A stretch of DNA of 64,000 nucleotides. Source: Tetradesmus obliquus. Its lineage: Eukaryota > Chlorophyta > Chlorophyceae > Sphaeropleales > Scenedesmaceae. Under the pieces are notes generated by a model, which was given only the letters and a program-made list of their open reading frames with translations, was not told where the DNA came from and did no database searches. The stretch is taken from assembly GCA_030272155.1 (NCBI GenBank), contig CP126197.1, forward strand, positions 3,650,001-3,714,000. The letters are read 5' to 3'. Numbering within the stretch: the stretch's first letter is position 1; the number at the start of each line of letters is the position of its first letter. Both the position numbers and the translations under genes were made by a program. This document shows, one piece after another, positions 1 through 64,000 of the stretch.

Positions 1-3000
1 AGGCGATAGCTGATCAGCCATGGCAGACAAAGCAATCCTGCCCACCTGTGCTTGGGGTCAATGTGGTCGTAGCTCATAGGTAAACAGCACAGACAACCAG
101 CAAACAAGTCATTCAAGCAGTAGCTCATCAGGCAGTAAAGACAGAACCAGTTCAAACAATGTGGCCTGCATACCTGTGCTTGGTGTCCATGTGGTCAAAG
201 CTGAGCTTCACATCCATGAAGCAGCCGCCCTTGGTGGGGTACCTGCAGCAGCAGCAGCAGCAGCAGCACGTCAGGGTGCTATTATGTCTTGTCCGAACTA
301 TTGCAGGTCGCTGCCCCACCAGTCACCTGCTAGTGCGGACTGGCCTCGTCTGCTGCACTCAACACCTGCATGCGCCTGGCTTGACCATGCTTTTTCCCTT
401 TTCATGCGCGTCCCCAAACAAGCCCACCATGATAAACAGCAGGCAAGCCACACACCACACTCCACACACCACACACCACAAGCACCTGCCTTGCTCCCCA
501 CATTTCTGTCTGCCCCACCACAGTCTCCAAATTCCAAATTAATTTCAAATTTATTCCAAACGAATTGAGTGTTGCTCACTTGGCTTTGTACTCGACCACA
601 AACTGCTTGGCCTGGCCGTCCACCACGGCAGTCGCGGTGCGCACGGGGCGCCCGCTGCTTGCCGCTGCACTGGCCGCCTCACTGGCTGCTGCTGCTGCCT
701 GCTGTGCGCCTGCGTCACCCTGCTGCAGGAAGTCCACCTGGCAGCAGCAGCAGCAGACAAATTTTCATGATGCTGACAAAATTGCGCAGCTTCACACCTC
801 ACACAAGACATTTAAGCAGTTGCTGAGCAGTGAACAGCCAATCAGTTGATGGAAAAACAGCCGCCACTGCGACGCACTTGGCCCTCCGCCATGCGCTCAC
901 CACAACACGGACCAAGTCATTCATTACAACACCACATTATAACATTGTTTGTGGCAAAGTAACGCACCTGGCCATCAGCCATGAGCTCCGGGTCAGGCAC
1001 AAACTCCTCCTTGCAGCCACGCGCCTTCAGCGCCGCCTGCAGCGCAGCAGCCTTTTCTGCGGCAGCAGCAGGCTTGGCACGAGCACTGATTGCGCCCGCA
1101 TCCACAGCAGACTGCGGGCAAAAACAAACAAACAGCAAGCAGCCCACACAGTAGCGTCAGCAGCAGCAGCAGCAGCAAAGGATGTATGTGCAGGCGTGAT
1201 GCTGTGGCAGGATGTGCACGTGCTGCACAATCTTAAACGGCTGTAGCTGGTGGCCAAAGCCCAGCCCCCCGACACTTAGCAGGTGCATTGTGTATGCATC
1301 GGCAAGCAAACAGAACCGTTGATAGCAATATCTGCACCTGCCAGGCCTTGCGCTCCAGGGCCAGCATGTTTCTGAGGCATGCAGGCACTAATGTGCACGG
1401 CTGCTAGTGCTGCACAACCCTACAAACGCCAAACTTGATGACACCTGAACCTGGCCCCGCACCTGCCATGCCTTGCGCTCCAGGGCCAATTTGTTGCCTG
1501 GGGGTGGCGCGCCGCACTCGTCAAACCACGCCTGGCGCAGCGCCAACATGTGCTCCTGGTCCAGCACAGGCAGCTGCACAGCCCTGCGGCACAGGGTGGA
1601 TTTGGAACAGAAATAGGTGTTGGGATAAGGCAATCTCAGTGAAGATAGACAGAGGGTTACAGGGCGCAGCGCCAGCATGTGCTCCTGGTCCAGCACAGGC
1701 AGCTGCACAGTCCTGCAGCGCCATAGGGTGGTTTTGGAACAGAAACAGGTGTTGGGATAAGGCAATCTCAGTGAAGATAGTTGGGCGGAGGGTTGCAGAG
1801 CGCAGCGCCAGAATGTGCTTGTGCTCCTGGTCTGGCACCGGCAGCTACACGGCCCTGCGGGAGTTTATACGGCATTGCATGTGTGGGTCGGGAGACGCAC
1901 ATGGCCGCAAGTTACACCTGCCAATTCTACAGTAATTCGGCGCTGACAGTGTGTCAACTGCACGAAGCCAACATAAGACGATTCAATAACAAGGACAACA
2001 ACCACACACAAGTTTGATTGCGCGCGCTCTTAAGCACAAAGCCTTGCGCAACTCCTGCTCAACAGCTCGCAGGCACGCCAACAGAGACTAACAACATTGG
2101 GGCGGAGCAAAGCTGTTGCGATTGGTGGTGTAGTGGTATAGGTGGTACAACCAATACCAAGACTACCACCAATCGCTACCGCTTTGTTCCTCACTGCCTT
2201 CATGTACAGGGCCATATTCAGTCTCCCGCCTAGGAGCGTGCGCAGTGCAGTGCACCGGCACATTTAACCGCCAGTGGACCTAACGCAACTGTTCACACCT
2301 ACTTACTTTAGACAGCCGCATTTCTGCACCTCGCTTGAAGTGATAACAAGTAATCGGGCTGCCACCCCAGCAGCGTGCGGAGGCATGGCAACAACTCGTG
2401 ATCCACTACCGATACAATTGATTACACCAGCTATGCTCATCACTCATTTGAAGTTGAAGGCGTTGTCTGGTGTTCTACTGAACAGCGTACTTGGTACAGC
2501 AGCACACCCAACCACCAGCAGACCCAACCCACATCTTGAGATCCCCTAGAGAGCCGCATCACTGCCAGTCACTAAATATACTAGCAAAATCAGCACCAAC
2601 AACAGCTGCTCTCCATACTCACTTGAAGTAGAAGGCCTTGTCGGGCCTCCTGCCCAGCAGCGTGCGCAGGCTGCCGCGCAGCTCCTTGGAGAAGCCGATG
2701 TACTGCAGCTTCTGGCCCTCATCGTACACGCTGAACACGGCGGCAGCGCTGCCGGGCACGATCTCAGGTGACACAAAGCCCTGCGGCAGGACACGGGAGG
2801 GGAAACATCACAGCCGCGGCGCTTTAGACACTGGGTAAGTATTGGAAATTCAAGCGGCGAGATGTACTGCAGCTGCTGGCCCTCATCGTACACACAGAAC
2901 ACGGCTGCAGCGCTGCCGGGGACAATCTCCGGTGACACAAAGCCCTGCGGCAGGACACGGGAGGAAGCGTACAGCAGCGGCAGCGCTTTCAGATGTTGGG

Positions 3001-3709
3001 TGGCTGGGGTTCATGGATGAACTGCATCTTCTGGCCATGGAGGTGCACGCTGAACACGGCAGCTGCGCTGCCAGACACGATCTCAGGTGACAAACAGCCC
3101 TGCGGCAAGAATCCAAGCAGCGTTAGAGTGGTGGCAGCAGCAGCCATGGGACTGGCTTGGGCGGCGGTGTGATGCACGGGATGTGCTTGGGGTGAGTGGC
3201 ATCTTGCTAGCGCGTGACCACGAAGGCCGCGCCCGGCAGACTGAAGGGACCCAGCAATGATCAGCAGCATTTCAAGCACCAAAACGAAAACCGGATCAAC
3301 GATCATGTGTGGCATACAAGCTGCGTGTGCAACGCTGTGTGGCACACACCTGAGGGTTTATGATGGCTTGCAGAGGCAGATCTGATAGTTTGGGCATCGC
3401 AGCAGCTCCTGCGGGGCTGCTTTCCACTGCTGCTGCGGCACAGACGATATTGCTGCGGAAGCTGTAGCGCTGCTGTCTCTGCATGGGGATCCCGACTGTC
3501 TGCCTCTGCTGCTGCTGCTGCTCCGAGCTGCGAAGTCCCGCGCTGCACATGCTTGCTTGCTGCTGTTGTTGTGGTAGAGCATTAAGCACCAATGTAGCTG
3601 CACTGACGCGTTGCCGAGGTATGCAGGAGGTTCCGGAGCTGTGCCGGCATGGTTTGCGACAGGAACTGCTGCTGTGCAGCTGCAGCTGCCTGTGCGCACT
3701 GAGATGCAT
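1..3709 (-). CDS. GIY-YIG-like domain protein, probably plastid-targeted (3' end beyond left edge)
   Basis: Six exons fit in phase: 3350-3709, 2623-2780, 1463-1583, 968-1111, 580-737 and 174-242, continuing past base 1. Exon 1 is a basic, Ser/Gln-rich leader of about 120 residues that looks like a plastid transit peptide. Exons 2-3 encode a GIY-YIG-like fold start (SPEIVPGS, VFSVYDEGQKLQYIGFSKEL, LRTLLGRRPDKAFYFK) and then AWFDECGAPPPGNK. These resemble the N-terminal GIY-YIG domain of plastid glutaredoxin GRXS16 and its single-domain relatives; no glutaredoxin CGFS motif is present. Exon 4 carries ISARAK and an Ala/Lys-rich helix. Exon 5 could end at an in-frame TGA (576-578), but that TGA lies in a perfect donor (AA|GTGAGC), and exon 6 (YPTKGGCFMDVKLSFDHMD) joins in phase, so I extend the gene. 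Exons 2 and 3 have diverged extra copies in the neighbouring introns. Nuclease activity is not implied; the function is unknown. Confidence 0.65.
1536..1858 (-). repeat. Three tandem copies of the exon 3 acceptor edge (GIY-YIG gene)
   Basis: The block coding for VQLPVLDQEHMLALR with its upstream acceptor occurs at about 1536-1586 (functional exon 3), 1662-1718 and 1797-1853, at roughly 130-base spacing. The intron text between copies, including a stretch around GTGTTGGGATAAGG, is also repeated at about 1616 and 1751. Another fragment of the exon's 3' end (LALERKAWQ plus donor) lies at about 1338-1370. Confidence 0.85.
2640..3110 (-). repeat. Three tandem copies of the exon 2 acceptor edge (GIY-YIG gene)
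   Basis: The acceptor and the start of exon 2 (SPEIVPGSAAAVFSVYDEGQ) appear at about 2695-2790, again at 2855-2955 (SPEIVPGSAAAVFCVYDEGQ) and again at 3015-3105 (SPEIVSGSAAAVFSVHLHGQ). Only the copy nearest exon 3 continues into the full domain. The other two diverge after the QYI/QFI position. Confidence 0.85.
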
Positions 3710-3940
3710 GTCGAAACTGCGATCAAATCAGCAACACGCGACAGGTCCTTGTAGGCACGTAAACAGAGTGCAAGCACTGAAGGCAGAGATTTACTTCGAA
3801 TCTTGGTGGACGAAGGCACGCCAGACACCGTCTATAAACATAAAGTATGTTGAATACGCCGTTAGGTATTACCTTGCTGGTGTGTGAACCAGATCTCAAG
3901 TCAACGGTCTGGAACCCGAACCCTTCTGCCATGTCAACCT
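3710..3940. other. Spacer between ZIP9 stop and GIY-YIG start
   Basis: About 230 bases separate two minus-strand genes. It must hold the ZIP9 3' UTR and the promoter of the GIY-YIG gene. I see no coding exon or distinct motif in it. Confidence 0.4.
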
Positions 3941-6900
3941 CTAGTGCCCGTGCTCGTGGTGGAACACGGCTGAGAGCACCAGGGGTAGCAACATGCCGAG
4001 CGATACCAGCAGCAGCTGCCCTCTTTGATGCAAGCCAGCTGCGTGCATGCCAGCTTTGCTGCTGCGGCCCTTGAGGGACAGCCCTGGCCCAGCCGCTGCT
4101 GTGCTGCTGCTGCTGTGCTGGTGGTGTGTGTGTCGCCCCAGGGCATCAGGAAGGATGTGCATCGTGGCTGCAGCACACACGCAGTAAACAGCAGCAAGCA
4201 CGCAAGCATGCTGATGAGGATGACGGTTCAAGATGTGTGGGCGGGACTTCACGCTGTCCCCTCCGTTCAGAATCCCTAGCATGTGAGCAAGGCACAGCTG
4301 CTGCTGCTTCACTGGGTACAGTGGAGGCACAGCTACTGTGTGAGATTAACAGCGTGTGTCTTCCTGTCGGTAGGAAGTAAATCATGTGAGCTTCTGACAG
4401 CGACACCCACCAGCATACAGCACAGTGCCTCCAGAAAACAGCACCGCCAGAGCAATGCTGCTGCCGCCAGACAGCCCAGGCAGCGCTGACAGCGCCGCAT
4501 ACGTCAGCAGCGCAGCAGCCGGCGAGGCCAGCGAAAACAGCAGCATGCCTGCAGCACATGACGCAGCACATGCGGCAGCACGCAAGCATGTAAGTGAAGG
4601 CACCTAAGCAACCAGCACAGCAGCCGGCGAGGCCAGCAAGAACAGCAGCATGCCTGCAGCACATGCGGCAGCAGCACACAAGCACACCTAAGATGACGGC
4701 ACACGTACGGCGTACACTAACGGAGGCTTACACAACAGCCCATGGACTTTGTCAGCGCTGCCGGCTGCTTTTCTTCCCTTGTCATTCGCTCCATGCATCG
4801 GCACCAGGCCCATACCCATTTTGCACAGCCCCACCACACCTTTGTGCACCCTGCCAGGCGTCCAGCGTGCGCTGCGCAGGTAAGCTGCCAGCCCTACTGC
4901 CACCGGCCCCTTGTGCACCACCATGCCTGCTGCATTGCTGAGCGTTGTTTTTCACCCACTGGGTGATTTGTTTGATCTGAGGCAAGTGATATGTTTGACC
5001 TAAGGCGGCATGCAGTCTGTGCAGTATTAAATGCAGCATGTTGCATGGGTTCTTCTGAGTTTGCCCAGCAAAAGCACTTGCACCTGTGTGCACTCTGCTG
5101 GCGCTCCAGCGCGCACTGCGCAGGTAAGCTGCCAGCCCTACTGCCACCGGGCCCTTGTGCACCACCATGGCTGCTGCCACGCCAAGGCCCACTGCAGGCT
5201 CAGCAGCAAGGCTGGCGGCACCCACGGCCAAGCCATCAGACGCTGCAAAGTGCAGAACAGAATGCAAAGGCAGAAGCCGCAGAACCCAGGCGGTGTTAAC
5301 TGCGTGGCAACACATGCATCACACGTGCACACTGTCAACGGCACTGTCAATGGCATGTGATCTTGCCACACATTCAGGAGGAGCCCAGCCAGCAAGCAGG
5401 AGCCGCCTGGGTTTCTAATCGTGCTGCATTTAACGTTGTGTGTTTGCAGTAGTTTGTGTGCCTGCTCGTGGACTGCTCTACCTCCAGTGTGCTGCTTGCT
5501 TGGGTGCAGCCTCTACCTGCTTGATCCTCATGCTACACAGAGAAACTTGTTGACTTTAACACAAGTTCCACACTTAATCAGCAGCCAAGAAACTTGAAGG
5601 GTGCCCACCTGCATGTACCATCAGCCCCAGCAGTGCTTGCTGTGCTGGCTCCTTCAGCCAGCTGCCAGCCAGCCGCCCAGCAGCAGCAGCAACACCCCCT
5701 GTTCTTAACACCCCACCACTACCTGCTGCTGCTGCTGCTGCTGATTGTTTCTGCCCTGCTTGCTGACCACTAGCCCTGCTGCCGGCAGCCCTCACTCCCA
5801 GGCTGCTGCTGCTCCTGGCAGCGCCGGTATTGCTGCTGCTAGCTGCTGCAGCGGCTGCAGCTTCCTCGCGAGCTGATGTCAGCGGCAGCTGCCGGAAGCT
5901 GCCACCTGCACTGCTGCTGCCTAAGCCAGGCCGCTTGACTGGACTGCCGCCGCGGCTGCTGCTGCTGGCAGCTTCTCTGTCACTACCACCCATGCCAGAG
6001 CTGGTGCCACCAGCAGATCTGCTAGTTACACCTGCGGCGACAGTATTGCTAGCAGCAGTTATGCCAGGCCACGCTGGGTGTGAAGTTCCTGGTGCTGGGG
6101 TGGCACTTCTCGGTGAAGCTCGCGGCGTTGCCGGCTGTGAAGTTCCTGGGCGCCCCCTGCTGCTGTCGCTGTGCGGCTGCATGTCCGACAGCAGTATCAC
6201 GTGCTCATCATCGCTGCACTGCTGATCTGCAGCATCTCCAAAGTCAGGCGGCTGACCTGCGCTGCTGCTGCTGCTGCTGCTGCTGCTGGGGCTGGGCAGC
6301 AGGCTTGCTGCTGTGTCCAGCATCAGCATGAACCAGAAGCCTGCTAGGAGGGACAGTGAGATGCCCCACTCTGGTAGGTGGGACTCCTGCAGGCCAGCAG
6401 CAGCAGCAGCAGCAGCAGCCGCATCAGCGGCAGCAGTGGGGGTATCATTCAGCTTGCAAAGCGCATTCGACGTAACTGGCCAGATGGCAGCTGCGGAAGG
6501 AGGGAGCTTTGCGGCTGACGGCAATGAGTGAGAGCAGTCACACGTCATTCGCTGAAAAGCATGTGCATGCCGCAGCACAGCTACTTAAGACGGTTAGCTT
6601 GTGCTTATGTACTACAAGCAGTAGTACAGCAGGAAGGCTTGCAGCGCACCTCGAGTGCCTCCATGGCTGCTTCAAAGCCTGCAGGCAGAAGCATCGCAGC
6701 TCAGATCAGCGCTGCTGCCACTGCCGGGGCATGCATTGCATGCAGGCGTTGCCCACAAGTACAGAAGTATGGATGCAAGTCAGACACTCTGGCATCTTGC
6801 TGCCTCATCTATCCAACAAACCACTTTACGCCAACCCCTACAGAGCGCTATCAGGCTTTTTGACGACGCAACGAGCGGGGCTAGCAGCTTTGAGTGGTGG

Positions 6901-7396
6901 TAGCAGGACCACTGACCTTCAGGCAGGATGATGACAAGTGCACTCCCCAGCAGCAGGCCGGCACCTAGTGCATTGACCTACACCACAAGCAAATCAACAT
7001 GCTTTGCTTGAATGCGCAGTTTTGCATCCACTGCGGTCCGTGAGGACTCGGAGGATTGTCAATTCGTTCCTCAACACGAAGCGCATGTATATACTTTGTC
7101 ACACAAAACAGCGCAGCAAGTGCGGCAACTCTACAGTATGGTGCAGGGTTGGAACCACATGCAGCCGCCGTTCTGCTCATGTAGATGTTCAGCACATGCT
7201 CATGTGCAGCGGGCAGCAGTAATTTATTGCTAACCTATTGCACCAGCTGTTTGCTCTGCCAACTCACACTGGCGAGGCGTTGCTCTGAGATGGGCAGCCA
7301 TGAAGGCAGCATGCCGCAGCCATAGGCACCCACAAACATGAGCACGCATGTGGCCAGCAGCCCTGGCAGTGATGAGCCGTGTGCTGCTTCCACCAT
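3941..7396 (-). CDS. ZIP9: ZIP-family metal transporter, ZIP9/SLC39A9 type
   Basis: Seven exons join in phase: 7268-7396, 6917-6977, 6650-6678, 5609-6551, 5084-5242, 4411-4548 and 3941-4167, giving about 561 residues. Order of parts: a first membrane helix (VLMFVGAYGCGMLPSWLP, then ISEQRLAS), a second (VNALGAGLLLGSALVIILPE), GFEAAMEALE, a long Ser/Ala/Gly-rich insert (about 300 residues in exon 4), a third helix (EWGISLSLLAGFWFMLMLD), LMVHAASDGLAVGAA (metal-site helix 4), AMVVHKGPVAVGLAAYL (helix 5), SGGTVLYAATMHILPDAL, and a His-rich tail ending LPLVLSAVFHHEHGH. These match ZIP9, which moves zinc or related divalent metals across Golgi or plasma membranes. Start 7396 is chosen just before the first helix; an in-frame upstream ATG at 7615 would add 73 residues. 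The insert between helices 2 and 3 is much longer than in animal ZIP9. Confidence 0.88.
4840..4926 (-). other. In-frame partial duplicate of ZIP9 exon 5 (possible alternative exon)
   Basis: This 87-base segment repeats the helix-5 half of exon 5: it reads MVVHKGPVAVGLAAYLRSAR, then WTPGRVHKG in place of WSASRVHTG. It has its own acceptor (TGCAG|GC) and donor (AAAG|GTGTGG) and is phase 1-1, like the parent exon at 5084-5242. It could therefore be spliced in as a cassette without shifting the frame. A shorter acceptor-side copy of the next exon lies at about 4618-4665. Confidence 0.6.
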
Positions 7397-8179
7397 GCTT
7401 GCTGCTGCTGCTGCTGCTACTGGTGCTGCTACGACGCGAATGGTGCGGCGCTGCGTAGCACGCCAATTGCTGCTGCTGGTGTGCTGCCTTGGACGACAGC
7501 AACCGCTTTGTGCTGAGAGCCTTGCACCGTATGTTGGTGTTGGGGTATGGCTGTGATGGAAGGTGGGGCAGGGGGGCCTGCTGCTGTGATGGTTGAGCCT
7601 GATCAGCTGCAGCATTGGACGTTCTGCAACTCCAGGGGCTGCTACATCAGCATGTCACTAGGTCACCAGGTGATTCACAGTATACCAAACAATTATATTG
7701 CCAATGTACGCTCTCTGTACCGAAGGATCGAGTCGTAGGTCGCACCCTAGATGGTGAGCAAGTGCAGTGCTGCTGCTGGTGCCACGCGTGCTTGCATCCC
7801 TGCGGCTGATACAGTTTAAGATTGTAACAGTGTGTTTGCGGATGTTGTTTCGGCATGAGGAGGGCTGCGTGACCTCCGTATTCAAAAACCTGAAAAGCAC
7901 AAACGGTCACTCGCCATCCTTTCTCCCGTTGTTCCTGCACCGAATGTTGACTTGAACGAGCTGTAGAAGTTAGTGTTCTGATGTGAATGCTGTGCACTCA
8001 CGACAGCGTGCTCCCACAACAACATCGCCAGAGCCGTTTGTTGCCCTGTGGAGCCTTAAGAATTTACCAGAGTGCGAAAGGCAAATGAACAGCAGACGCA
8101 TCAGTACCTAGCGGTGTATACAGCAGCCAGGCCGGTGAGCAGTACAGCACAACACAGCATCAGCGGGAACAGCTGCTAA
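7397..8179. promoter_or_regulatory. Shared 5' region between divergent ZIP9 and CENH3
   Basis: The ZIP9 start (minus strand) and the CENH3 start (plus strand) face away from each other across about 780 bases, or about 560 if ZIP9 starts at 7615. A bidirectional promoter is inferred from position only; I did not find a convincing TATA box or a shared motif. Confidence 0.35.
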
Positions 8180-10020
8180 ATGGCAAGGACGAAAGCCAAA
8201 CCGGTGAGCAGAGGCCTTATTCCCTCACAACCACAGGTTTTTTTAGCGTTTCAGCACCTGCTGGGCCTGACTGAACATCTGCACACCCAGGCTGCTAAGG
8301 CCAAGCCGCAAGCTACGCCACCTAGGCGCGGAAGCGGTGCTGGTGCTGCATCGCCTGCTGCTAAGGCTCCAGCAGCACGCACCCCAGCAGCAGCAAGGAG
8401 GGCTACTGTGCCGCAGACTGAGCGCAGTGAGTACAGCAGCAAACACGCAGCAGCAGTTGCAGGGCAGCAGTACAGCAGGACACCTTCTGCTGCACCCCCT
8501 GTCACTGCCGCGCATCAAACCTTGCTTGCCCCCACATCGTCTTGTGCCAGCATGCATGCAGTATATGCTATAGCATACAAAGTTTTCTGGGCAGCCATGC
8601 CCTGCACACCACCCAGCAAACACAGCAACTGACTGTCTCGCATCTGCTGCTGCATGCTGCCGTTTGCTGCTTCTGCTGTGTGGCACACTGCCATGTGCAG
8701 AGAAGCACAGGTACAGGCCGGGCACGCGTGCCTTGCAGGAGATCCGCAAGTACCAGAAGAGCACCGGGCTGCTGGTCCGCAAGGCTCCCTTTGCACGCGT
8801 GGTGAGAAGGCACAGCTGCTATATGACAGTTTGTGTGGATGCAGCAGCTCTGCAGCTCTGACTGCAGCCATTCCTGCACTGGCAGCAGGCGGTGTTTGTG
8901 GCTAGCCACAAACAAGGGCGATACTTGCTGCACATACGCAGCTGCAGTGAATGCCGCAGCAGCACCACACAGCAGCAACTGCACTGCAGCGGCGCAGGCT
9001 GTGCTGCATGCCCATCGCTGGCTGCAGCCGCTCGCCCGCGTCGTGCACCTTCTGTGCACCATGAACTCAGCAACTCAGCAAAACGGAAATGAACATCAAC
9101 TGCCGCACGTGATGCGCTGCAGGTGCGTGAGATTGCCAACAGGATTGCGCCGGAGCCCTTCAGGTGGACGGCTGAGGGCCTGATGGCCCTGCAGGAGGTG
9201 AGCAAGGCACAGCCAGCGCGTTAGCAAGCCAGCAAGCTGCAGAGTCAAACACATATGTGCAATAGCCAGGCATGCCAGAAGCGTGTGTTATGTGTGCAGC
9301 TGCTGCTGCCAGTCTGCAGCATGCTTTTGGTGCTGCCTTAACAGGTCAGACACTGTCGGCAGCCAGCCAGGCGTTTTGCATGAGGCTCGAACTGCTCGGG
9401 AGCATCATACGTGTGTCCAGTAGCGCTATTGTCATAACTCTTTTTGTAACACCTGTTTGCCCTGCACATTGCTGCTGCTGCTGCTGCCGCTGGGTCAGGC
9501 CACGGAGGACTTCATGGTGCACCTGTTTGAGGACTGCAACCTGTGCGCCATCCACGCCAAGCGCGTGACCATCAGTGAGCGCCCGCGCCGCTGCTGCTGC
9601 ATACATATATCAACAAGGGCGGTTGCCACTTGGATGCATGCAAGCAGGATAGCAATGTAACCCATGGGTCTTTGAGACACCTGTGTCACTGCACAGCAGA
9701 GATCACCCCGCTCCCAGTGTGTGTTGCGGGTTGTTCCAGCAGCAAAGTGTAGGAGTGCATGCATCCTCCAGTGCGGTGTGCCTGGCCGAGTAGCCGCTCC
9801 TTGCGGACCACCTGCCGCGTGCTGCCGCGCTGACGCATGCCGCAGCTTGCTGCTGCCACTTGTGATAGCACTGCTCACTGGCCCGTGCGACCGTGTGTCC
9901 TGCCGTGCTGCTCTGCCCTGCACTCTGCTGCTGCTGCTGCTGCGTGTTTGCGCAGTGCCCAAGGACCTGCAGCTTGCGCGCCGCATCCGTGGGCCAGTGT
10001 ACGGCGCAGCATCCTTCTGA
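8180..10020 (+). CDS. CENH3: Centromeric histone H3 variant (CENP-A/CENH3)
   Basis: Six exons join in phase: 8180-8203, 8291-8426, 8701-8801, 9123-9197, 9499-9574 and 9956-10020, giving 158 residues. The N-terminal tail starts MARTK, as in plant CENH3, and is then unlike H3: it is Ala/Pro/Lys-rich and lacks the conserved H3 tail. From residue 55 the histone fold begins ([20 protein letters not shown]). CENH3 hallmarks are [18 protein letters not shown], a loop 1 one residue longer than in H3 with the diagnostic RWTAE (about residues 101-105), and [20 protein letters not shown]. Canonical H3 has LRFQSSAV in place of the RWTAE segment. The end is [13 protein letters not shown] followed by an extra PVYGAASF. 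The protein would replace H3 in centromeric nucleosomes and mark the kinetochore site. Five introns also argue against a replication-dependent H3 gene. It is divergently paired with ZIP9. Confidence 0.88.
8893..8914. repeat. 22-base perfect palindrome in CENH3 intron 3
   Basis: The two halves are exact reverse complements around a central GCTAGC: TGTTTGTGGCTAGCC, then the mirror. It sits in the intron between exons 3 and 4. It could form a small hairpin or be a dyad binding site; no function is claimed. Confidence 0.8.
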
Positions 10021-11389
10021 GGTTATCGTGGAGCTTTCTGAAGCCTGGGCAGCTGCGCCGCTGGCATGGTGATCGCAACAAGCACGGTTTGTGGTGGCTG
10101 CTTGCGTCAGCGAGCAGCGCAAAGTGCGATGCTGCGGCGGCGGTTGCTGGGTTGGGCTGCAACTGTATGTTACAATTTGATGCCTGGTGCGGTGCTGCAG
10201 ATGCACGGGGGGCGGCTGTTGACATACTGTTGACCAGAGACCGATGGGTGGGTGGTGTGACGGGTGGTTGTCTGCTGCTGCCAGTTTCAGCAGCTGGGCT
10301 GGGTGGTGCTTTGGGGCAAGGACGCGGCTGGTAGTAGCCGAGAAGCAGCTAGGCTACATATTACACGCAGGCGATGTTTTGATGACGCATGCTGCAGTGC
10401 GTGGCTGCCGGTGACGTGGTGCTGGTGGCTGCCTGCCAGCTGCCTCGCATACTGCGATGGTGCAACTGTGCCGTCGTTCGATTGTCGACGTTTTTGAGCT
10501 CTGCGAGACGTTAGCTACTGGCAGCAGCCTTGGCAGTGCTGCATGTGCATGATGTTGCTTACAATGGCCTCACAACAGCCATGCTGTTGGCTGCAGTCTT
10601 GAACTGGTGGCTGTGACTGTTTGACATACACAGCAACCTCGTTGTGGCTGTGCCAATCGATGCATTTGTGCCGGTCGTTGCGTTGCTGTCGGCAAGGGCA
10701 GCAATGTTGTGTATGACTTCAACGTGTAATACCCATCATGTATCTTTGGGCTGTCTCTTGGCTGTCCACTCATGGCACAACAGTTGCTCGTCCAGGGTGG
10801 ATGATGCATCACAATCTGTTGTGCATGCAACCTCAGCGCAAAACTTCCAGGCACCTGCAGTAAGTCACAATTTTAGCCAATTGTCTGATGCAGCATATAA
10901 AAAGATGTCAGATGCAGCATCCTCAACATACATACCAGCCCTGCCAGGCACGCAGCGAACCGTATGGGTAACCCCCACCTGCTGCCTGGTGAAGGCCGTG
11001 AGGGAGTCTGGGTGGTTTACCCCTCACCAATAGAAAGGCAATAATAGTCGTAGTTTCCGCTCCATTACGGGGCGCGGTTGCCGATGCCGATAAGGTATGG
11101 CTTACAAGAAGACTATTAATATTATTAGGCAGCATCCTCAGAAAACCTCGTAGACCCCAATTGTTTTCAAAACAAATCCTTCCGTCACAACTGCCGGTGT
11201 TGCACATCCATCAGCTGTCTCAACAATAACTGTCAGCTCATAGACCAGTGCAACAAGCACTGCACAGTGCAGGCATGCTTGCACCAGGGCCGGGTTCGGC
11301 AGAATAAGCCTCTTAGCCTGGTTTGCAAGGACACATCAACTAGGTGCGCACAGCCCAAAGCACGCTGTACATGCAATACATTTGTGCGC
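10021..11389. other. CENH3 3' flank, no gene recognised
   Basis: GT/TG-rich sequence downstream of CENH3. Open frames here are short and have no family resemblance. It probably contains the CENH3 3' UTR and the 3' flank of the minus-strand gene ending at 11390. Confidence 0.4.
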
Positions 11390-11912
11390 TCAGGGCAGGC
11401 TCCTGGGGTCAGCCTCGCCCGTCTTGACCTTCTCCACCTGCTCCTTGAGCTGCGCACGGTTGTCAGCCCTGCAACACAAGCACGACAACAGAGGCAGCAG
11501 CAGCAGGTTCGGTGCAGCTGGGTACCAAGAGGTGAAATTGCACGGGATAACAATGCCAGGCAGGTGAGCAGCAGCATCATGGCCGGGCCCACGTTGCTTT
11601 GCAGGCGCTGCAGGCAATGTGGGTGGCATGTACGGCTTCAAGGATGCCTGCAGCGCTTGACATATGTGAGGCACATTTGATAGTAGCAGGTGCGCTTTTG
11701 CTGTGCACTGTGCATCATGCAAGGTAACAACCAACGTTGCCTGTTGCCTCAAAGCAGGGCTCACTTTTTTTCATCTGCTGGGGCCTGTTGACGGCAGTTA
11801 TGGCGCGTGTTGCAGAGGACTCTCCCGCAGCCTGGGCAGCAGCAGCGCTGAGCAACGCAGCAGCTGCAGCAGCAGTGCCAGCCAGCACCTGCCTACGGGG
11901 CACTGCCCTCAC
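11390..11912 (-). CDS. Small protein with twin-arginine, thylakoid-lumen-type signal (5' end unresolved)
   Basis: Three exons fit in phase: 11765-11912, 11593-11647 and 11390-11468. The first gives VRAVPRRQVLAGTAAAAAAL, then LSAAAAQAAGE: a twin arginine, a hydrophobic Ala/Leu core and an AxA-type cleavage region, as in bipartite lumen-targeting peptides. The mature part reads RPQQMKKSILEAVHATHIAC, SACKATADNRAQLKEQVEKV, then KTGEADPRSLP and stop. The start codon is uncertain. The open segment at 11915-12253 beginning MFTVLTQLQPLQ could hold a transit-peptide exon, but no convincing donor joins it. An in-exon Met just before the acceptor is the alternative. I do not recognise the family. Confidence 0.45.
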
Positions 11913-12259
11913 CTGCATGTGTTTGAACCAGAAGTGTGCAGGCAGCAATGGATGTCAGCAGCAGGGGTAGCTGAACTGTATTTCCTGCTGACTGTGTGCT
12001 TGTGTACTGCAGTGATGCTGGTGACAGGCGTCATGTAAGACCTATCCATCAGGTGGCCTGTTTGCAGCGCATTGAAACTGCAGCGAGAAAGCTGAGCAGC
12101 TACAAGCACAGGTGACGTCTCTGGCTTGATTTCTTTTGCCTTGCAGCACAGCTGCGGGCTCAAACAGTTTGCTGAAGTGCGGACTTTGGAGCAGCTGCTG
12201 CTGTCACTTGCATTGACTTGCAGCGGCTGCAGCTGTGTTAAAACAGTGAACATTGACAG

Positions 12260-13288
12260 CGGTCATTCTCGAAAGTGATGGCATTGATGCATAGCGATCG
12301 CACCTGTGCATTGCACTTCACAGAAGCACGACGTGCAGGGGCCACTGGCCGAGCAGCAGAGCGGGTAGCACTGATCGCCTGCATTGTCGCTGTGTTGTGC
12401 TGGAGAGTTGCGAATTAAAAAACGCTTATAATATCAGCTGTAACCAGTGTTTGCTGTTCACAGCACGGCCTTTTGAGGCTGAACGAATTGACGATGATTC
12501 GTCACGGTTGCTTCGCCCTGCGAACGCAGCAACCTTGGACACCGTCCTATGTTTGCCATGGGTCCCTACATGCTGGTGCTGATCAGCGTAACACCTGTCG
12601 GAAATACATTCCTCTGCACAATAAAGTAGAATAGTCGCATTTATAAAAGAAGCTTGAATTTTTTATGGGTATCGTGCCGTATGTTTTGCTAGGCAGCCCA
12701 CCGTCGCCCACCATCGCTGACCAGTAAAAGGCGGCAGTCTGGCACACGAGTGTTTGAACGTGATTGCTGCATACAGGAGAGCATGCGGTTCCAGTTGTAC
12801 CGTGTGCTGTTTTTGTGTTTGGTATCACTCTGAGGTCTCGTTAGCAGACATGAACTGCCAGCAGCAAAATCACGCACACGGCGCCGTGCAAAACACGGAA
12901 CTCGAACTGCGACTTCCACGGTGCTGCCGCTGTCATCTGTGCATACGCCCGAGAAGTCGGTCTTATGCCAGGTCCTCGACTGACTGATCCGAGCCCGATG
13001 CTCCTACTACCATAATGGCTGCATAGATACCCCAACCACTACAAATGTTTCTCTCGTGTGTGTATGTGTATGTGTGTCTCTCTCTGTCTCATGTGCCGAG
13101 AGTTGCATAATGCCAATTGTGCTCACGAATTCGTTCGAACGAATTGGGTGTCTGTTGCAGCGTTCAGCTCGTCGTTGCCTGCGCACACCCTGGCACCCAC
13201 ATTTGGTCCTGTGAAGGCTTGTCGGAACTCAATTTCATCAACTCTGTCGGTGTTGCCTTGGCACTATGCAAACTGATATCAAACAAAA

Positions 13289-13331
<43 letters not shown>

Positions 13332-14441
13332 CACTCTATTGCCCAGGGGTCTCAACCTGAAGGCGTGCATTGCACGTCGTCCTGCACCACACCTCCTGCA
13401 CTCTGTGCAATTGCAAAGCTGCGAGCGCGCCTGTGCTCATTCTGATGCAGCGTCCAATGTTTGGGTCCCTCTCAGGCGACAAGGCAGATCACGGGCAACC
13501 AGACCGCCAAAACTCAGGAACTACTTTGAAATTGATCACAAAGCACCGTCAACACTTATAGCGAAGCAACAGTTGCAACCCGGCCACATATCTCCAATCA
13601 GCCAGGAGCTTGAAGCCCAAGCTGGCACTGAGATCACACAAACAACTGCTGCTTCTCCTGCTTCCTTGCGAGGAAAACAACAAACCTACACAACTGTGCT
13701 GGAAATGACAACACAACAAGGAAGAGTGACGAGGTCACTTCCGGGATCACCAGTGACTACAAGAGCGCCGAAGACCGTCAGTGCCGTTGCCCCCCAAGGG
13801 CTCCGTGGCTCCTGGGGACGGCACTGACCAGGTTGTATATTGATCGCAGGTAATACTTTAACAGGAGCAGGAGCAGGAGCAGCATGCACAACTGCGGTTC
13901 AACAGCCACGGTGGCCATTGGGGGGACCACTTCTAGACTTGTGAGTGACGCAATATGCTGCATTGTGCTACTGCAATGTGTGTTACCTGCAATTCTTTAT
14001 ACAAAGCATTTCAAGGGCTACCTGAAATTCTGCAGTGTGACGCGTTTCTGTACTAGCTGCATGTGCCTGGCACTGCGTGCGCAGCGTGACAGTCAGCAGT
14101 GCTGTGCATTGTAACACCACGCGAGGTCCCCCATCATTGGTCAATCACCGTCATCATACTTTTACTACCCATTGCAGCTGCAGCAAGGAACCAAATCAAT
14201 TCCTGCCACCACACTCCTGTGCACTGTGCGTCCCCCGCATGCATGCAGCAATGCTGCTGCAGCTCTGTTATGGGCACCACTGCTGCTGAATCTGCTCGGA
14301 GGCCCTGCAGCCCTTCAAGTTGTTGGACCCTAGGGGCCTGCTGGCACCCCATGGGAGGGTCAGCATTTGGCTGTGACAGGCGCTCGCTACCATACAGCAG
14401 AGGTGCTGCTGCTGCTGCCCTCAAGCCACCAGCTATTGAGG

Positions 14442-14475
<34 letters not shown>

Positions 14476-14480
14476 CCCGC
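12260..14480. other. Intergenic stretch before the ISE2 stop, no gene recognised
   Basis: Contains GT-rich sequence near 13040-13085, a (CAG)n run near 13290-13330, and an open frame on the plus strand (13117-13827) with no family resemblance and no supporting splice structure. The last few hundred bases before 14481 should be the ISE2 3' UTR. Confidence 0.4.
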
Positions 14481-14916
14481 TCAGGCCACCAAGTCGCTGA
14501 TGGGCTTGCGGTTCATGCCGCGCAGCGCAGCACGTGCTGGCTCAGTGAGGTAGGGCAGCTGCTCATGAAGGAATGTCATCTGCAGCAGAGCAGCAGCAGC
14601 AGCAGCAGCAGTGGCGACGGCAGCGGCGGCGGCAGCGTGTGATGCGTGATCAGCAGCAGCCCCACCACCAGCAGACTCATACCAGCTTGAGCACGTTGAC
14701 AGTGCCATCAGGTGGCCATATTCCTGCCTTGCAGAAAGATGGCTGACGAGACAGGCCGCACAAGGACCACAACATTTGGCCAACCGAAACAAAAGCCTCA
14801 CCTGCTTGAGCATGTCGGCGGTGCGTGCCATGAGCCGGGCCATGTCACCGTCATCGATGCTGGTGTCTGCCATGATCTCCTGCCAGCTGGCGCCACCTGC
14901 CCACGCCTCCACCAGG

Positions 14917-14959
<43 letters not shown>

Positions 14960-15846
14960 CGGATACTCATGGCGCTGTCATTGCCAAGGATGCGCAGGCC
15001 GATCACTGCCTGGAACCTGGGTGAAAGTGGGCAAGGCTGCAACGTGCTACCGGGCGCAGACGTAATCTGATGGACCGGACGCTTGTGGCGTGGGGTTCGA
15101 TTTGCGCCAAAACAGTTACGGTCATCACGGCACAGGATTGCCGTACAGAGCATCACTGGTATTGTTGCTGCGGCTGAACTTCCCCACCTGCCAGACGCAG
15201 GTCCACCGCCAGGTGCTCGTTCCACTTGCCCTGCCCTGCTGCTGTTTGTGCGTTGTAGATGGCCTCCATGGTCGGCTCCAGCTCTTCTAATGCGGTAATG
15301 ACAGCGTCAGACACCTGCACAGAGAGAGAACATAATACATTGTTATTTCACGTTGGTATGTTGCCTACTGGGTTGATTGCACTGCGCGAAACATGGCCTC
15401 CATGGTCAGCTCCAGCTGCTCCAGCGCGGTGATAACAGCATCAGACACCTGCAGGAAACAAAACAACAATATTGGAAGCGTTGAGGCACATACAACGCGT
15501 CACAGCAAACATGCGATACCTATAACACGCCCAGTCGTACCAGTAACGCACCTGGTAGCTGCTCCAGATGCTCATGGGCCGCTTCAGCAAGTCAGTGCAC
15601 TGCAGCGCCCCCACCAGCGCCGCCAGCTGGGGAGGGCTCAGTGCCATCACCCCGGGGCTGCTCAGAGCAGCAGCCATCCACAGCTCGTTGTTGCAGTTGA
15701 TGCTGCGAGCCACCAGGCCCAGCGGCAGCAGCCGCAGGCTGGACTCCTCCATGGCACCCATCTCAACCAGGATGCTCAGCACGTCCTGAACAGCAGCGAT
15801 AAGGAAATTGACACAGCGCTGTTAGAAGGGATAGCAGCGGCAGCAA

Positions 15847-15882
<36 letters not shown>

Positions 15883-16021
15883 CCCAGCGGCAGCAGCAGC
15901 AGTGAAGACTCCTCCATGGCTCCCACCTCAACCAGGATGCTCAGCACGTCCTGTGTTGCAGCAACAGCACACGGACAAAAGAGAGATATTTGTGGGATGG
16001 CAGAAGACAAGAAGACGTTGC

Positions 16022-16053
<32 letters not shown>

Positions 16054-16183
16054 TGAAAGTGGCAGCGTCAGCAACAAGGTGAATGAATACACATCAGGGC
16101 CTAGCGCCAAAAGCAGCACGCGGACAGTTCACACCACAGCCAACATACAACGGCCACCCACCATGAAGCTGTTATTGTTATTG

Positions 16184-16257
<74 letters not shown>

Positions 16258-17975
16258 GTAATGGCCACCCACCATGAAGCTGTTCCATGTGGTCACACTC
16301 TGCCCCTGGTCAGCCTCTGCCATCATCCTCTTGGCACGCTTCGCCAGCCGCTTCGCAACCACCAGAGGATCACGCCCCTGCAGTGACTTCAGCGCAGCAG
16401 CTACCTCATCATCACTGCTGCTGCTGCCGCTGCTGCCGTTATCGCTGCTGCTGCTGCGCTGCCTGCTGCCGCCCGCCGCAGCTGCATCCGGCTGGTCCCC
16501 TGCTGCTGCTGCAACTGCAGCAGCCAGGGCCTCTTGCGGCACGCCCTGCAGCAGCGCCTGCTGCTGCTGCGCCACGCTCTGCGCCGCAAACTTATCCTGC
16601 CGCCGCAGCGTCGCAAGGCTCTGCTTTGCCTCCTGCAGCTGCGTCTTCTGCTCCTCGATCTGTGCTGCTGTCTCAGGACTCGGCATGACTGGGTCAAACA
16701 CATCTAGCGGTAGGTTCAGCTTCAGAGCCAGAGCTGATGTCAGCGCACTGCCAAACGTGACCTGGCAGCTGAACATGCGGGACAAGAGGTTCGCCCACAC
16801 CTTTTTGTTCTCCGCTGCATCATCCAGCACTGCATGCAGCTTTGCCAGCGTCTCATCCTGCCCTTGCAGGACTTTTTCCTGCAAGACGGTCTGATCGCGC
16901 AGCACGCCAACCACATGCTGGCCTGAGACAGCCAGGGGCCTGTTGTCAGCCCCTAAGCACATTATAACAGGAGGCTGCGGCAGGTCGCGTGATGATAGCG
17001 GCTCAAAAGGCGGCCGATCTGTGACTGCTACAGCAAGTGCCGGGAGGTACTCTGGAGGCTGGGAGTAATCATTCGGGTGGCGGCTGAGGTTGAGCAGCAG
17101 CAGCGCCGGCAGGCCCACTGCGCTGCTGTTGCTGCTGCTGTCAGGTGCTGCTGCTGCTGCTGCTGCTGCTGCAGCATCTGCAGCATCTGCAGCGGAAGGA
17201 GGCGCCAGCATCTGGCCAACTGCTGTGCAGCGCTCGGCAGTGGCCTTCTCCCGCAGGCGCAGCAGCAGCGACTTGTGGCGCTTCACGGCAGCCTGAGGCA
17301 GGCATGGACAGGCATGGACACAGGGCGTGCAACAGAGTGAGCATGAGCAGATATGAGTAAGGAAGGGTGAGTCAGCAGATAAGCGCCAGCGGCTTGTGGC
17401 GCTTCACGCCAGCCTGGTGCACGCATGGACACAGAACAGCAGGGAAGAGAGTCAGCATGTGCAGATGTCAAAGAGGTATAATGAGCAGACAAGCAGCAGC
17501 GACCTGATCGCGGACTGTGCAGGCAGCAAAAAGTGTGGAAGATTGAGCGGGAGAATGAGTCAGCAAAACAATGCTGCTGCATGGCTGGACATACAAGCGG
17601 CAGCAGCACCTGCAGCACCACAAGGAAGGTGCTACCAGCATGCTAGCTTAATGCTAAAAGGCAGGGCCGACACCCACGGTTGCTGCTATGCCCCCTGCAG
17701 CTCATGAGAGACGAAACAATGCAGCCCTGACGAGGCATGTCGGGTCCGCCAAAACGCAGCAAAGCTTCAGTTACAACCTATGCACGAGTGCCGCCTCCGC
17801 TGAAACTTCAGAAGCTCACCACTGCCGCCTTCTGCTGTGCAGACATGCTGGAGCCGCCCTGGCCCTCTGCAAGCTTCAGCAGTGCGGCAGCGGTGTCCAT
17901 CAGCTGCTGCGCCTGCTGCCGCAGCTTTGTGTTGCCCTGCTCCTGCAGGTAGGTGCCAAAGGACTTGCTGCACAG

Positions 17976-18020
<45 letters not shown>

Positions 18021-20057
18021 TCGGGCGCACATTAGCCTGGCTACATGCCATGCAAATTGCTGCAGCGCAGCAGCAGCAAGTCAAATATATGGTCAACGTA
18101 AAATTACACCCCAACCATCTTCACAGCGTGAACTTCACACTCCCGCCATCTTCACGGCGTGAAGTTCACACCCCTGCCCACCTGAGGAAGTCGCGCGCCT
18201 CGTCCAGGCTGTACACGCTCAGCAGGTTGAGCACCAAGCTGTAGCTGGTGGTAAATTGGCTCTGCAGAGGCTCAGGACCGCCAGTGATGATGCCGTGCGC
18301 GGCCTCGGCACCCTCAAACCTGATAACACACGCAGCAAAATGGCAGCAGAGGGTCTGAACTCAGGACCCGACGCTATACAGTCGCGCCAACACGCACTAC
18401 AAGTGCAAGGTCTGAACAGAAACATTCATGCATCGGGCTATATGCAGCAATGACGATGTTATGTTGTTGATCCATCAGCACCTGGGCTGCACCACCGAAC
18501 ACATCATGCGCTATGCCTTTGGTTCATGCCGCAGTAGCGATTGTCAACAATGATGTCCCGCCGGCCCGCACCTGCCCTGCACCAGCACGCAGTGCCCCAG
18601 TGTGTCAAAACCCAGCAGCAGTCAAACCAGCACTACACATGCATTCATCACACATCCACACTCCTTGGTCAGCAGTAGCCTGCATCATCCATCATTTTAT
18701 CACCCGCACCTGCCCTGCACCAGCACGCAGTGGCCCAGTGTGTCGAAGCCCCTCCTGCCTGCCCTGCCAGCCATCTGCAGCAGCTCGTTGTGTGGCAGCA
18801 GCTTGATGCCGTCATCACTGCGGCGCGCGAGGTTGGAGATGACTGTGGTGCGCGCAGGCATGTTGATGCCAGCCGCTAACGTGCCTGCAGCACCACAACA
18901 CGGTGCATGCGTTGCAAGAACTTAGGGTGGTGCTGGGGTGCAGCAAACGGCAGACATATTAATGCCAGCGGCTAGCATGCCTGCAGCACGACAACACATG
19001 CATGGTTGAAAAACTTGAGTTATATGGTGCTGGGGTGCAGCAAACAGCAGGCATGTTGATGCCAGCGGCTAGCGTGCCTGCAGGACCACAACACGGTGCA
19101 TGCGTTGCAAGTGGTGCTGGGGTGCAGCAAACAGCAGGCATACAAATGCCAGCGGCAAGCGTGCCTGCAAGACCACAACACAAGGCGATGGTGGTTGAGG
19201 AACACACACAAGTGGCTGTCGTTGCAACATCCGTGACCTGCAGCCGTGTGTGTTGAGAGGCAGGAACAGGCACAGCAGGATGCAGTAGTCTACAGTTGCA
19301 TACACCCAACTGCAAACACGGCAGCACACCACCACCAGGAAACAACCAGAAAAGGTCCGGTCTAACATGGTCAAACATCTGGTCAAACCCTGGTCAAACA
19401 TGTGCGCACCTGTCGCGTACACCAGCTTCAGCAGCCCTTTCTGGAAGCAGCGCTCCACGAGGCTCTTCCAGGCAGGCAGGCAGCCGGCGTGGTGAGAGGC
19501 AATGCCGCGTAGGAATGCAGGCACAAGCTTGTCTCTTACAGCATCGGGGTTGTCGGAGCTGCAGGCAGCAGATGGGAGTGACAGTGAGTACAAGACGGTC
19601 AGCACATGACCATGAGCAGTAATATGCGAGGCAATGCCCCGCAGGAATGCAGGCACCAGCTTATCACGCACGGCATCGAGGTTGTCAAAGCTGCGGGCAG
19701 CAGAGCATTGGAAGGAGTCAGAAAGCGGCGGCGAGCACGCGATGCGAGAGCACAAACCCTCTGTACCTTGCTGCCAAGCGCACACACGTCAGCATCCACC
19801 GTTTCACAGTGCTCCTTTTGCGGGTCATTAACAGCATCCATTGCTGAAGCAGAATCAGCAAAGCTACATGAAGCTTTTTTTCAGTTTAAACTCAGCAGCC
19901 ACTCACAACAGCTGCATCAGCTCCTGCTCCAGCTCTGCCTCCTCCTGCTGGTCAACCAGTGCTACGTTGGTGGCGATAGCAGCAAGGTCGCAGTCGCGCC
20001 GCGACATGATGAACCAGATGGCCGGTAGCATGCGCGCCTGGATGAGCTGGCGCACCA

Positions 20058-20088
<31 letters not shown>

Positions 20089-21510
20089 TTTGCAGTCAGC
20101 CACAACAGTACGCGCCTGGATGAGCTGGCACACCAACTAGCAGCAGCAGCAGCTGCAGCACTTGCAGTCAGCCACAAGGGTGCCAATTGTCTGGCAAGAA
20201 CGGATGGACTCAGCGTTTCAAGTGTTCGACAACCGCATGGCAGAGTGAAATGCTGCATACTGTCTACTGCCACCTCTTTAAACGCACGCACCTGCTCCTG
20301 GGTTGGTGTGCGCTTGCCCATCACTTTTCGCACCAAGTCCTGACGCTCATTGCCGCGCCGGCCACCGCCCCCAAACTTGCCACCCCCGCCCCCATCGCCT
20401 GTCTCAACTGTCATCTGCGCTAGCAGTTCCTCTTCAATGCTGCTGCTGCTGCTGCCGCCGCTGCTTCTATAGCCGCCGCCGCTGCCGCGGCTGCCGCGGC
20501 GGCTGCCATTGCTGCTGCTGCTACTGTAAGGGTCACTGTCATAGCCGCCGCCGTAAAAGTTCTGCTGCCGCTGCGCGGCCTCACGGGCTGCTCGGGCCTC
20601 TTTCATTGCCTGGAACCTGCAGGACACAGGTTAGTAGCAAAGGAGTCAGAGCACAGACGTGTGATAGCAGCAGCATGACTTGAAAGCAACAGTCCGAGCA
20701 GCATAGCAGTGGCATCTTCGACCAACTCGCATCAAGCACGTCTGCGTCAATGCCAACACACAAACAATAACACAGAAGCCGGTGCCGCTTGTTAACACCC
20801 TTTGTGCCCTGGTCTAGCACAACTCCTCAACAAAGTCATGCTCAGGCACACCACCGTATGCATCAACCTTTCCCAGCACCCCACTCTTTATCAATTTGCT
20901 CCACCCACTCCACCCACCCATCTATGTGCAACCCAGATCAAGCCGGTCACCACCAGAGTGCAAGCCTGTTCATGACACTGCAACAACCAGCCCAGACGTC
21001 ACCCACAGTCCAGTTGAACGCCAGTTGCACTCCTGAGCAGTAACGCAGCTCAACGCTGCAACTATCCAGCACCCCACTCACTTCAGCTCCTCCTCCACCC
21101 ACTCATCCAACTGCAACCTCTGCGCAACCCAAATAAAGCCAAACACCATCAGAGCACATGACCCCTCATGGCACAGCAACAAGCACCCCAGCACACAGCT
21201 CACTTCAGCTCCCCCTCCACCCACTCTTGTGCCCAACCCAAGTCAAGCTGGTCAAGACCCGTCACGACATGCCTACTCGTGACACAGCAACTTCTTCAAC
21301 AAACCATCCAATTGAACTCCTCCTCCAACCCCCTCAACAACCCGTAACAAGGATCAAGCCAGGCAGGGTGCAGTGCCAAACACAATAGGAGCACATGCCG
21401 AATCATGACACGGCAACAGACGCCCCAACCAACCACTCACTTGAGCTCCTCCTCCACCCACTCATCCATCTTCAGCCGAGGGTTCAGCCGCCCAATTGCT
21501 GCTGCCCCTC

Positions 21511-21542
<32 letters not shown>

Positions 21543-22330
21543 AGCGTGAGGTCCTCCAGCACTGCACCCTGTCTGGGGGCCTTGTGGCAGAACACCCAGC
21601 GCAGCGGCACGGGCCGGAAACGAGTCTTGATGGTCACACACTCCCCGTGCACCTGCAAGCATGCAGGCAAGCAGTGCAGCACACATTTACATTGGGCAGT
21701 TACATGTGCGTGTTGGTACCACGTGGAATGGCAGCACCTGCCTTTGCAGATCTGGCTACAGCAACAGCAGCAGCGCAGCGCTTTGAAGATGAAGCCACGA
21801 TGCAGACTTGTCAAAAGCAGCAGCACCTGCGCAAACCAGCCTCCCTGGTTCTCAGGTTCATGGACAGCATCTAGATGTGCTGCACCAATAAATATTCACA
21901 GAATATGAGCCCATACATTGCTGTTGGGCCTGCACATCGCTGTCTGCGCACCTGTGAGATCCATCCGCCCAAGTCCTCGGGGTTCTTCACTGTACTGCTC
22001 TACACTGGCTAAGCTACAAGCTAGTAGGCTTTGAGGATCAATCAACATGTAGATTCGCGCACCTGTGAGATCCATCCGCCCAGGTCCTCGGGGTTTTTGA
22101 CTGTCGCGCTCATGGCCAGCATCTGGATGTGGCGCGGGCAGTTGATGATCACCTCCTCCCACACACTGCCACGCCAGGGGTCACCCAGGTAGTGCACCTG
22201 AGCAGCAGCAGCAGCAGCAGTGAGGGGACAGACACGCGGGGGTTCAGGGGCAGTTGATGATGACCTCCTCCCACACACTGCCACGCCAGGGGTCACCCAG
22301 GTAGTGCACCTGAGCAGCAGCAGCAGCAGC

Positions 22331-22378
<48 letters not shown>

Positions 22379-24745
22379 GACCAGCAGACAGATCAGCAGA
22401 GATCGGATAGTTGAAGTATATTCAGCACAGCTCCGGTGCTGCCGCCCTAAGCATCAAGCCGCACCACCAGCGAAGCACAGCATGCTGCTGTTGCACAGCT
22501 GATCTGAATGACCGTCACTAACGTGTTACATTCACACACACGAGAACCCCACAACTTCAAACCCCCTCACCTCATCCAGCACCACCAGGCCCACATCTCC
22601 CAACCGCTCATCACGCGTGTTGGTGAGGCTGCCGCTGCCGGCAATCTCAGCAGTCCTGCGGCAGCAATGCAGCGCAGCAGTGAACACACATGTTAACTAA
22701 CATGCACTGTGTCACACTGAACAGTGACCAATGCAACCGCGCTGAAACTAGGGCCATGCCAGTCTTCAACATCTATCAGCGCATTGGACATTCATAACCA
22801 ATCATGCAAGGATCAGACGTTTAGAGCAATGTTCTAGAACGCATTATTGGGGGGAAGCCATGGGATCACGCGACACCCTTTGGGATGAATACTTGGACAG
22901 AAGCAATCGCAAATCCGCTTCATACAAGTCGTAGTGTGGTGTCCAAAACGTATTTTACCAGCAAATGTTACGAGGCAGCGCAGCACACCCACCTGTACAT
23001 GATGTTGCGCAGGATCTCAGTCGTCATCACCACAATGTCCGCATCCGTGTTCAGGCTGGTGTCACCCGTCTGCAGCCCCACACGGCTGCTGCCAAAGCGG
23101 GCAGCCTTCTCAGCCAGCTTCTGGTTGCTGAGCGCTTTCAGCGGCGTGGTGTAGATCACACGCTGCCCGCGCGCAAGCGCTGCTGCGGCAGCGGCTTCAG
23201 CAATAGCAGTCTTGCCCGCACCTGCAGGTGGCACACAGAGGGAGTGGCGAATGCCAAGCGGAGGCTTGAGGCAGCAGTGACGCAAGTGGTTGAGCAAGCA
23301 AGCCGAGGTTCCTGCAGCCAACCAGCTAGCTGCGACCAACCAATTCGCCGCTAGACAGACGCCTCACATCAAGGCCGCACCTGAGTGCGCGCACACCACC
23401 ACGCTCCTGCCAACCAGCAGCTGCTGCATCGCACCTCTCACCCCCTGCGTCATACAGCAGCGGCCGACTAGCTAACCACCAAACACATCAAGGCCGCACC
23501 TGTGGGCGCGCACACCACCACAAAACTGCCCTCCAGCAGCTGCTGCGCGACACCCTCTCATCCCCTGCCGCTCACCAGCAGTACAACGATCAAAGCCCAA
23601 ACACAAGTTGCTGTCGCAATCCCAGCCGCGCACCTGTGGGCGCGTACAACACCACGCTCCTGCCCTCCAGCAGCTGCTGCACCACACCCTCTCATCCCCT
23701 GCCTGCCTGTAACTGCCCGAAACCCGCAGAGGCAACACCACCAGTGCATGCTCCGCAATCCCAGCCGCGCACCTGTGGGTGCGCACACCACGACGCTCCT
23801 GCCCTCCAGCAGCTGCTGCACAGCCTTTTCCTGGAAGCCGTCCAGCTTGAATGGGAACAGCCCCTGCAGCTGCTCCATGCTGACGTCAGCACCATCCTGG
23901 CCTGATGCTGCTGCTGCCTGCAGCAGAGCCTCTAGCTCTGGAGAAGCTGGCTGCACGTTGCGGCTGCTGCTGCTGCTGCGCGCGCCGCTGCAGCAGAACA
24001 CAACATATGTGTCACCAACAGACAATGAAGGTATGTCGAAGATGCGGCAGGGCCCCATGCTGTGAAGGAGCTGGTGGCTGCATAGCTGTCAATCCAAACA
24101 TGTGCTGACATGACGGTGTACAGCGACAGCACGCAGCGAGGTTGAGGCTGCTGCAGCAATGCAGATGCTCAAGTTCAAGCATGCTGCACATACATGGCGT
24201 GTGCAGCGGACAGCAGGTGAAACAGCTTTTGCAGCAGCTCATCTAAAGGCACTACACCTCACCACTGCACAGCAACAGCAACACTGCCGCCAGACATCTG
24301 GCCATGTGTGCTGCTGCAGTCCTGCTCACCTAAGGGCGTCTTCTGGCGAGTAAGGGTTCTCATCTTGGCTGTCTGCTGCTTGCTGCTGCCGCGCCGAGCT
24401 TGCTGCTGCTGCTGCTGCCACAAGTGCCTCCAATTCCTCAGGAGGCTCCTCACCCTCTGCCTCAAGCTCTGCTGTCAGCAAAGCTTCTACTGTGGAGTCA
24501 ACGGCAGAGAACGGCTCTAATTCTGGGTACTGGTCTGCAACATCTGCTTGTGACTGGCTGCTGCTGCGCAGCCTGCTGCTGCTGTTGCTGCTGCTGCTGC
24601 ACAGTGACTTGACCCGAGGCGCCCGTACAGAGCCTTCGTTGCTTGCTGATTGTATTATTGATCTACTACTGCTGCTGGAACGCTGAGATCGTAGCTGTGA
24701 CTGTGCCAGGCACCGACCAGCAGCATGTGGCAGCAGGGCGTGCAT
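14481..24745 (-). CDS. ISE2: Chloroplast DExH-box RNA helicase, ISE2 type
   Basis: Seventeen exons join in phase: 24330-24745, 23773-23987, 22993-23221, 22571-22655, 22063-22197, 21441-21652, 20292-20616, 19907-20058, 19410-19558, 18710-18884, 18182-18319, 17820-17967, 16273-17292, 15552-15785, 15188-15314, 14802-14917 and 14481-14579, giving about 1324 residues. After a Ser-rich leader come [19 protein letters not shown], Walker A APTGAGKTA (about residue 205, split by an intron), [24 protein letters not shown] (about 314, also split by an intron), [49 protein letters not shown] and [16 protein letters not shown] (about 676). The C-terminus matches the ISE2/DSHCT region: [53 protein letters not shown], and [11 protein letters not shown] at the end. 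ISE2 in plants acts in plastid RNA processing and affects plasmodesmata. The protein is longer than plant ISE2 because of low-complexity inserts (exons 7 and 13). Confidence 0.92.
15241..15953 (-). repeat. Duplicated acceptor edges of ISE2 exons 14 and 15
   Basis: The start of exon 15 ([18 protein letters not shown]) at 15260-15314 is repeated upstream at about 15395-15452 as [18 protein letters not shown]. The start of exon 14 ([16 protein letters not shown]) at 15735-15785 is repeated at about 15903-15953 as [16 protein letters not shown]. That second copy then runs into a (CAG)n tract. Confidence 0.85.
16150..16283. repeat. (ATT)n microsatellite bracketed by two copies of the ISE2 exon 13 donor
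   Basis: An almost pure ATT run (about 16172-16257; AAT in the gene sense) is flanked on both sides by GGCCACCCACCATGAAGC. That is the reverse complement of the exon 13 end (NSFM) plus its GTGGGTGGCC donor. The right-hand copy belongs to the exon; the left-hand copy is in the intron. Confidence 0.9.
18550..19705 (-). repeat. Repeated edges of ISE2 exons 9 and 10
   Basis: The acceptor edge of exon 10 ([11 protein letters not shown]) at 18850-18890 recurs at about 18955-18990, 19045-19090 and 19140-19180. Its donor edge (LGHCVLVQG plus GTGCGG) at 18700-18755 recurs at 18565-18605. The acceptor edge of exon 9 ([18 protein letters not shown]) at 19495-19565 recurs at 19625-19700. Confidence 0.85.
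20860..21460 (-). repeat. Decaying copies of the ISE2 exon 6 donor edge
   Basis: The exon 6 end (DEWVEEELK with its GTGAGTGG donor), at 21441-21480, recurs in weakening form at about 21310-21335, 21190-21230, 21070-21110 and 20870-20925. Recognisable words are CTCACTT, GAGCTCCTCCTCCA and CACCCACTC on the plus strand. Spacing is about 110-120 bases, except the outermost step of about 190. Confidence 0.7.
21945..22315 (-). repeat. Copies of both edges of ISE2 exon 5
   Basis: The acceptor edge ([20 protein letters not shown]) occurs at 22135-22197 (functional) and again at 22247-22310. The donor edge ([11 protein letters not shown] plus GTGCGC) occurs at 22055-22105 (functional) and again at 21945-21995. 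Confidence 0.85.
23370..23850 (-). repeat. Four copies of the ISE2 exon 2 donor edge
   Basis: The exon end coding for [14 protein letters not shown] with a GTGCGC donor is present at 23765-23850 (joined to the body of exon 2) and, diverged, at about 23625-23700, 23490-23560 and 23370-23440. Each copy keeps a potential donor. Confidence 0.88.
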
Positions 24746-26191
24746 GGCTGTCTGGTGCTCCGATCACCTGCTTAGCTTAATGGCTTACATTCAAGGTCAA
24801 TAATCGTATTTCATGCTGTCAATCAGCTCATATCGCCACAGGCGAAAGAGGGCTTCGTGCTGCGAAAATCCACGTGAGCATGAAGGTTGCAAATATGCTA
24901 TAACACGTGCAAGAACGTCTATACTGTTGTTGTTTATAGTCTTTGCTCACCAAACGGTAACCAAGCGCAATGTTCCGGGACTATGTCATCCATGGTGGCT
25001 GCCGGTCGCGTGAGGAACGGTCACTGCGGCTTCACCAGACATTCGTAGCAAGAAACGCTGCAGTTATCCATAAAGCTCACAGAGCGTACAGTGTCAGCTC
25101 GGTCCAAGCCAAGCCCTTGGTCAAACTCTGAATCATAAGGCATGTTGCTTTGCCAAAGTTGGTCATACAGGTTTGAGTTCCACAACGCACTTCCACAACG
25201 CGCAGAGACGCAAATCGTTGTGGAAAAAGTTCCACAACGCTTCCACAACGCTGCAGAAACGAGCCTTAAGGTAGCACACAACGTACAAAGGTTCCACCAC
25301 ATTTGATGTTGCCCAAGACCACACACATAACATACTTGATGCCCCAAGCCCATCAGCAGTACAAGAGTGTTGGCACTGTGCGGCCAGCCAGCTTCTACAC
25401 CAAGCAGCGGATCACAGTGCAGAGTATAAAATTGGTACAACGTGCAAGCAGGTCAATCATTTCAAGTAGATGCAGCATAATGAGTACTCACATGGCTAGA
25501 AGTGGTCCCCCAAAAGGCCACCATGGCTGCTGAACCTCAGATTGCAAGCGTGTGCAGAAGCAGACAAAGCAGCGCCTCACCTCCCTGTTGCTGCTCATGC
25601 CCGTACAGCACCCAGCTGAAGACACACACACCCTGCTGGCATGCATACAACGCGCTGCAGCTGCTCACTAGTCCCGGTGCTTGCACGTTGTACCAATTTT
25701 ATACTGGAAGTGCTCATCCCAGATGTTTGCCTCGTCTCCTGCAAGCTGCTTCGCCTCCTCCAGCCTTCTGAGCAGCAACATGGCCCGGGCCAGCCAAGTG
25801 TCAAAGCACACGGGTTCCAGTGGTGTGTTCACCTGGCCATACCACAACGAAACCCCAAGGAATCAGGCAGCTGCAAGCAGCTCAGCTCCAGCTGCCGCTC
25901 AAATAGCTGGCATGCACACCATGTGCTGCATGCAGCTGATCACTAGTCCCGGTACTGTAAATCCTCACCCCAGCTGTCCGCCTCGTCTCCTGCAAGCTGC
26001 TGCGCCTCCTCCAGCTCCTTCTGGGCAGCAACATGGCCCTGGCCAGCCAACTGTCAAAGCACACGGGTTCCAGTGGTGTGTTCACCTGGCCATACCACAA
26101 CGAAACACCAAGGAATCAGGCAGCTGCAAGCAGCTCAGCTGCAGGTGCCGCTCAAACTCGTGGCACGCACACCACGTGCAGCAGCACTTGC
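24746..26191. other. Between ISE2 start and DGD1 stop
   Basis: Holds the ISE2 promoter side and DGD1 3' sequence. About 25178-25262 has four TTCCACAACG words and one inverted CGTTGTGGAA. About 25660-26050 carries two diverged copies of the DGD1 terminal exon. A 139-codon minus-strand open frame (25021-25440) has no family resemblance and is not called as a gene. Confidence 0.45.
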
Positions 26192-26290
26192 CTACAAGTC
26201 CCGGTACTGGAAATCTTCATCCCAGCTGTCCGCCTCGTCTCCTGCAAGCTGCTTCGCCTCCTCCAGCTCCTTCTGGGCAGCAGCAGCACG
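25715..26290 (-). repeat. Three copies of the DGD1 terminal exon tail
   Basis: The segment coding for QKELEEAKQLAGDEADSWDE and the following residues to the stop, at 26192-26280 (functional), is repeated at about 25965-26040 and 25715-25780. The copies end CGGGACTAGTGA instead of CGGGACTTGTAG. Confidence 0.8.
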
Positions 26291-28870
26291 CGCAGCACGT
26301 GCTGCCTCACTGTTATCCCTGGCCCGCTTGGCGCCGGCAGCAGCCTCCGCTGCCGCGTGCGCCTGCTGCTGCTGCTGCTCGTAGTCTTCTTCATTCTCCT
26401 CGTCCAGGTCCTCGGAGTCTAGCGCTGGCTCATCGGTGTCGTTGGGTGAGGTCATGCCGAGTGCCTCACGCAGCGCAGTGAAGCCTGCAGCGCATCACAA
26501 TTGCGTTCAAATGCATCAGAAAAGAAACACAAGGCGGCGACATTGGCGCATGGAGTGTCATCACAAGGTGCGGCAGAGCAGCAGACGCCATGCGCAGCGC
26601 TTCACACAGCGCGGCGAAGCCTGCCGCACATTTGTGCACAAGTGTGCAGTGCATCATAGCAGCCGAGGGTTGCGCGCCGACAGCCTGCGGGCAGACACTC
26701 ACCCATGATGCTGCGGTACATGCGCCACAGCGCTGCCGTGCAGCGCGTCTGCACATCACCTATACACTACCCTGCATCCTTTACAAGGCAATGCTGCATT
26801 AGTGCACACTCACCCACGATGCTGCGGTACATGTGCCACAGCGCTGCCGTGCAGCGCGTCTGCGCATTACCTGTACACTACGCTGCATCCTTTGATGTAA
26901 CTGGCAATGCTGCATCGGTGCACACTCACCCACGATGCTGCGGTACATGCGCCACAGCGCTGCCGTGTAGCGCGTCTCAGCCGCCGAGGGCCAGTCCCCC
27001 TCAGCCATGCTGCCCACCTCCAGCAGCCGCTGCGTGGCAGCAGCCCACGACAGCTTGCTGCAGCAGCAACAGAGGCGACAGCAGCAGCAGCAGCAGCGCA
27101 GAGAGGGCACGCAGAGGGGAGCTCAATGGCACCGTGGTTGTATGTGTTATGTCGTGCACGCCTACACAATCCACCCACGCACTGTGACTCCTTATCAGCA
27201 CACATGGTGAAGATGCATGATGCAACACGGTCACAGCATGTGACACTCTCACTTGAGCTCCTTGTCACTCATGGCGGCCGGCTCGTGAGCACCGCCTTGT
27301 CCACGGCCGACACGAAGCCGCACGCGTACTCTTTAAGTTGATGTCTCATCCATACCTAGTTCTTTGATGATTAGTTTGTTGGTTGTGCATAACGTCTTTG
27401 TTCAATTCCTTTTCTTGTGTTCAAATGCTTATAGCAATTGATGATCGTAAACTTACACGGTCATTTTGTTAGTGCTTACTTCTTTTTTGATTTTGTTAAT
27501 GTTTACTTTGTTTTTAATCTTGATCAAACATGTATAAATAGCATTAGTCCACTCACTTGAGCTCCTCGTCGCTCATGGGGGCTGGCTCATTCAGCAGCGC
27601 CTTGTCCACGGCTGACACAAAGCCGCCCGCATCGCTGTACAGCAGGCAGTTTCTGAACTGCTTGAAGAAGGCGTTGCAGGCGATGTCTGGCACCACTGCC
27701 CACTTGCCCATGGCCAGGGCCTCGGCAGTGGTGGTGGCCACAACATCAGACGTGCTGGGGTTGAGGAACACCTGCGAATGTGCGGCATTTTGTGCTCAAT
27801 AATGTGTTCAGAACTGTGTCGTCACACTTTGTTGTCCAAACTGTGTTGAGCGGGGCGTGCAGGGGTTGCGGAACACCTGCAGGGGAAACATACTGCAGGC
27901 GTTTGCAGGCGATGTCAGGCACCACTGCCCATTTGCTCATAGCCAGGGCCTCTGCTATGGTGGTGGCAACCACGTCCGAGGTGCTGGGGTTGAGGAACAC
28001 CTGCAAGAAATAACAGAAGCTGACACTGACAGCACGTCAACAACCACTTTGGCGGAGGTGCTGTGATTGATAGTCGCCTAGATCTGCGCATGCGGCAGTG
28101 CACAGAGTCGTTTATCCAAAACAACAAAGCACCACCCGCACCTGGTAGTCGTGCATGGCAGGCTCTGCATGGTCTTTTGCCCCCAGCCAGCGCCAGTCCA
28201 GCCCCTTCTGGCCCGCAGCAGCCTGGATAGCTGCCAGGTCCTCGCCAGACCCAATCACATCCAGCACCAGTGGGTCAGCGCGCACCTGCGGCAAAATAAC
28301 ATGACATAACATGAAGTAACATGTTAGATTTAGTCGGTTGATTTCAGGCTGTTGGCTGGTGGCCTTGCAGCAGCCTGGATGGCGGCCAGGTCCTCACCAG
28401 ACCCGATCACATCCAGCACCAGCGGGTCAGCGCGCACCTGCAGCAAAATTATCATGACATAACATGAAGTAACATGTTAAAATCAGTAGGTTGATTTCAG
28501 GTTGTTGGCTGGTGGCCTTGCGGCAGCCTGGATGGCGGCCAGGTCCTCGCCAGACGCAATGACATCTTAAACCAGAGGATCAGCACGCATCTGTGATGTA
28601 ACATCATAACAAGCTCACACGAAGTGCTTCAGGTGCTGTAGGGGTGGGCAAGGGCGCCCCAGTTGATGTACATTCAGTAACAGATCAGCACGCAGGTGAA
28701 GCAAAACCAAAAACATTGTGATGACACAGCATGTGCACTTGTTGTTATTTGTAACATTGGCATAACACTGTTATAACACATCAGCGCACCTGGTTGTACT
28801 CTGCTCCCATGTTGATGAGCTCCCGGTAGCCCTTGCCCCACACGGCCTTGCCTATGAAGTACGCACCCTG

Positions 28871-28905
<35 letters not shown>

Positions 28906-30094
28906 CCATGATCATCAACCAGCCATATCACATCCCCCTGGGCTTGCGCGGCCCCTCTGCCTGCCTGCGTGCCTGCCAGCTGACAAAGGTGCGTGCTGGT
29001 AAAGCTGCTGGCCGCCATGCATGAAATCAGGTTGTACTTCGCCCAGCTAGTACTTCAAGTTGAACACAAATGTCATCATAACAATTCAAAAAAGTAACAC
29101 GTCGCAGGCTTGCTGCTCCCACCTTAGTGAAGCGGTGCTGGCCTGGCGGTGGCTTGGCTGCCTTGGCCCGCCCAATGTCCAGGAAGGCAGCGGCCACACC
29201 GTGCACGTTGCACGTCACCTGTGGGCGACAGCAGCAGCAGCAGCAGCAGCGAGCTCAGGTCGAAAAATGGTAGATGCAGCTGCAGCTGCGCCCCTGGCGT
29301 GCTGCCAAACCTGGGGCGCCTGTTTGCATAGACAGCATCAACAAAAGCTTTGTCCAAAGCAGCGTGCAGCTCACGAGCCAGCTGGGCAAGCAGCCAACAT
29401 GCTTTCGCACCTGCTGCAGCAGCACGTGCACTGCAGCTGCCCAGTCAACTAGCCAGTGAACTGAGAGGTGCGCACCTGGTGTGGCAGGGACTGCACGGCG
29501 TCGCTGAGCTTCACAGTTTTGTGGCAGTGGATGAATGCAGACACAAAACATCAACAGCAGATCGCTGTACACTGGAGTGGGTGAGTGCGCACCTGGTGCG
29601 GCAGCGCCAACGCCCTGCGACACCACCACCACCAACAACCACAAACAGACCTGGGCAGCGTGCAGCTCACTAGCCAGCTGGCCCAATGTTAACCAGTCGT
29701 CCGCACCTGGTGTGGCAGGGACTGCACTGCGTCGCTGAGCTTCACGTTCTTGTGGCAGTGGATGCGGCACACCCAGCGGTTCACGCGGTACACAGCAGCC
29801 GTGTTGAGGAAGCCGGTGCCGCTTGGGGCATCTGACCTGATGTACGCCAGGTAGTTGGTGTGCCTGTAGAACAGGGAGCAGAGCGTGTATAGAATGCCAG
29901 ACTCTACTTGATTAGTGCTGAGTCAGCGCGCATCTGGCCAGTGCTGAGCTGAGCCGCTGCTGCTTCTGCACTGCTGCTGGATACTACTAGTAGTTGCACT
30001 ACTCCTACTCAATTGCCATTGCTGTGGGCATACTCACAGGATGCCCACCACGTGCTTGAAGGCCCTGCTCTACCTGCTGCTGCTCCACCCTGTG

Positions 30095-30151
<57 letters not shown>

Positions 30152-30395
30152 CCGTTGCTGCTGCTGCTAACAACAGTGTCACTCACAGGATGCCCACCAC
30201 GTGCTTACAGGCCCTGCTCCACCTGCTGCTGCTCCACCCGGTGCTGCTGCTGCTGCTGCCGTTGCTGCTGCTGCTGGCAACAGAGGTACTCACAGGATGC
30301 CCACGACGTGCTTGAAGGCCCTGCTCCACCTGCTGCTGTGCTGGAACCAGCACAGGTGCTCAGGCTCCTCCAGGATGGCCACGTCACGCTGAGGG

Positions 30396-30456
<61 letters not shown>

Positions 30457-31018
30457 AGTTGAGTGAGCAGGCCCCCAGCGCCATGCGCAGGGATTGCAGT
30501 AGAGTGCACACAGTTCCCCCAAGATGGCCACGTCACCCTGGTTGACGCTGCAGCTGCTGCATCAGGCTGGTTGCCATGTCTGCACTGCACCGCCTCAGCA
30601 GCATGCCCTGCAGCCCTACTGCTGTGACACATCATGCCATGAGTGCTGACTCAGCTGCAGCTGCTGCATCTGGCTGGCGCGTTTGCACTGCACCGCCGCC
30701 GCCTGCCTGCCACAGCACCAGCTCCCCAGCACTTCCTGCAGCTGCTTTGTGACAAAAAAACATCTTTACGCTGGGGGCTAAACCTTTGGCGCAGCTGCAG
30801 CTGCTACACTTGGCAGCAAGGTTCACAGGTGCGCCAAAGCTGCACAAGCGGCAGCAGATTGCAGTCTAATTGTCAACATCACGCACCGCCTCGCGCGGCA
30901 CCAACTTCACGATGTCCTCCACTGGGAAGATGCTGCCGAAGGAGGAGTAGTACTTGCCCGCATAGAACTTCACACTGAAGTTGCACGGCAGCCCGGTGCG
31001 CTTGCGCGCCTCTGTTAG

Positions 31019-31052
<34 letters not shown>

Positions 31053-32303
31053 ATGAATAATCAAGCAGTAGCCTCAACAATGCGGAGCTGGGTGTGCCTA
31101 CCTCTGCTGCAGCTGCAATGGCATCAGCTGCCAGTCAGCGCAGGCAGCGGTTGCGCTGGGTGCACTGCATTGCCGCAGTCAACATGCGCTGCTGCTGCTG
31201 CTGCTGCTGCTATCGCTGCTGCTGCTGCTACTGATTTGGAAAGCCCACAGCCCGCGCACCCTGCAGGATGTATTCTGCCTGCTCTGCATGGCTGCTGAAG
31301 GTGAGCCCCTCAGGGTAGATCAGCGGCTGCTGCTCTGCACTGACCCAGGGCACCATCAGCAGCACGCTGCGGCTGGGCTCGGCTGATAGCTGCGCCGCCC
31401 GCAGCATGGGGTTGATGGAGGTGCCTGCATGTATGTATGCATAGATACAGCAAGACGCAATCTCTTCGTCAACAGCAGCATGGGGTTGATGGAGGCGCCT
31501 GGGGGAGCGCTTGCGGTGAGATAAGATATTGGATAGGCATAGTCTTCAAGAACACAGCAGCATGGGGTTGAGTGGCGTGCGGGCGGGCCAGGGCTAGGCG
31601 GAGTGGGGTCGATGGAGGTGCCTAGGGGACGGTTGCGGTGAGGTGAGATGGGATGCAAGATAACAAGCACATGTGTGTCGTACTTGTGACGTGTGTGTGA
31701 ACATACATGGGTTGATGGAGGTGGCCTGGGGGCAGTGGGTGGGTGAGATGGGGAGCAGGCTGAGACCGATTCCACTTCCATACGGAACTCATGTGCGCAA
31801 GGCATGGTAGGGTGCGCAAGCATAATCACCAGTGATCAACCAGCAACACAAGTGCGCCGCTGCGTGTGCGCTGCTGCAATAAGTGCCCAGCATCTGCCAT
31901 GCTGCTGTGCACTTACTTGTGTTGTACCCCTGCTGTCAATGTGCCTGCCCGCTGACTACCATGATGTGCAACAGCAATATCACATCCCCCGTGGCTGCAT
32001 GCATGCAAGGATACCCAGTGCAGCTACTGCCGAGTAGTGCTTCTGCTGCTACTGCTACTGCTGCTGCAGCTGGTGCTGCTGCTGTCACCCACCTGTGCGC
32101 CATGGCAGGGCTGCAGTTGTCACAACGACAAACGTTCTCCCTGGCTCCTTCAATGAGCTAGCAGCTCTCTTCTCCTTCTGCTTCCTGTGCAGCAGATGCA
32201 TGATGCACCAACGCACCCCCTCGCCCAGAGCAATGCCCACTTTGTACGCAGCTGAGGACAGTATCGATGATATAATAAGCCCCCGTAATCGTCTTAAAGC
32301 CAT
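26192..32303 (-). CDS. DGD1: Digalactosyldiacylglycerol synthase (DGD1 type)
   Basis: Eleven exons join in phase: 32093-32303, 31260-31424, 30887-31011, 30294-30388, 29707-29863, 29123-29218, 28790-28867, 28142-28285, 27557-27771, 26930-27057 and 26192-26484, giving about 568 residues. Landmarks in order: FVVVTTAALPWRTGTSINPM, LLMVPWVSAEQQPLIYPEGL, FYAGKYYSSFGSIFPVEDI, DVAILEEPEHLCWFQHSSRW, HVVGILHTNYLAYIRSD, VTCNVHGVAAAFLDIGR, GAYFIGKAVWGKGYREL, LGAKDHAEPAMHDYQVFLNP, STSDVVATTTAEALAMGKW, KLSWAAATQRLLE. This order is that of plant DGD1/DGD2. The enzyme adds a second galactose from UDP-galactose to MGDG at the plastid envelope to make DGDG. An acidic, Ala/Gln-rich C-terminus (EDLDEENEEDYEQQQQQ) extends the usual end. 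The N-terminus lacks the long DGD1 extension of land plants. Many exon edges are duplicated in the introns. Confidence 0.92.
26695..26990 (-). repeat. Three tandem copies of the DGD1 exon 10 donor edge
   Basis: The exon end ALWRMYRSIVG with its GTGAGTG donor occurs at 26925-26990 (functional), 26808-26875 and 26695-26760, at about 115-base spacing and with very little divergence. Confidence 0.9.
27245..28003 (-). repeat. Copies of DGD1 exon 9 edges, including a possible extra exon
   Basis: The acceptor half of exon 9 (VFLNPSTSDVVATT, then AEALAM) at 27680-27771 is repeated at 27894-28000 as a self-contained 107-base unit. That unit has a good acceptor and a GTATGT donor, but its length is not a multiple of three. 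The donor half (SAVDKALLNEPAPMSDEELK) at 27557-27620 is repeated at about 27245-27320. Confidence 0.85.
28200..28600 (-). repeat. Three copies of the DGD1 exon 8 acceptor edge
   Basis: The start of exon 8 (VRADPLVLDVIGSGEDLAAI) at 28215-28285 is repeated at about 28370-28440 and 28520-28595. Between copies the intron carries repeated words ACATGAAGTAACATGTTA. Confidence 0.88.
29465..30345 (-). repeat. Copies of donor edges of DGD1 exons 4 and 5
   Basis: The exon 5 donor edge (VKLSDAVQSLPHQ) at 29707-29760 is repeated at about 29470-29525 and, shortened, at 29588-29620. The exon 4 donor edge (RAFKHVVGIL plus GTGAGT) at 30294-30345 is repeated at about 30030-30095 and 30176-30245, with (CTG)n runs between copies. 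A 5' fragment of exon 4 also recurs near 30517-30545. Confidence 0.85.
31395..31735 (-). repeat. Four copies of the DGD1 exon 2 acceptor edge
   Basis: GCATGGGGTTGATGGAGG with its following acceptor (exon 2 start, GTSINPML) occurs at 31404-31430 (functional), 31478-31505, 31558-31625 (interrupted) and 31705-31735. Confidence 0.75.
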
Positions 32304-32942
32304 TTAATGCTCGACGATCGCCAATCAGGCCAAGCAAGCCATGTGCAACCGTACTCGAAGCACCAAATTGCCCAGCTCAGCAGTGATGGTGCGTCCAGTC
32401 ATCATGGGAGCAGCAGCAACTGCCGTTCAATCTCCACACATACCTGGGCCAATAATGGCCGCGTAGATGGACGGACGTGCCATGTCACAGTAGTAGTGCC
32501 TGGTGTTTAAACTACCACATGACCCTAGCAATATTCATGTGCCAGGAATGATTGGGAGCAACAACAAAGCTCTCCCAACACTCCTGGCTTGTCATGCATG
32601 TTCATGAGCTGCATCATCTTGACCAACGCTCAACAAAAGTATCTGATCCAGAGCAGGCTCAGAGCTGTGCAAGCAGCAGCTGCAGCAACGCAAGGTGGTC
32701 AAAGCAGCAGTCTGTAGAATCTATAGTGGGCCTCACGTTGGCCTTGCCCACTAGCTATATCCGTAGTCACAAACAATGCATGAACTATGAGGCTCTACCA
32801 GCTGTTGCCGGACTGCTGCAATAATCAAGATCCGCGGGCACGCACCCGCATCGATGCTGATATCAGCAGTTGCTGATCACACGTTGCAACAGCGCAGTGC
32901 TGCAGCAGTGCAGGCTGATCGTATACTCCGCAGCCTGCAGCA
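32304..32942. promoter_or_regulatory. 5' region between DGD1 and a plus-strand candidate exon
   Basis: About 640 bases upstream of the DGD1 start on the minus strand. If the plus-strand candidate starting at 32943 is real, this is a divergent promoter. No core promoter motif stood out. Confidence 0.3.
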
Positions 32943-33195
32943 ATGGCGGCCCAGCAGCTGCAGCCTGACTCTGCCACAGAGCTCAGGCCTCTGCTGCAGC
33001 AGCTTCTTCAGCAGGTAAGCACTGCAGCCAGGCAGCAGCAGCATGCTGGGGCAGGGACTACCTGCATACTCGCACCAGTTTCTGTGCCGTCCGCCGGGCT
33101 GCATGTGTCATGTGTTGCCGGAACATGCTGATGCTGTGATCAGCATGCTGTATGGGCCACAACTTGACGTTGAGCAGCATTGGTGCCGGCGCACG
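32943..33195 (+). CDS. Possible 5' exons of an unrecognised plus-strand gene
   Basis: An ATG at 32943 opens MAAQQLQPDSATELRPLLQQ followed by LLQQ and a strong donor (CAG|GTAAGC, exon end 33014). A second segment, 33079-33195, joins in phase 0 (FLCRPPGCMCHVLPEHADAV, then ISMLYGPQLDVEQHWCRRT) and ends in ACG|GTGAGT. Together they give 63 residues. I could not find the next exon with confidence; the region to 34080 holds only short frames. No family is recognised. It could be a short gene or chance splice-like signals. Confidence 0.3.
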
Positions 33196-34408
33196 GTGAG
33201 TGCAGGTAGGTGGTTTGCAGACTGTTGTGAGCAGCACATGTGCTTGACGCCAAAAACTCTGGTGCCCTCCATGATGTGTGCTTGCAGCATTCTGTCCATC
33301 ATGCAACAGGCTTGTGCTCGTCTTGGCGTTTGTGCGCTGCCAGCCATCATGTCCCACACAGCACTGTCTAAAACTGTCATAATACAGCACTTCAGGCATG
33401 CCAGCATACCAGTACGCTCTCAAGTGACTACTACCAGCCCAGTATCTGCATGTGAAGACCCATCAAATGCGTTTAAGCAGTTGTGCTGCCATGATGTAGC
33501 ACTTCTTAGAAGGTGCCTATGCTGTGCTTGCTGGATGACAGGACGCTGTCGGCATGGCAGTACTCAGCAGTAGCTGCAGCAGCCTGGACAGTGGCCAGCC
33601 AGCTACACAGGACTGCGTAGTGTTCAGACCCGCCCACAATCTGATTTTATGCGTGTTTTAGACATCTTTGGCACTTAATATTTAGCAGATCGGAGTGCCA
33701 GCCGCAGTTTGCTTGTTCGCGCAGTTTCGGCTTCTGCTCGCTGAAGTGGCCTCATGTTAAGTATTCACCTGCTTGAACAACAGCATTAGCTTGGTTTCAA
33801 CGCCATTCTGTGCTGCTCGAACTGCATCGCTTCTGTGACGTGGCAGACGCAAGCCCGTCACACTAGCTCCTCCCAAGCTGCAAGGGTATATAGGGCACTT
33901 GCACACGGATTCCTGTCACGACTGTACTTGAACAGGATCTGTTCTACAGTTCGTACACCTGTCTGTGTTTCTCAAACCAGACAAGTTCCTCACGTCCGAG
34001 GAGGATTCAAAGTCCTGCTGCCTGAGCACGAAGCCTTGCCAGCAGTGTCCAGGGCGCTGCCCAGGACGCGCTGCGCTTGATGAATGTTCCTGTGCAATCA
34101 TTCCAGCACAGGATGGCAGCAGGACATTCTGAAGACGTGCTTTTGCCTGTTTTGGATGCTCAACAAATGCAGAACAGGTGCACAGCTACCCCAGCCCCTC
34201 AACCTCTGCAAATCACCAGCTCCTTCTTGCTTGGAAACCGCCGCCGCTGTTGCTCCGCTGCTGGTTGATGCTGCAACAGCTGGGTGCCCTTGCAGCTGCC
34301 TTAGCTTTTGCTCACAGCTGCACTCCGCCCTTTGACTTGCCAGCAAACCCCCAACCAAACATAGCTTGTCACAACAGGCATCTTCTTGTCGCCGGTGCTA
34401 CAGTATCA
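33196..34408. other. No confident gene
   Basis: Short open frames on the plus strand (for example 33280-33573 and 34084-34335) have no clear family resemblance. The last few hundred bases should include the 3' UTR of the minus-strand DUF3181 gene. Confidence 0.35.
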
Positions 34409-35192
34409 TCACGCGTTGCGTGCGTAGTCATCAAGGATCTTGACCAGGTCTGAGACACACATGGAGGGCATCACCTCAAACAGCGACACCTGCACAACGC
34501 AGCAGCAGCAGCAGCAGCAGCAGCAGGCAGCAGCAGCCCTTCAATGCTCCAGCAGACAGTGCCTGGTTCACGCGCCGGCGGCTGCCCGTTGTGTGTGCAG
34601 GACAGCCGCCGGCAGCACGACGTTCCCTATGCTTGCTGGCAAGGGGTGAAGCACTCCATCATCCCTGCTGCTGCTGCTGCTGCTGATCCTTATGCTGGTG
34701 TTTCATATCCAGCAAGCCTGCCATGGCAGAAAAGGGCGTTTCAGACAGCTGATGGTGCACTGACGCCGCACCCACCCGCGTCTTGCCAGCGCCCAGCTCC
34801 ACGGGAATCTTCTTGAGCACCGCTGCCACGTCAGACTCCAGCAGGCCTCGCCGGCTGCCCGCCACCTACAGCAATTACGCAATAATCATCTTGTACACGT
34901 CTACAGCATTGCGCAGCAGCATCAGCCTACCTCAGCCCAAGCTACCCTGCTACACTATCGTGCAATGCGCGTGCAATGCGCGTGCAATCCGCATGCACTC
35001 GGCTCGCAACCATTGCCACACAAGACAGCACACAAAAACAGAGTATTTAACAGCTGGCATCATGCTGCGCGGCAGCGCACCTCGGGCCCTAGCTTGGTGG
35101 CCAGCGCCTGGCTCATCTTAAGGCCGGGCACCGCACTCATGTCGCGCAGGAAGAGGTGCCAGCCCGCGATGTCCACGTACACGTCGCGCCCT

Positions 35193-35250
<58 letters not shown>

Positions 35251-35391
35251 CAGCAGCAGCAGCAGCAGCAGCAGCGTTTGAGGCGCAATAAACACGCTAC
35301 ACGTTACATGTACCAATGTCAGCTCTCTGTCAACACCTTACACGCTGGTCACCCAACAGCTGTGGAGCATGCGTTAACGCAGCTGTGTGCA

Positions 35392-35427
<36 letters not shown>

Positions 35428-35650
35428 GCTGCTGCTGAGCAGCTCACCTATCTGGTAGGCCAGCTCCTCGTAGGGGCTCTTGGCCTTGCTGCCCTCACTG
35501 GCCACAAGCTTGGCCAGGTCCAGCCAGCCCTCAACAACTACAGCAGCAGTTGGGAAAAGCAGGCAGCAGCAGCAGTTGCGTTTGTAAGACAGCAGCTGCT
35601 GGGGTGATGCCAGTAGCTTGGCCAGGTCCAGCCAGCCCTCAACAACTGAC

Positions 35651-35691
<41 letters not shown>

Positions 35692-35985
35692 TGTTTTTAC
35701 AACACAACCTGTGAGACAGCAGCTGCTAGTGTGACGCCACCAGCCCTGCCAGGTCCAGCCTGCCCTCAACGGCTGCCGCAGCATACAAGCATGTTGGGGC
35801 AAGGTGACAGCGACGCGGCAGCATGTGCAGCAGCTGCAGCGGCAGCAGGAGTGTTTGTCATGATGAGGCAGCAGCTGCTGCTGCGCGCGAAACCATTGGA
35901 GCTGAGTTGGGAAACAAGTCGGTGCAGCAGCTGTGCTGTACAACTGCTTATGTTGACGGCACAAACTCATCAAGAGGGAAGACAT
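34409..35985 (-). CDS. DUF3181 family protein, probably plastid (5' exon uncertain)
   Basis: Four exons are secure: 35448-35537, 35081-35190, 34776-34865 and 34409-34489. They read VVEGWLDLAKLVASEG, SPYEELAYQIGRDVYVDIAG, WHLFLRDMSAVPGLKMSQAL, ATKLGPE, SDVAAVLKKIPVELGAGKTR, VSLFEVMPSMCVSDLVKILD, DYARNA. This follows the DUF3181 pattern of cyanobacteria and plastids (…AxEIGxxVYIDVAKWHLYLxD… then IPVKLGGGKRExPLxDLxPMQ…LIDILEDF). The family's molecular role is not established. The first exon should begin near 35985 (MSSLLMSLCRQHKQLYSTAA, transit-peptide-like), but its donor was not resolved: exon 35448-35537 needs a phase-1 partner. The acceptor edge of that exon is repeated at about 35608-35650 and 35735-35780. 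The gene is divergent from the dihydrouridine synthase gene. Confidence 0.75.
35505..35780 (-). repeat. Three copies of an acceptor edge in the DUF3181 gene
   Basis: The start of the exon at 35448-35537 (VVEGWLDLAKL) is repeated upstream at about 35608-35650 and 35735-35780. A CTTGGCCAGGTCCAGCCAGC core is shared by the first two; the third is diverged. A pure (CAG)n tract lies between copies two and three. Confidence 0.85.
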
Positions 35986-36745
35986 GCTGCTGCATGTCCT
36001 TTGGATCAATGTCTGTCAGCACCGCTGATGGTGCAAGCTGCATGCCATCAACTGCTGAGCTGTCACTGCTGCTGCCATATGCTGATCGTGCCAAGCGAGC
36101 TCTCACCATCTTTTCCAAGTCCCCTAGCTGCTACACATCGTCGTTGCTGCAGTGCTGGGCTCCTGAGCGGGCAAATTGCCCTGGCACCTGCACCTGCCAA
36201 CCACCAGTAGTGATCAGCACTAGTGAGCCGACGGTGTCCCACTGCGCCTGGAGCTTGAAGGAATTACTTACTAGCGGTGCTACGTGTTGTGTTCAAACGG
36301 CATGTTCTGCTTGCAAGCATTGTGTGTGGTCTCCGACACCGGATCCTACGAAACAGTAGTGCAAGCCTAAGCAGTACTTGAAAGAAATGAATATGAACAA
36401 CCGATAAGGTGAATAACCATCAAGCGTCACGAATGCGCACGACAGCGAGGTGCTGTTGTTCCCCAGACACACCTTGTGGTTCACCACACCAGCTGTGTCG
36501 TGCTGTGTGCGACATAAATACGCTCATGGCATGATGTGAGGGATGATTGCTTGGATTATGGAACTGCTACAGCAGGACGAGCACGAACATGCTGCTACAG
36601 CTGTTGCTGCCACCTTACTGCTGCTTCAAAGCATTAGCCATCCCACACCACATGCAAAGTTTCCCGTTTATTTTGTCAAGCACGTCACATCGAGTTTGAT
36701 TCTGCGATGCGTGCGAGCTGGCTTGACTTAGCTTAGTCATCAGCC
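35986..36745. promoter_or_regulatory. Divergent 5' region, DUF3181 and dihydrouridine synthase genes
   Basis: The two genes start on opposite strands about 760 bases apart. The only support for a regulatory role is this position. No recognised motif is seen. Confidence 0.3.
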
Positions 36746-37180
36746 ATGGCTGCAGCCACCAGGCTGATTGGTCAGCATCAGGCTGCTTGCACAAAGCAGC
36801 AGCAGCAGCCACAGCAGCTGCTGCTGCTGCCATGCCATCACAAGCAGCCACCTGCAGGATACCTAGTGTCACAGCAGAACACGCATGTAGCGCCTGCTGC
36901 TGCTGGAGAGGTGCAGCCTCTCAGGCTGGGACGCACTTTGGAGCTGCAGGTGAACAGCCAGCAGGCCAGCATGCTGCAGCAGCCGACGACGCTACTGCTT
37001 GAACTGCTCTTAGTTTGTTTTGTGCAGAATCTATTTGGGTGCTCTTTTCAGCTGTGGATGTGAACCACGACAGCAGCATCACAGCACAGCAACCACACCA
37101 ACCCCTTCTTCTGCAGGCATGCGCAAGGGCCTGGATGTACCGACACGTGTAGTGTGCAGCAGTGCGCCAGCATCGTTGCC

Positions 37181-37241
<61 letters not shown>

Positions 37242-40035
37242 CGTCAGCAGCAGCAGCAGCAGGACCAGTCCACTAGCCATAACTGTGTCATGTCCTGGAC
37301 TGCGTATGCGTGCTCTGCAGGTGCCGCTGATTGCTGCGCCTATGGCAGGCATCACAGCTGCTCCCCTGCGCCTCATGTACACCCAGGTGCGGAAGAGTGA
37401 CAGCTGTCCCAACAGCAGCAGCAACAGCAGCAGCAGCAGCAGCAGGGGAGGCAGCACTGCGGCAGGGACAGCTGGTGGCGCAGCGCACAGCTACATCTAG
37501 TGACTGCTCTGGACACATGTACAGCACACCTTGATGCAGGGCACGCGGTCAACGTGCAGCGCAGCTGCAGATGCATCCGCTTTCTTGTGCACTGCAACCA
37601 CATCACAGCACACCTCAGCATCATGTTTTTATTATCATGTACGTTTCATGAAAGTTTGCAATTGACCCTGTGCAGGCTGGCGCGTCCATGGCTGTGAGTG
37701 AGATGGTGATTGCAGCCACGCTGCAGGCCGGCAACGCCGCCAGCAGGCACCTGGCCAGCTGGCACCCGCAGGAGGGCATCCGCAGTGTGCAGCTGTACGG
37801 GGTTCGGCCGCAGACGCTGGACTGGGCCGTGAAGTGAGCGCGTGCAGCGCTTTGGGTGGGGGGCATCATGTCTGTACTTGCTTTATTATGATCTACAGCG
37901 TGCGCAGTGTGCAGCTGTACGGGGTTCGGCCGCAGACGCTGGACTGGGCTGTCAAGTAAGCTGTAGCGGCAACTGCTGCATATCCATGGTGGTACTCGCA
38001 TGGTTTCAGGCCTGTGAAAGGTTGTAGCAGAGTTGCTGGACAACGTGTGTTCAGCAATGCATATGAACCAACCTACGTGGTCCACCCAACAAGATCAGCT
38101 TGCCCTCGCGCAGCTTACAGCAGCAGCTTGGGGTAAGGATAGGGAGCGAAGCATTCGCCTGGGAGCGAAGAGGATCAGCCTGGAAGGTGCACAGCAACCA
38201 CCACATCCACTGTTGTATCTGGCTTGCCCACGCGCAGGCATCTGGTGCAGACGTTCGGCGTGCACCATATCGACCAGATGCTGGTCCTAGCAGCAGCAGT
38301 AACATAATATACCACAGCCTTTATGTGCCACATCAGTTCATTGAACCTACATTTAACCTTGAATATCTCGCTGGTGCACACGCAGGCACCTTGTCCAAGA
38401 GTGTGGTGTGCACCATATAGACCTCAACTTCGGCTGCCCCGTGCGCAAAGTAACAGCAAAAGGCGGCGGCAGTGCGCTGCCGCTGCGCCCCAGGCTGTTC
38501 CGGCGGCTGGTGGCTGCTGCTGCTGCTGCCGCGGGGCCTGAGGTGCCAGTCACAGTGAAGCTGAGGATGGGGCTGGGGCCGGAGCTGATGACATTCCTGC
38601 AGGTGGGGCTTGGACACTACTTCATCTGTGTTATGATGTGTTTGTGGCCCTGTCAGCATGTGCAGGCTAAGTGTGACTCTTTGAAGCGACTGTTTGAACT
38701 GTCCAGTTGCTGAACCTGGCTATCGGAACAGCAGCTGCTGCCTGTCTCAAGTCCTTGGCATCTGCATGTGGAAGGTGCAAGTCACAGTGAAGCTGAGGGT
38801 GGGCTGATTACATTTCTGCAGGTGAGAGTTAAGCATGCACCTTATGATGTTGATTATGTGTTTGAGCGCCAGTGTCCTCGCGGCATGTGCGGGGCAGACG
38901 GTTTGCAGCTACACGGCTGCCGCAGCGTAGCATGCCAGAAGGCCAGGTGCTGGCTGTGGGAACAGCAGCTGCTGCCTGTTACAGCTCCTTGGTGCCTGCA
39001 TGTGCTGCTGCACATACCGCGGCACAGCAAACACAGCGTGCAGGGCATGCTTCCAGCTGACGCCTGTTGCTGCCAGCTGCACCCCACATGCAGGCGGGCG
39101 TTGCTGCAGCTGATGCAGGGGCAGCAGGCCTTGTACTGCATGCCCGTACTGCTGATCAGCAGTACAGTCCCCCAGCCCACTGGGAGGCAGTACAGCAGCT
39201 GGTGCAAGCGGTGCCTGGGCTTCCCGTAATTGGCAATGGCGACGTGTTCGAAGCAGCGGATGCTGTGCAGCTGATGCGGCAGACAGGCTGCCATGGTGAG
39301 GGGATGTACAATTGCCGTCCACCATAATTGGGTTCGCTCAACTGTGGCGTGGTGACGAGCCAGAAGGATTCTGTCCTCTCCCTGGTGACAAAACAACATG
39401 TACAAGCAGTTGAGTAACACAGCATGCCTATGAGTAACACAGCATGCCTACAGTCACATCAGGCAGGGCAGTTCCGGCCCTTCCGCAAGTGCAACTGTAG
39501 CCATGCTTGCAACAACCCGCCCACAGTTCATCCTCCTGCCAACTAACTGCCGCCAAACTGTTGACAATCTGCTGTGCTCAAACCCGTGCGTGCAGGTGTC
39601 ATGATAGGACGCGCTGCGCTGGGCCGTCCATGGCTGTTTGAGGAGGCAGCTGCCATGCTGGCTGGCCAGTGGCCGGACCGGCCGCCGCCGAACCTTGGGC
39701 ACGTGCTGCGCCTGGCGCTGCAGCATGTCACTGCATGGGCGGATTGGGAGCAAGATGAGCTGTGAGTGGCGCTGGAACCTCGCATTCATAGCTCTTGCTG
39801 GTGTGGTGATGTGTGGTCATAGTGTATATGTAAGTGTCTGTATGAGCTGTGCTCTGCAGTCGTGCATGTACAGCGATGCTGCGGTGGTGGTGGTGGTGGC
39901 GCGGCTGTGGTGGCTGCCTGTTGGTGCGTGGCTTGCTGCGCATGCTTGGCTTGTGGTCACCACGCCTGATTGAGCTGTTTCGGGAACGCCACCACCCTGC
40001 CAGGTTGCTTCATTGCAGTAGTGGCTAACTTGCTG

Positions 40036-40077
<42 letters not shown>

Positions 40078-40429
40078 GCTTTACATCCAACTCAACACCG
40101 CCAGCGGTGCTGTGCTGAAGATGCGCAAGCTCATCCCCTGCTACCTGGCAGGCTTCTCCTCGGCCCGGCAGCTGCAGCGCCGCCTCTTTGCCGCAACATC
40201 CCTGGCCGACTGGCACGCAGCAGCAGCAGACCCAGAAGCCTGCGGCTTTGACCCCTCTGAGCCCTACCCTGTGCAGGCGCTGCGTGTAGCGAGGCTGAAA
40301 GGGGCAGGGTTAGTGCGTGGTGGTGCTGCACAGAAAGTTGTGCTGCCGCCTGGATGGCTGGAGGAGGGCAGTGATGAGGATGATGACAGTTTGCTGGAGT
40401 GCCTTGACGAGGCTTCGTGCGAGGGGTGA
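36746..40429 (+). CDS. DUS: tRNA-dihydrouridine synthase (DUS family, FMN enzyme)
   Basis: Seven exons join in phase: 36746-36949, about 37171-37386, 37676-37833, 38386-38602, 39094-39295, 39596-39761 and 40105-40429, giving about 495 residues. Landmarks: LQVPLIAAPMAGITAAPLRL (FMN-binding start of the barrel), GASMAVSEMVIAA, IRSVQLYGVRPQTLDWAVK, HHIDLNFGCPVRKVTAKGGG (active-site Cys about residue 210), VPVTVKLRMGLGPE, GLVLHARTADQQYSPPAHWE, LPVIGNGDVFEAADAVQLMR, GVMIGRAALGRPWLFEE, KMRKLIPCYLAGFSSARQLQ. This is the DUS order. The enzyme reduces uridine in tRNA D-loops; the position modified and the compartment cannot be told. The exon 2 start is approximate because it lies in a Ser/Gln (CAG)n tract. 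The stop (40427-40429) overlaps a weak donor (GAGGG|GTGAAG); a 313-base open exon from 40861 would join in phase and extend the protein by about 103 residues. Confidence 0.88.
37770..38825 (+). repeat. Copies of edges of DUS exons 3 and 4
   Basis: The exon 3 donor edge (SVQLYGVRPQTLDWAVK) at 37777-37835 recurs at 37898-37960. The exon 4 acceptor edge (HLVQxxGVHHID) at 38381-38425 is preceded by a copy at 38234-38282. The exon 4 donor edge (VTVKLRMGL…TFLQ) at 38548-38605 recurs at about 38778-38823 with a deletion. Confidence 0.85.
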
Positions 40430-40790
40430 AGAAATAGCCAATGTTGCAGTACTTGCTGCAGAGTGGTTGCATTTGGGGAGTGTTAGAGCACTGCAGCAGA
40501 GTGTACAACAGAGCTTCTTGGCGTTTTGCACAGCGAGGCGGAAGGGAGTTGGGCAGGTTTGCGGTGGTGCAGCGCAGAAAGTGGTGCTTCCTCCGGGGTG
40601 GCTTGAGGAAGGCAGCGAGGAGGAGAATGACAGTGTACCGTTATTCCGCATGACAAGTGTGCTGGAGTTCCTGGATGAGGCTTCGTGCGAGGGGTGAATG
40701 GATGGTTGGTGTCCCAGCTTGCTGCAGATTGTATGTACGAAAGTGTGTTAAATTGTCTGGACGATGCTTCATGTGAAAGGTGATCTGGTT
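40285..40790 (+). repeat. Three copies of the DUS C-terminal coding end
   Basis: The end GGAAQKVVLPPGWLEEGSDE…ECLDEASCEG with its stop, at 40315-40429, is repeated at 40559-40697 (GGAAQKVVLPPGWLEEGSEE…EFLDEASCEG) and, reduced to CLDDASCER, at about 40752-40785. A word CACTGCAGCAGAGTG recurs at 40489 and 40850. Confidence 0.88.
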
Positions 40791-40860
40791 AGACAACAGT
40801 TGCAGCATGCAAACCATGATGGTTTTGCAGAGGTTGAGTGATGCCAGCGCACTGCAGCAG

Positions 40861-41173
40861 AGTGCAGATCATCCTTCATTACTCCATGCAGCCGGCTGCG
40901 CACGCGCCGCCGGGTGGCTACGGCATGCCTGCAGCATTCTCTGTGCGGGTAGCGGGCGGCGGGCGTTGCAGCGTGTCTGCTGTGCCTGTGGCGTTGTTTG
41001 ACGGCACGGCTGAGTTCTATGTGCATGTGGAGCATGCTGGCAATGGTGATGCGTGGCTGGAGGTGTGGGGCAGGGCGCTTGGGGACATGGATGCGGCAGC
41101 AGCTGCAGCGCTGTTTGAGCCCAGTGGCTGGACCAGGAATGTGGTCAAGTACATCAACATGCTGGACAGGTAG
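40861..41173 (+). CDS. Open terminal-exon candidate, perhaps the alternative end of the DUS gene
   Basis: The frame reads VQIILHYSMQPAAHAPPGGY, GMPAAFSVRVAGGGRCSVSA, VPVALFDGTAEFYVHVEHAG, NGDAWLEVWGRALGDMDAAA, AAALFEPSGWTRNVVKYINM, LDR and stop. Its composition looks coding. It has an acceptor (GCAGCAG|A) in phase 2. That phase matches a possible donor at the DUS stop (exon end 40425) and the equivalent positions in the two tail copies. Alternatives are a separate small gene (Met at 40838 in frame) or a non-coding open frame. I recognise no family. Confidence 0.4.
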
Positions 41174-44100
41174 AAATGATATCACACCTCTTGATGCATG
41201 CGGTGACTTTGGCATTTTCTCGCTAGCACTTTCATTGGTGTTGACGTTACTGACAATCTACTGTGTGTATCAGTTGTTACCAGTTAAACTTACCGTAACA
41301 TTCATCTCATAGTTGGTGTGGTCTGTGTTGTGAATATACCTGTACTCGACTGGATCCGGTAGAGCTCCAGCCAATACGATTCAAATGTTTCACAAATGAG
41401 CATCTCATTTGGCAAATTAAGCTAGGCGTGTCTACAGACAACACTCACCTCAACGTTGAGTGTGCTGTACAGCAAACGCCGTGAAAGAGACTGGGAGTCG
41501 CACATAGAGATCTCATGGGGTCTGTCTATATATCTGAATCAGGATGCCGCGGTTCCGCCAGCGGGATGGCTGCCGATGCTGCCGTGACTGTGCTGTTGCT
41601 CGCGGGCTTGAGCATTTTCCCGCCAATGCACTGGGCAGTATGCCCGCGCTCAGAGCTTACTCCGCAGACACCATTGTTGCATTATCGGCTGTCACAGCTA
41701 CGCCGACCAAGTGTCAAGCTGCAGGATACGCTGACGTGGCAGCAGTGACTGCGTCGCAGGTGGTGCTGGCCTGACAGTTGGGGTACATCAGTGCCTCCTG
41801 CAGAGCTATGTTCCCGTGGTAGTAAGGCATGCATTTTTTGCTTTGTTTCCTGAGGTGGTGTTGGACAGGCACTTGCAGCTGCAGCCGCCCTGCTGCCAGT
41901 GATGCCGCAAAGTGTGCTTCCTGCAACCTTTTGCACATGGAGGCCCTGTGGCTCTCTGGCGGCCTGCAAGCCCTGCAGGTAGCAGAGGCTGTCGCCCAGA
42001 GCATCTACGCGCGTAGCATTTTAGGGATTTGTTGTGCTGCGTTCTGTTAAGGTCATGCATACGTAATTACAGGGGGGGTTTACGAGGTTTACACAGTCCA
42101 GGCTCTCGTTAAAACTTGTGTAAGCCAAGCAAGCGTACTAGCACCGACGTATGTGGCCCTGCACTCACGACAAGCCCGCTCACAGCCGAGTTCACGCCAG
42201 AGAGCAAGGCAGTGTCAAATCTCTGCTTATACAATATTCTTTAGCTTAATAATAGTTGTAAAGGCACGGATCGGGCTTCATGGCTTCATGGCAGCTTGGA
42301 GGTGTCATGTTGCTGTACACGGTTGCAACGCCGCGTACGTGCACAAACATGTCTTACCAATACTATATATTGCGTTGCGATGATGATATACACTTGTTTG
42401 CGTTTGCTGGTGTTGCCAGCGGGACTAGCCCACAGTGACTCGCTGCATTTGTCCAACCTGGCCATATAGCCCCATTTAGATGTTCAAAGTTGCTTAAGAA
42501 TTTGTTTTGAAACGTTGCGATTGGAAGGTGTACAGGCCGAACATGTCACTACCACCGAGCCCCTTGCAAACGAGAGGCAGGTCCGCGCCCTACGTCACGA
42601 CAGTATCATTGCAAGCAGTGCGACCAGAAGATAGGTGGTGCCATACACACCACTGGGCCGCATGCCCATTGCCAGGTACTGCTGCACCACCCAGCTGGGC
42701 TTCCACTCAACGTGGCCTGCCAGGCATGAGCAGCAGTCAACCTGCCATCTCAAAACTCGTTATACTCAAAATTCAGCCAGACAGTTGGCCCTAAAAAGCT
42801 GACCAGCCCTAGAGTTACCAAAGTTGGTGGGGACCATGCAGCGGCAGGTCAATCCCACATTATTTGGAGATGCAGGTGGGCCCCAACTGAAAAAGTCAAC
42901 AAAACAGCATATTCAACGTTTGACCATGCATATCTAACAGCAGAATTGTGGAATTTTGGTTTTGACCAGCCCGGCCAGGTCAGGCATGGTAATTGCACAT
43001 GCTGTCAAAAATTTTTCAAATTTCTACTGTGGGGATCCTAAGATCCTAGCACCCCATAGGTCCAACTAGCCAACCCCGGGGTTTAACACACCAGCTGCCC
43101 TAAACCCTAGGGCCCGCTGTACGGGCGTCTTTTGACTTGGTGTTTCCACCCCAGCCCCTGTCCACCCAAACTGGGTGGCAGGTGGGCCCAAACCATACCC
43201 CCCAATAATTACGTATGCATGACCTTAAGCGTGGTGTCGCTGTGTATGGCCGTCTTAGTCCCACAGAAAGGTTGCGTATAAACTATACTAGTAGATGTAG
43301 TGATGAAGCAAAATCTTTGGTTGTATTGATGAAGCGTTACAATCAACGAGGATGATTGGCACCCTCTGTTTCCCATTCCACTACAACAGCCCAGCGACAG
43401 CAAAGCTGCAATGACACCAAGCACGTAGGCTGGGAAGTGCCCGCCTGCAGTGCACTAGTGCTCACTGTACGTCACTCCCAGACCACGCGCACGCTGCTGG
43501 CTGCAGATATAGCCGGATAGCTACCCACAGCTGCCGCTGTCGGCTTTATAGCCAACATCAAGCAGCAGCAATGATGTTCAATTACGCCTGAGAGGCGCCG
43601 AGTGCCGCACTTGAAAATCCCAGGCACAACCTGCGCTTGCCAACCAACAGGGAAAACCAACTCCACCGAAACAGAGTCTGGTCAGCACATACTGCAACAC
43701 CCAGCACTGCACTTGCTAGCAGAAAAAAACTTCAGCAGGACATGCCTGCAATTGCTAACAAGCAGCTGCAGCCACAATCAGCACCGGCGCTGCTCCAACA
43801 TACTCCAGCCGACACGCAACTGAAGACGGAGCAGCTGCAGAGCCACTGGTGCCCTGTTCAAAACCCGGGCAGAGCACAGCCGCTGCCATTGCGTTGGCTG
43901 CATGCAACCCAAAATAGAAATGCAGGCCGAGACAACATGCAGCCATCGCCCCTTCACCCGCCATGCACTGTACAGCCTCCATACCCCCCCCCCCCCCGCA
44001 CACGCCCTGCACGCTTTCCCAGGTAATCGCCACACAAACACAAATGATCAACTCACACAAACACTCAGCTTACACACCAATCAACAGAACACCCTGCCTC

Positions 44101-44829
44101 GCACCAGCGATGCACGGGTGTGGACAGCAGTAGCAGCGCAGAAACACACATCAGAGCCGCCTTTCTGCCAGGCTGAATCACTGCAAACACACACAGATTG
44201 ACTCATGAACCCCCCCACCCCCACGCAAGCTCTGACACGCACACCGCCCCACTAGCACCCAAGAATGCCCAGAGCCTAGCACTAGGGCGGCATTCACAGC
44301 CGCATGCAATAACACACACACACACACCACGCACATAAGCGCACACGATCATGACCACACATGCCAACATGCACAAGTGGTTGTCCCTGCACATTCCACC
44401 TGCCAACGCAGCATGTGCCACGTCAACAGTAACACACCGCAGAATGCTGCAGCGCCGCCAACAGCAGCGCCTGCTGCCAGTGGCACTCCTGCGGCAACCA
44501 CCTTGCCGCAACGCTTGCTTCAGCGCATGATGCAGTCCGCTCAGCATCAGCAGCCATGCCTGATGTGGCCTCAGTTGCTGCTGCTGCTGTTCAGCCACCT
44601 GCCACAGACACAGCCGTGCGCTCAGCCGGCTACTGCTGCTGCACCCTTGCTTGCGGCTGCAAAGAGGCGGGAGCCGGTGCACCTGCTGCGCCGTGTACCT
44701 GCCACCACCAAACAGCACCTGCTGCACATGCCTCCGCTCTGCGGGCGCTGCTCTGCTTTGAGCTCACACCAGGATCAGACAGCAGCTGAAGCGGCTTGAC
44801 AGAGGTTGACAGGAGACGTGCGCAGCGCT
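41174..44829. other. Intergenic region, partly AT-richer, no gene recognised
   Basis: About 41250-43450 is less CAG-rich than the rest of the window. It contains a CCCTAAACCCTA word (43098-43109; two telomere-type units) and GGTGGGCCC words at about 42877 and 43182. A run of 14 C lies at 43984-43997. From 43600 to 44830 there are CA-rich and Gln-type repeats and minus-strand open frames that I could not join to the Myb-PHD gene. No transposase, reverse transcriptase or terminal repeats were recognised. Confidence 0.4.
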
Positions 44830-47800
44830 TCACCAGTCGTGCTTGTCACCTTGCGCAGCAACAGCACCCGCTGCAGCAAGCAGGTCCAAGGCGCCACCAT
44901 GGCCCATCATGTGATGGTGCTGCTGCTGCTGGTGCTGCTCCTCCTCAGTATCCCACTGCTGCTGCTGCTGCTGCTGCTGCTGTTGTTCGGCCTCAGCCTC
45001 AGCAGCAGCAGCCACAACAGCTGCCACCGCTGCTGCCTCTGCACTGCCTTTTCTGCCGGAAAGCTCGCCAGAAGCTTCCCGCTTCACTACAGCTGCCGCT
45101 GCAGCAGGCGACTGCGCCTGCAAAGCATCTGCAGCACTGCTGGTGGCAGCAACAGCAGCGGCAACAGCCACATCCACATCCTTCTGTTCCTGCTGCTGCT
45201 GCTGCTGCTGAAGGGCCAGCTCACCTGCTGCTGCTGCTGCCTGCTGGCTGGCAGCCTCTCCACCATCAGCAGCAGCAGCACCGTTGCCAGCAGCAGCAGC
45301 GGCCGCCATCGCCATTGCTGCTGCCGCAACCACAAGCGGGTTTGGCTCTGCAGGAGGAAGCGGCGTGCGCCGGCCGCCGCTGCCGCTGCTTGTCGGCTTT
45401 GGCGTGCTCCTACCGCTGCCTGGCAACCTGCCTGCTGCTGCTGCTGCTGCTGCATCGCCGCTGCCATCCGCACCCACGCCCACACTTGCTGCTGCTGCTG
45501 CCACTGCTGCTGCAGCAGCTGCTGCTGCCGCCGCCGCTGAGCCCTCAGCGTTAGCTTGCAGGAGCTCGGTCAGTGGAGGGGAGCGGGACAGCAGCCAGTT
45601 GCCGCCGGCGTGGAAGTCAGACAGTGCTGCAGCCAGCTGCGCACTGCCGAGCCGCTGCATTACACAAGCAGGGGCACAGGGCGGCCGTGTCAGCACACAC
45701 ACAGGCGCTACCAACCCCAACCTTGAATTCCGAATACAAACAAAGAAGCGATCACATTGGCAGTCGACTGCTGTCTCTACTCGCTGCAGGGTCGCATGCT
45801 CCCAAACAGCTTTGACACAACCTCAAAGCTCTACTGGCTGCAGCGTCGCATGCCATGCCATGCTCTGGTGCTGTGTGTCACTGCGAGGCTTGCTGAGCAC
45901 GCAAGGTTGTATGCATGGCAGGGCCCTCGCATCGGGTGTGGCTGTCCTGAACATCACCAAATGATGCGATCATGTGTCAACATGTGTCAGCACTCTCCCC
46001 AGCTGTGCAGGCTACATATACATCACACCCAGCAGGCGTCTCACCTCAGGTGTGGCTGCCCTGAACATCGCTGCATAGTCTGCAACACCCAGCGGTGTCG
46101 GCGGCCGCGTGTCATGCAGCTGCAGCGCCGCAGCCAGCACGGGGTTCAGCCCCAGCTGATCCGCTGCGCTGCCAGGCCTGCTGCTGCTGCTGCTGCCGGC
46201 AGCCGCCTTGCTGCCGCCTGCTGCTGCTGCCGCTGCTGCGCCGGGTGGCAGTGGCGGCGTGCCTGCATTAGAAAAGCGGTGGGTGTTGCATGGCGTGAGT
46301 GGTGGGGCACAAGCAACAAAAAACAAACACACTTGTTCGCCGCCAGATGCATGCGTGTGCGGCACGCATGCAAACAGCGGCCGGGCTGAACCAATTGCAA
46401 CAGCCACAGCAGCCTCGCTGCTTATCTCTCAACATCCCTTCAGCACGCTTAGCTCAACCCTCTGCTACGCCGCGCCCACCTGAGGTCAGCCCTGCAAACA
46501 GGCTGGGGGAGTAGAAGGCCCCCAGTGGCCCCACAATGCGAAACAGACTGGCGCTTACACTTGTTAGCTGTTTTGCCGCTGCTGCATCCCTTGAGGGCAA
46601 CATCTGTGCACCCTTTCACCACATGACATCGCTCAAACTAGCCAAACTGTGAGGTGCCAAGTTGTGCTGTGTTGCACAGTGAGCTGAACCAACCTGAGGT
46701 GAGGCCTGCAAAGAGGCTGGGCGAGTAGAAGGCCCCCAGTGGCCCCAGCAGCGAGCCTGCTGCTGACCCGCCAGCCGCCTGCACCAGCGGGCTGGGGCTG
46801 CCTGCCACAGCCCTGCACAGCATCAGCGACATGCAGGAACAGACGACACAGCAGCAGCAGCAGCAGATCAGCTTCATTGGTCACCATGTGCTGCCTGCCA
46901 CAGCCCTGTGACACGTGCGGCAACACAGCATGCAAGGACGCTGCAGCAGGCAAGCGATCTTTTGGTCGAGTGGTCAGCACGTGCATCAGCACGCCATCTA
47001 CGGCTGCTGCAACACGAGGAGTGCAAAGCTTTGCTGAACAAATCTGCACACATAGCATCATAGAGGGTGCTGCCATCGCCAGTGCTGCAAGCTGCTGCTG
47101 CTGCAACACCCCGCCCCTCCCACCCACCTGTGCGGGTCCTCAGCAGCCGCGCCGTCCGGCGGCGACCGCTGCCTGCCGCCCGAGCGCGCGCGCTGCAGCT
47201 GCTGCTGCTGCTGCCGCTGCCCCGCCTTGCCGCCGCCGCCCTCGGCCCCTTTTCCGCCGCCATGCAGCAGCTCCTGCAGCTCCTGCTGGTGCTGCATCAG
47301 CACCCGGTGCATCATCGTGTTCTGCAGCCTGCTGCCGCCGCTGCCTGGCCCGCTGCCGGCCTGCTTCTGCTGCCCTGAGCCGCCAACCCACAGCTCCGGG
47401 ATCTCTAGCTGCGGCTGCTGCTGCTGCTGCTGCGAGGAGGATGGCAGGTGCGCTGACAATGGCCTACTGCTGAAGCCGCTACCAATGCCAGAAGCTGCAG
47501 CACCTGCAGATGCTGAGGTCCCGGCAGGTGCTGACACAGGCCTTCCGCTGTGTTTGCGCGCCACGGTGCGCATCACAAGAGCAGTAGGGGAACCTCCTGC
47601 TGGTGAAGCCACGCCCTCTGCTGCCTCCGCACCTGCTGCTGCTGCTGCTGCTGTGTCTGCTGCTGCCCACTTAGGGTGGCCCGGCAGTACTGCTGCTGGG
47701 TGGTGCCGACCTTGGCCAAGCCCCAGCATAGTGCCAGCTGCTGCTGCTGCGTCAGCATCTGCCTTCGCGTCAACATCCATTGCATCAGCTGCATCTGCTG

Positions 47801-48013
47801 CTGCCTGCTCTGCATCTTCTTGCTTCACTTGCTGCTGCTGCTCGAGCCACTCAACAAAGCCACTGCCCCAGTTTGCGGCATCCTTGCCGCGCCGGGGCGC
47901 TGCTGCTGCTCGCTGCCGCTTCTTCACCTGCAGAGAGCCCTGCAGATACAGCAGCAGCACCGGATCAATCTCTACCATGCCGTTGCCTCCCCGGCTGCCG
48001 CTGGAAGGACCAT

Positions 48014-48044
<31 letters not shown>

Positions 48045-51000
48045 ATCCTGCTCCCCACCCTGCTGCTGCTGCTGCTGCTGGAGTCCTTGGCTCAGATCAA
48101 GCCCTAATCTGCTGCTGAGCAAGCTTGGGCTAGTCCTGCCTGCTGCCCCTGCGGAAGCAGGCCTGCCGGCACCCGGCATCAAACCATTGGCAGCAGCAGC
48201 AGCAGCAGCAGCTGCTGCAGCCGCTGCTGCTGCGCCTGCAGCACCCCAGCGGCTGTACATGTCAGCATCGCCCATGCCTGCTGACACTGCTGCTGCTGCT
48301 GCAGCTGCATTGCCAGCTGCTGCAAAGTCGGCGCCGTGCAGGCCTCCAGGGAAGGGAGGAGTCACGCGGCCGTTTGCAAGCGCTGCTGCTGCTGCCAGCC
48401 CGGCAGCGATCTCAGAAAAGCTCGGCTCCCCTGATTGCAAGCCGTCACCTGCTGCCATCCCAGCAGCGCCGAGCTGCTGCTGCTCCCCTAGCGCTGCTGC
48501 TGCTGCTGCCGCTGCGGCAGCATCCTCAGCTGCCGAGCTGCCCTTACCCCCAGCTGCGGCGGCGGCAGCTGCAGCAGCAGCCGCTGCTGCTGCTGCCAGT
48601 GATCCCACTCGCAGCGCTGGCGGCAAGGCCTGCACTGGCAGGCCCTGCCCGTAGCTGCCACCTGCTGCTGTTGCCGCTGCCGCTGCTGCTGCTGCAGCAG
48701 CCGCTGCAAAGGCCGGGTCCATACCAGGCTCCAGCATACCATCCGCCTGCAGCTGCTGCAAGTGCTGGAACTGCTGCAGCTGCAGCTGCTGCTGCTGCAG
48801 GCTATCTCCCAGCAGCCCGCCAGCTGCTGCTGCCGCTGCTGCTGCTGGATCCTGCAGCAGCCAAGGGCTCTGCAGCAGCGGATACGGCACACCAAGGCCA
48901 GGCGTGAGCCGGCCGCTGCTGCCGATCGGCTGCTGCACTCCTAGGCCTGCCCCTGGCCCTGCTGCTTCACCCAACATATCCAGCAGTCCTGCAAGCTGGA
49001 ACCCTGAACCCGGCCCCGCGCCGCCTTGCACTGCTGCCGCAGCCGCCGCTGCCGCTGCCGCGCGCGCTGCTGCTGCCGAGGCTGCTGCTGCCGCAGCGGC
49101 AGCAGACGGCGTGGGCAGGGGCTGCTGCTGCAGGCCTGCTGCGTTGCTGCGGCCCTTGCCCTTTTTGTTGCGGCCCCTGCTGGGCGGCTGGTACTGCCCT
49201 AGCTGGCACTTGAGGCAGATGTAATGCATGAAGTCGTAGCAGTGGCGCACAGGGTCCATCTCCTGCAGGCCAAACAACACAAGCACGTCGAGTTGGCGAC
49301 AGTTGTGCAACTAGCAGCTGGCACTTGAGGCAGGTAGTGCATGCTATTGTAGCAGTGGCGCACAGGGTCCTCTCCTGCAGGCAGAATGCAAGCAAACTCA
49401 GTTGGGAACAGTGTTCCATGACCAGCCACTGCAGTCGAGCACTGCGACAGCTGTGGCATGCAGCAAACTGCTCGCACTGCCAGCGCTGCCCGCTACCCTG
49501 CGCCAGCGGCAATGCCGAGGATGTGCTGCGCTGGAGGAGCTTCCTGGCACGACTGCTAGGAAGCGCCTTCAGCGCAGCACATGCTCGGCATTGCCGCTGG
49601 CGCAGGGTAGCGGACACAGTAACACACAGCGGTGGTGCGACAGCTTATACAAACTATTCTCCAGCGTGTAACTTCCAGCTGCTGAATGCAGCAAAGTGCT
49701 GCTCCCACAGCTGCGTACTGGCACTGCATCAAAGCACAGCTCCTGCACCATCTTGTAACCTCATTCCACCCCCGCAGCACCACCCCATGCACTCCTACTA
49801 CAAGAACACGATAATGATATGCCAACTGTTACACAAAACTGCTGCAATGCTAGGATGCCAACTGCAGCGCCAGCTCACCATCTGCGCCTGCAGGCACGCC
49901 GTGTGCGCCCACGCTTTGCAGCTCTCACACTCGATCATCAAGTGCCCGTCATCGACCTGCGTGCCGCACGCACACTCCACCACATACGTGTCTTCAAACT
50001 CGGTGTTGTCAGATGATGAACCGCCGGACTCCCCGTGCCCGCCGCCACGCTGCCGGTGGCTGCGTGCGGGCACGCCGTCTGCGTCGGTGTTGACTGCGAC
50101 GCCCCGGTATCGCCGCCGGTCGTAGATGCCTGCGACGCGAGCGCAGCAATTGCAGGACAGCACTTGGCCGAGCAGTGTAGCAAGATCACATACCGGGTGA
50201 CATCCATGGGACAGCAGTTTGTACTGCGTTGCATTGTTGCGAACTTGCAGGATTCCTTAGCGACTCAAGCCAGCCCCAAACATCTCCACACCGCCGTTAC
50301 TTTGACCATTCCTACTCATAATTTGACCGAGTCGAACGTGCCCCAACAGCCGGTCAAACTCACCGAAGCGCCTGTCCTCCACGATGCCGGAGATGGGCCC
50401 TTCATACCCGCCAACCAGCCCCATGCCATCAGCAGCAGCGCCAGCAGCAGCAGCGGCAGCAGCAGCGCCGCCAGCCATGCGCCGCCGCTTGCGGCCGCCG
50501 CTGCCAGCGCCTGCTCGCATGTCTCCTTCGCAGCCGATCTCCCAAGAGTCATCGTCATCGCCAGGCCCTGCTGCTCCCATCTCGCCTTCTGTCAGGTTGC
50601 GCCGTTTGACAGCCCTATTGTGGCGGCGGCAGAACAGCAGCATGCAGCATGCATGCAGCTTGAGTACAAGCTCAGAGGTACCTCTAACTGAGAAGTGTAA
50701 GGGCTTGAGGTCATGCAAGGTCATGCTGCAGGACTGTTTTTTAGCAGCAGCTGCTGGTACAACAACACGCTGCACTTTGGCCACAAGCTGCTAGACGCTG
50801 CTGTTGCTGCGGCTGTTGCATCCCAAAGATCCGCTACTGCCTGCCAATTTGCCTCGCTGAACTGCGGCCGTAAAGCGGCCGATTTGCTGCACATGGGCCA
50901 GCCGCCGCACCTTGCTGCTTTGCGCCGTGCTACTGCCTCCTCATCATCACCCAGCTCAGCATCACCCTCCTCCTCCTCCTGCAGCAGCAGCACACACAGC

Positions 51001-52848
51001 ATGCGCAGCCACAAACAAGTCAACACTGGTGACTTGTCAGGTGTGTGAAAACCACATCTGGTGTATGCAGTGCTGTCATAGCACCCTTCAAGTGGAGGCT
51101 GCTGATGGCAAGCATGCATGTATTCCTCAATGCCTGCATGAGTCGCTGCAGGCAGTGCGTGCTGACACACATGCACATACAGGGCAGCGTAGCAAGGTCA
51201 TGTTACACACCGCACTGCTGCAGCTGCACAGCCAGCTGCCAGAACTGCTCGCTTCCAAGCTGCTGCGCTGCTGCCATCCATTTCATCGCCACAGCACGAT
51301 CCCAGCCTAATACAGTCTGCACCCTCCTGCGCCACCGCCGCCGCTGCTGCTGCTGCTGCCCTGTGCGCACACTTCTTCTTTATCTGGCTCATCATCGTCC
51401 TGCGCTGCTGCTGCTGCTGCTGCTGCTGTTGCTGCTGCTGTTGCTGCTGCGCTGTGCGCACCTCTTCTGTGTCCGGCTCATCGTCGTCCTCCCGCTGCCT
51501 GCCCCTGCCGCCTCCTGCAAGGGCCCCGCCCGCACCAGGCGGTAGCGGGCCACCCTCCCGCGCCATGCTGCAGCACAGCAGCAAGCATCATCACAACATC
51601 AGCACATCGTCAGTGCATTGTCAGTTTAAAAAATCACCACAAGCACCAGCCAGTACGTGCTACTTGAGCGCCATGTGGCCGTCTGGAGGGAGTCCTAGCC
51701 ATGCATGTGAGTTTGAGCCAGCGTAGGCTGCCGCAGTTTGGTTCAGGGTCGTGCATTTCTGGCAGACATGTGCCAGCCTGGCAGCCAAAAGCATGCACTC
51801 TCCTGCAAGGCACCAGACTAAGGAATAAACGAGGCGCAACACACAACATACTGACGGCCGTATGCTACAACACAGCAGCACCAACGCACCGCTGGGTGGC
51901 TGCTGCTGCTGCCACTGCTGTGGCGGTGTACTTTTTGTGCCAGGGCCCCGAGGTTTTAGGCTGCAGCTCCAGCGTCTCATCTGGCGTGATGTGCCTGAAC
52001 TTGACAAGGTTGCGCCACTTGTCCTTGAGCTGCACACCAGTGCGGTGGCTGCAGGACAAGGAAAGGAAACATGGCAGGCAGACGCAGAGGCGCAGCAGAC
52101 AGTGAGAGGCTCAGCACATGAGTGCCAACAGTAGCCGCAGGCTACCAGACAATGAGGCCGCGAACCTTCAAACAACTTGAAATTCAAGCAATGAATGAAG
52201 CCTATGGGTGTGCATGCAGGTTGCTTGCACAGACCGCAACAGCTGCGGGTGGTTGTCAAGCATTGGGGCTGTGTGCAACGATGCTGCTGCCAAACCCTAC
52301 ACAAACCCTAACACAGCAGACATAGCTGAATCAACCTCAATTGCTGCAGGGAGCCATCAGGAAGCTGGAGTCATATGTTTTGGTCAGCTGCAGCAGGGCT
52401 GCTGCATCCTGAGCTCAGCCATTGCTACTGCTGCTGTGTTGCTTTGCAGGAAGCAGCTCCGACTGCTGCTGCCACGCTGCCTGGCTGTGTCACAGCTGCT
52501 GCTGCCAGTGCACTCACAGCAGAATCATGAACTCTGGATCTGTCCTGATGCGCTCCCACGCGCCAAGGCCATGCTTCTTGACTCCAGCTTTCAGCGCGTT
52601 TTCCTCTGCTGCGTCCCACACTCGGTATTCTCGGCTGCAAGCACGGCAGAGCACACACAGAAAGGGAAACTAATAAAGATTACAGCAGCTGCATGTGATT
52701 TAGACACATTGCTATTGCTTGTGCCCTTCTGTGCTGCTCGACAGGCTCAACAAAGCAGGCAGCCACTGCTGACAGCAGGAGCAGCAGCTAGTATGCAAGC
52801 CCGCACGCCTTGCAGAAGCTCAAATTACCTGCTGCCTTGCTTCCCCAT
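44830..52848 (-). CDS. Single-Myb (telomere-binding-like) and PHD-finger chromatin protein
   Basis: Eleven exons join in phase: 52829-52848, 52518-52634, 51890-52048, 51462-51567, 50911-50978, 50364-50614, 49879-50129, 47128-49262, 46694-46812, 46045-46262 and 44830-45654, giving about 1422 residues. The N-terminus is a single Myb domain starting MGKQGSSREYRVWDAAEE, then KAGVKKHGLGAWERIRTDPE and RTGVQLKDKWRNLVKF. The LKDKWRN motif is typical of plant telomere-repeat-binding (TRB/single-Myb-histone) Myb domains. Acidic segments follow, then a basic RKRRR patch. About residues 293-343 form a PHD finger: VECACGTQ…IECESCKAWAHTAC…YICLKC, with a C-x-C start and a Trp two residues before the His, as in H3K4me-reading PHDs. 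The remainder is mostly Ala/Gln/Gly/Ser low complexity, including one 2.1-kb exon. DNA or histone binding is inferred from the domains. I know of no described protein with this combination. Joining the Myb and PHD parts rests on phase-compatible splices, not on transcripts. Confidence 0.75.
45925..46760 (-). repeat. Copies of donor edges of Myb-PHD exons 9 and 10
   Basis: The exon 9 donor edge (LGAFYSPSLFAGLTS) at 46694-46745 recurs at about 46478-46540. The exon 10 donor edge (MFRAATPE with GTGAGA) at 46043-46075 recurs in part at about 45928-45965. Confidence 0.75.
49195..49382 (-). repeat. Duplicate of the acceptor edge of the giant Myb-PHD exon
   Basis: The start of the exon at 47128-49262 (DPVRHCYDFMHYICLKCQL), which carries the last PHD cysteines, is repeated just upstream at about 49314-49382 with substitutions (DPVRHCYNSMHYLPQVPA in one frame). 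The copy has lost the second cysteine pair in frame. Confidence 0.85.
49490..49612. repeat. Long near-perfect intronic hairpin (about 60-base arms)
   Basis: The arm beginning CCGCTACCCTGCGCCAGCGG (49490 onward) is the reverse complement of the arm ending at 49612, with about five differences over 61 positions and only a few bases of loop near 49551. Two of the differences would be G-U pairs in RNA. It lies inside the intron between the two PHD-coding exons of the Myb-PHD gene. Confidence 0.92.
51345..51500 (-). repeat. Duplicate of a Myb-PHD exon 4 donor edge
   Basis: The acidic exon end (DDDEPDTEE plus GTGCGC) at 51450-51500 is repeated at about 51355-51410 in diverged form. A (CTG)n tract lies between. 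Confidence 0.75.
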
Positions 52849-55688
52849 GGGGAAGAACTGTTGCTATGCCACCAGCAGTGGCTGCAACCTGCGATGACAG
52901 AGCAGCACAGAGACAGTCAGGTTGCCTAGTCACTGCTGGAAGTAAGCTGGTGGTTGGGGACCCCCACCGCCCGGCGCGGTATGCCGAATACCCAGCAATG
53001 AGCGGCCATCTACAGCAACCTAAAGCTTTTTTGCGATGATGACTGGGCTGCTGTGGCCAGAGGCGTGACTTTGAAGCGGCTGCTGTTGGCTAGGTCCTCG
53101 CCAGAGCAGTTCACGGCAGCGCCGCAGGGCTGATACGCGCCTGAAAACCAAAGCAATTCTGCTTGCTATGTACTAAAAGGCCTGTCACTGGCCCGCTTCG
53201 CCGTGCTCTGGAAGTAGGGCTCTAGCCTCAAGCCCCAGTCCACTACGGTCACCGTCGGGCGCTAACGGCGATGTAAAATGGCTAAATCCGCTGTAACAAA
53301 ATCAGCTGAGCCCCTGCAGCTTGCCTGGGAGGACAGACCAGATGTTGGGAGATGAGAGATGGTGGGCGCCCCAGGCAAAGCTAGACCCAGTTGGTAGCAG
53401 CAATCTGCTGGACGATACGATTATAGTGCGAAAGGGTCTGCTGAGCAGACGTCGGTGCATACACTTGCAGGCTGCTCCTGCTGCCAACACACTGTCGAAG
53501 TTGCTTGCAGGGTCAAGCCATCCGTCAAAAACCTTATGCAACCGATCCTGAAAGCAGTGAGTGACTCGTCTTTGGGTGGCGGTGACATCAAAGGACTTCT
53601 GTTACTGCATAGGGTTTTCGAGAGGGAAGGCCGGATCCGCCTCATTTACGAGCAACGTGGGCGGAAACGGATGTTGACAGCTCAAAGGCTGCAATTCAAC
53701 CCTGCAATGCTGGCTATGAAGGAACTACACTTGCATACTGTGCTGCAGTGACTGCTCTGCTGCTGCTGCCCTGCCCCAGTTGGGTTGCAGCACCCACACT
53801 CAATCAAGCCTGCAATGCACCTAACCACGTGTAAAATCACCGTCTCAAGGCAGTGAGTGGCGCACAGTTATGCTGGCACCGTTGTCACCAGGCCGCTGAG
53901 CTTTAGCTGGGAGCTGACGACAAAACCCTGGGCAGGGCCCCTGCCACAGGCCGGGCCTGCCACAACAGCCTCAGCATAACAGCCTGCTGGCAGCAGCAAG
54001 CACAGGCCTCGTCATCAGCAAATTGTACCAATCAAAACTTTTGTGTTACACGACTGGAGCACAGCCCGGTATGGAGGCAATGGCAGGCTCTTGAGCCACT
54101 GCATCCACCAACCCATCCGTAGCACCAACAGCACCAGGTACATGACCAGACATACGTCTGCCGTGTGCAGTGCCGCTACAGTCGCTGCAGCTACAGCACG
54201 AAGTGGCTACCAGCCTGCCAGTAACGTCAGCAGGTGGGCTGCTTCCATGCAATGTTGTCACAAGCTACTGTGAACCTCGGCCGGGCGGGGAGCAAAAATC
54301 AATGACAGGCTCTTCAGACAAAGGGCAGCTGTATGCATGAAAGAGCAACACCGTGCCTAGCTATACGCACTACTAAATGAGCTGCATTATGGCACACGGT
54401 GCTGCACACCTGCTAGGCATCAATGCACAGTCAGAGCTGGCATGTTGTGGTATGGCCGGCTCTCGCAGCATGCCATGCACACCCGCAACAACAACATAAA
54501 CAAGCAGACTGCAGCAAGACCTGCAGCGGCTGCAAGGACCATTCTTGTTTAATATGGTGACAGAGCAGGCACCCGCATGCAACCTGCTGCCACAGACTCT
54601 CCCGGCCAGCGATTGCAATCGCCCCACTCATGCAGAGACAATCAGGGAAAGAACGCAAACATCACATGCACCACCCTTTGCCTGTGGTTTACTAGCAGCA
54701 ACGCAGCACGCAGCACGCAGCACGCAGCACACAATTGCAACACCAAAGAACCTGATGCGAGCATCCTGCAACTGATGCATACTGCGAATTTGTGGCAACC
54801 TCTCGACTGACCCTCGACACAGCTCTCCTGCAGGACACTTCATGCTGTACACCAGCCTGGAGCACAGAAACCTGCGAATGTTACTGAGCTTGCACAACTG
54901 CCACAACTCATCTGTGCAGCTGCCACAAAGAACTGCAGCCTGCCGTGAAATGCCTGGAGACACTGTGCAGTTCATGTTGTTCATGCATTGGGTCGTGGTG
55001 TCCTGGCACCTGCCCAGTTGCAACCCCACATGAAACGCTGCGCCTCATGTTACCACACCGTGCAAGTGCAGGTTGCTGCCCAGCCCTTGGCTTTCCTTCA
55101 GCACCGTACATTGATGTAGACTCAGCAGTTGATGCACCTGGCAGCTCAAACAACAGCCGGCGAGTGCTTTCCCACAATTTACTGCAATAGCTGCAACACG
55201 CCCAAGGCAAGGCTTCGACTCAATAGTACAGTCAATACCCCTTCCCCCAACCAACAATTTGGCACAGCAGCAACTCTGCTGACGATGTGACAAGCTGCAG
55301 CAGCCATACGCATTCATTCAACAACCAAAAGTGCACTGGAGCGTCTGATGTTGCTTAGCACACTGCAACGCCAGTGACACGTTGAGCCAGTGTCACAGTG
55401 ACAAGCTCACTCACCCCATGGCCGAGTAACGCCAGCCTGCACTCAACTAGCCATGCTACCTTGTGATCATGCACATGCCAGTAGTAGCAGTGCCTGCTGT
55501 GGTGGCCTGCTGCAGCCAGTGCAGTCCTTCCTGCATTCACGGTGCCACATGCTCAGCCTGCTGCACAACCTGGCTACAAAAGCAATGCTGCCAAGCAGAC
55601 GACCACAACGCAGCTTGACACACGCCACACACTGCACCAGACAGGCTTCCTGCATTCACGGTGCCATAGCACACCGACTGCGAGGAGC
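52849..55688. other. Intergenic region between Myb-PHD start and PDAT stop
   Basis: Plus-strand open frames at 53321-53551 and 53455-53751 look moderately protein-like, but I see no family resemblance and no clear splice partners. A short AGCACGC triplication lies at about 54707-54729. I see nothing else that I can name. Confidence 0.35.
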
Positions 55689-58600
55689 TCACAGCTCATC
55701 CCAGGGTATCCTTGCAGCAATGCTGTGGATGGTGGTGGTGGTGGAGTCGGCCATGCCTTCGCCGTTGCCCGACACGATGCGCAGCAGGTCGTTCAGCATG
55801 CCTTCATTACCAAGGATCTCCACATGCGTTGAGGCACCCGGGCCGCCCCTGCAACAGCACAACAACAAGGCAGGTGGAGAGTCAGCGGCACAGCTTAGTT
55901 TCACTTTTGTGCACAGCATACCAACCAGCAGTACGGCACACACACGCCGACAGCCATACAGAGCAACAGCAGCCAACACAAGCACTGCCCTGCTGCCGCA
56001 GCCACACTTATCTCCCACCTGCTGGTGTGCACTGCTTTCACAACCTGTGCCTGACTCAAGTGCAAATACATTCCGCAACACAACAACCCAGCCTCATGTT
56101 TATCAACCGCGCCAGTGCATGAAACAATCGTGCCTCACCGCGTGTCCTTCAGCCCCGGCCCCGCCTGGTTCGGGTACTCGCAGCACCACGTGCAGCTGCC
56201 CACCACATTGCAACACAAACAACCCAACCGCATGTTGATCAGGCAAGCCAATGCCTAAAACATCTGTGCCTCACCGCGTGTCCTTCAGCACTGGCCCCGG
56301 CTTATTTGAGTACTCCCGCAACACCACCTGCAGCTGACAACCACAATGCAATACATCCCCCGCAACACATACCACCCAACCTCATGATGATCAAGCAAGC
56401 CAATGCATCAAATATCCGCGTTTCACCGTGTGTCCTTCAGCACCGGCCCCGGCTTGTTTGGGTACTCCTGCAGCACCACCTGCAGCTGCAACCACAATGC
56501 AGCCCAACCGCATAATAATTGACCAAGAAAATGCATCAACTGCACTCACCGCGTGTCTTTCAGCACTGGTCCCGGCTTATTAGGGTACTCCCGCAGCACC
56601 ACCTGCAGCCCTGCTGGGTTGAGCCTCCGTGTGCGCCAGCCGCCGGCACACAACGCGCCCAGAGACAGCAGCGGCACCGTGCCGTCGCCATCAGGAGACA
56701 GCTGCACGCCAGACTCCTGCAGGGTGGCAGGCGCAAACGAGTGTTCATACTTGTACATTACTGGTATACTTGTACATTACTGGTATACTTGTACATTACT
56801 GGTATACTTGTACATTACTGGTATACTTGTACATTACTGGTATACTTGTACATTACTGGAAATAGTTGCTTGAGATTGATCAGCTGTGCGCCAGACTCCT
56901 GCAAGCAGGGTAAAAGGAACGCGTGCATATAAAAAGACATGCCACGTGCAGCACACTGGGTTGTCAGCAGAGGTAAGCAGGCTGCGTGGGACCAAAGGCG
57001 GTGAGCAGACGCCGATGGAGTAAACTGTAGCAATGCAGCACATTCAGCGGCCGAAGTTGCGGCGGCAGCTGTCTGTGATCATTGCAAACAAGCCACCTTT
57101 AAAATTCGCAACCACACTTGGCGCAAGCGTCGCTGCCGCTGCTGTTGTGCACGATGCAGATGATGGAGCTTAGGCAAACACCTTTGGAAGCTTCGGAAGC
57201 TCACCAGGCCCGACGCGGGGTCATTGACCATGCCATTGATGCTCCACTCAGTGGCGCCGCCCCTGCGGCTCTTCAGGTAGTGGTAGCCGCGCTCTGTGGG
57301 CGTGCCCACGCCATACATGCAGTACAGCTTGAAGTGAGGTGCGTGTGGCAGCGGCGTCTTGACAGGGTTGATGGGCAGCACCTGTGGCAGCAGGGAGATG
57401 TGCCCAGAAAAGTTTGCAGAGAAGGACGTGGTTGGATGCAGCACGATGCAGGGATTGACTGCATGTCAGTCAGCAGTGGGGTGCGCGCTGCATCGACGAT
57501 TGAAGGCGGTGGGAGTAGTTTCAGCGGTGTGAGTGGTGGGCGTGCCCACGCCCTACATGCAGTACAGCTTGAAGTGAGGGCCGTGCGGCAGCGGCATCTT
57601 GACACGGTTGATAAAGAGAGAGGCGGTTGATGGGCAACACCTGCTGTGTCAGGGAGATGTGCCATATCTCTCTGCCACCGCAGGTGTTGCCCGTCAACTC
57701 TGTAAAGACGCCCACAAACATGCAGTACAGCCAAGAAAGGGTTAAGAAGGTTGTGACAGGAGGCAGCACGATGCAGGGATCAACTGCATGTCAGTCAGCA
57801 GTGAAGGCGAACTGCGGGATAGAAGTTCTGGTGGCAGTGGGGGTAGTTTCAGCGGGGTGAGTGATGGGTGTGCCCACGCCATACATGCAGTACAGCTTGA
57901 AATGGGGGGCATGCGGCAGCGGCGGCTTCACCGGGTTGATGGGCAGCACCTGCGGCGAGGTAAGAGCACAAGGAACAGTGTGTCTGGAAGCGGAGAGGCA
58001 CATGCGCAGCTACCTGAAAGACGATCCCGGTACAGATGAAGCATCTCTCTCCCTGCATGTGTGGCAAACGAAACTTGTAGAACTACATGCAGAACTCCCC
58101 TTCCCCTCTTCTTCAAGGAGAAGTTCTCCACGCACACAAGCTAGCCATGAACCTACATACACCAAGCAACCCACCCACCTCATCCTTGCCACCTGTGCTG
58201 CCTTCCGTGTCATGCGTCTCCTCACCGCCACTAGCAGTACTGCTTTCAACCCCTGCCAGCTGCTCCATCTTCCGCATCTTCTCACTTGACACATCCACCT
58301 CACCCTTGCAGCTGCCGCTGCTGCTGCTGCTGCTGCTGCTGTCGCACGCGCTACAGTCCGCCCCTGATCCTGAGTCAGCACACTTGCAGGTCCCTTGGTA
58401 GTCCCCGGGCTGATCCGGATCCACAGCACAGCTGGCCTTCTGCTGCTGCGCTGCGTGCTGCAGCGCTGTCTTGCGGTGGTGGGCTAGCACCTGTGTGAGG
58501 TCTAGCTGGTGTGCTGCAGGGGCCCAGCGCTGCATGTTGGTGGTGAGCTGCTGGCCTGCTGTGGCTGCCAGGGAGAGCAGCGCGCTGTGCACGTCCAGGA

Positions 58601-59413
58601 AGCGCACAGGCTGCAGCAGCAGCAGCAGCAGCAGCAGCCGCAGCAGCAGCAGCAGCAGCAGTAGCAACGCATAGCGGTAAGAGAAAACAACACAGAGCAT
58701 TCAGCGTGTGAGCATAAACAGCCAATCCTGACCGGCAGTAGTGCTGCTGGCGTACCACCGAGCTGACACATGCCAAGGGTGGCAAGGCACACGGCACAGG
58801 TAAGCAGCCGTCAGCCACATACATTGCACTGGCTTGGCTAGCTGAGCAGTGCACACAGCTGCACCACGTCAGCTAGCTGCAAGACCACCAGCATCAACAC
58901 CGCCAGCAGGTTGTACTGCGACTGTATCACCTCTCACCTGCTCGCCTCCCTCCGCCTCTTCAGTAGCTTGCTGCTGCCGCTCCTCACTGCTGTCACCACC
59001 CAGCCTCCTGCCCCCTGCTACATCCGCCTGCTCATCTTTCGGGCTGCCGCCCTCGCCATTGCCAGCCTCTTTCTCCTTCCCTGAAGTCCAAGCTTCCTTT
59101 GCTGATTCAGCCGAGCCATCCCCTGCATCTGATGTGGCGCCTGCTGTGCCTCCTGCTTCCCCTGCTTTGGGTTTGCCTGCAGCGGCGCCACTCCTCCTTT
59201 CCTCATCACCATCGTCGTCATCATCGTCGCTGTCGCTGATGCTGATGCTGCCAAAGCTCTTGATCATGTTGCCCCAGTCATTCAGCGTCTTTGTCAGCAG
59301 CTGCAGGCTGTCCGAGGAGATGAGGCTGGAGTCGTTTTTTGTGACTGCGTCACGCAGCTTGCTGTCGACTGAGCGCACCAGCGCAATCAAGCCACTGCAG
59401 CAGCGGCACACGA

Positions 59414-59444
<31 letters not shown>

Positions 59445-62400
59445 CAGCAACCTTAGCATATTTGACGTTGCATGTTCACAATGAACCTGAACTAAGATAC
59501 AGCAGTACTGACTAGTCAGTGGCGGCGGCACGCACAGAGCAGCAGCGCAAGACAGTAGCCCAACGGATGGCCAAACTCAAGGCGCTCAGAAGTTGCAAGC
59601 ACAGTACTGTCAGCAGCACAACACGGTGCATTTCAGCAGCTCCACGCGCTGTGCAAATGCAAAAACCCATTACCTCTTCTGCATGCAGCTTTAACTGCCA
59701 CTCGCTGCACAGCTCAGCTCACCCGTACGACCTGCCAGCCGCAGTGACCTTCTCATCGTCATCTGGCGCATGCGTGGCGTTGCCCCACACTTTTGGGCCA
59801 CCCACGGGCAGCATCGCCAGCACTGAGCCCCACGTGCGGAACATCTGGCGGCGGGCAGCAGCAGCAGCAGCAAGCAAGCTAGCAAGCCACTGCCGGCACA
59901 GAGAAATTGACAGCAGTAATCCCCATAGCATACTGAGGAACGGTCTTGGAAGTGCACACACCCTTGTCCATCTGCCAACCCTGCCGATCACTGCACAGCA
60001 GTCTCGCAACAGTATACAAGATGTACTGCCTGTCTTTCAACCTAACATAACACACAGCCGCTCACCGCTGCCCTGCTCTGCTTGCCCAGGTACTGCTCCA
60101 CCAGCACAGCCAGGCCTGCCATCATGTCCACAGTCTCACGCGTCTCGCCTGCAGGGGTGCGGCAGGTGTCAGATGAGATGACGCAACGCAACTGACAGGC
60201 TCAAGATGAGCAGGGGTGGTGAACAAGTGGGAGCGTTTGGAGTGAGGTTGATCAACATGCATGCCTGTTTGGGATGGTTGCCACATACATCACTTGCGCA
60301 TACAAAACACTGTGGCACATAGTATGTGAGCCAGGTATGCATGCATGCACAAGCAGCAGCTCTGCTCACCAGACAGCAGCGGCGACACAGCTTTTGGTAA
60401 GCCCAGCAGCGGCCCTGCTAGATTCAAATAGCCGTGCAGATGCTTGTCCACCCAGCCTGGCTGCTGTCCCTCCACCCAATTCATGAATGCCATCGTGACC
60501 AGTGCGCCGTACGAGTGCGACACGAGCACCGGCTTGATGCGCTGCTGCTGCAGTTGCATCTCGACTTCGGTTTTGAGGCGCGTGAAGTAGCCGTCGCGTG
60601 TTTGCATCACGGGGATGGGCAGGCGCCAGTCGTACGGCACAGCCACCTGCGTGCAGGCAGAAGGTGCAGCACCAGCATCATACAACATATTTGTGACCAC
60701 TGAAGGCAGCATTAGGAGTCACAGGTGTTTGCACGCACATCACGGGGATGGGCAGGCGCCAGTCGTACGGCACAGCAACCTGCACAAGGCAGAAGGTGCA
60801 GCACCAGCATCACATACAATTGTTGGAAACTGTTGAAGTCACCATTAGGGATTGCAGATGTGCACACACATCACAGGGATGGGCAGGCGCCAGTCGTACG
60901 GCACAGCCACCTGCACAAGGCAGAAGGTGCAGCATCAGCACCAGATACAGATGTTGAAGACTGTTGAAGTCAGCATCAGGGATCGCAGATGTTTGCACGC
61001 ACACAACTGGGATGGGCAGGCGCCAGTCGTACGGCACAGCCACCTGCACAGATGCAGGAGACGCAGCATCAGCACCATAACAAAATGTGTAGTTATTGTG
61101 GTCAGCGCTAGGGATTGCAGATGTTTGCACGCACATCACGGGGATGGGCAGGCGCCAGTCGTACGGCACAGCCACCTGCACACATGCAGGAAGCGCAGCA
61201 TCAGCACCAGATACACATGTTTGTGACGGCTGAGGTCAGACTTTAGCATCGCAGATGTTTGCACGCACATCATGGGGATGGGCAGGCGCCGGTCGTACGG
61301 CACTGCGACCTGCACACTTGATGGAGACGCAGCATGCACAGTGATCACAGAGAAACGTGCTTCAGCGACATGCCTCTGGCTGCTGCCCTGAGCACAGCCA
61401 CAAGCAATGGCTGACCAGGGCCTTTGCACCAACAACTTTATCAATTAACGTTGATGTTTTTATGTATTTTTCATCAGTAAAATCAAACTGTCAAGCTGTC
61501 GTCAACCTGGCGCGGCTGCTGCTGCATGATGACGGAAGGGAACCGCAAGGCGGGATTGCACCGGCAGCCATGCATGTAACCGACAAAGTTCAAACACACT
61601 GTGGCACTGTATGATCAAAATCGTCTCAAACAACTTCTTCAAAAGATGCTGTGTTGCATCACCATCAGCCCCCCCCAACCCACCAGATTGTTGTTGTCGT
61701 AGCCGATGTCAGCCAGCGACTGCACCAGCTTGCTGAACACCCAGTAGCCCGGCACAAAGTAGTCCACCGCCTCCAGCGCCTTGGCGGCGCGCAGCTTGAT
61801 GCCAGGGGGGTCAGAACCTGAGGCAAGGAAGCAGCCATACAGCCAGTGTGCTTGGATGCAAAGAAGACACAGCTGGTGTGCCGTGCATGTATCCTGCAGT
61901 GCTGCATCTTGCAATTTTTTTATTATGAACCGCCAACAATCAACTAACCGCCAACAATCAACTAAAGTAACCAACAATGCATCATGTATGTGCTGTGCTG
62001 TGCTGTGGTGATCACCACACCTGTGACTGGGTCCAGCTTCATGTGCCGCATCCAGCAGCCGCGGTCCGCCAGCAGCACGTTAAGCACCTGCCCTCCCACA
62101 CGCAATACATCCAGAAACCAAAAGCCTGAGGCATGTGTGCATTCAACCACAGTATGTGCCCACCTGTGACCGGGTACAGCTTCATGTGCCGCATCCAGCA
62201 GCCGCTACTAGCCAGCATGGACAGCACATCATGCGACGTGTGATCATGCAACACGTGTGCATTTCAGACACCTGTGCCCACCTGTGACTGGGTCCAGCTT
62301 CATGTGCCGCATCCAGCAGCCGCTACTAGCCAGCATGGACGGCAAATTTGACAAATGACAAATGATCATGCGCCACGTGCGCGTTTCAGACACCTGTGCC

Positions 62401-63647
62401 CACCTGTGACTGGGTCCAGCTTCATGTGCCGCATCCAGCAGCCGCGGTCCGCCAGCAGCGTCTGCGCCATGCTCAGCGTGCCCCACAGCCGCTGACGGAA
62501 GTAGCTCTGCGCACACTCCTCGCCCTGCCACAGCTCCAGCCCAGAGGTGACAAAGCCTGCGGCACAGCAGGAAATGGGTTATGTGCGCAGCATGGTTTCA
62601 GGGTTTCTGCCTCATGCATCCCTGCGTTCTTCCAGTGACAAAGCCTGCAGCACAGCAGCAGCAGCAGGTGGCCATGATGGGGCCTGATGGGGCTGAAACT
62701 GCGTCATGCATGCGCTCTCCTCGCCCTGCCACAGCTCCAGCCCAGAGGTGACAAAGCCTGCGGTACAGTAGCAGCAGATCAAGGACAGCACGCAGGATGG
62801 ATAACCAGGGTCTTGATCACTCACATTGGTTGTGTCGGGCCCTGACTCTCGGTGTCTCTAGGTTTCTCCCCTTACCTGTTACCTGCGGGCTGGTGGCTGG
62901 CTGCCTGCAATGGTGCTGTGCATGCACACCCTTGCTGGTCACGCCAAGCAACCATGTGAGGCAAACAGCAACATCCAAGCAAACCGCAGCATCAGTCTGC
63001 GAGTGGCAGCCTGTTTGAATCTATGCGTTGCAGAGACTGACACACACCTGGCACAATAACAACAGGGTGGTGTGCCTTGAGGCCCTGCTTCGCTGCCATC
63101 TGCCCCGGCCGCGGGCCGTCGTCCCCAATGATGCTGCTGACTGTGTCACTCAGGTTGGCCAACTTTTCAAGAAAGCCGTCCAGGCTCACGTCAAACTGCT
63201 CCACCTGCAAGGCACAGGCGATGAGCATATCATTGCACTCAACACTGCTGTCATCACTCTGCAAGGACATCAGTCACCAGATACGTCAACGATTGACGGC
63301 TGCTATCCAGTCGGGCTCGTGCGGTGTCCTGTTACGTTCAGCCCTGCACTCTAACAAGTTTCAATTCCCTAGTCAGGACGCCAGCCAGCGGGGAGCCTGC
63401 TCTTTGGGTGGCTGCTGCTGCTGCTGCTGCTGCTGGTCGAAGCCTGTTGCATGTAACCTAGCAGCTGGCACTGCTGTGGAACGCAGCACGCAGGGTGGAG
63501 CCAGCGCAGAAGGCTGCTGCTACACTGCATGCCGCTGCTTGTAGCGGGCAAGCCTTGTTAGCAAATAAAAATCCTGCTCAGCAGACCTACCAGTGTGGTG
63601 TTAAGCCGCGAGACGCTGTCGTTGACTGCCGCACGTACGCGCTCATC
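55689..63647 (-). CDS. PDAT1: Phospholipid:diacylglycerol acyltransferase (5' end probably beyond right edge)
   Basis: Twelve exons join in phase: 63591-63647, 63048-63204, 62404-62556, 61684-61817, 60370-60646, 60066-60148, 59723-59844, 58938-59394, 58179-58610, 57205-57381, 56550-56716 and 55689-55848, giving about 791 residues so far. Landmarks: HHPVVIVPGFVTSGLELWQG (lid region), CWMRHMKLDPVTG, AAKALEAVDYFVPGYWVFSK, VPYDWRLPIPV, the nucleophile elbow VSHSYGALVTMAFMNWVEG (Ser at 60512-60514), LNLAGPLLGLPKAVSPLLSG, MFRTWGSVLAMLPVGGPKVW, HFKLYCMYGVGTPTERGYHY, DGDGTVPLLSLGALC (Asp of the triad) and STHVEILGNEGMLNDLLRIV (His of the triad). It is an LCAT-like fold enzyme that moves a fatty acid from phospholipid or galactolipid to diacylglycerol, making triacylglycerol. 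Exons 58938-59394 and 58179-58610 form a long acidic, Ser/Gly-rich insert, as in other algal PDATs. The first 57-base exon starts in phase 0 without a Met, so more 5' exons are expected to the right. Confidence 0.92.
56135..56615 (-). repeat. Four copies of the donor edge of a PDAT exon
   Basis: The exon end LREYPNKPGPVLKDTR with its GTGAG donor at 56550-56610 (functional) recurs at about 56420-56480, 56272-56335 and, weaker, 56135-56200, at about 135-140-base spacing. Each copy keeps CACCGCGTGTC and the CTTCAGC words. Confidence 0.88.
56744..56862. repeat. 19-base minisatellite, about six units
   Basis: Tandem units of TACTTGTACATTACTGGTA repeat exactly six times in a PDAT intron just upstream of the acceptor region of the exon at 56550-56716. 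Because 19 is not a multiple of 3, the protein reading repeats every three units. Confidence 0.95.
57250..57960 (-). repeat. Direct and inverted copies of a PDAT exon acceptor edge
   Basis: The exon start VLPINPVKTPLPHAPHFKLY at 57310-57381 is repeated directly at about 57540-57640 (diverged) and 57855-57955 (VLPINPVKPPLPHAPHFKLY). A further copy of VLPVNSVKT lies in the opposite orientation at about 57676-57710. It forms an inverted repeat with the direct copy at about 57623-57655. Confidence 0.85.
60605..61315 (-). repeat. Six-unit array of the PDAT catalytic exon's acceptor edge
   Basis: The acceptor plus exon start coding VAVPYDWRLPIPVM is present at 60605-60649 (functional) and five more times upstream, near 60740, 60878, 61008, 61139 and 61270, at about 126-136-base spacing. 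On the plus strand each unit contains GGGATGGGCAGGCGCC, GTCGTACGGCAC and CACCTGCAC. The intron text between them (GATTGCAGATGTTTGCACGC-like words) is shared too. Confidence 0.95.
62015..62770 (-). repeat. Copies of both edges of the PDAT exon at 62404-62556
   Basis: The donor edge (CWMRHMKLDPVTG) at 62396-62450 recurs at about 62277-62335, 62157-62215 and 62025-62085. The acceptor edge (GFVTSGLELWQGEE) at 62515-62560 recurs at about 62715-62765, with a shorter fragment near 62634. Confidence 0.9.
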
Positions 63648-64000
63648 CTGCAGGAGCAGCAGCGTAACATTGGGCAGGCATGCGTCAGAGCACGCAATTT
63701 ACACCGCAAGCATGCAGCTAAACACCAGGGCATGTTGCTGTGTGTGCATGCACAGCTGGTGAGAGGTGGAAAGCGTCGTACTCAACCCCAGCCCAAGCAC
63801 ACAACAAGCATGCATGTCAGACTCCAGGCGCACCATCACCGGCAGACCACCGTGTGTACTGTGTACAGCGGCACTGCAGGAAGTACTTCGCTGCTGGGCT
63901 GCCAATCAACTTTGCTTGCAGGACGCACGCTAGCATGCGCACTGTTCACCTGCTGTCCGGCTGCATTCTACTAAGAGATACGGCGGCATCCCGGCTGCCA
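63648..64000. other. Right-edge sequence upstream of the first PDAT exon seen
   Basis: Expected to be PDAT intron and possibly an upstream exon. A minus-strand frame beginning MPPYLLVECSRTA near 63990 has a possible donor but does not match the phase of the next exon, so it is not joined. Confidence 0.3.

Follow-up and report, generated by a model that had tools for sequence, protein, structure and literature searches.

Copies of exon edges and their splice sites in introns of the alga Tetradesmus obliquus

In Tetradesmus obliquus the edges of many exons, together with their splice sites, are found duplicated into the adjacent introns. When 45-base probes were placed on predicted junctions over 264 kb, the exon edge proved to have a copy nearby at 67 of 291 testable junctions (23%), versus 11 of 198 mid-intron probes and 1 of 40 exon-interior probes, which bears out what a sequence-only reading of part of this DNA had proposed. 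Control probes in the intron at 40–85 bases from the edge had a local copy in 8/122 cases, and none of the 291 junction probes matched unrelated DNA. The same reading had supposed that most junctions are affected. This was too high: the share was 23% overall, 33% (35/106) in the stretch selected for that reading, 25/112 in a stretch of contig C1 and 10% (7/73) in one of contig C4. Both kinds of edge were involved (32/150 donors and 35/141 acceptors), and 10-kb blocks differed beyond chance (chi-square 46.6, 24 df).

Small local duplications of DNA are familiar as mutations; their number in this alga is unusual. The best explanation, which we hold with slightly more confidence than doubt, is that tandem duplications are frequent, that their exon parts last longer, and that exon and copies exchange sequence with weak selection acting on the copies.

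Sequence material and analysis

The genome comprises 104.66 Mb in 17 contigs. The window, that is the whole stretch of 64,000 nucleotides to which the earlier reading applied, corresponds to C7:3650001-3714000 and has a GC content of 52–64% per 2 kb. For T. obliquus, excerpts of PMC5966456 give 108 Mb, 57% GC, a mean intron of 462 bp and 7.8 introns per gene. The sample of 264 kb consisted of the window and two 100-kb stretches from contigs C1 and C4; the window was chosen by its reader and is not a fair sample, and C1 and C4 are represented by a single stretch each.

Gene structures were mostly predicted, using a small gene finder that was self-trained on the same 264 kb that it then annotated. 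A first version drifted and fused genes and was discarded. The version that was kept still fused neighbouring genes and misread the histone (CENH3) stretch, and therefore only pieces scoring at least 8 and longer than 60 bases were taken as strong exons. Nine of the ten strong pieces in DGD1 matched annotated exons; the tenth, 27923-28000, was a copy. Short-period repeats were masked before repeat finding. The probe test demanded a score of at least 21 and a copy within 900 bases, and because masked probes were skipped the 336 junctions were reduced to 291. The edges C4 98886, C4 99053 and W 15448 (W for the window) were left out of the counts of divergence, nonsynonymous to synonymous differences (N:S), stops, spacing and flanks, because there members of an array had been predicted as exons. 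Flank comparisons omit copies without enough flank.

Pfam supported ZIP, glycosyltransferase (DGD1), DEAD helicase, DUF3181, LCAT (PDAT), Myb and PHD domains in the window, and the piece of the first gene, called GIY-YIG on first reading, had no Pfam match. The DGD1-like protein assembled from window exons matched T. obliquus OEZ86_007880, the exon segments of which could be read off the window with 0 internal mismatches and with differences at segment ends only. The PDAT-like protein matched T. obliquus OEZ85_013090. The gene earlier taken for CENH3 gave histone-family matches at 8697-8807 and 9496-9582, and it was rightly described as free of edge copies: no repeat pair was listed in the stretch 5178-15258 that holds it.

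Local repeats are concentrated at exon edges

Using alignment instead of probes, we found copies crossing 63 of the 336 strong predicted junctions in the 264 kb. Self-comparison of the masked window gave 75 local direct-repeat pairs within 1.5 kb, and the whole sample gave 244; among 91 unrelated 3-kb pairs no such match was detected. A strong exon was touched by 119 of the 244 pairs and a weak exon by 17, 108 lay in introns only (many of these being one satellite) and 0 were intergenic. Repeat coverage was 0.14–0.23 over the last 60 exon bases and the first 20 intron bases, 0.04–0.11 at 20–80 bases into the intron, and up to 0.15–0.30 at about 180–260 bases into the intron, where the copies sit. 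At more than 100 bases inside exons it was 0.02–0.03, and in 26 kb of predicted intergenic DNA 0.009.

Anatomy of the copies

At 63 of the 67 positive junctions the copy was located on the intron side, in agreement with the polarity first described, acceptor copies upstream of the exon and donor copies downstream. The spacing to the nearest copy was at least 96 bases in 56 of 57 junctions, 96–183 in 43 and 100–148 in 31, close to the 110–140 that had been called frequent. Farther copies often lay near multiples of the spacing, as in PDAT (133, 264, 397, 529 and 663). The exonic extent of the copies had a median of 53 bases, and their exon ends varied in position.

In young arrays the intron spacer was repeated too, while many older copies consisted of the exon part and the splice signal only. 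Intron-flank homology was found in 12 of 17 pairs with an exonic identity of at least 0.93, and in 9/27 and 4/12 in the older bins. Where similarity stops sharply at the splice site, exon-only copying might be suspected; we rejected this reading, as the effect is partly one of gap cost, and with laxer gaps 25 of 56 nearest copies had significant flank homology. In the alignments the unit contains exon, splice site and intron, arranged head to tail, as in tandem duplication across an intron-exon boundary. Arrays that include the spacer, graded ages and good signals support the earlier view of tandem duplications across exon borders that lengthen introns and leave decoy sites; the part of that view concerning most junctions did not stand.

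The splice dinucleotides were kept in 92 of 102 copies (AG 52/55, GT 40/47), a count that is favoured by the alignment having been required to span the junction. Median scores of the copied sites were 5.40 for acceptors and 5.51 for donors, compared with 6.45 and 6.77 for the real sites, and background intronic AG and GT scored far lower (-0.14 and -0.89).

Copies in DGD1 and PDAT

At a score of at least 18, the threshold used for the protein-verified genes, copies were present at 8/18 junctions of DGD1 and 6/22 of PDAT, in total 14/40, with the first exon of DGD1 omitted; at 21 or more it was 13/40, the PDAT case 56713 scoring under 21. The copied edge peptides occur once each in the annotated proteins P0001 and P0121 and in their relatives P0002, P0003, P0122 and P0123, and the genome has one to five more copies of these edges than the protein. 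Only the copy joined to an exon body appears in the protein, so that the statement that a single copy per junction connects to a full exon was confirmed for both genes. We concluded that the look-alike splice sites go unused in the two checked proteins.

All features given in this section and the next are on the minus strand; here the evidence is repeat pairs together with the protein unless stated otherwise. In PDAT the acceptor edge joined to the exon body, where the exon begins at 60646, is located at 60605..60671 (protein P0121), and five more copies of it follow at 60738..61335, 131–134 bases apart (also alignment), which brings the copy number to the six that had been reported as its upper end. 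The donor edge joined to the exon 62404-62556 lies at 62401..62459. Two copies are found nearer to this exon (62155..62335), and a distant one at 62018..62076 has 59 bases identical but no recognisable intron-flank homology (repeat pairs). A copy of the acceptor edge 62556 is present at 62712..62771, two copies of the acceptor edge 57381 at 57536..57956, the nearer with an in-frame stop (alignment 57535-57612), and copies of the donor edge 56549 at 56073..56486 (also probe).

In DGD1 the acceptor edge 28285 has two copies at 28366..28596, the farther with an in-frame stop (alignment 28519-28596), and the copy of acceptor edge 27771 at 27903..28004 differs by 10 synonymous and 2 nonsynonymous changes. 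Two copies each were found for the donor edge 26930 (26695..26865) and the exon end 26196 (25698..26029), and one copy for the donor edge 29707 (29468..29533). The donor edge 27557 has a copy at 27248..27325 and the donor edge 30294 has copies at 30031..30213 (both from repeat pairs, alignment and probe).

Copies in other genes of the window

In the following genes the evidence is repeat pairs and alignment unless stated otherwise. The first gene carries a copy of the donor edge 1463 at 1334..1370, copies of the acceptor edges 1583 and 2780 at 1663..1860 and 2861..3110, and weak copies (71–75% identity) of the donor edge 2623 at 2188..2488. In the ZIP gene, identified by its Pfam domain, a copy of the donor edge 5084 is located at 4837..4933. 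The presumed helicase gene, called ISE2 on first reading, has single copies of the acceptor edges 15314 (15393..15453), 15785 (15907..15962), 17292 (17382..17416) and 19558 (19625..19704), and several of the acceptor edge 18884 (18950..19181) and the donor edge 21441 (21074..21226). In the helicase gene the copy of acceptor edge 22197 at 22248..22312 has 1 exonic mismatch in 62 (repeat pairs), and copies belong also to the donor edges 22063 (one, 21946..22000) and 23789 (several, 23376..23702). For the presumed Myb-PHD gene we found a copy of the donor edge 46694 at 46475..46533 with 4 differences, all synonymous (repeat pairs), and one of the acceptor edge 49262 at 49316..49412.

Birth or persistence at exon edges

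In the self-comparison of the 264 kb, 58 of 89 repeat clusters crossed a strong junction, as compared with 22.4 ± 3.8 under random placement (maximum 34 in 300). Partial clusters crossed a junction in 54 of 81 cases (random 16.8 ± 3.5). Full-tandem clusters of at least 75% identity did so in 17 of 23 (8.9 ± 2.3, maximum 15 in 500); the youngest among them, at 85% or more, gave 6 of 10 versus 4.0 ± 1.4, which is not significant. The edge counts are low if anything, since W 56073, entered at 75% or more as having no edge, coincides with a PDAT donor that has protein support but was left unmarked by the gene finder.

The association with edges reaches its greatest strength among older copies. We therefore prefer to read it as a longer survival of copies at exon edges, and the age trend favours persistence over targeting. 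Short tandem duplications, often of 100–150 bp, would be frequent in this genome. Where the unit straddles a junction, the copy fused to the exon would stay the working edge and the other would be left behind in the intron along with a splice signal of its own, an arrangement that is seen in the sequence and, for two genes, in the proteins. Both copies would lose the intron part of the unit through decay, and selection on the working exon would act as an anchor for the exon part, so that edge copies should be recognisable for longer and accumulate at exon borders. Such longer recognisability and accumulation are supported by the age trend.

Persistence alone is insufficient. A simulation with uniform birth and neutral decay placed 0.17–0.22 of detected duplications at edges (0.13–0.23 by class), compared with 58/89 observed; placing the real, multi-copy clusters at random gave 0.25. 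The simulated share is too low for uniform, neutral duplication combined with a faster decay of introns to explain everything, and we rejected that account.

This excess over simulated decay would also be expected if duplications started preferentially at splice junctions, for instance at breaks or nicks that accompany transcription or splicing. The 17 of 23 full-tandem clusters at junctions and the sharp lower limit of spacing point the same way. The ten youngest clusters are few, and two of their four non-edge members are one satellite, which leaves room for targeting; without the satellite 6 of 8 cross an edge (null not recomputed), a leaning towards it. Against such targeting, enrichment of the youngest clusters was not significant, and similar unit lengths are duplicated away from edges as well, for example at C1 19320-19859 (unit 118, 98%). 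Altogether we consider preferential birth at junctions rather unlikely, though it is the strongest of the alternatives.

Divergence, and proposed exchange and selection

Between exon and copy pN was 0.054 and pS 0.245; between copies we counted 184 nonsynonymous and 167 synonymous differences. For the exon and its nearest copy (57 junctions) N:S was 116:184 = 0.63 (0.47–0.84), where about 1.2 is expected if the copy is neutral and the exon free to change at synonymous sites only. At protein-verified junctions it was 35:62 over 22 copies. At sites where the copies all share a state that the exon lacks, 7 changes were nonsynonymous and 34 synonymous (27 junctions). As for flanks, 48 of 101 copies had no intron-flank homology at a pS of 0.28, at which a decay model, which may understate large indels, would keep 99% of flanks; 8 of the 48 have an exonic mismatch of 5% or less. 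In part of the cases, neutral decay would not leave exonic parts that look as young and as protein-like as these.

Other comparisons tell against this. When copies were compared with one another, the exonic part had diverged less than the flank at only 5 of 10 junctions, so that conservation was not uniform. In the comparison of exon with copy, the exonic part was better conserved than the flank at 17 of 21, a result that neutral copies would also produce; where flanks were recognisable, exonic mismatch was 0.071 and flank mismatch 0.123, and neutral copies fit this too.

We conclude that something beyond passive decay is likely, and infer exchange with the exon plus weak, second-hand selection on the copies. 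Gene conversion alone was rejected by reasoning, as it should not lower N:S. Exon and copies would continue to exchange by gene conversion or unequal exchange, and the copies would be under weak selection since they are able to overwrite the real edge or to take its place. We ascribe no purpose to the copies. A bolder form of this thought, which we offer as speculation that will probably prove wrong, is that exon edges are small multi-copy families in which stranded, unexpressed copies keep swapping with the exon and stay under second-hand coding selection, introns recruiting the ends of their own exons.

If the copies were maintained by selection for a function, be it in splicing, as decoys or buffers, or as coding sequence of some isoforms, this might account for the strong splice signals retained in them and for the changes private to one copy, 91 nonsynonymous and 66 synonymous (27 junctions) against a neutral expectation of 2.39:1. 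Several copies also differ synonymously only; in the copy nearest to C1 68946 this holds for 9 of 9 differences. In-frame stops are nevertheless present in the exonic part of 7 of 102 copies (3 of 22 at verified junctions), 17 of 18 exonic indels are not a multiple of three, the copies end at varied exon positions, and they are missing from the DGD1 and PDAT proteins examined, whether annotated or derived from transcripts. Such a function therefore seems improbable; copies as translated exons were rejected because of the stops, the frameshifts and the absence from two proteins.

A haplotype or hybrid origin or an assembly artefact we judge more improbable still; in that case homologues exchanging unequally, or the assembler, would have arrayed pieces of a divergent allele in tandem. 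Synonymous-biased differences and poorly alignable introns do resemble functional alleles, but the arrays reach six copies, are regularly spaced and mutually diverged, and some copies have stops. A homeologous source was rejected as well, the best candidates of a whole-genome search with one edge from each of two genes containing no second edge copy near 90%. The PDAT of another T. obliquus entry has few residue differences from the window outside low complexity, which makes alleles with a pS of about 0.2 unlikely.

Relation to known systems

Introner elements form dispersed families, and intron sequence grows by the inserted copied DNA. Growth of introns through insertion of copied DNA is common to both, but in this alga the copies match their own neighbouring exon. 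Dispersal was not observed for two edges in the whole-genome search, where the best non-self matches among the candidates scored were the local copies; other matches to the DGD1 query were diverged loci at 74–76%, presumed paralogues, and those to the second query were weak and started at or after position 228, outside its edge. Internal gene duplication was reportedly found to be common by Gao and Lynch in 2009 (as cited in PMC4974935). Small duplications within genes are frequent there as here, but in this alga what is duplicated is the partial end of an exon rather than an entire intron or exon, and neither of the two checked proteins contains it. Mutually exclusive or cassette exons arise when an entire exon with its two splice sites is duplicated and enters mRNA. 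The copies seen here were edges, with a median exonic extent of 53 bases, that are missing from the proteins of two genes; the predictor calls some of them exons.

Intron gain by duplication of exonic segments resembles our case in that local duplication multiplies splice signals; it makes a new intron, whereas here existing junctions are copied into the old one. Tandem duplication at AGGT is another route of intron gain, by which a new intron arises within a once uninterrupted coding sequence and the protein stays the same. It does not describe the copies: they sit inside introns already present, and the proteins of two genes lack them. Closest among the cases compared is the potato RdRp gene, for which excerpts of PMC4974935 describe an intron gained by tandem duplication crossing an intron-exon boundary. 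The unit, 3' intron part, acceptor and exon start, is that of the acceptor-edge copies. In those excerpts one gene is concerned, in which the duplication made a new intron that is spliced, while the alga has many genes, both kinds of edge, up to six copies and copies within existing introns.

Among the open-access titles and beginnings of abstracts listed, the pattern was unreported; given this scope, we do not assert that it has never been published. The main text of PMC7955037 does not contain the word intron, and in PMC3488318 terms related to the pattern occur in the reference list only.

In the three stretches, between a tenth and a third of the junctions have copies of themselves, whether old or young. 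Should the same be true of the whole genome, it would offer a natural experiment on spliceosomal choice among near-identical sites, on the lengthening of introns, and on whether selection can hold non-expressed DNA through exchange with the exon. Gene predictors may mistake edge copies for exons, as ours did for some of them, e.g. 15383-15448.

Other repeats in the three stretches

No local repeat pair was listed by the self-comparison, after masking of short-period repeats, in the 10 kb surrounding the histone (CENH3) gene (window 5178-15258), a stretch in which our self-trained gene finder fails too.

On contig C1 a tandem duplication of 108 bases, 97% identical, was detected at 1067955-1068349 (7955-8349 of the C1 stretch, L015). 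Its length is a multiple of three and it lies inside predicted coding sequence. The stretch from contig C4 (L028) carries a long satellite array at 507-2593 (approx. 3.0905-3.0926 Mb of C4) with a unit of about 52 bases and an identity of mostly 92-95%; because of this array the raw repeat-pair counts are inflated.

CAG/GCA runs were very numerous and found at many places in the window, for example at 35193-35275 and inside the frame 47061-49310; where exonic, they result in alanine or glutamine tracts. Within the minus-strand frame 16132-17403, a TTA repeat of 28.7 copies (window 16172-16257) corresponds to a run of asparagines. At window 56747-56859 a 19-base tandem repeat is present in 5.9 perfect copies, and it is apparently very young.
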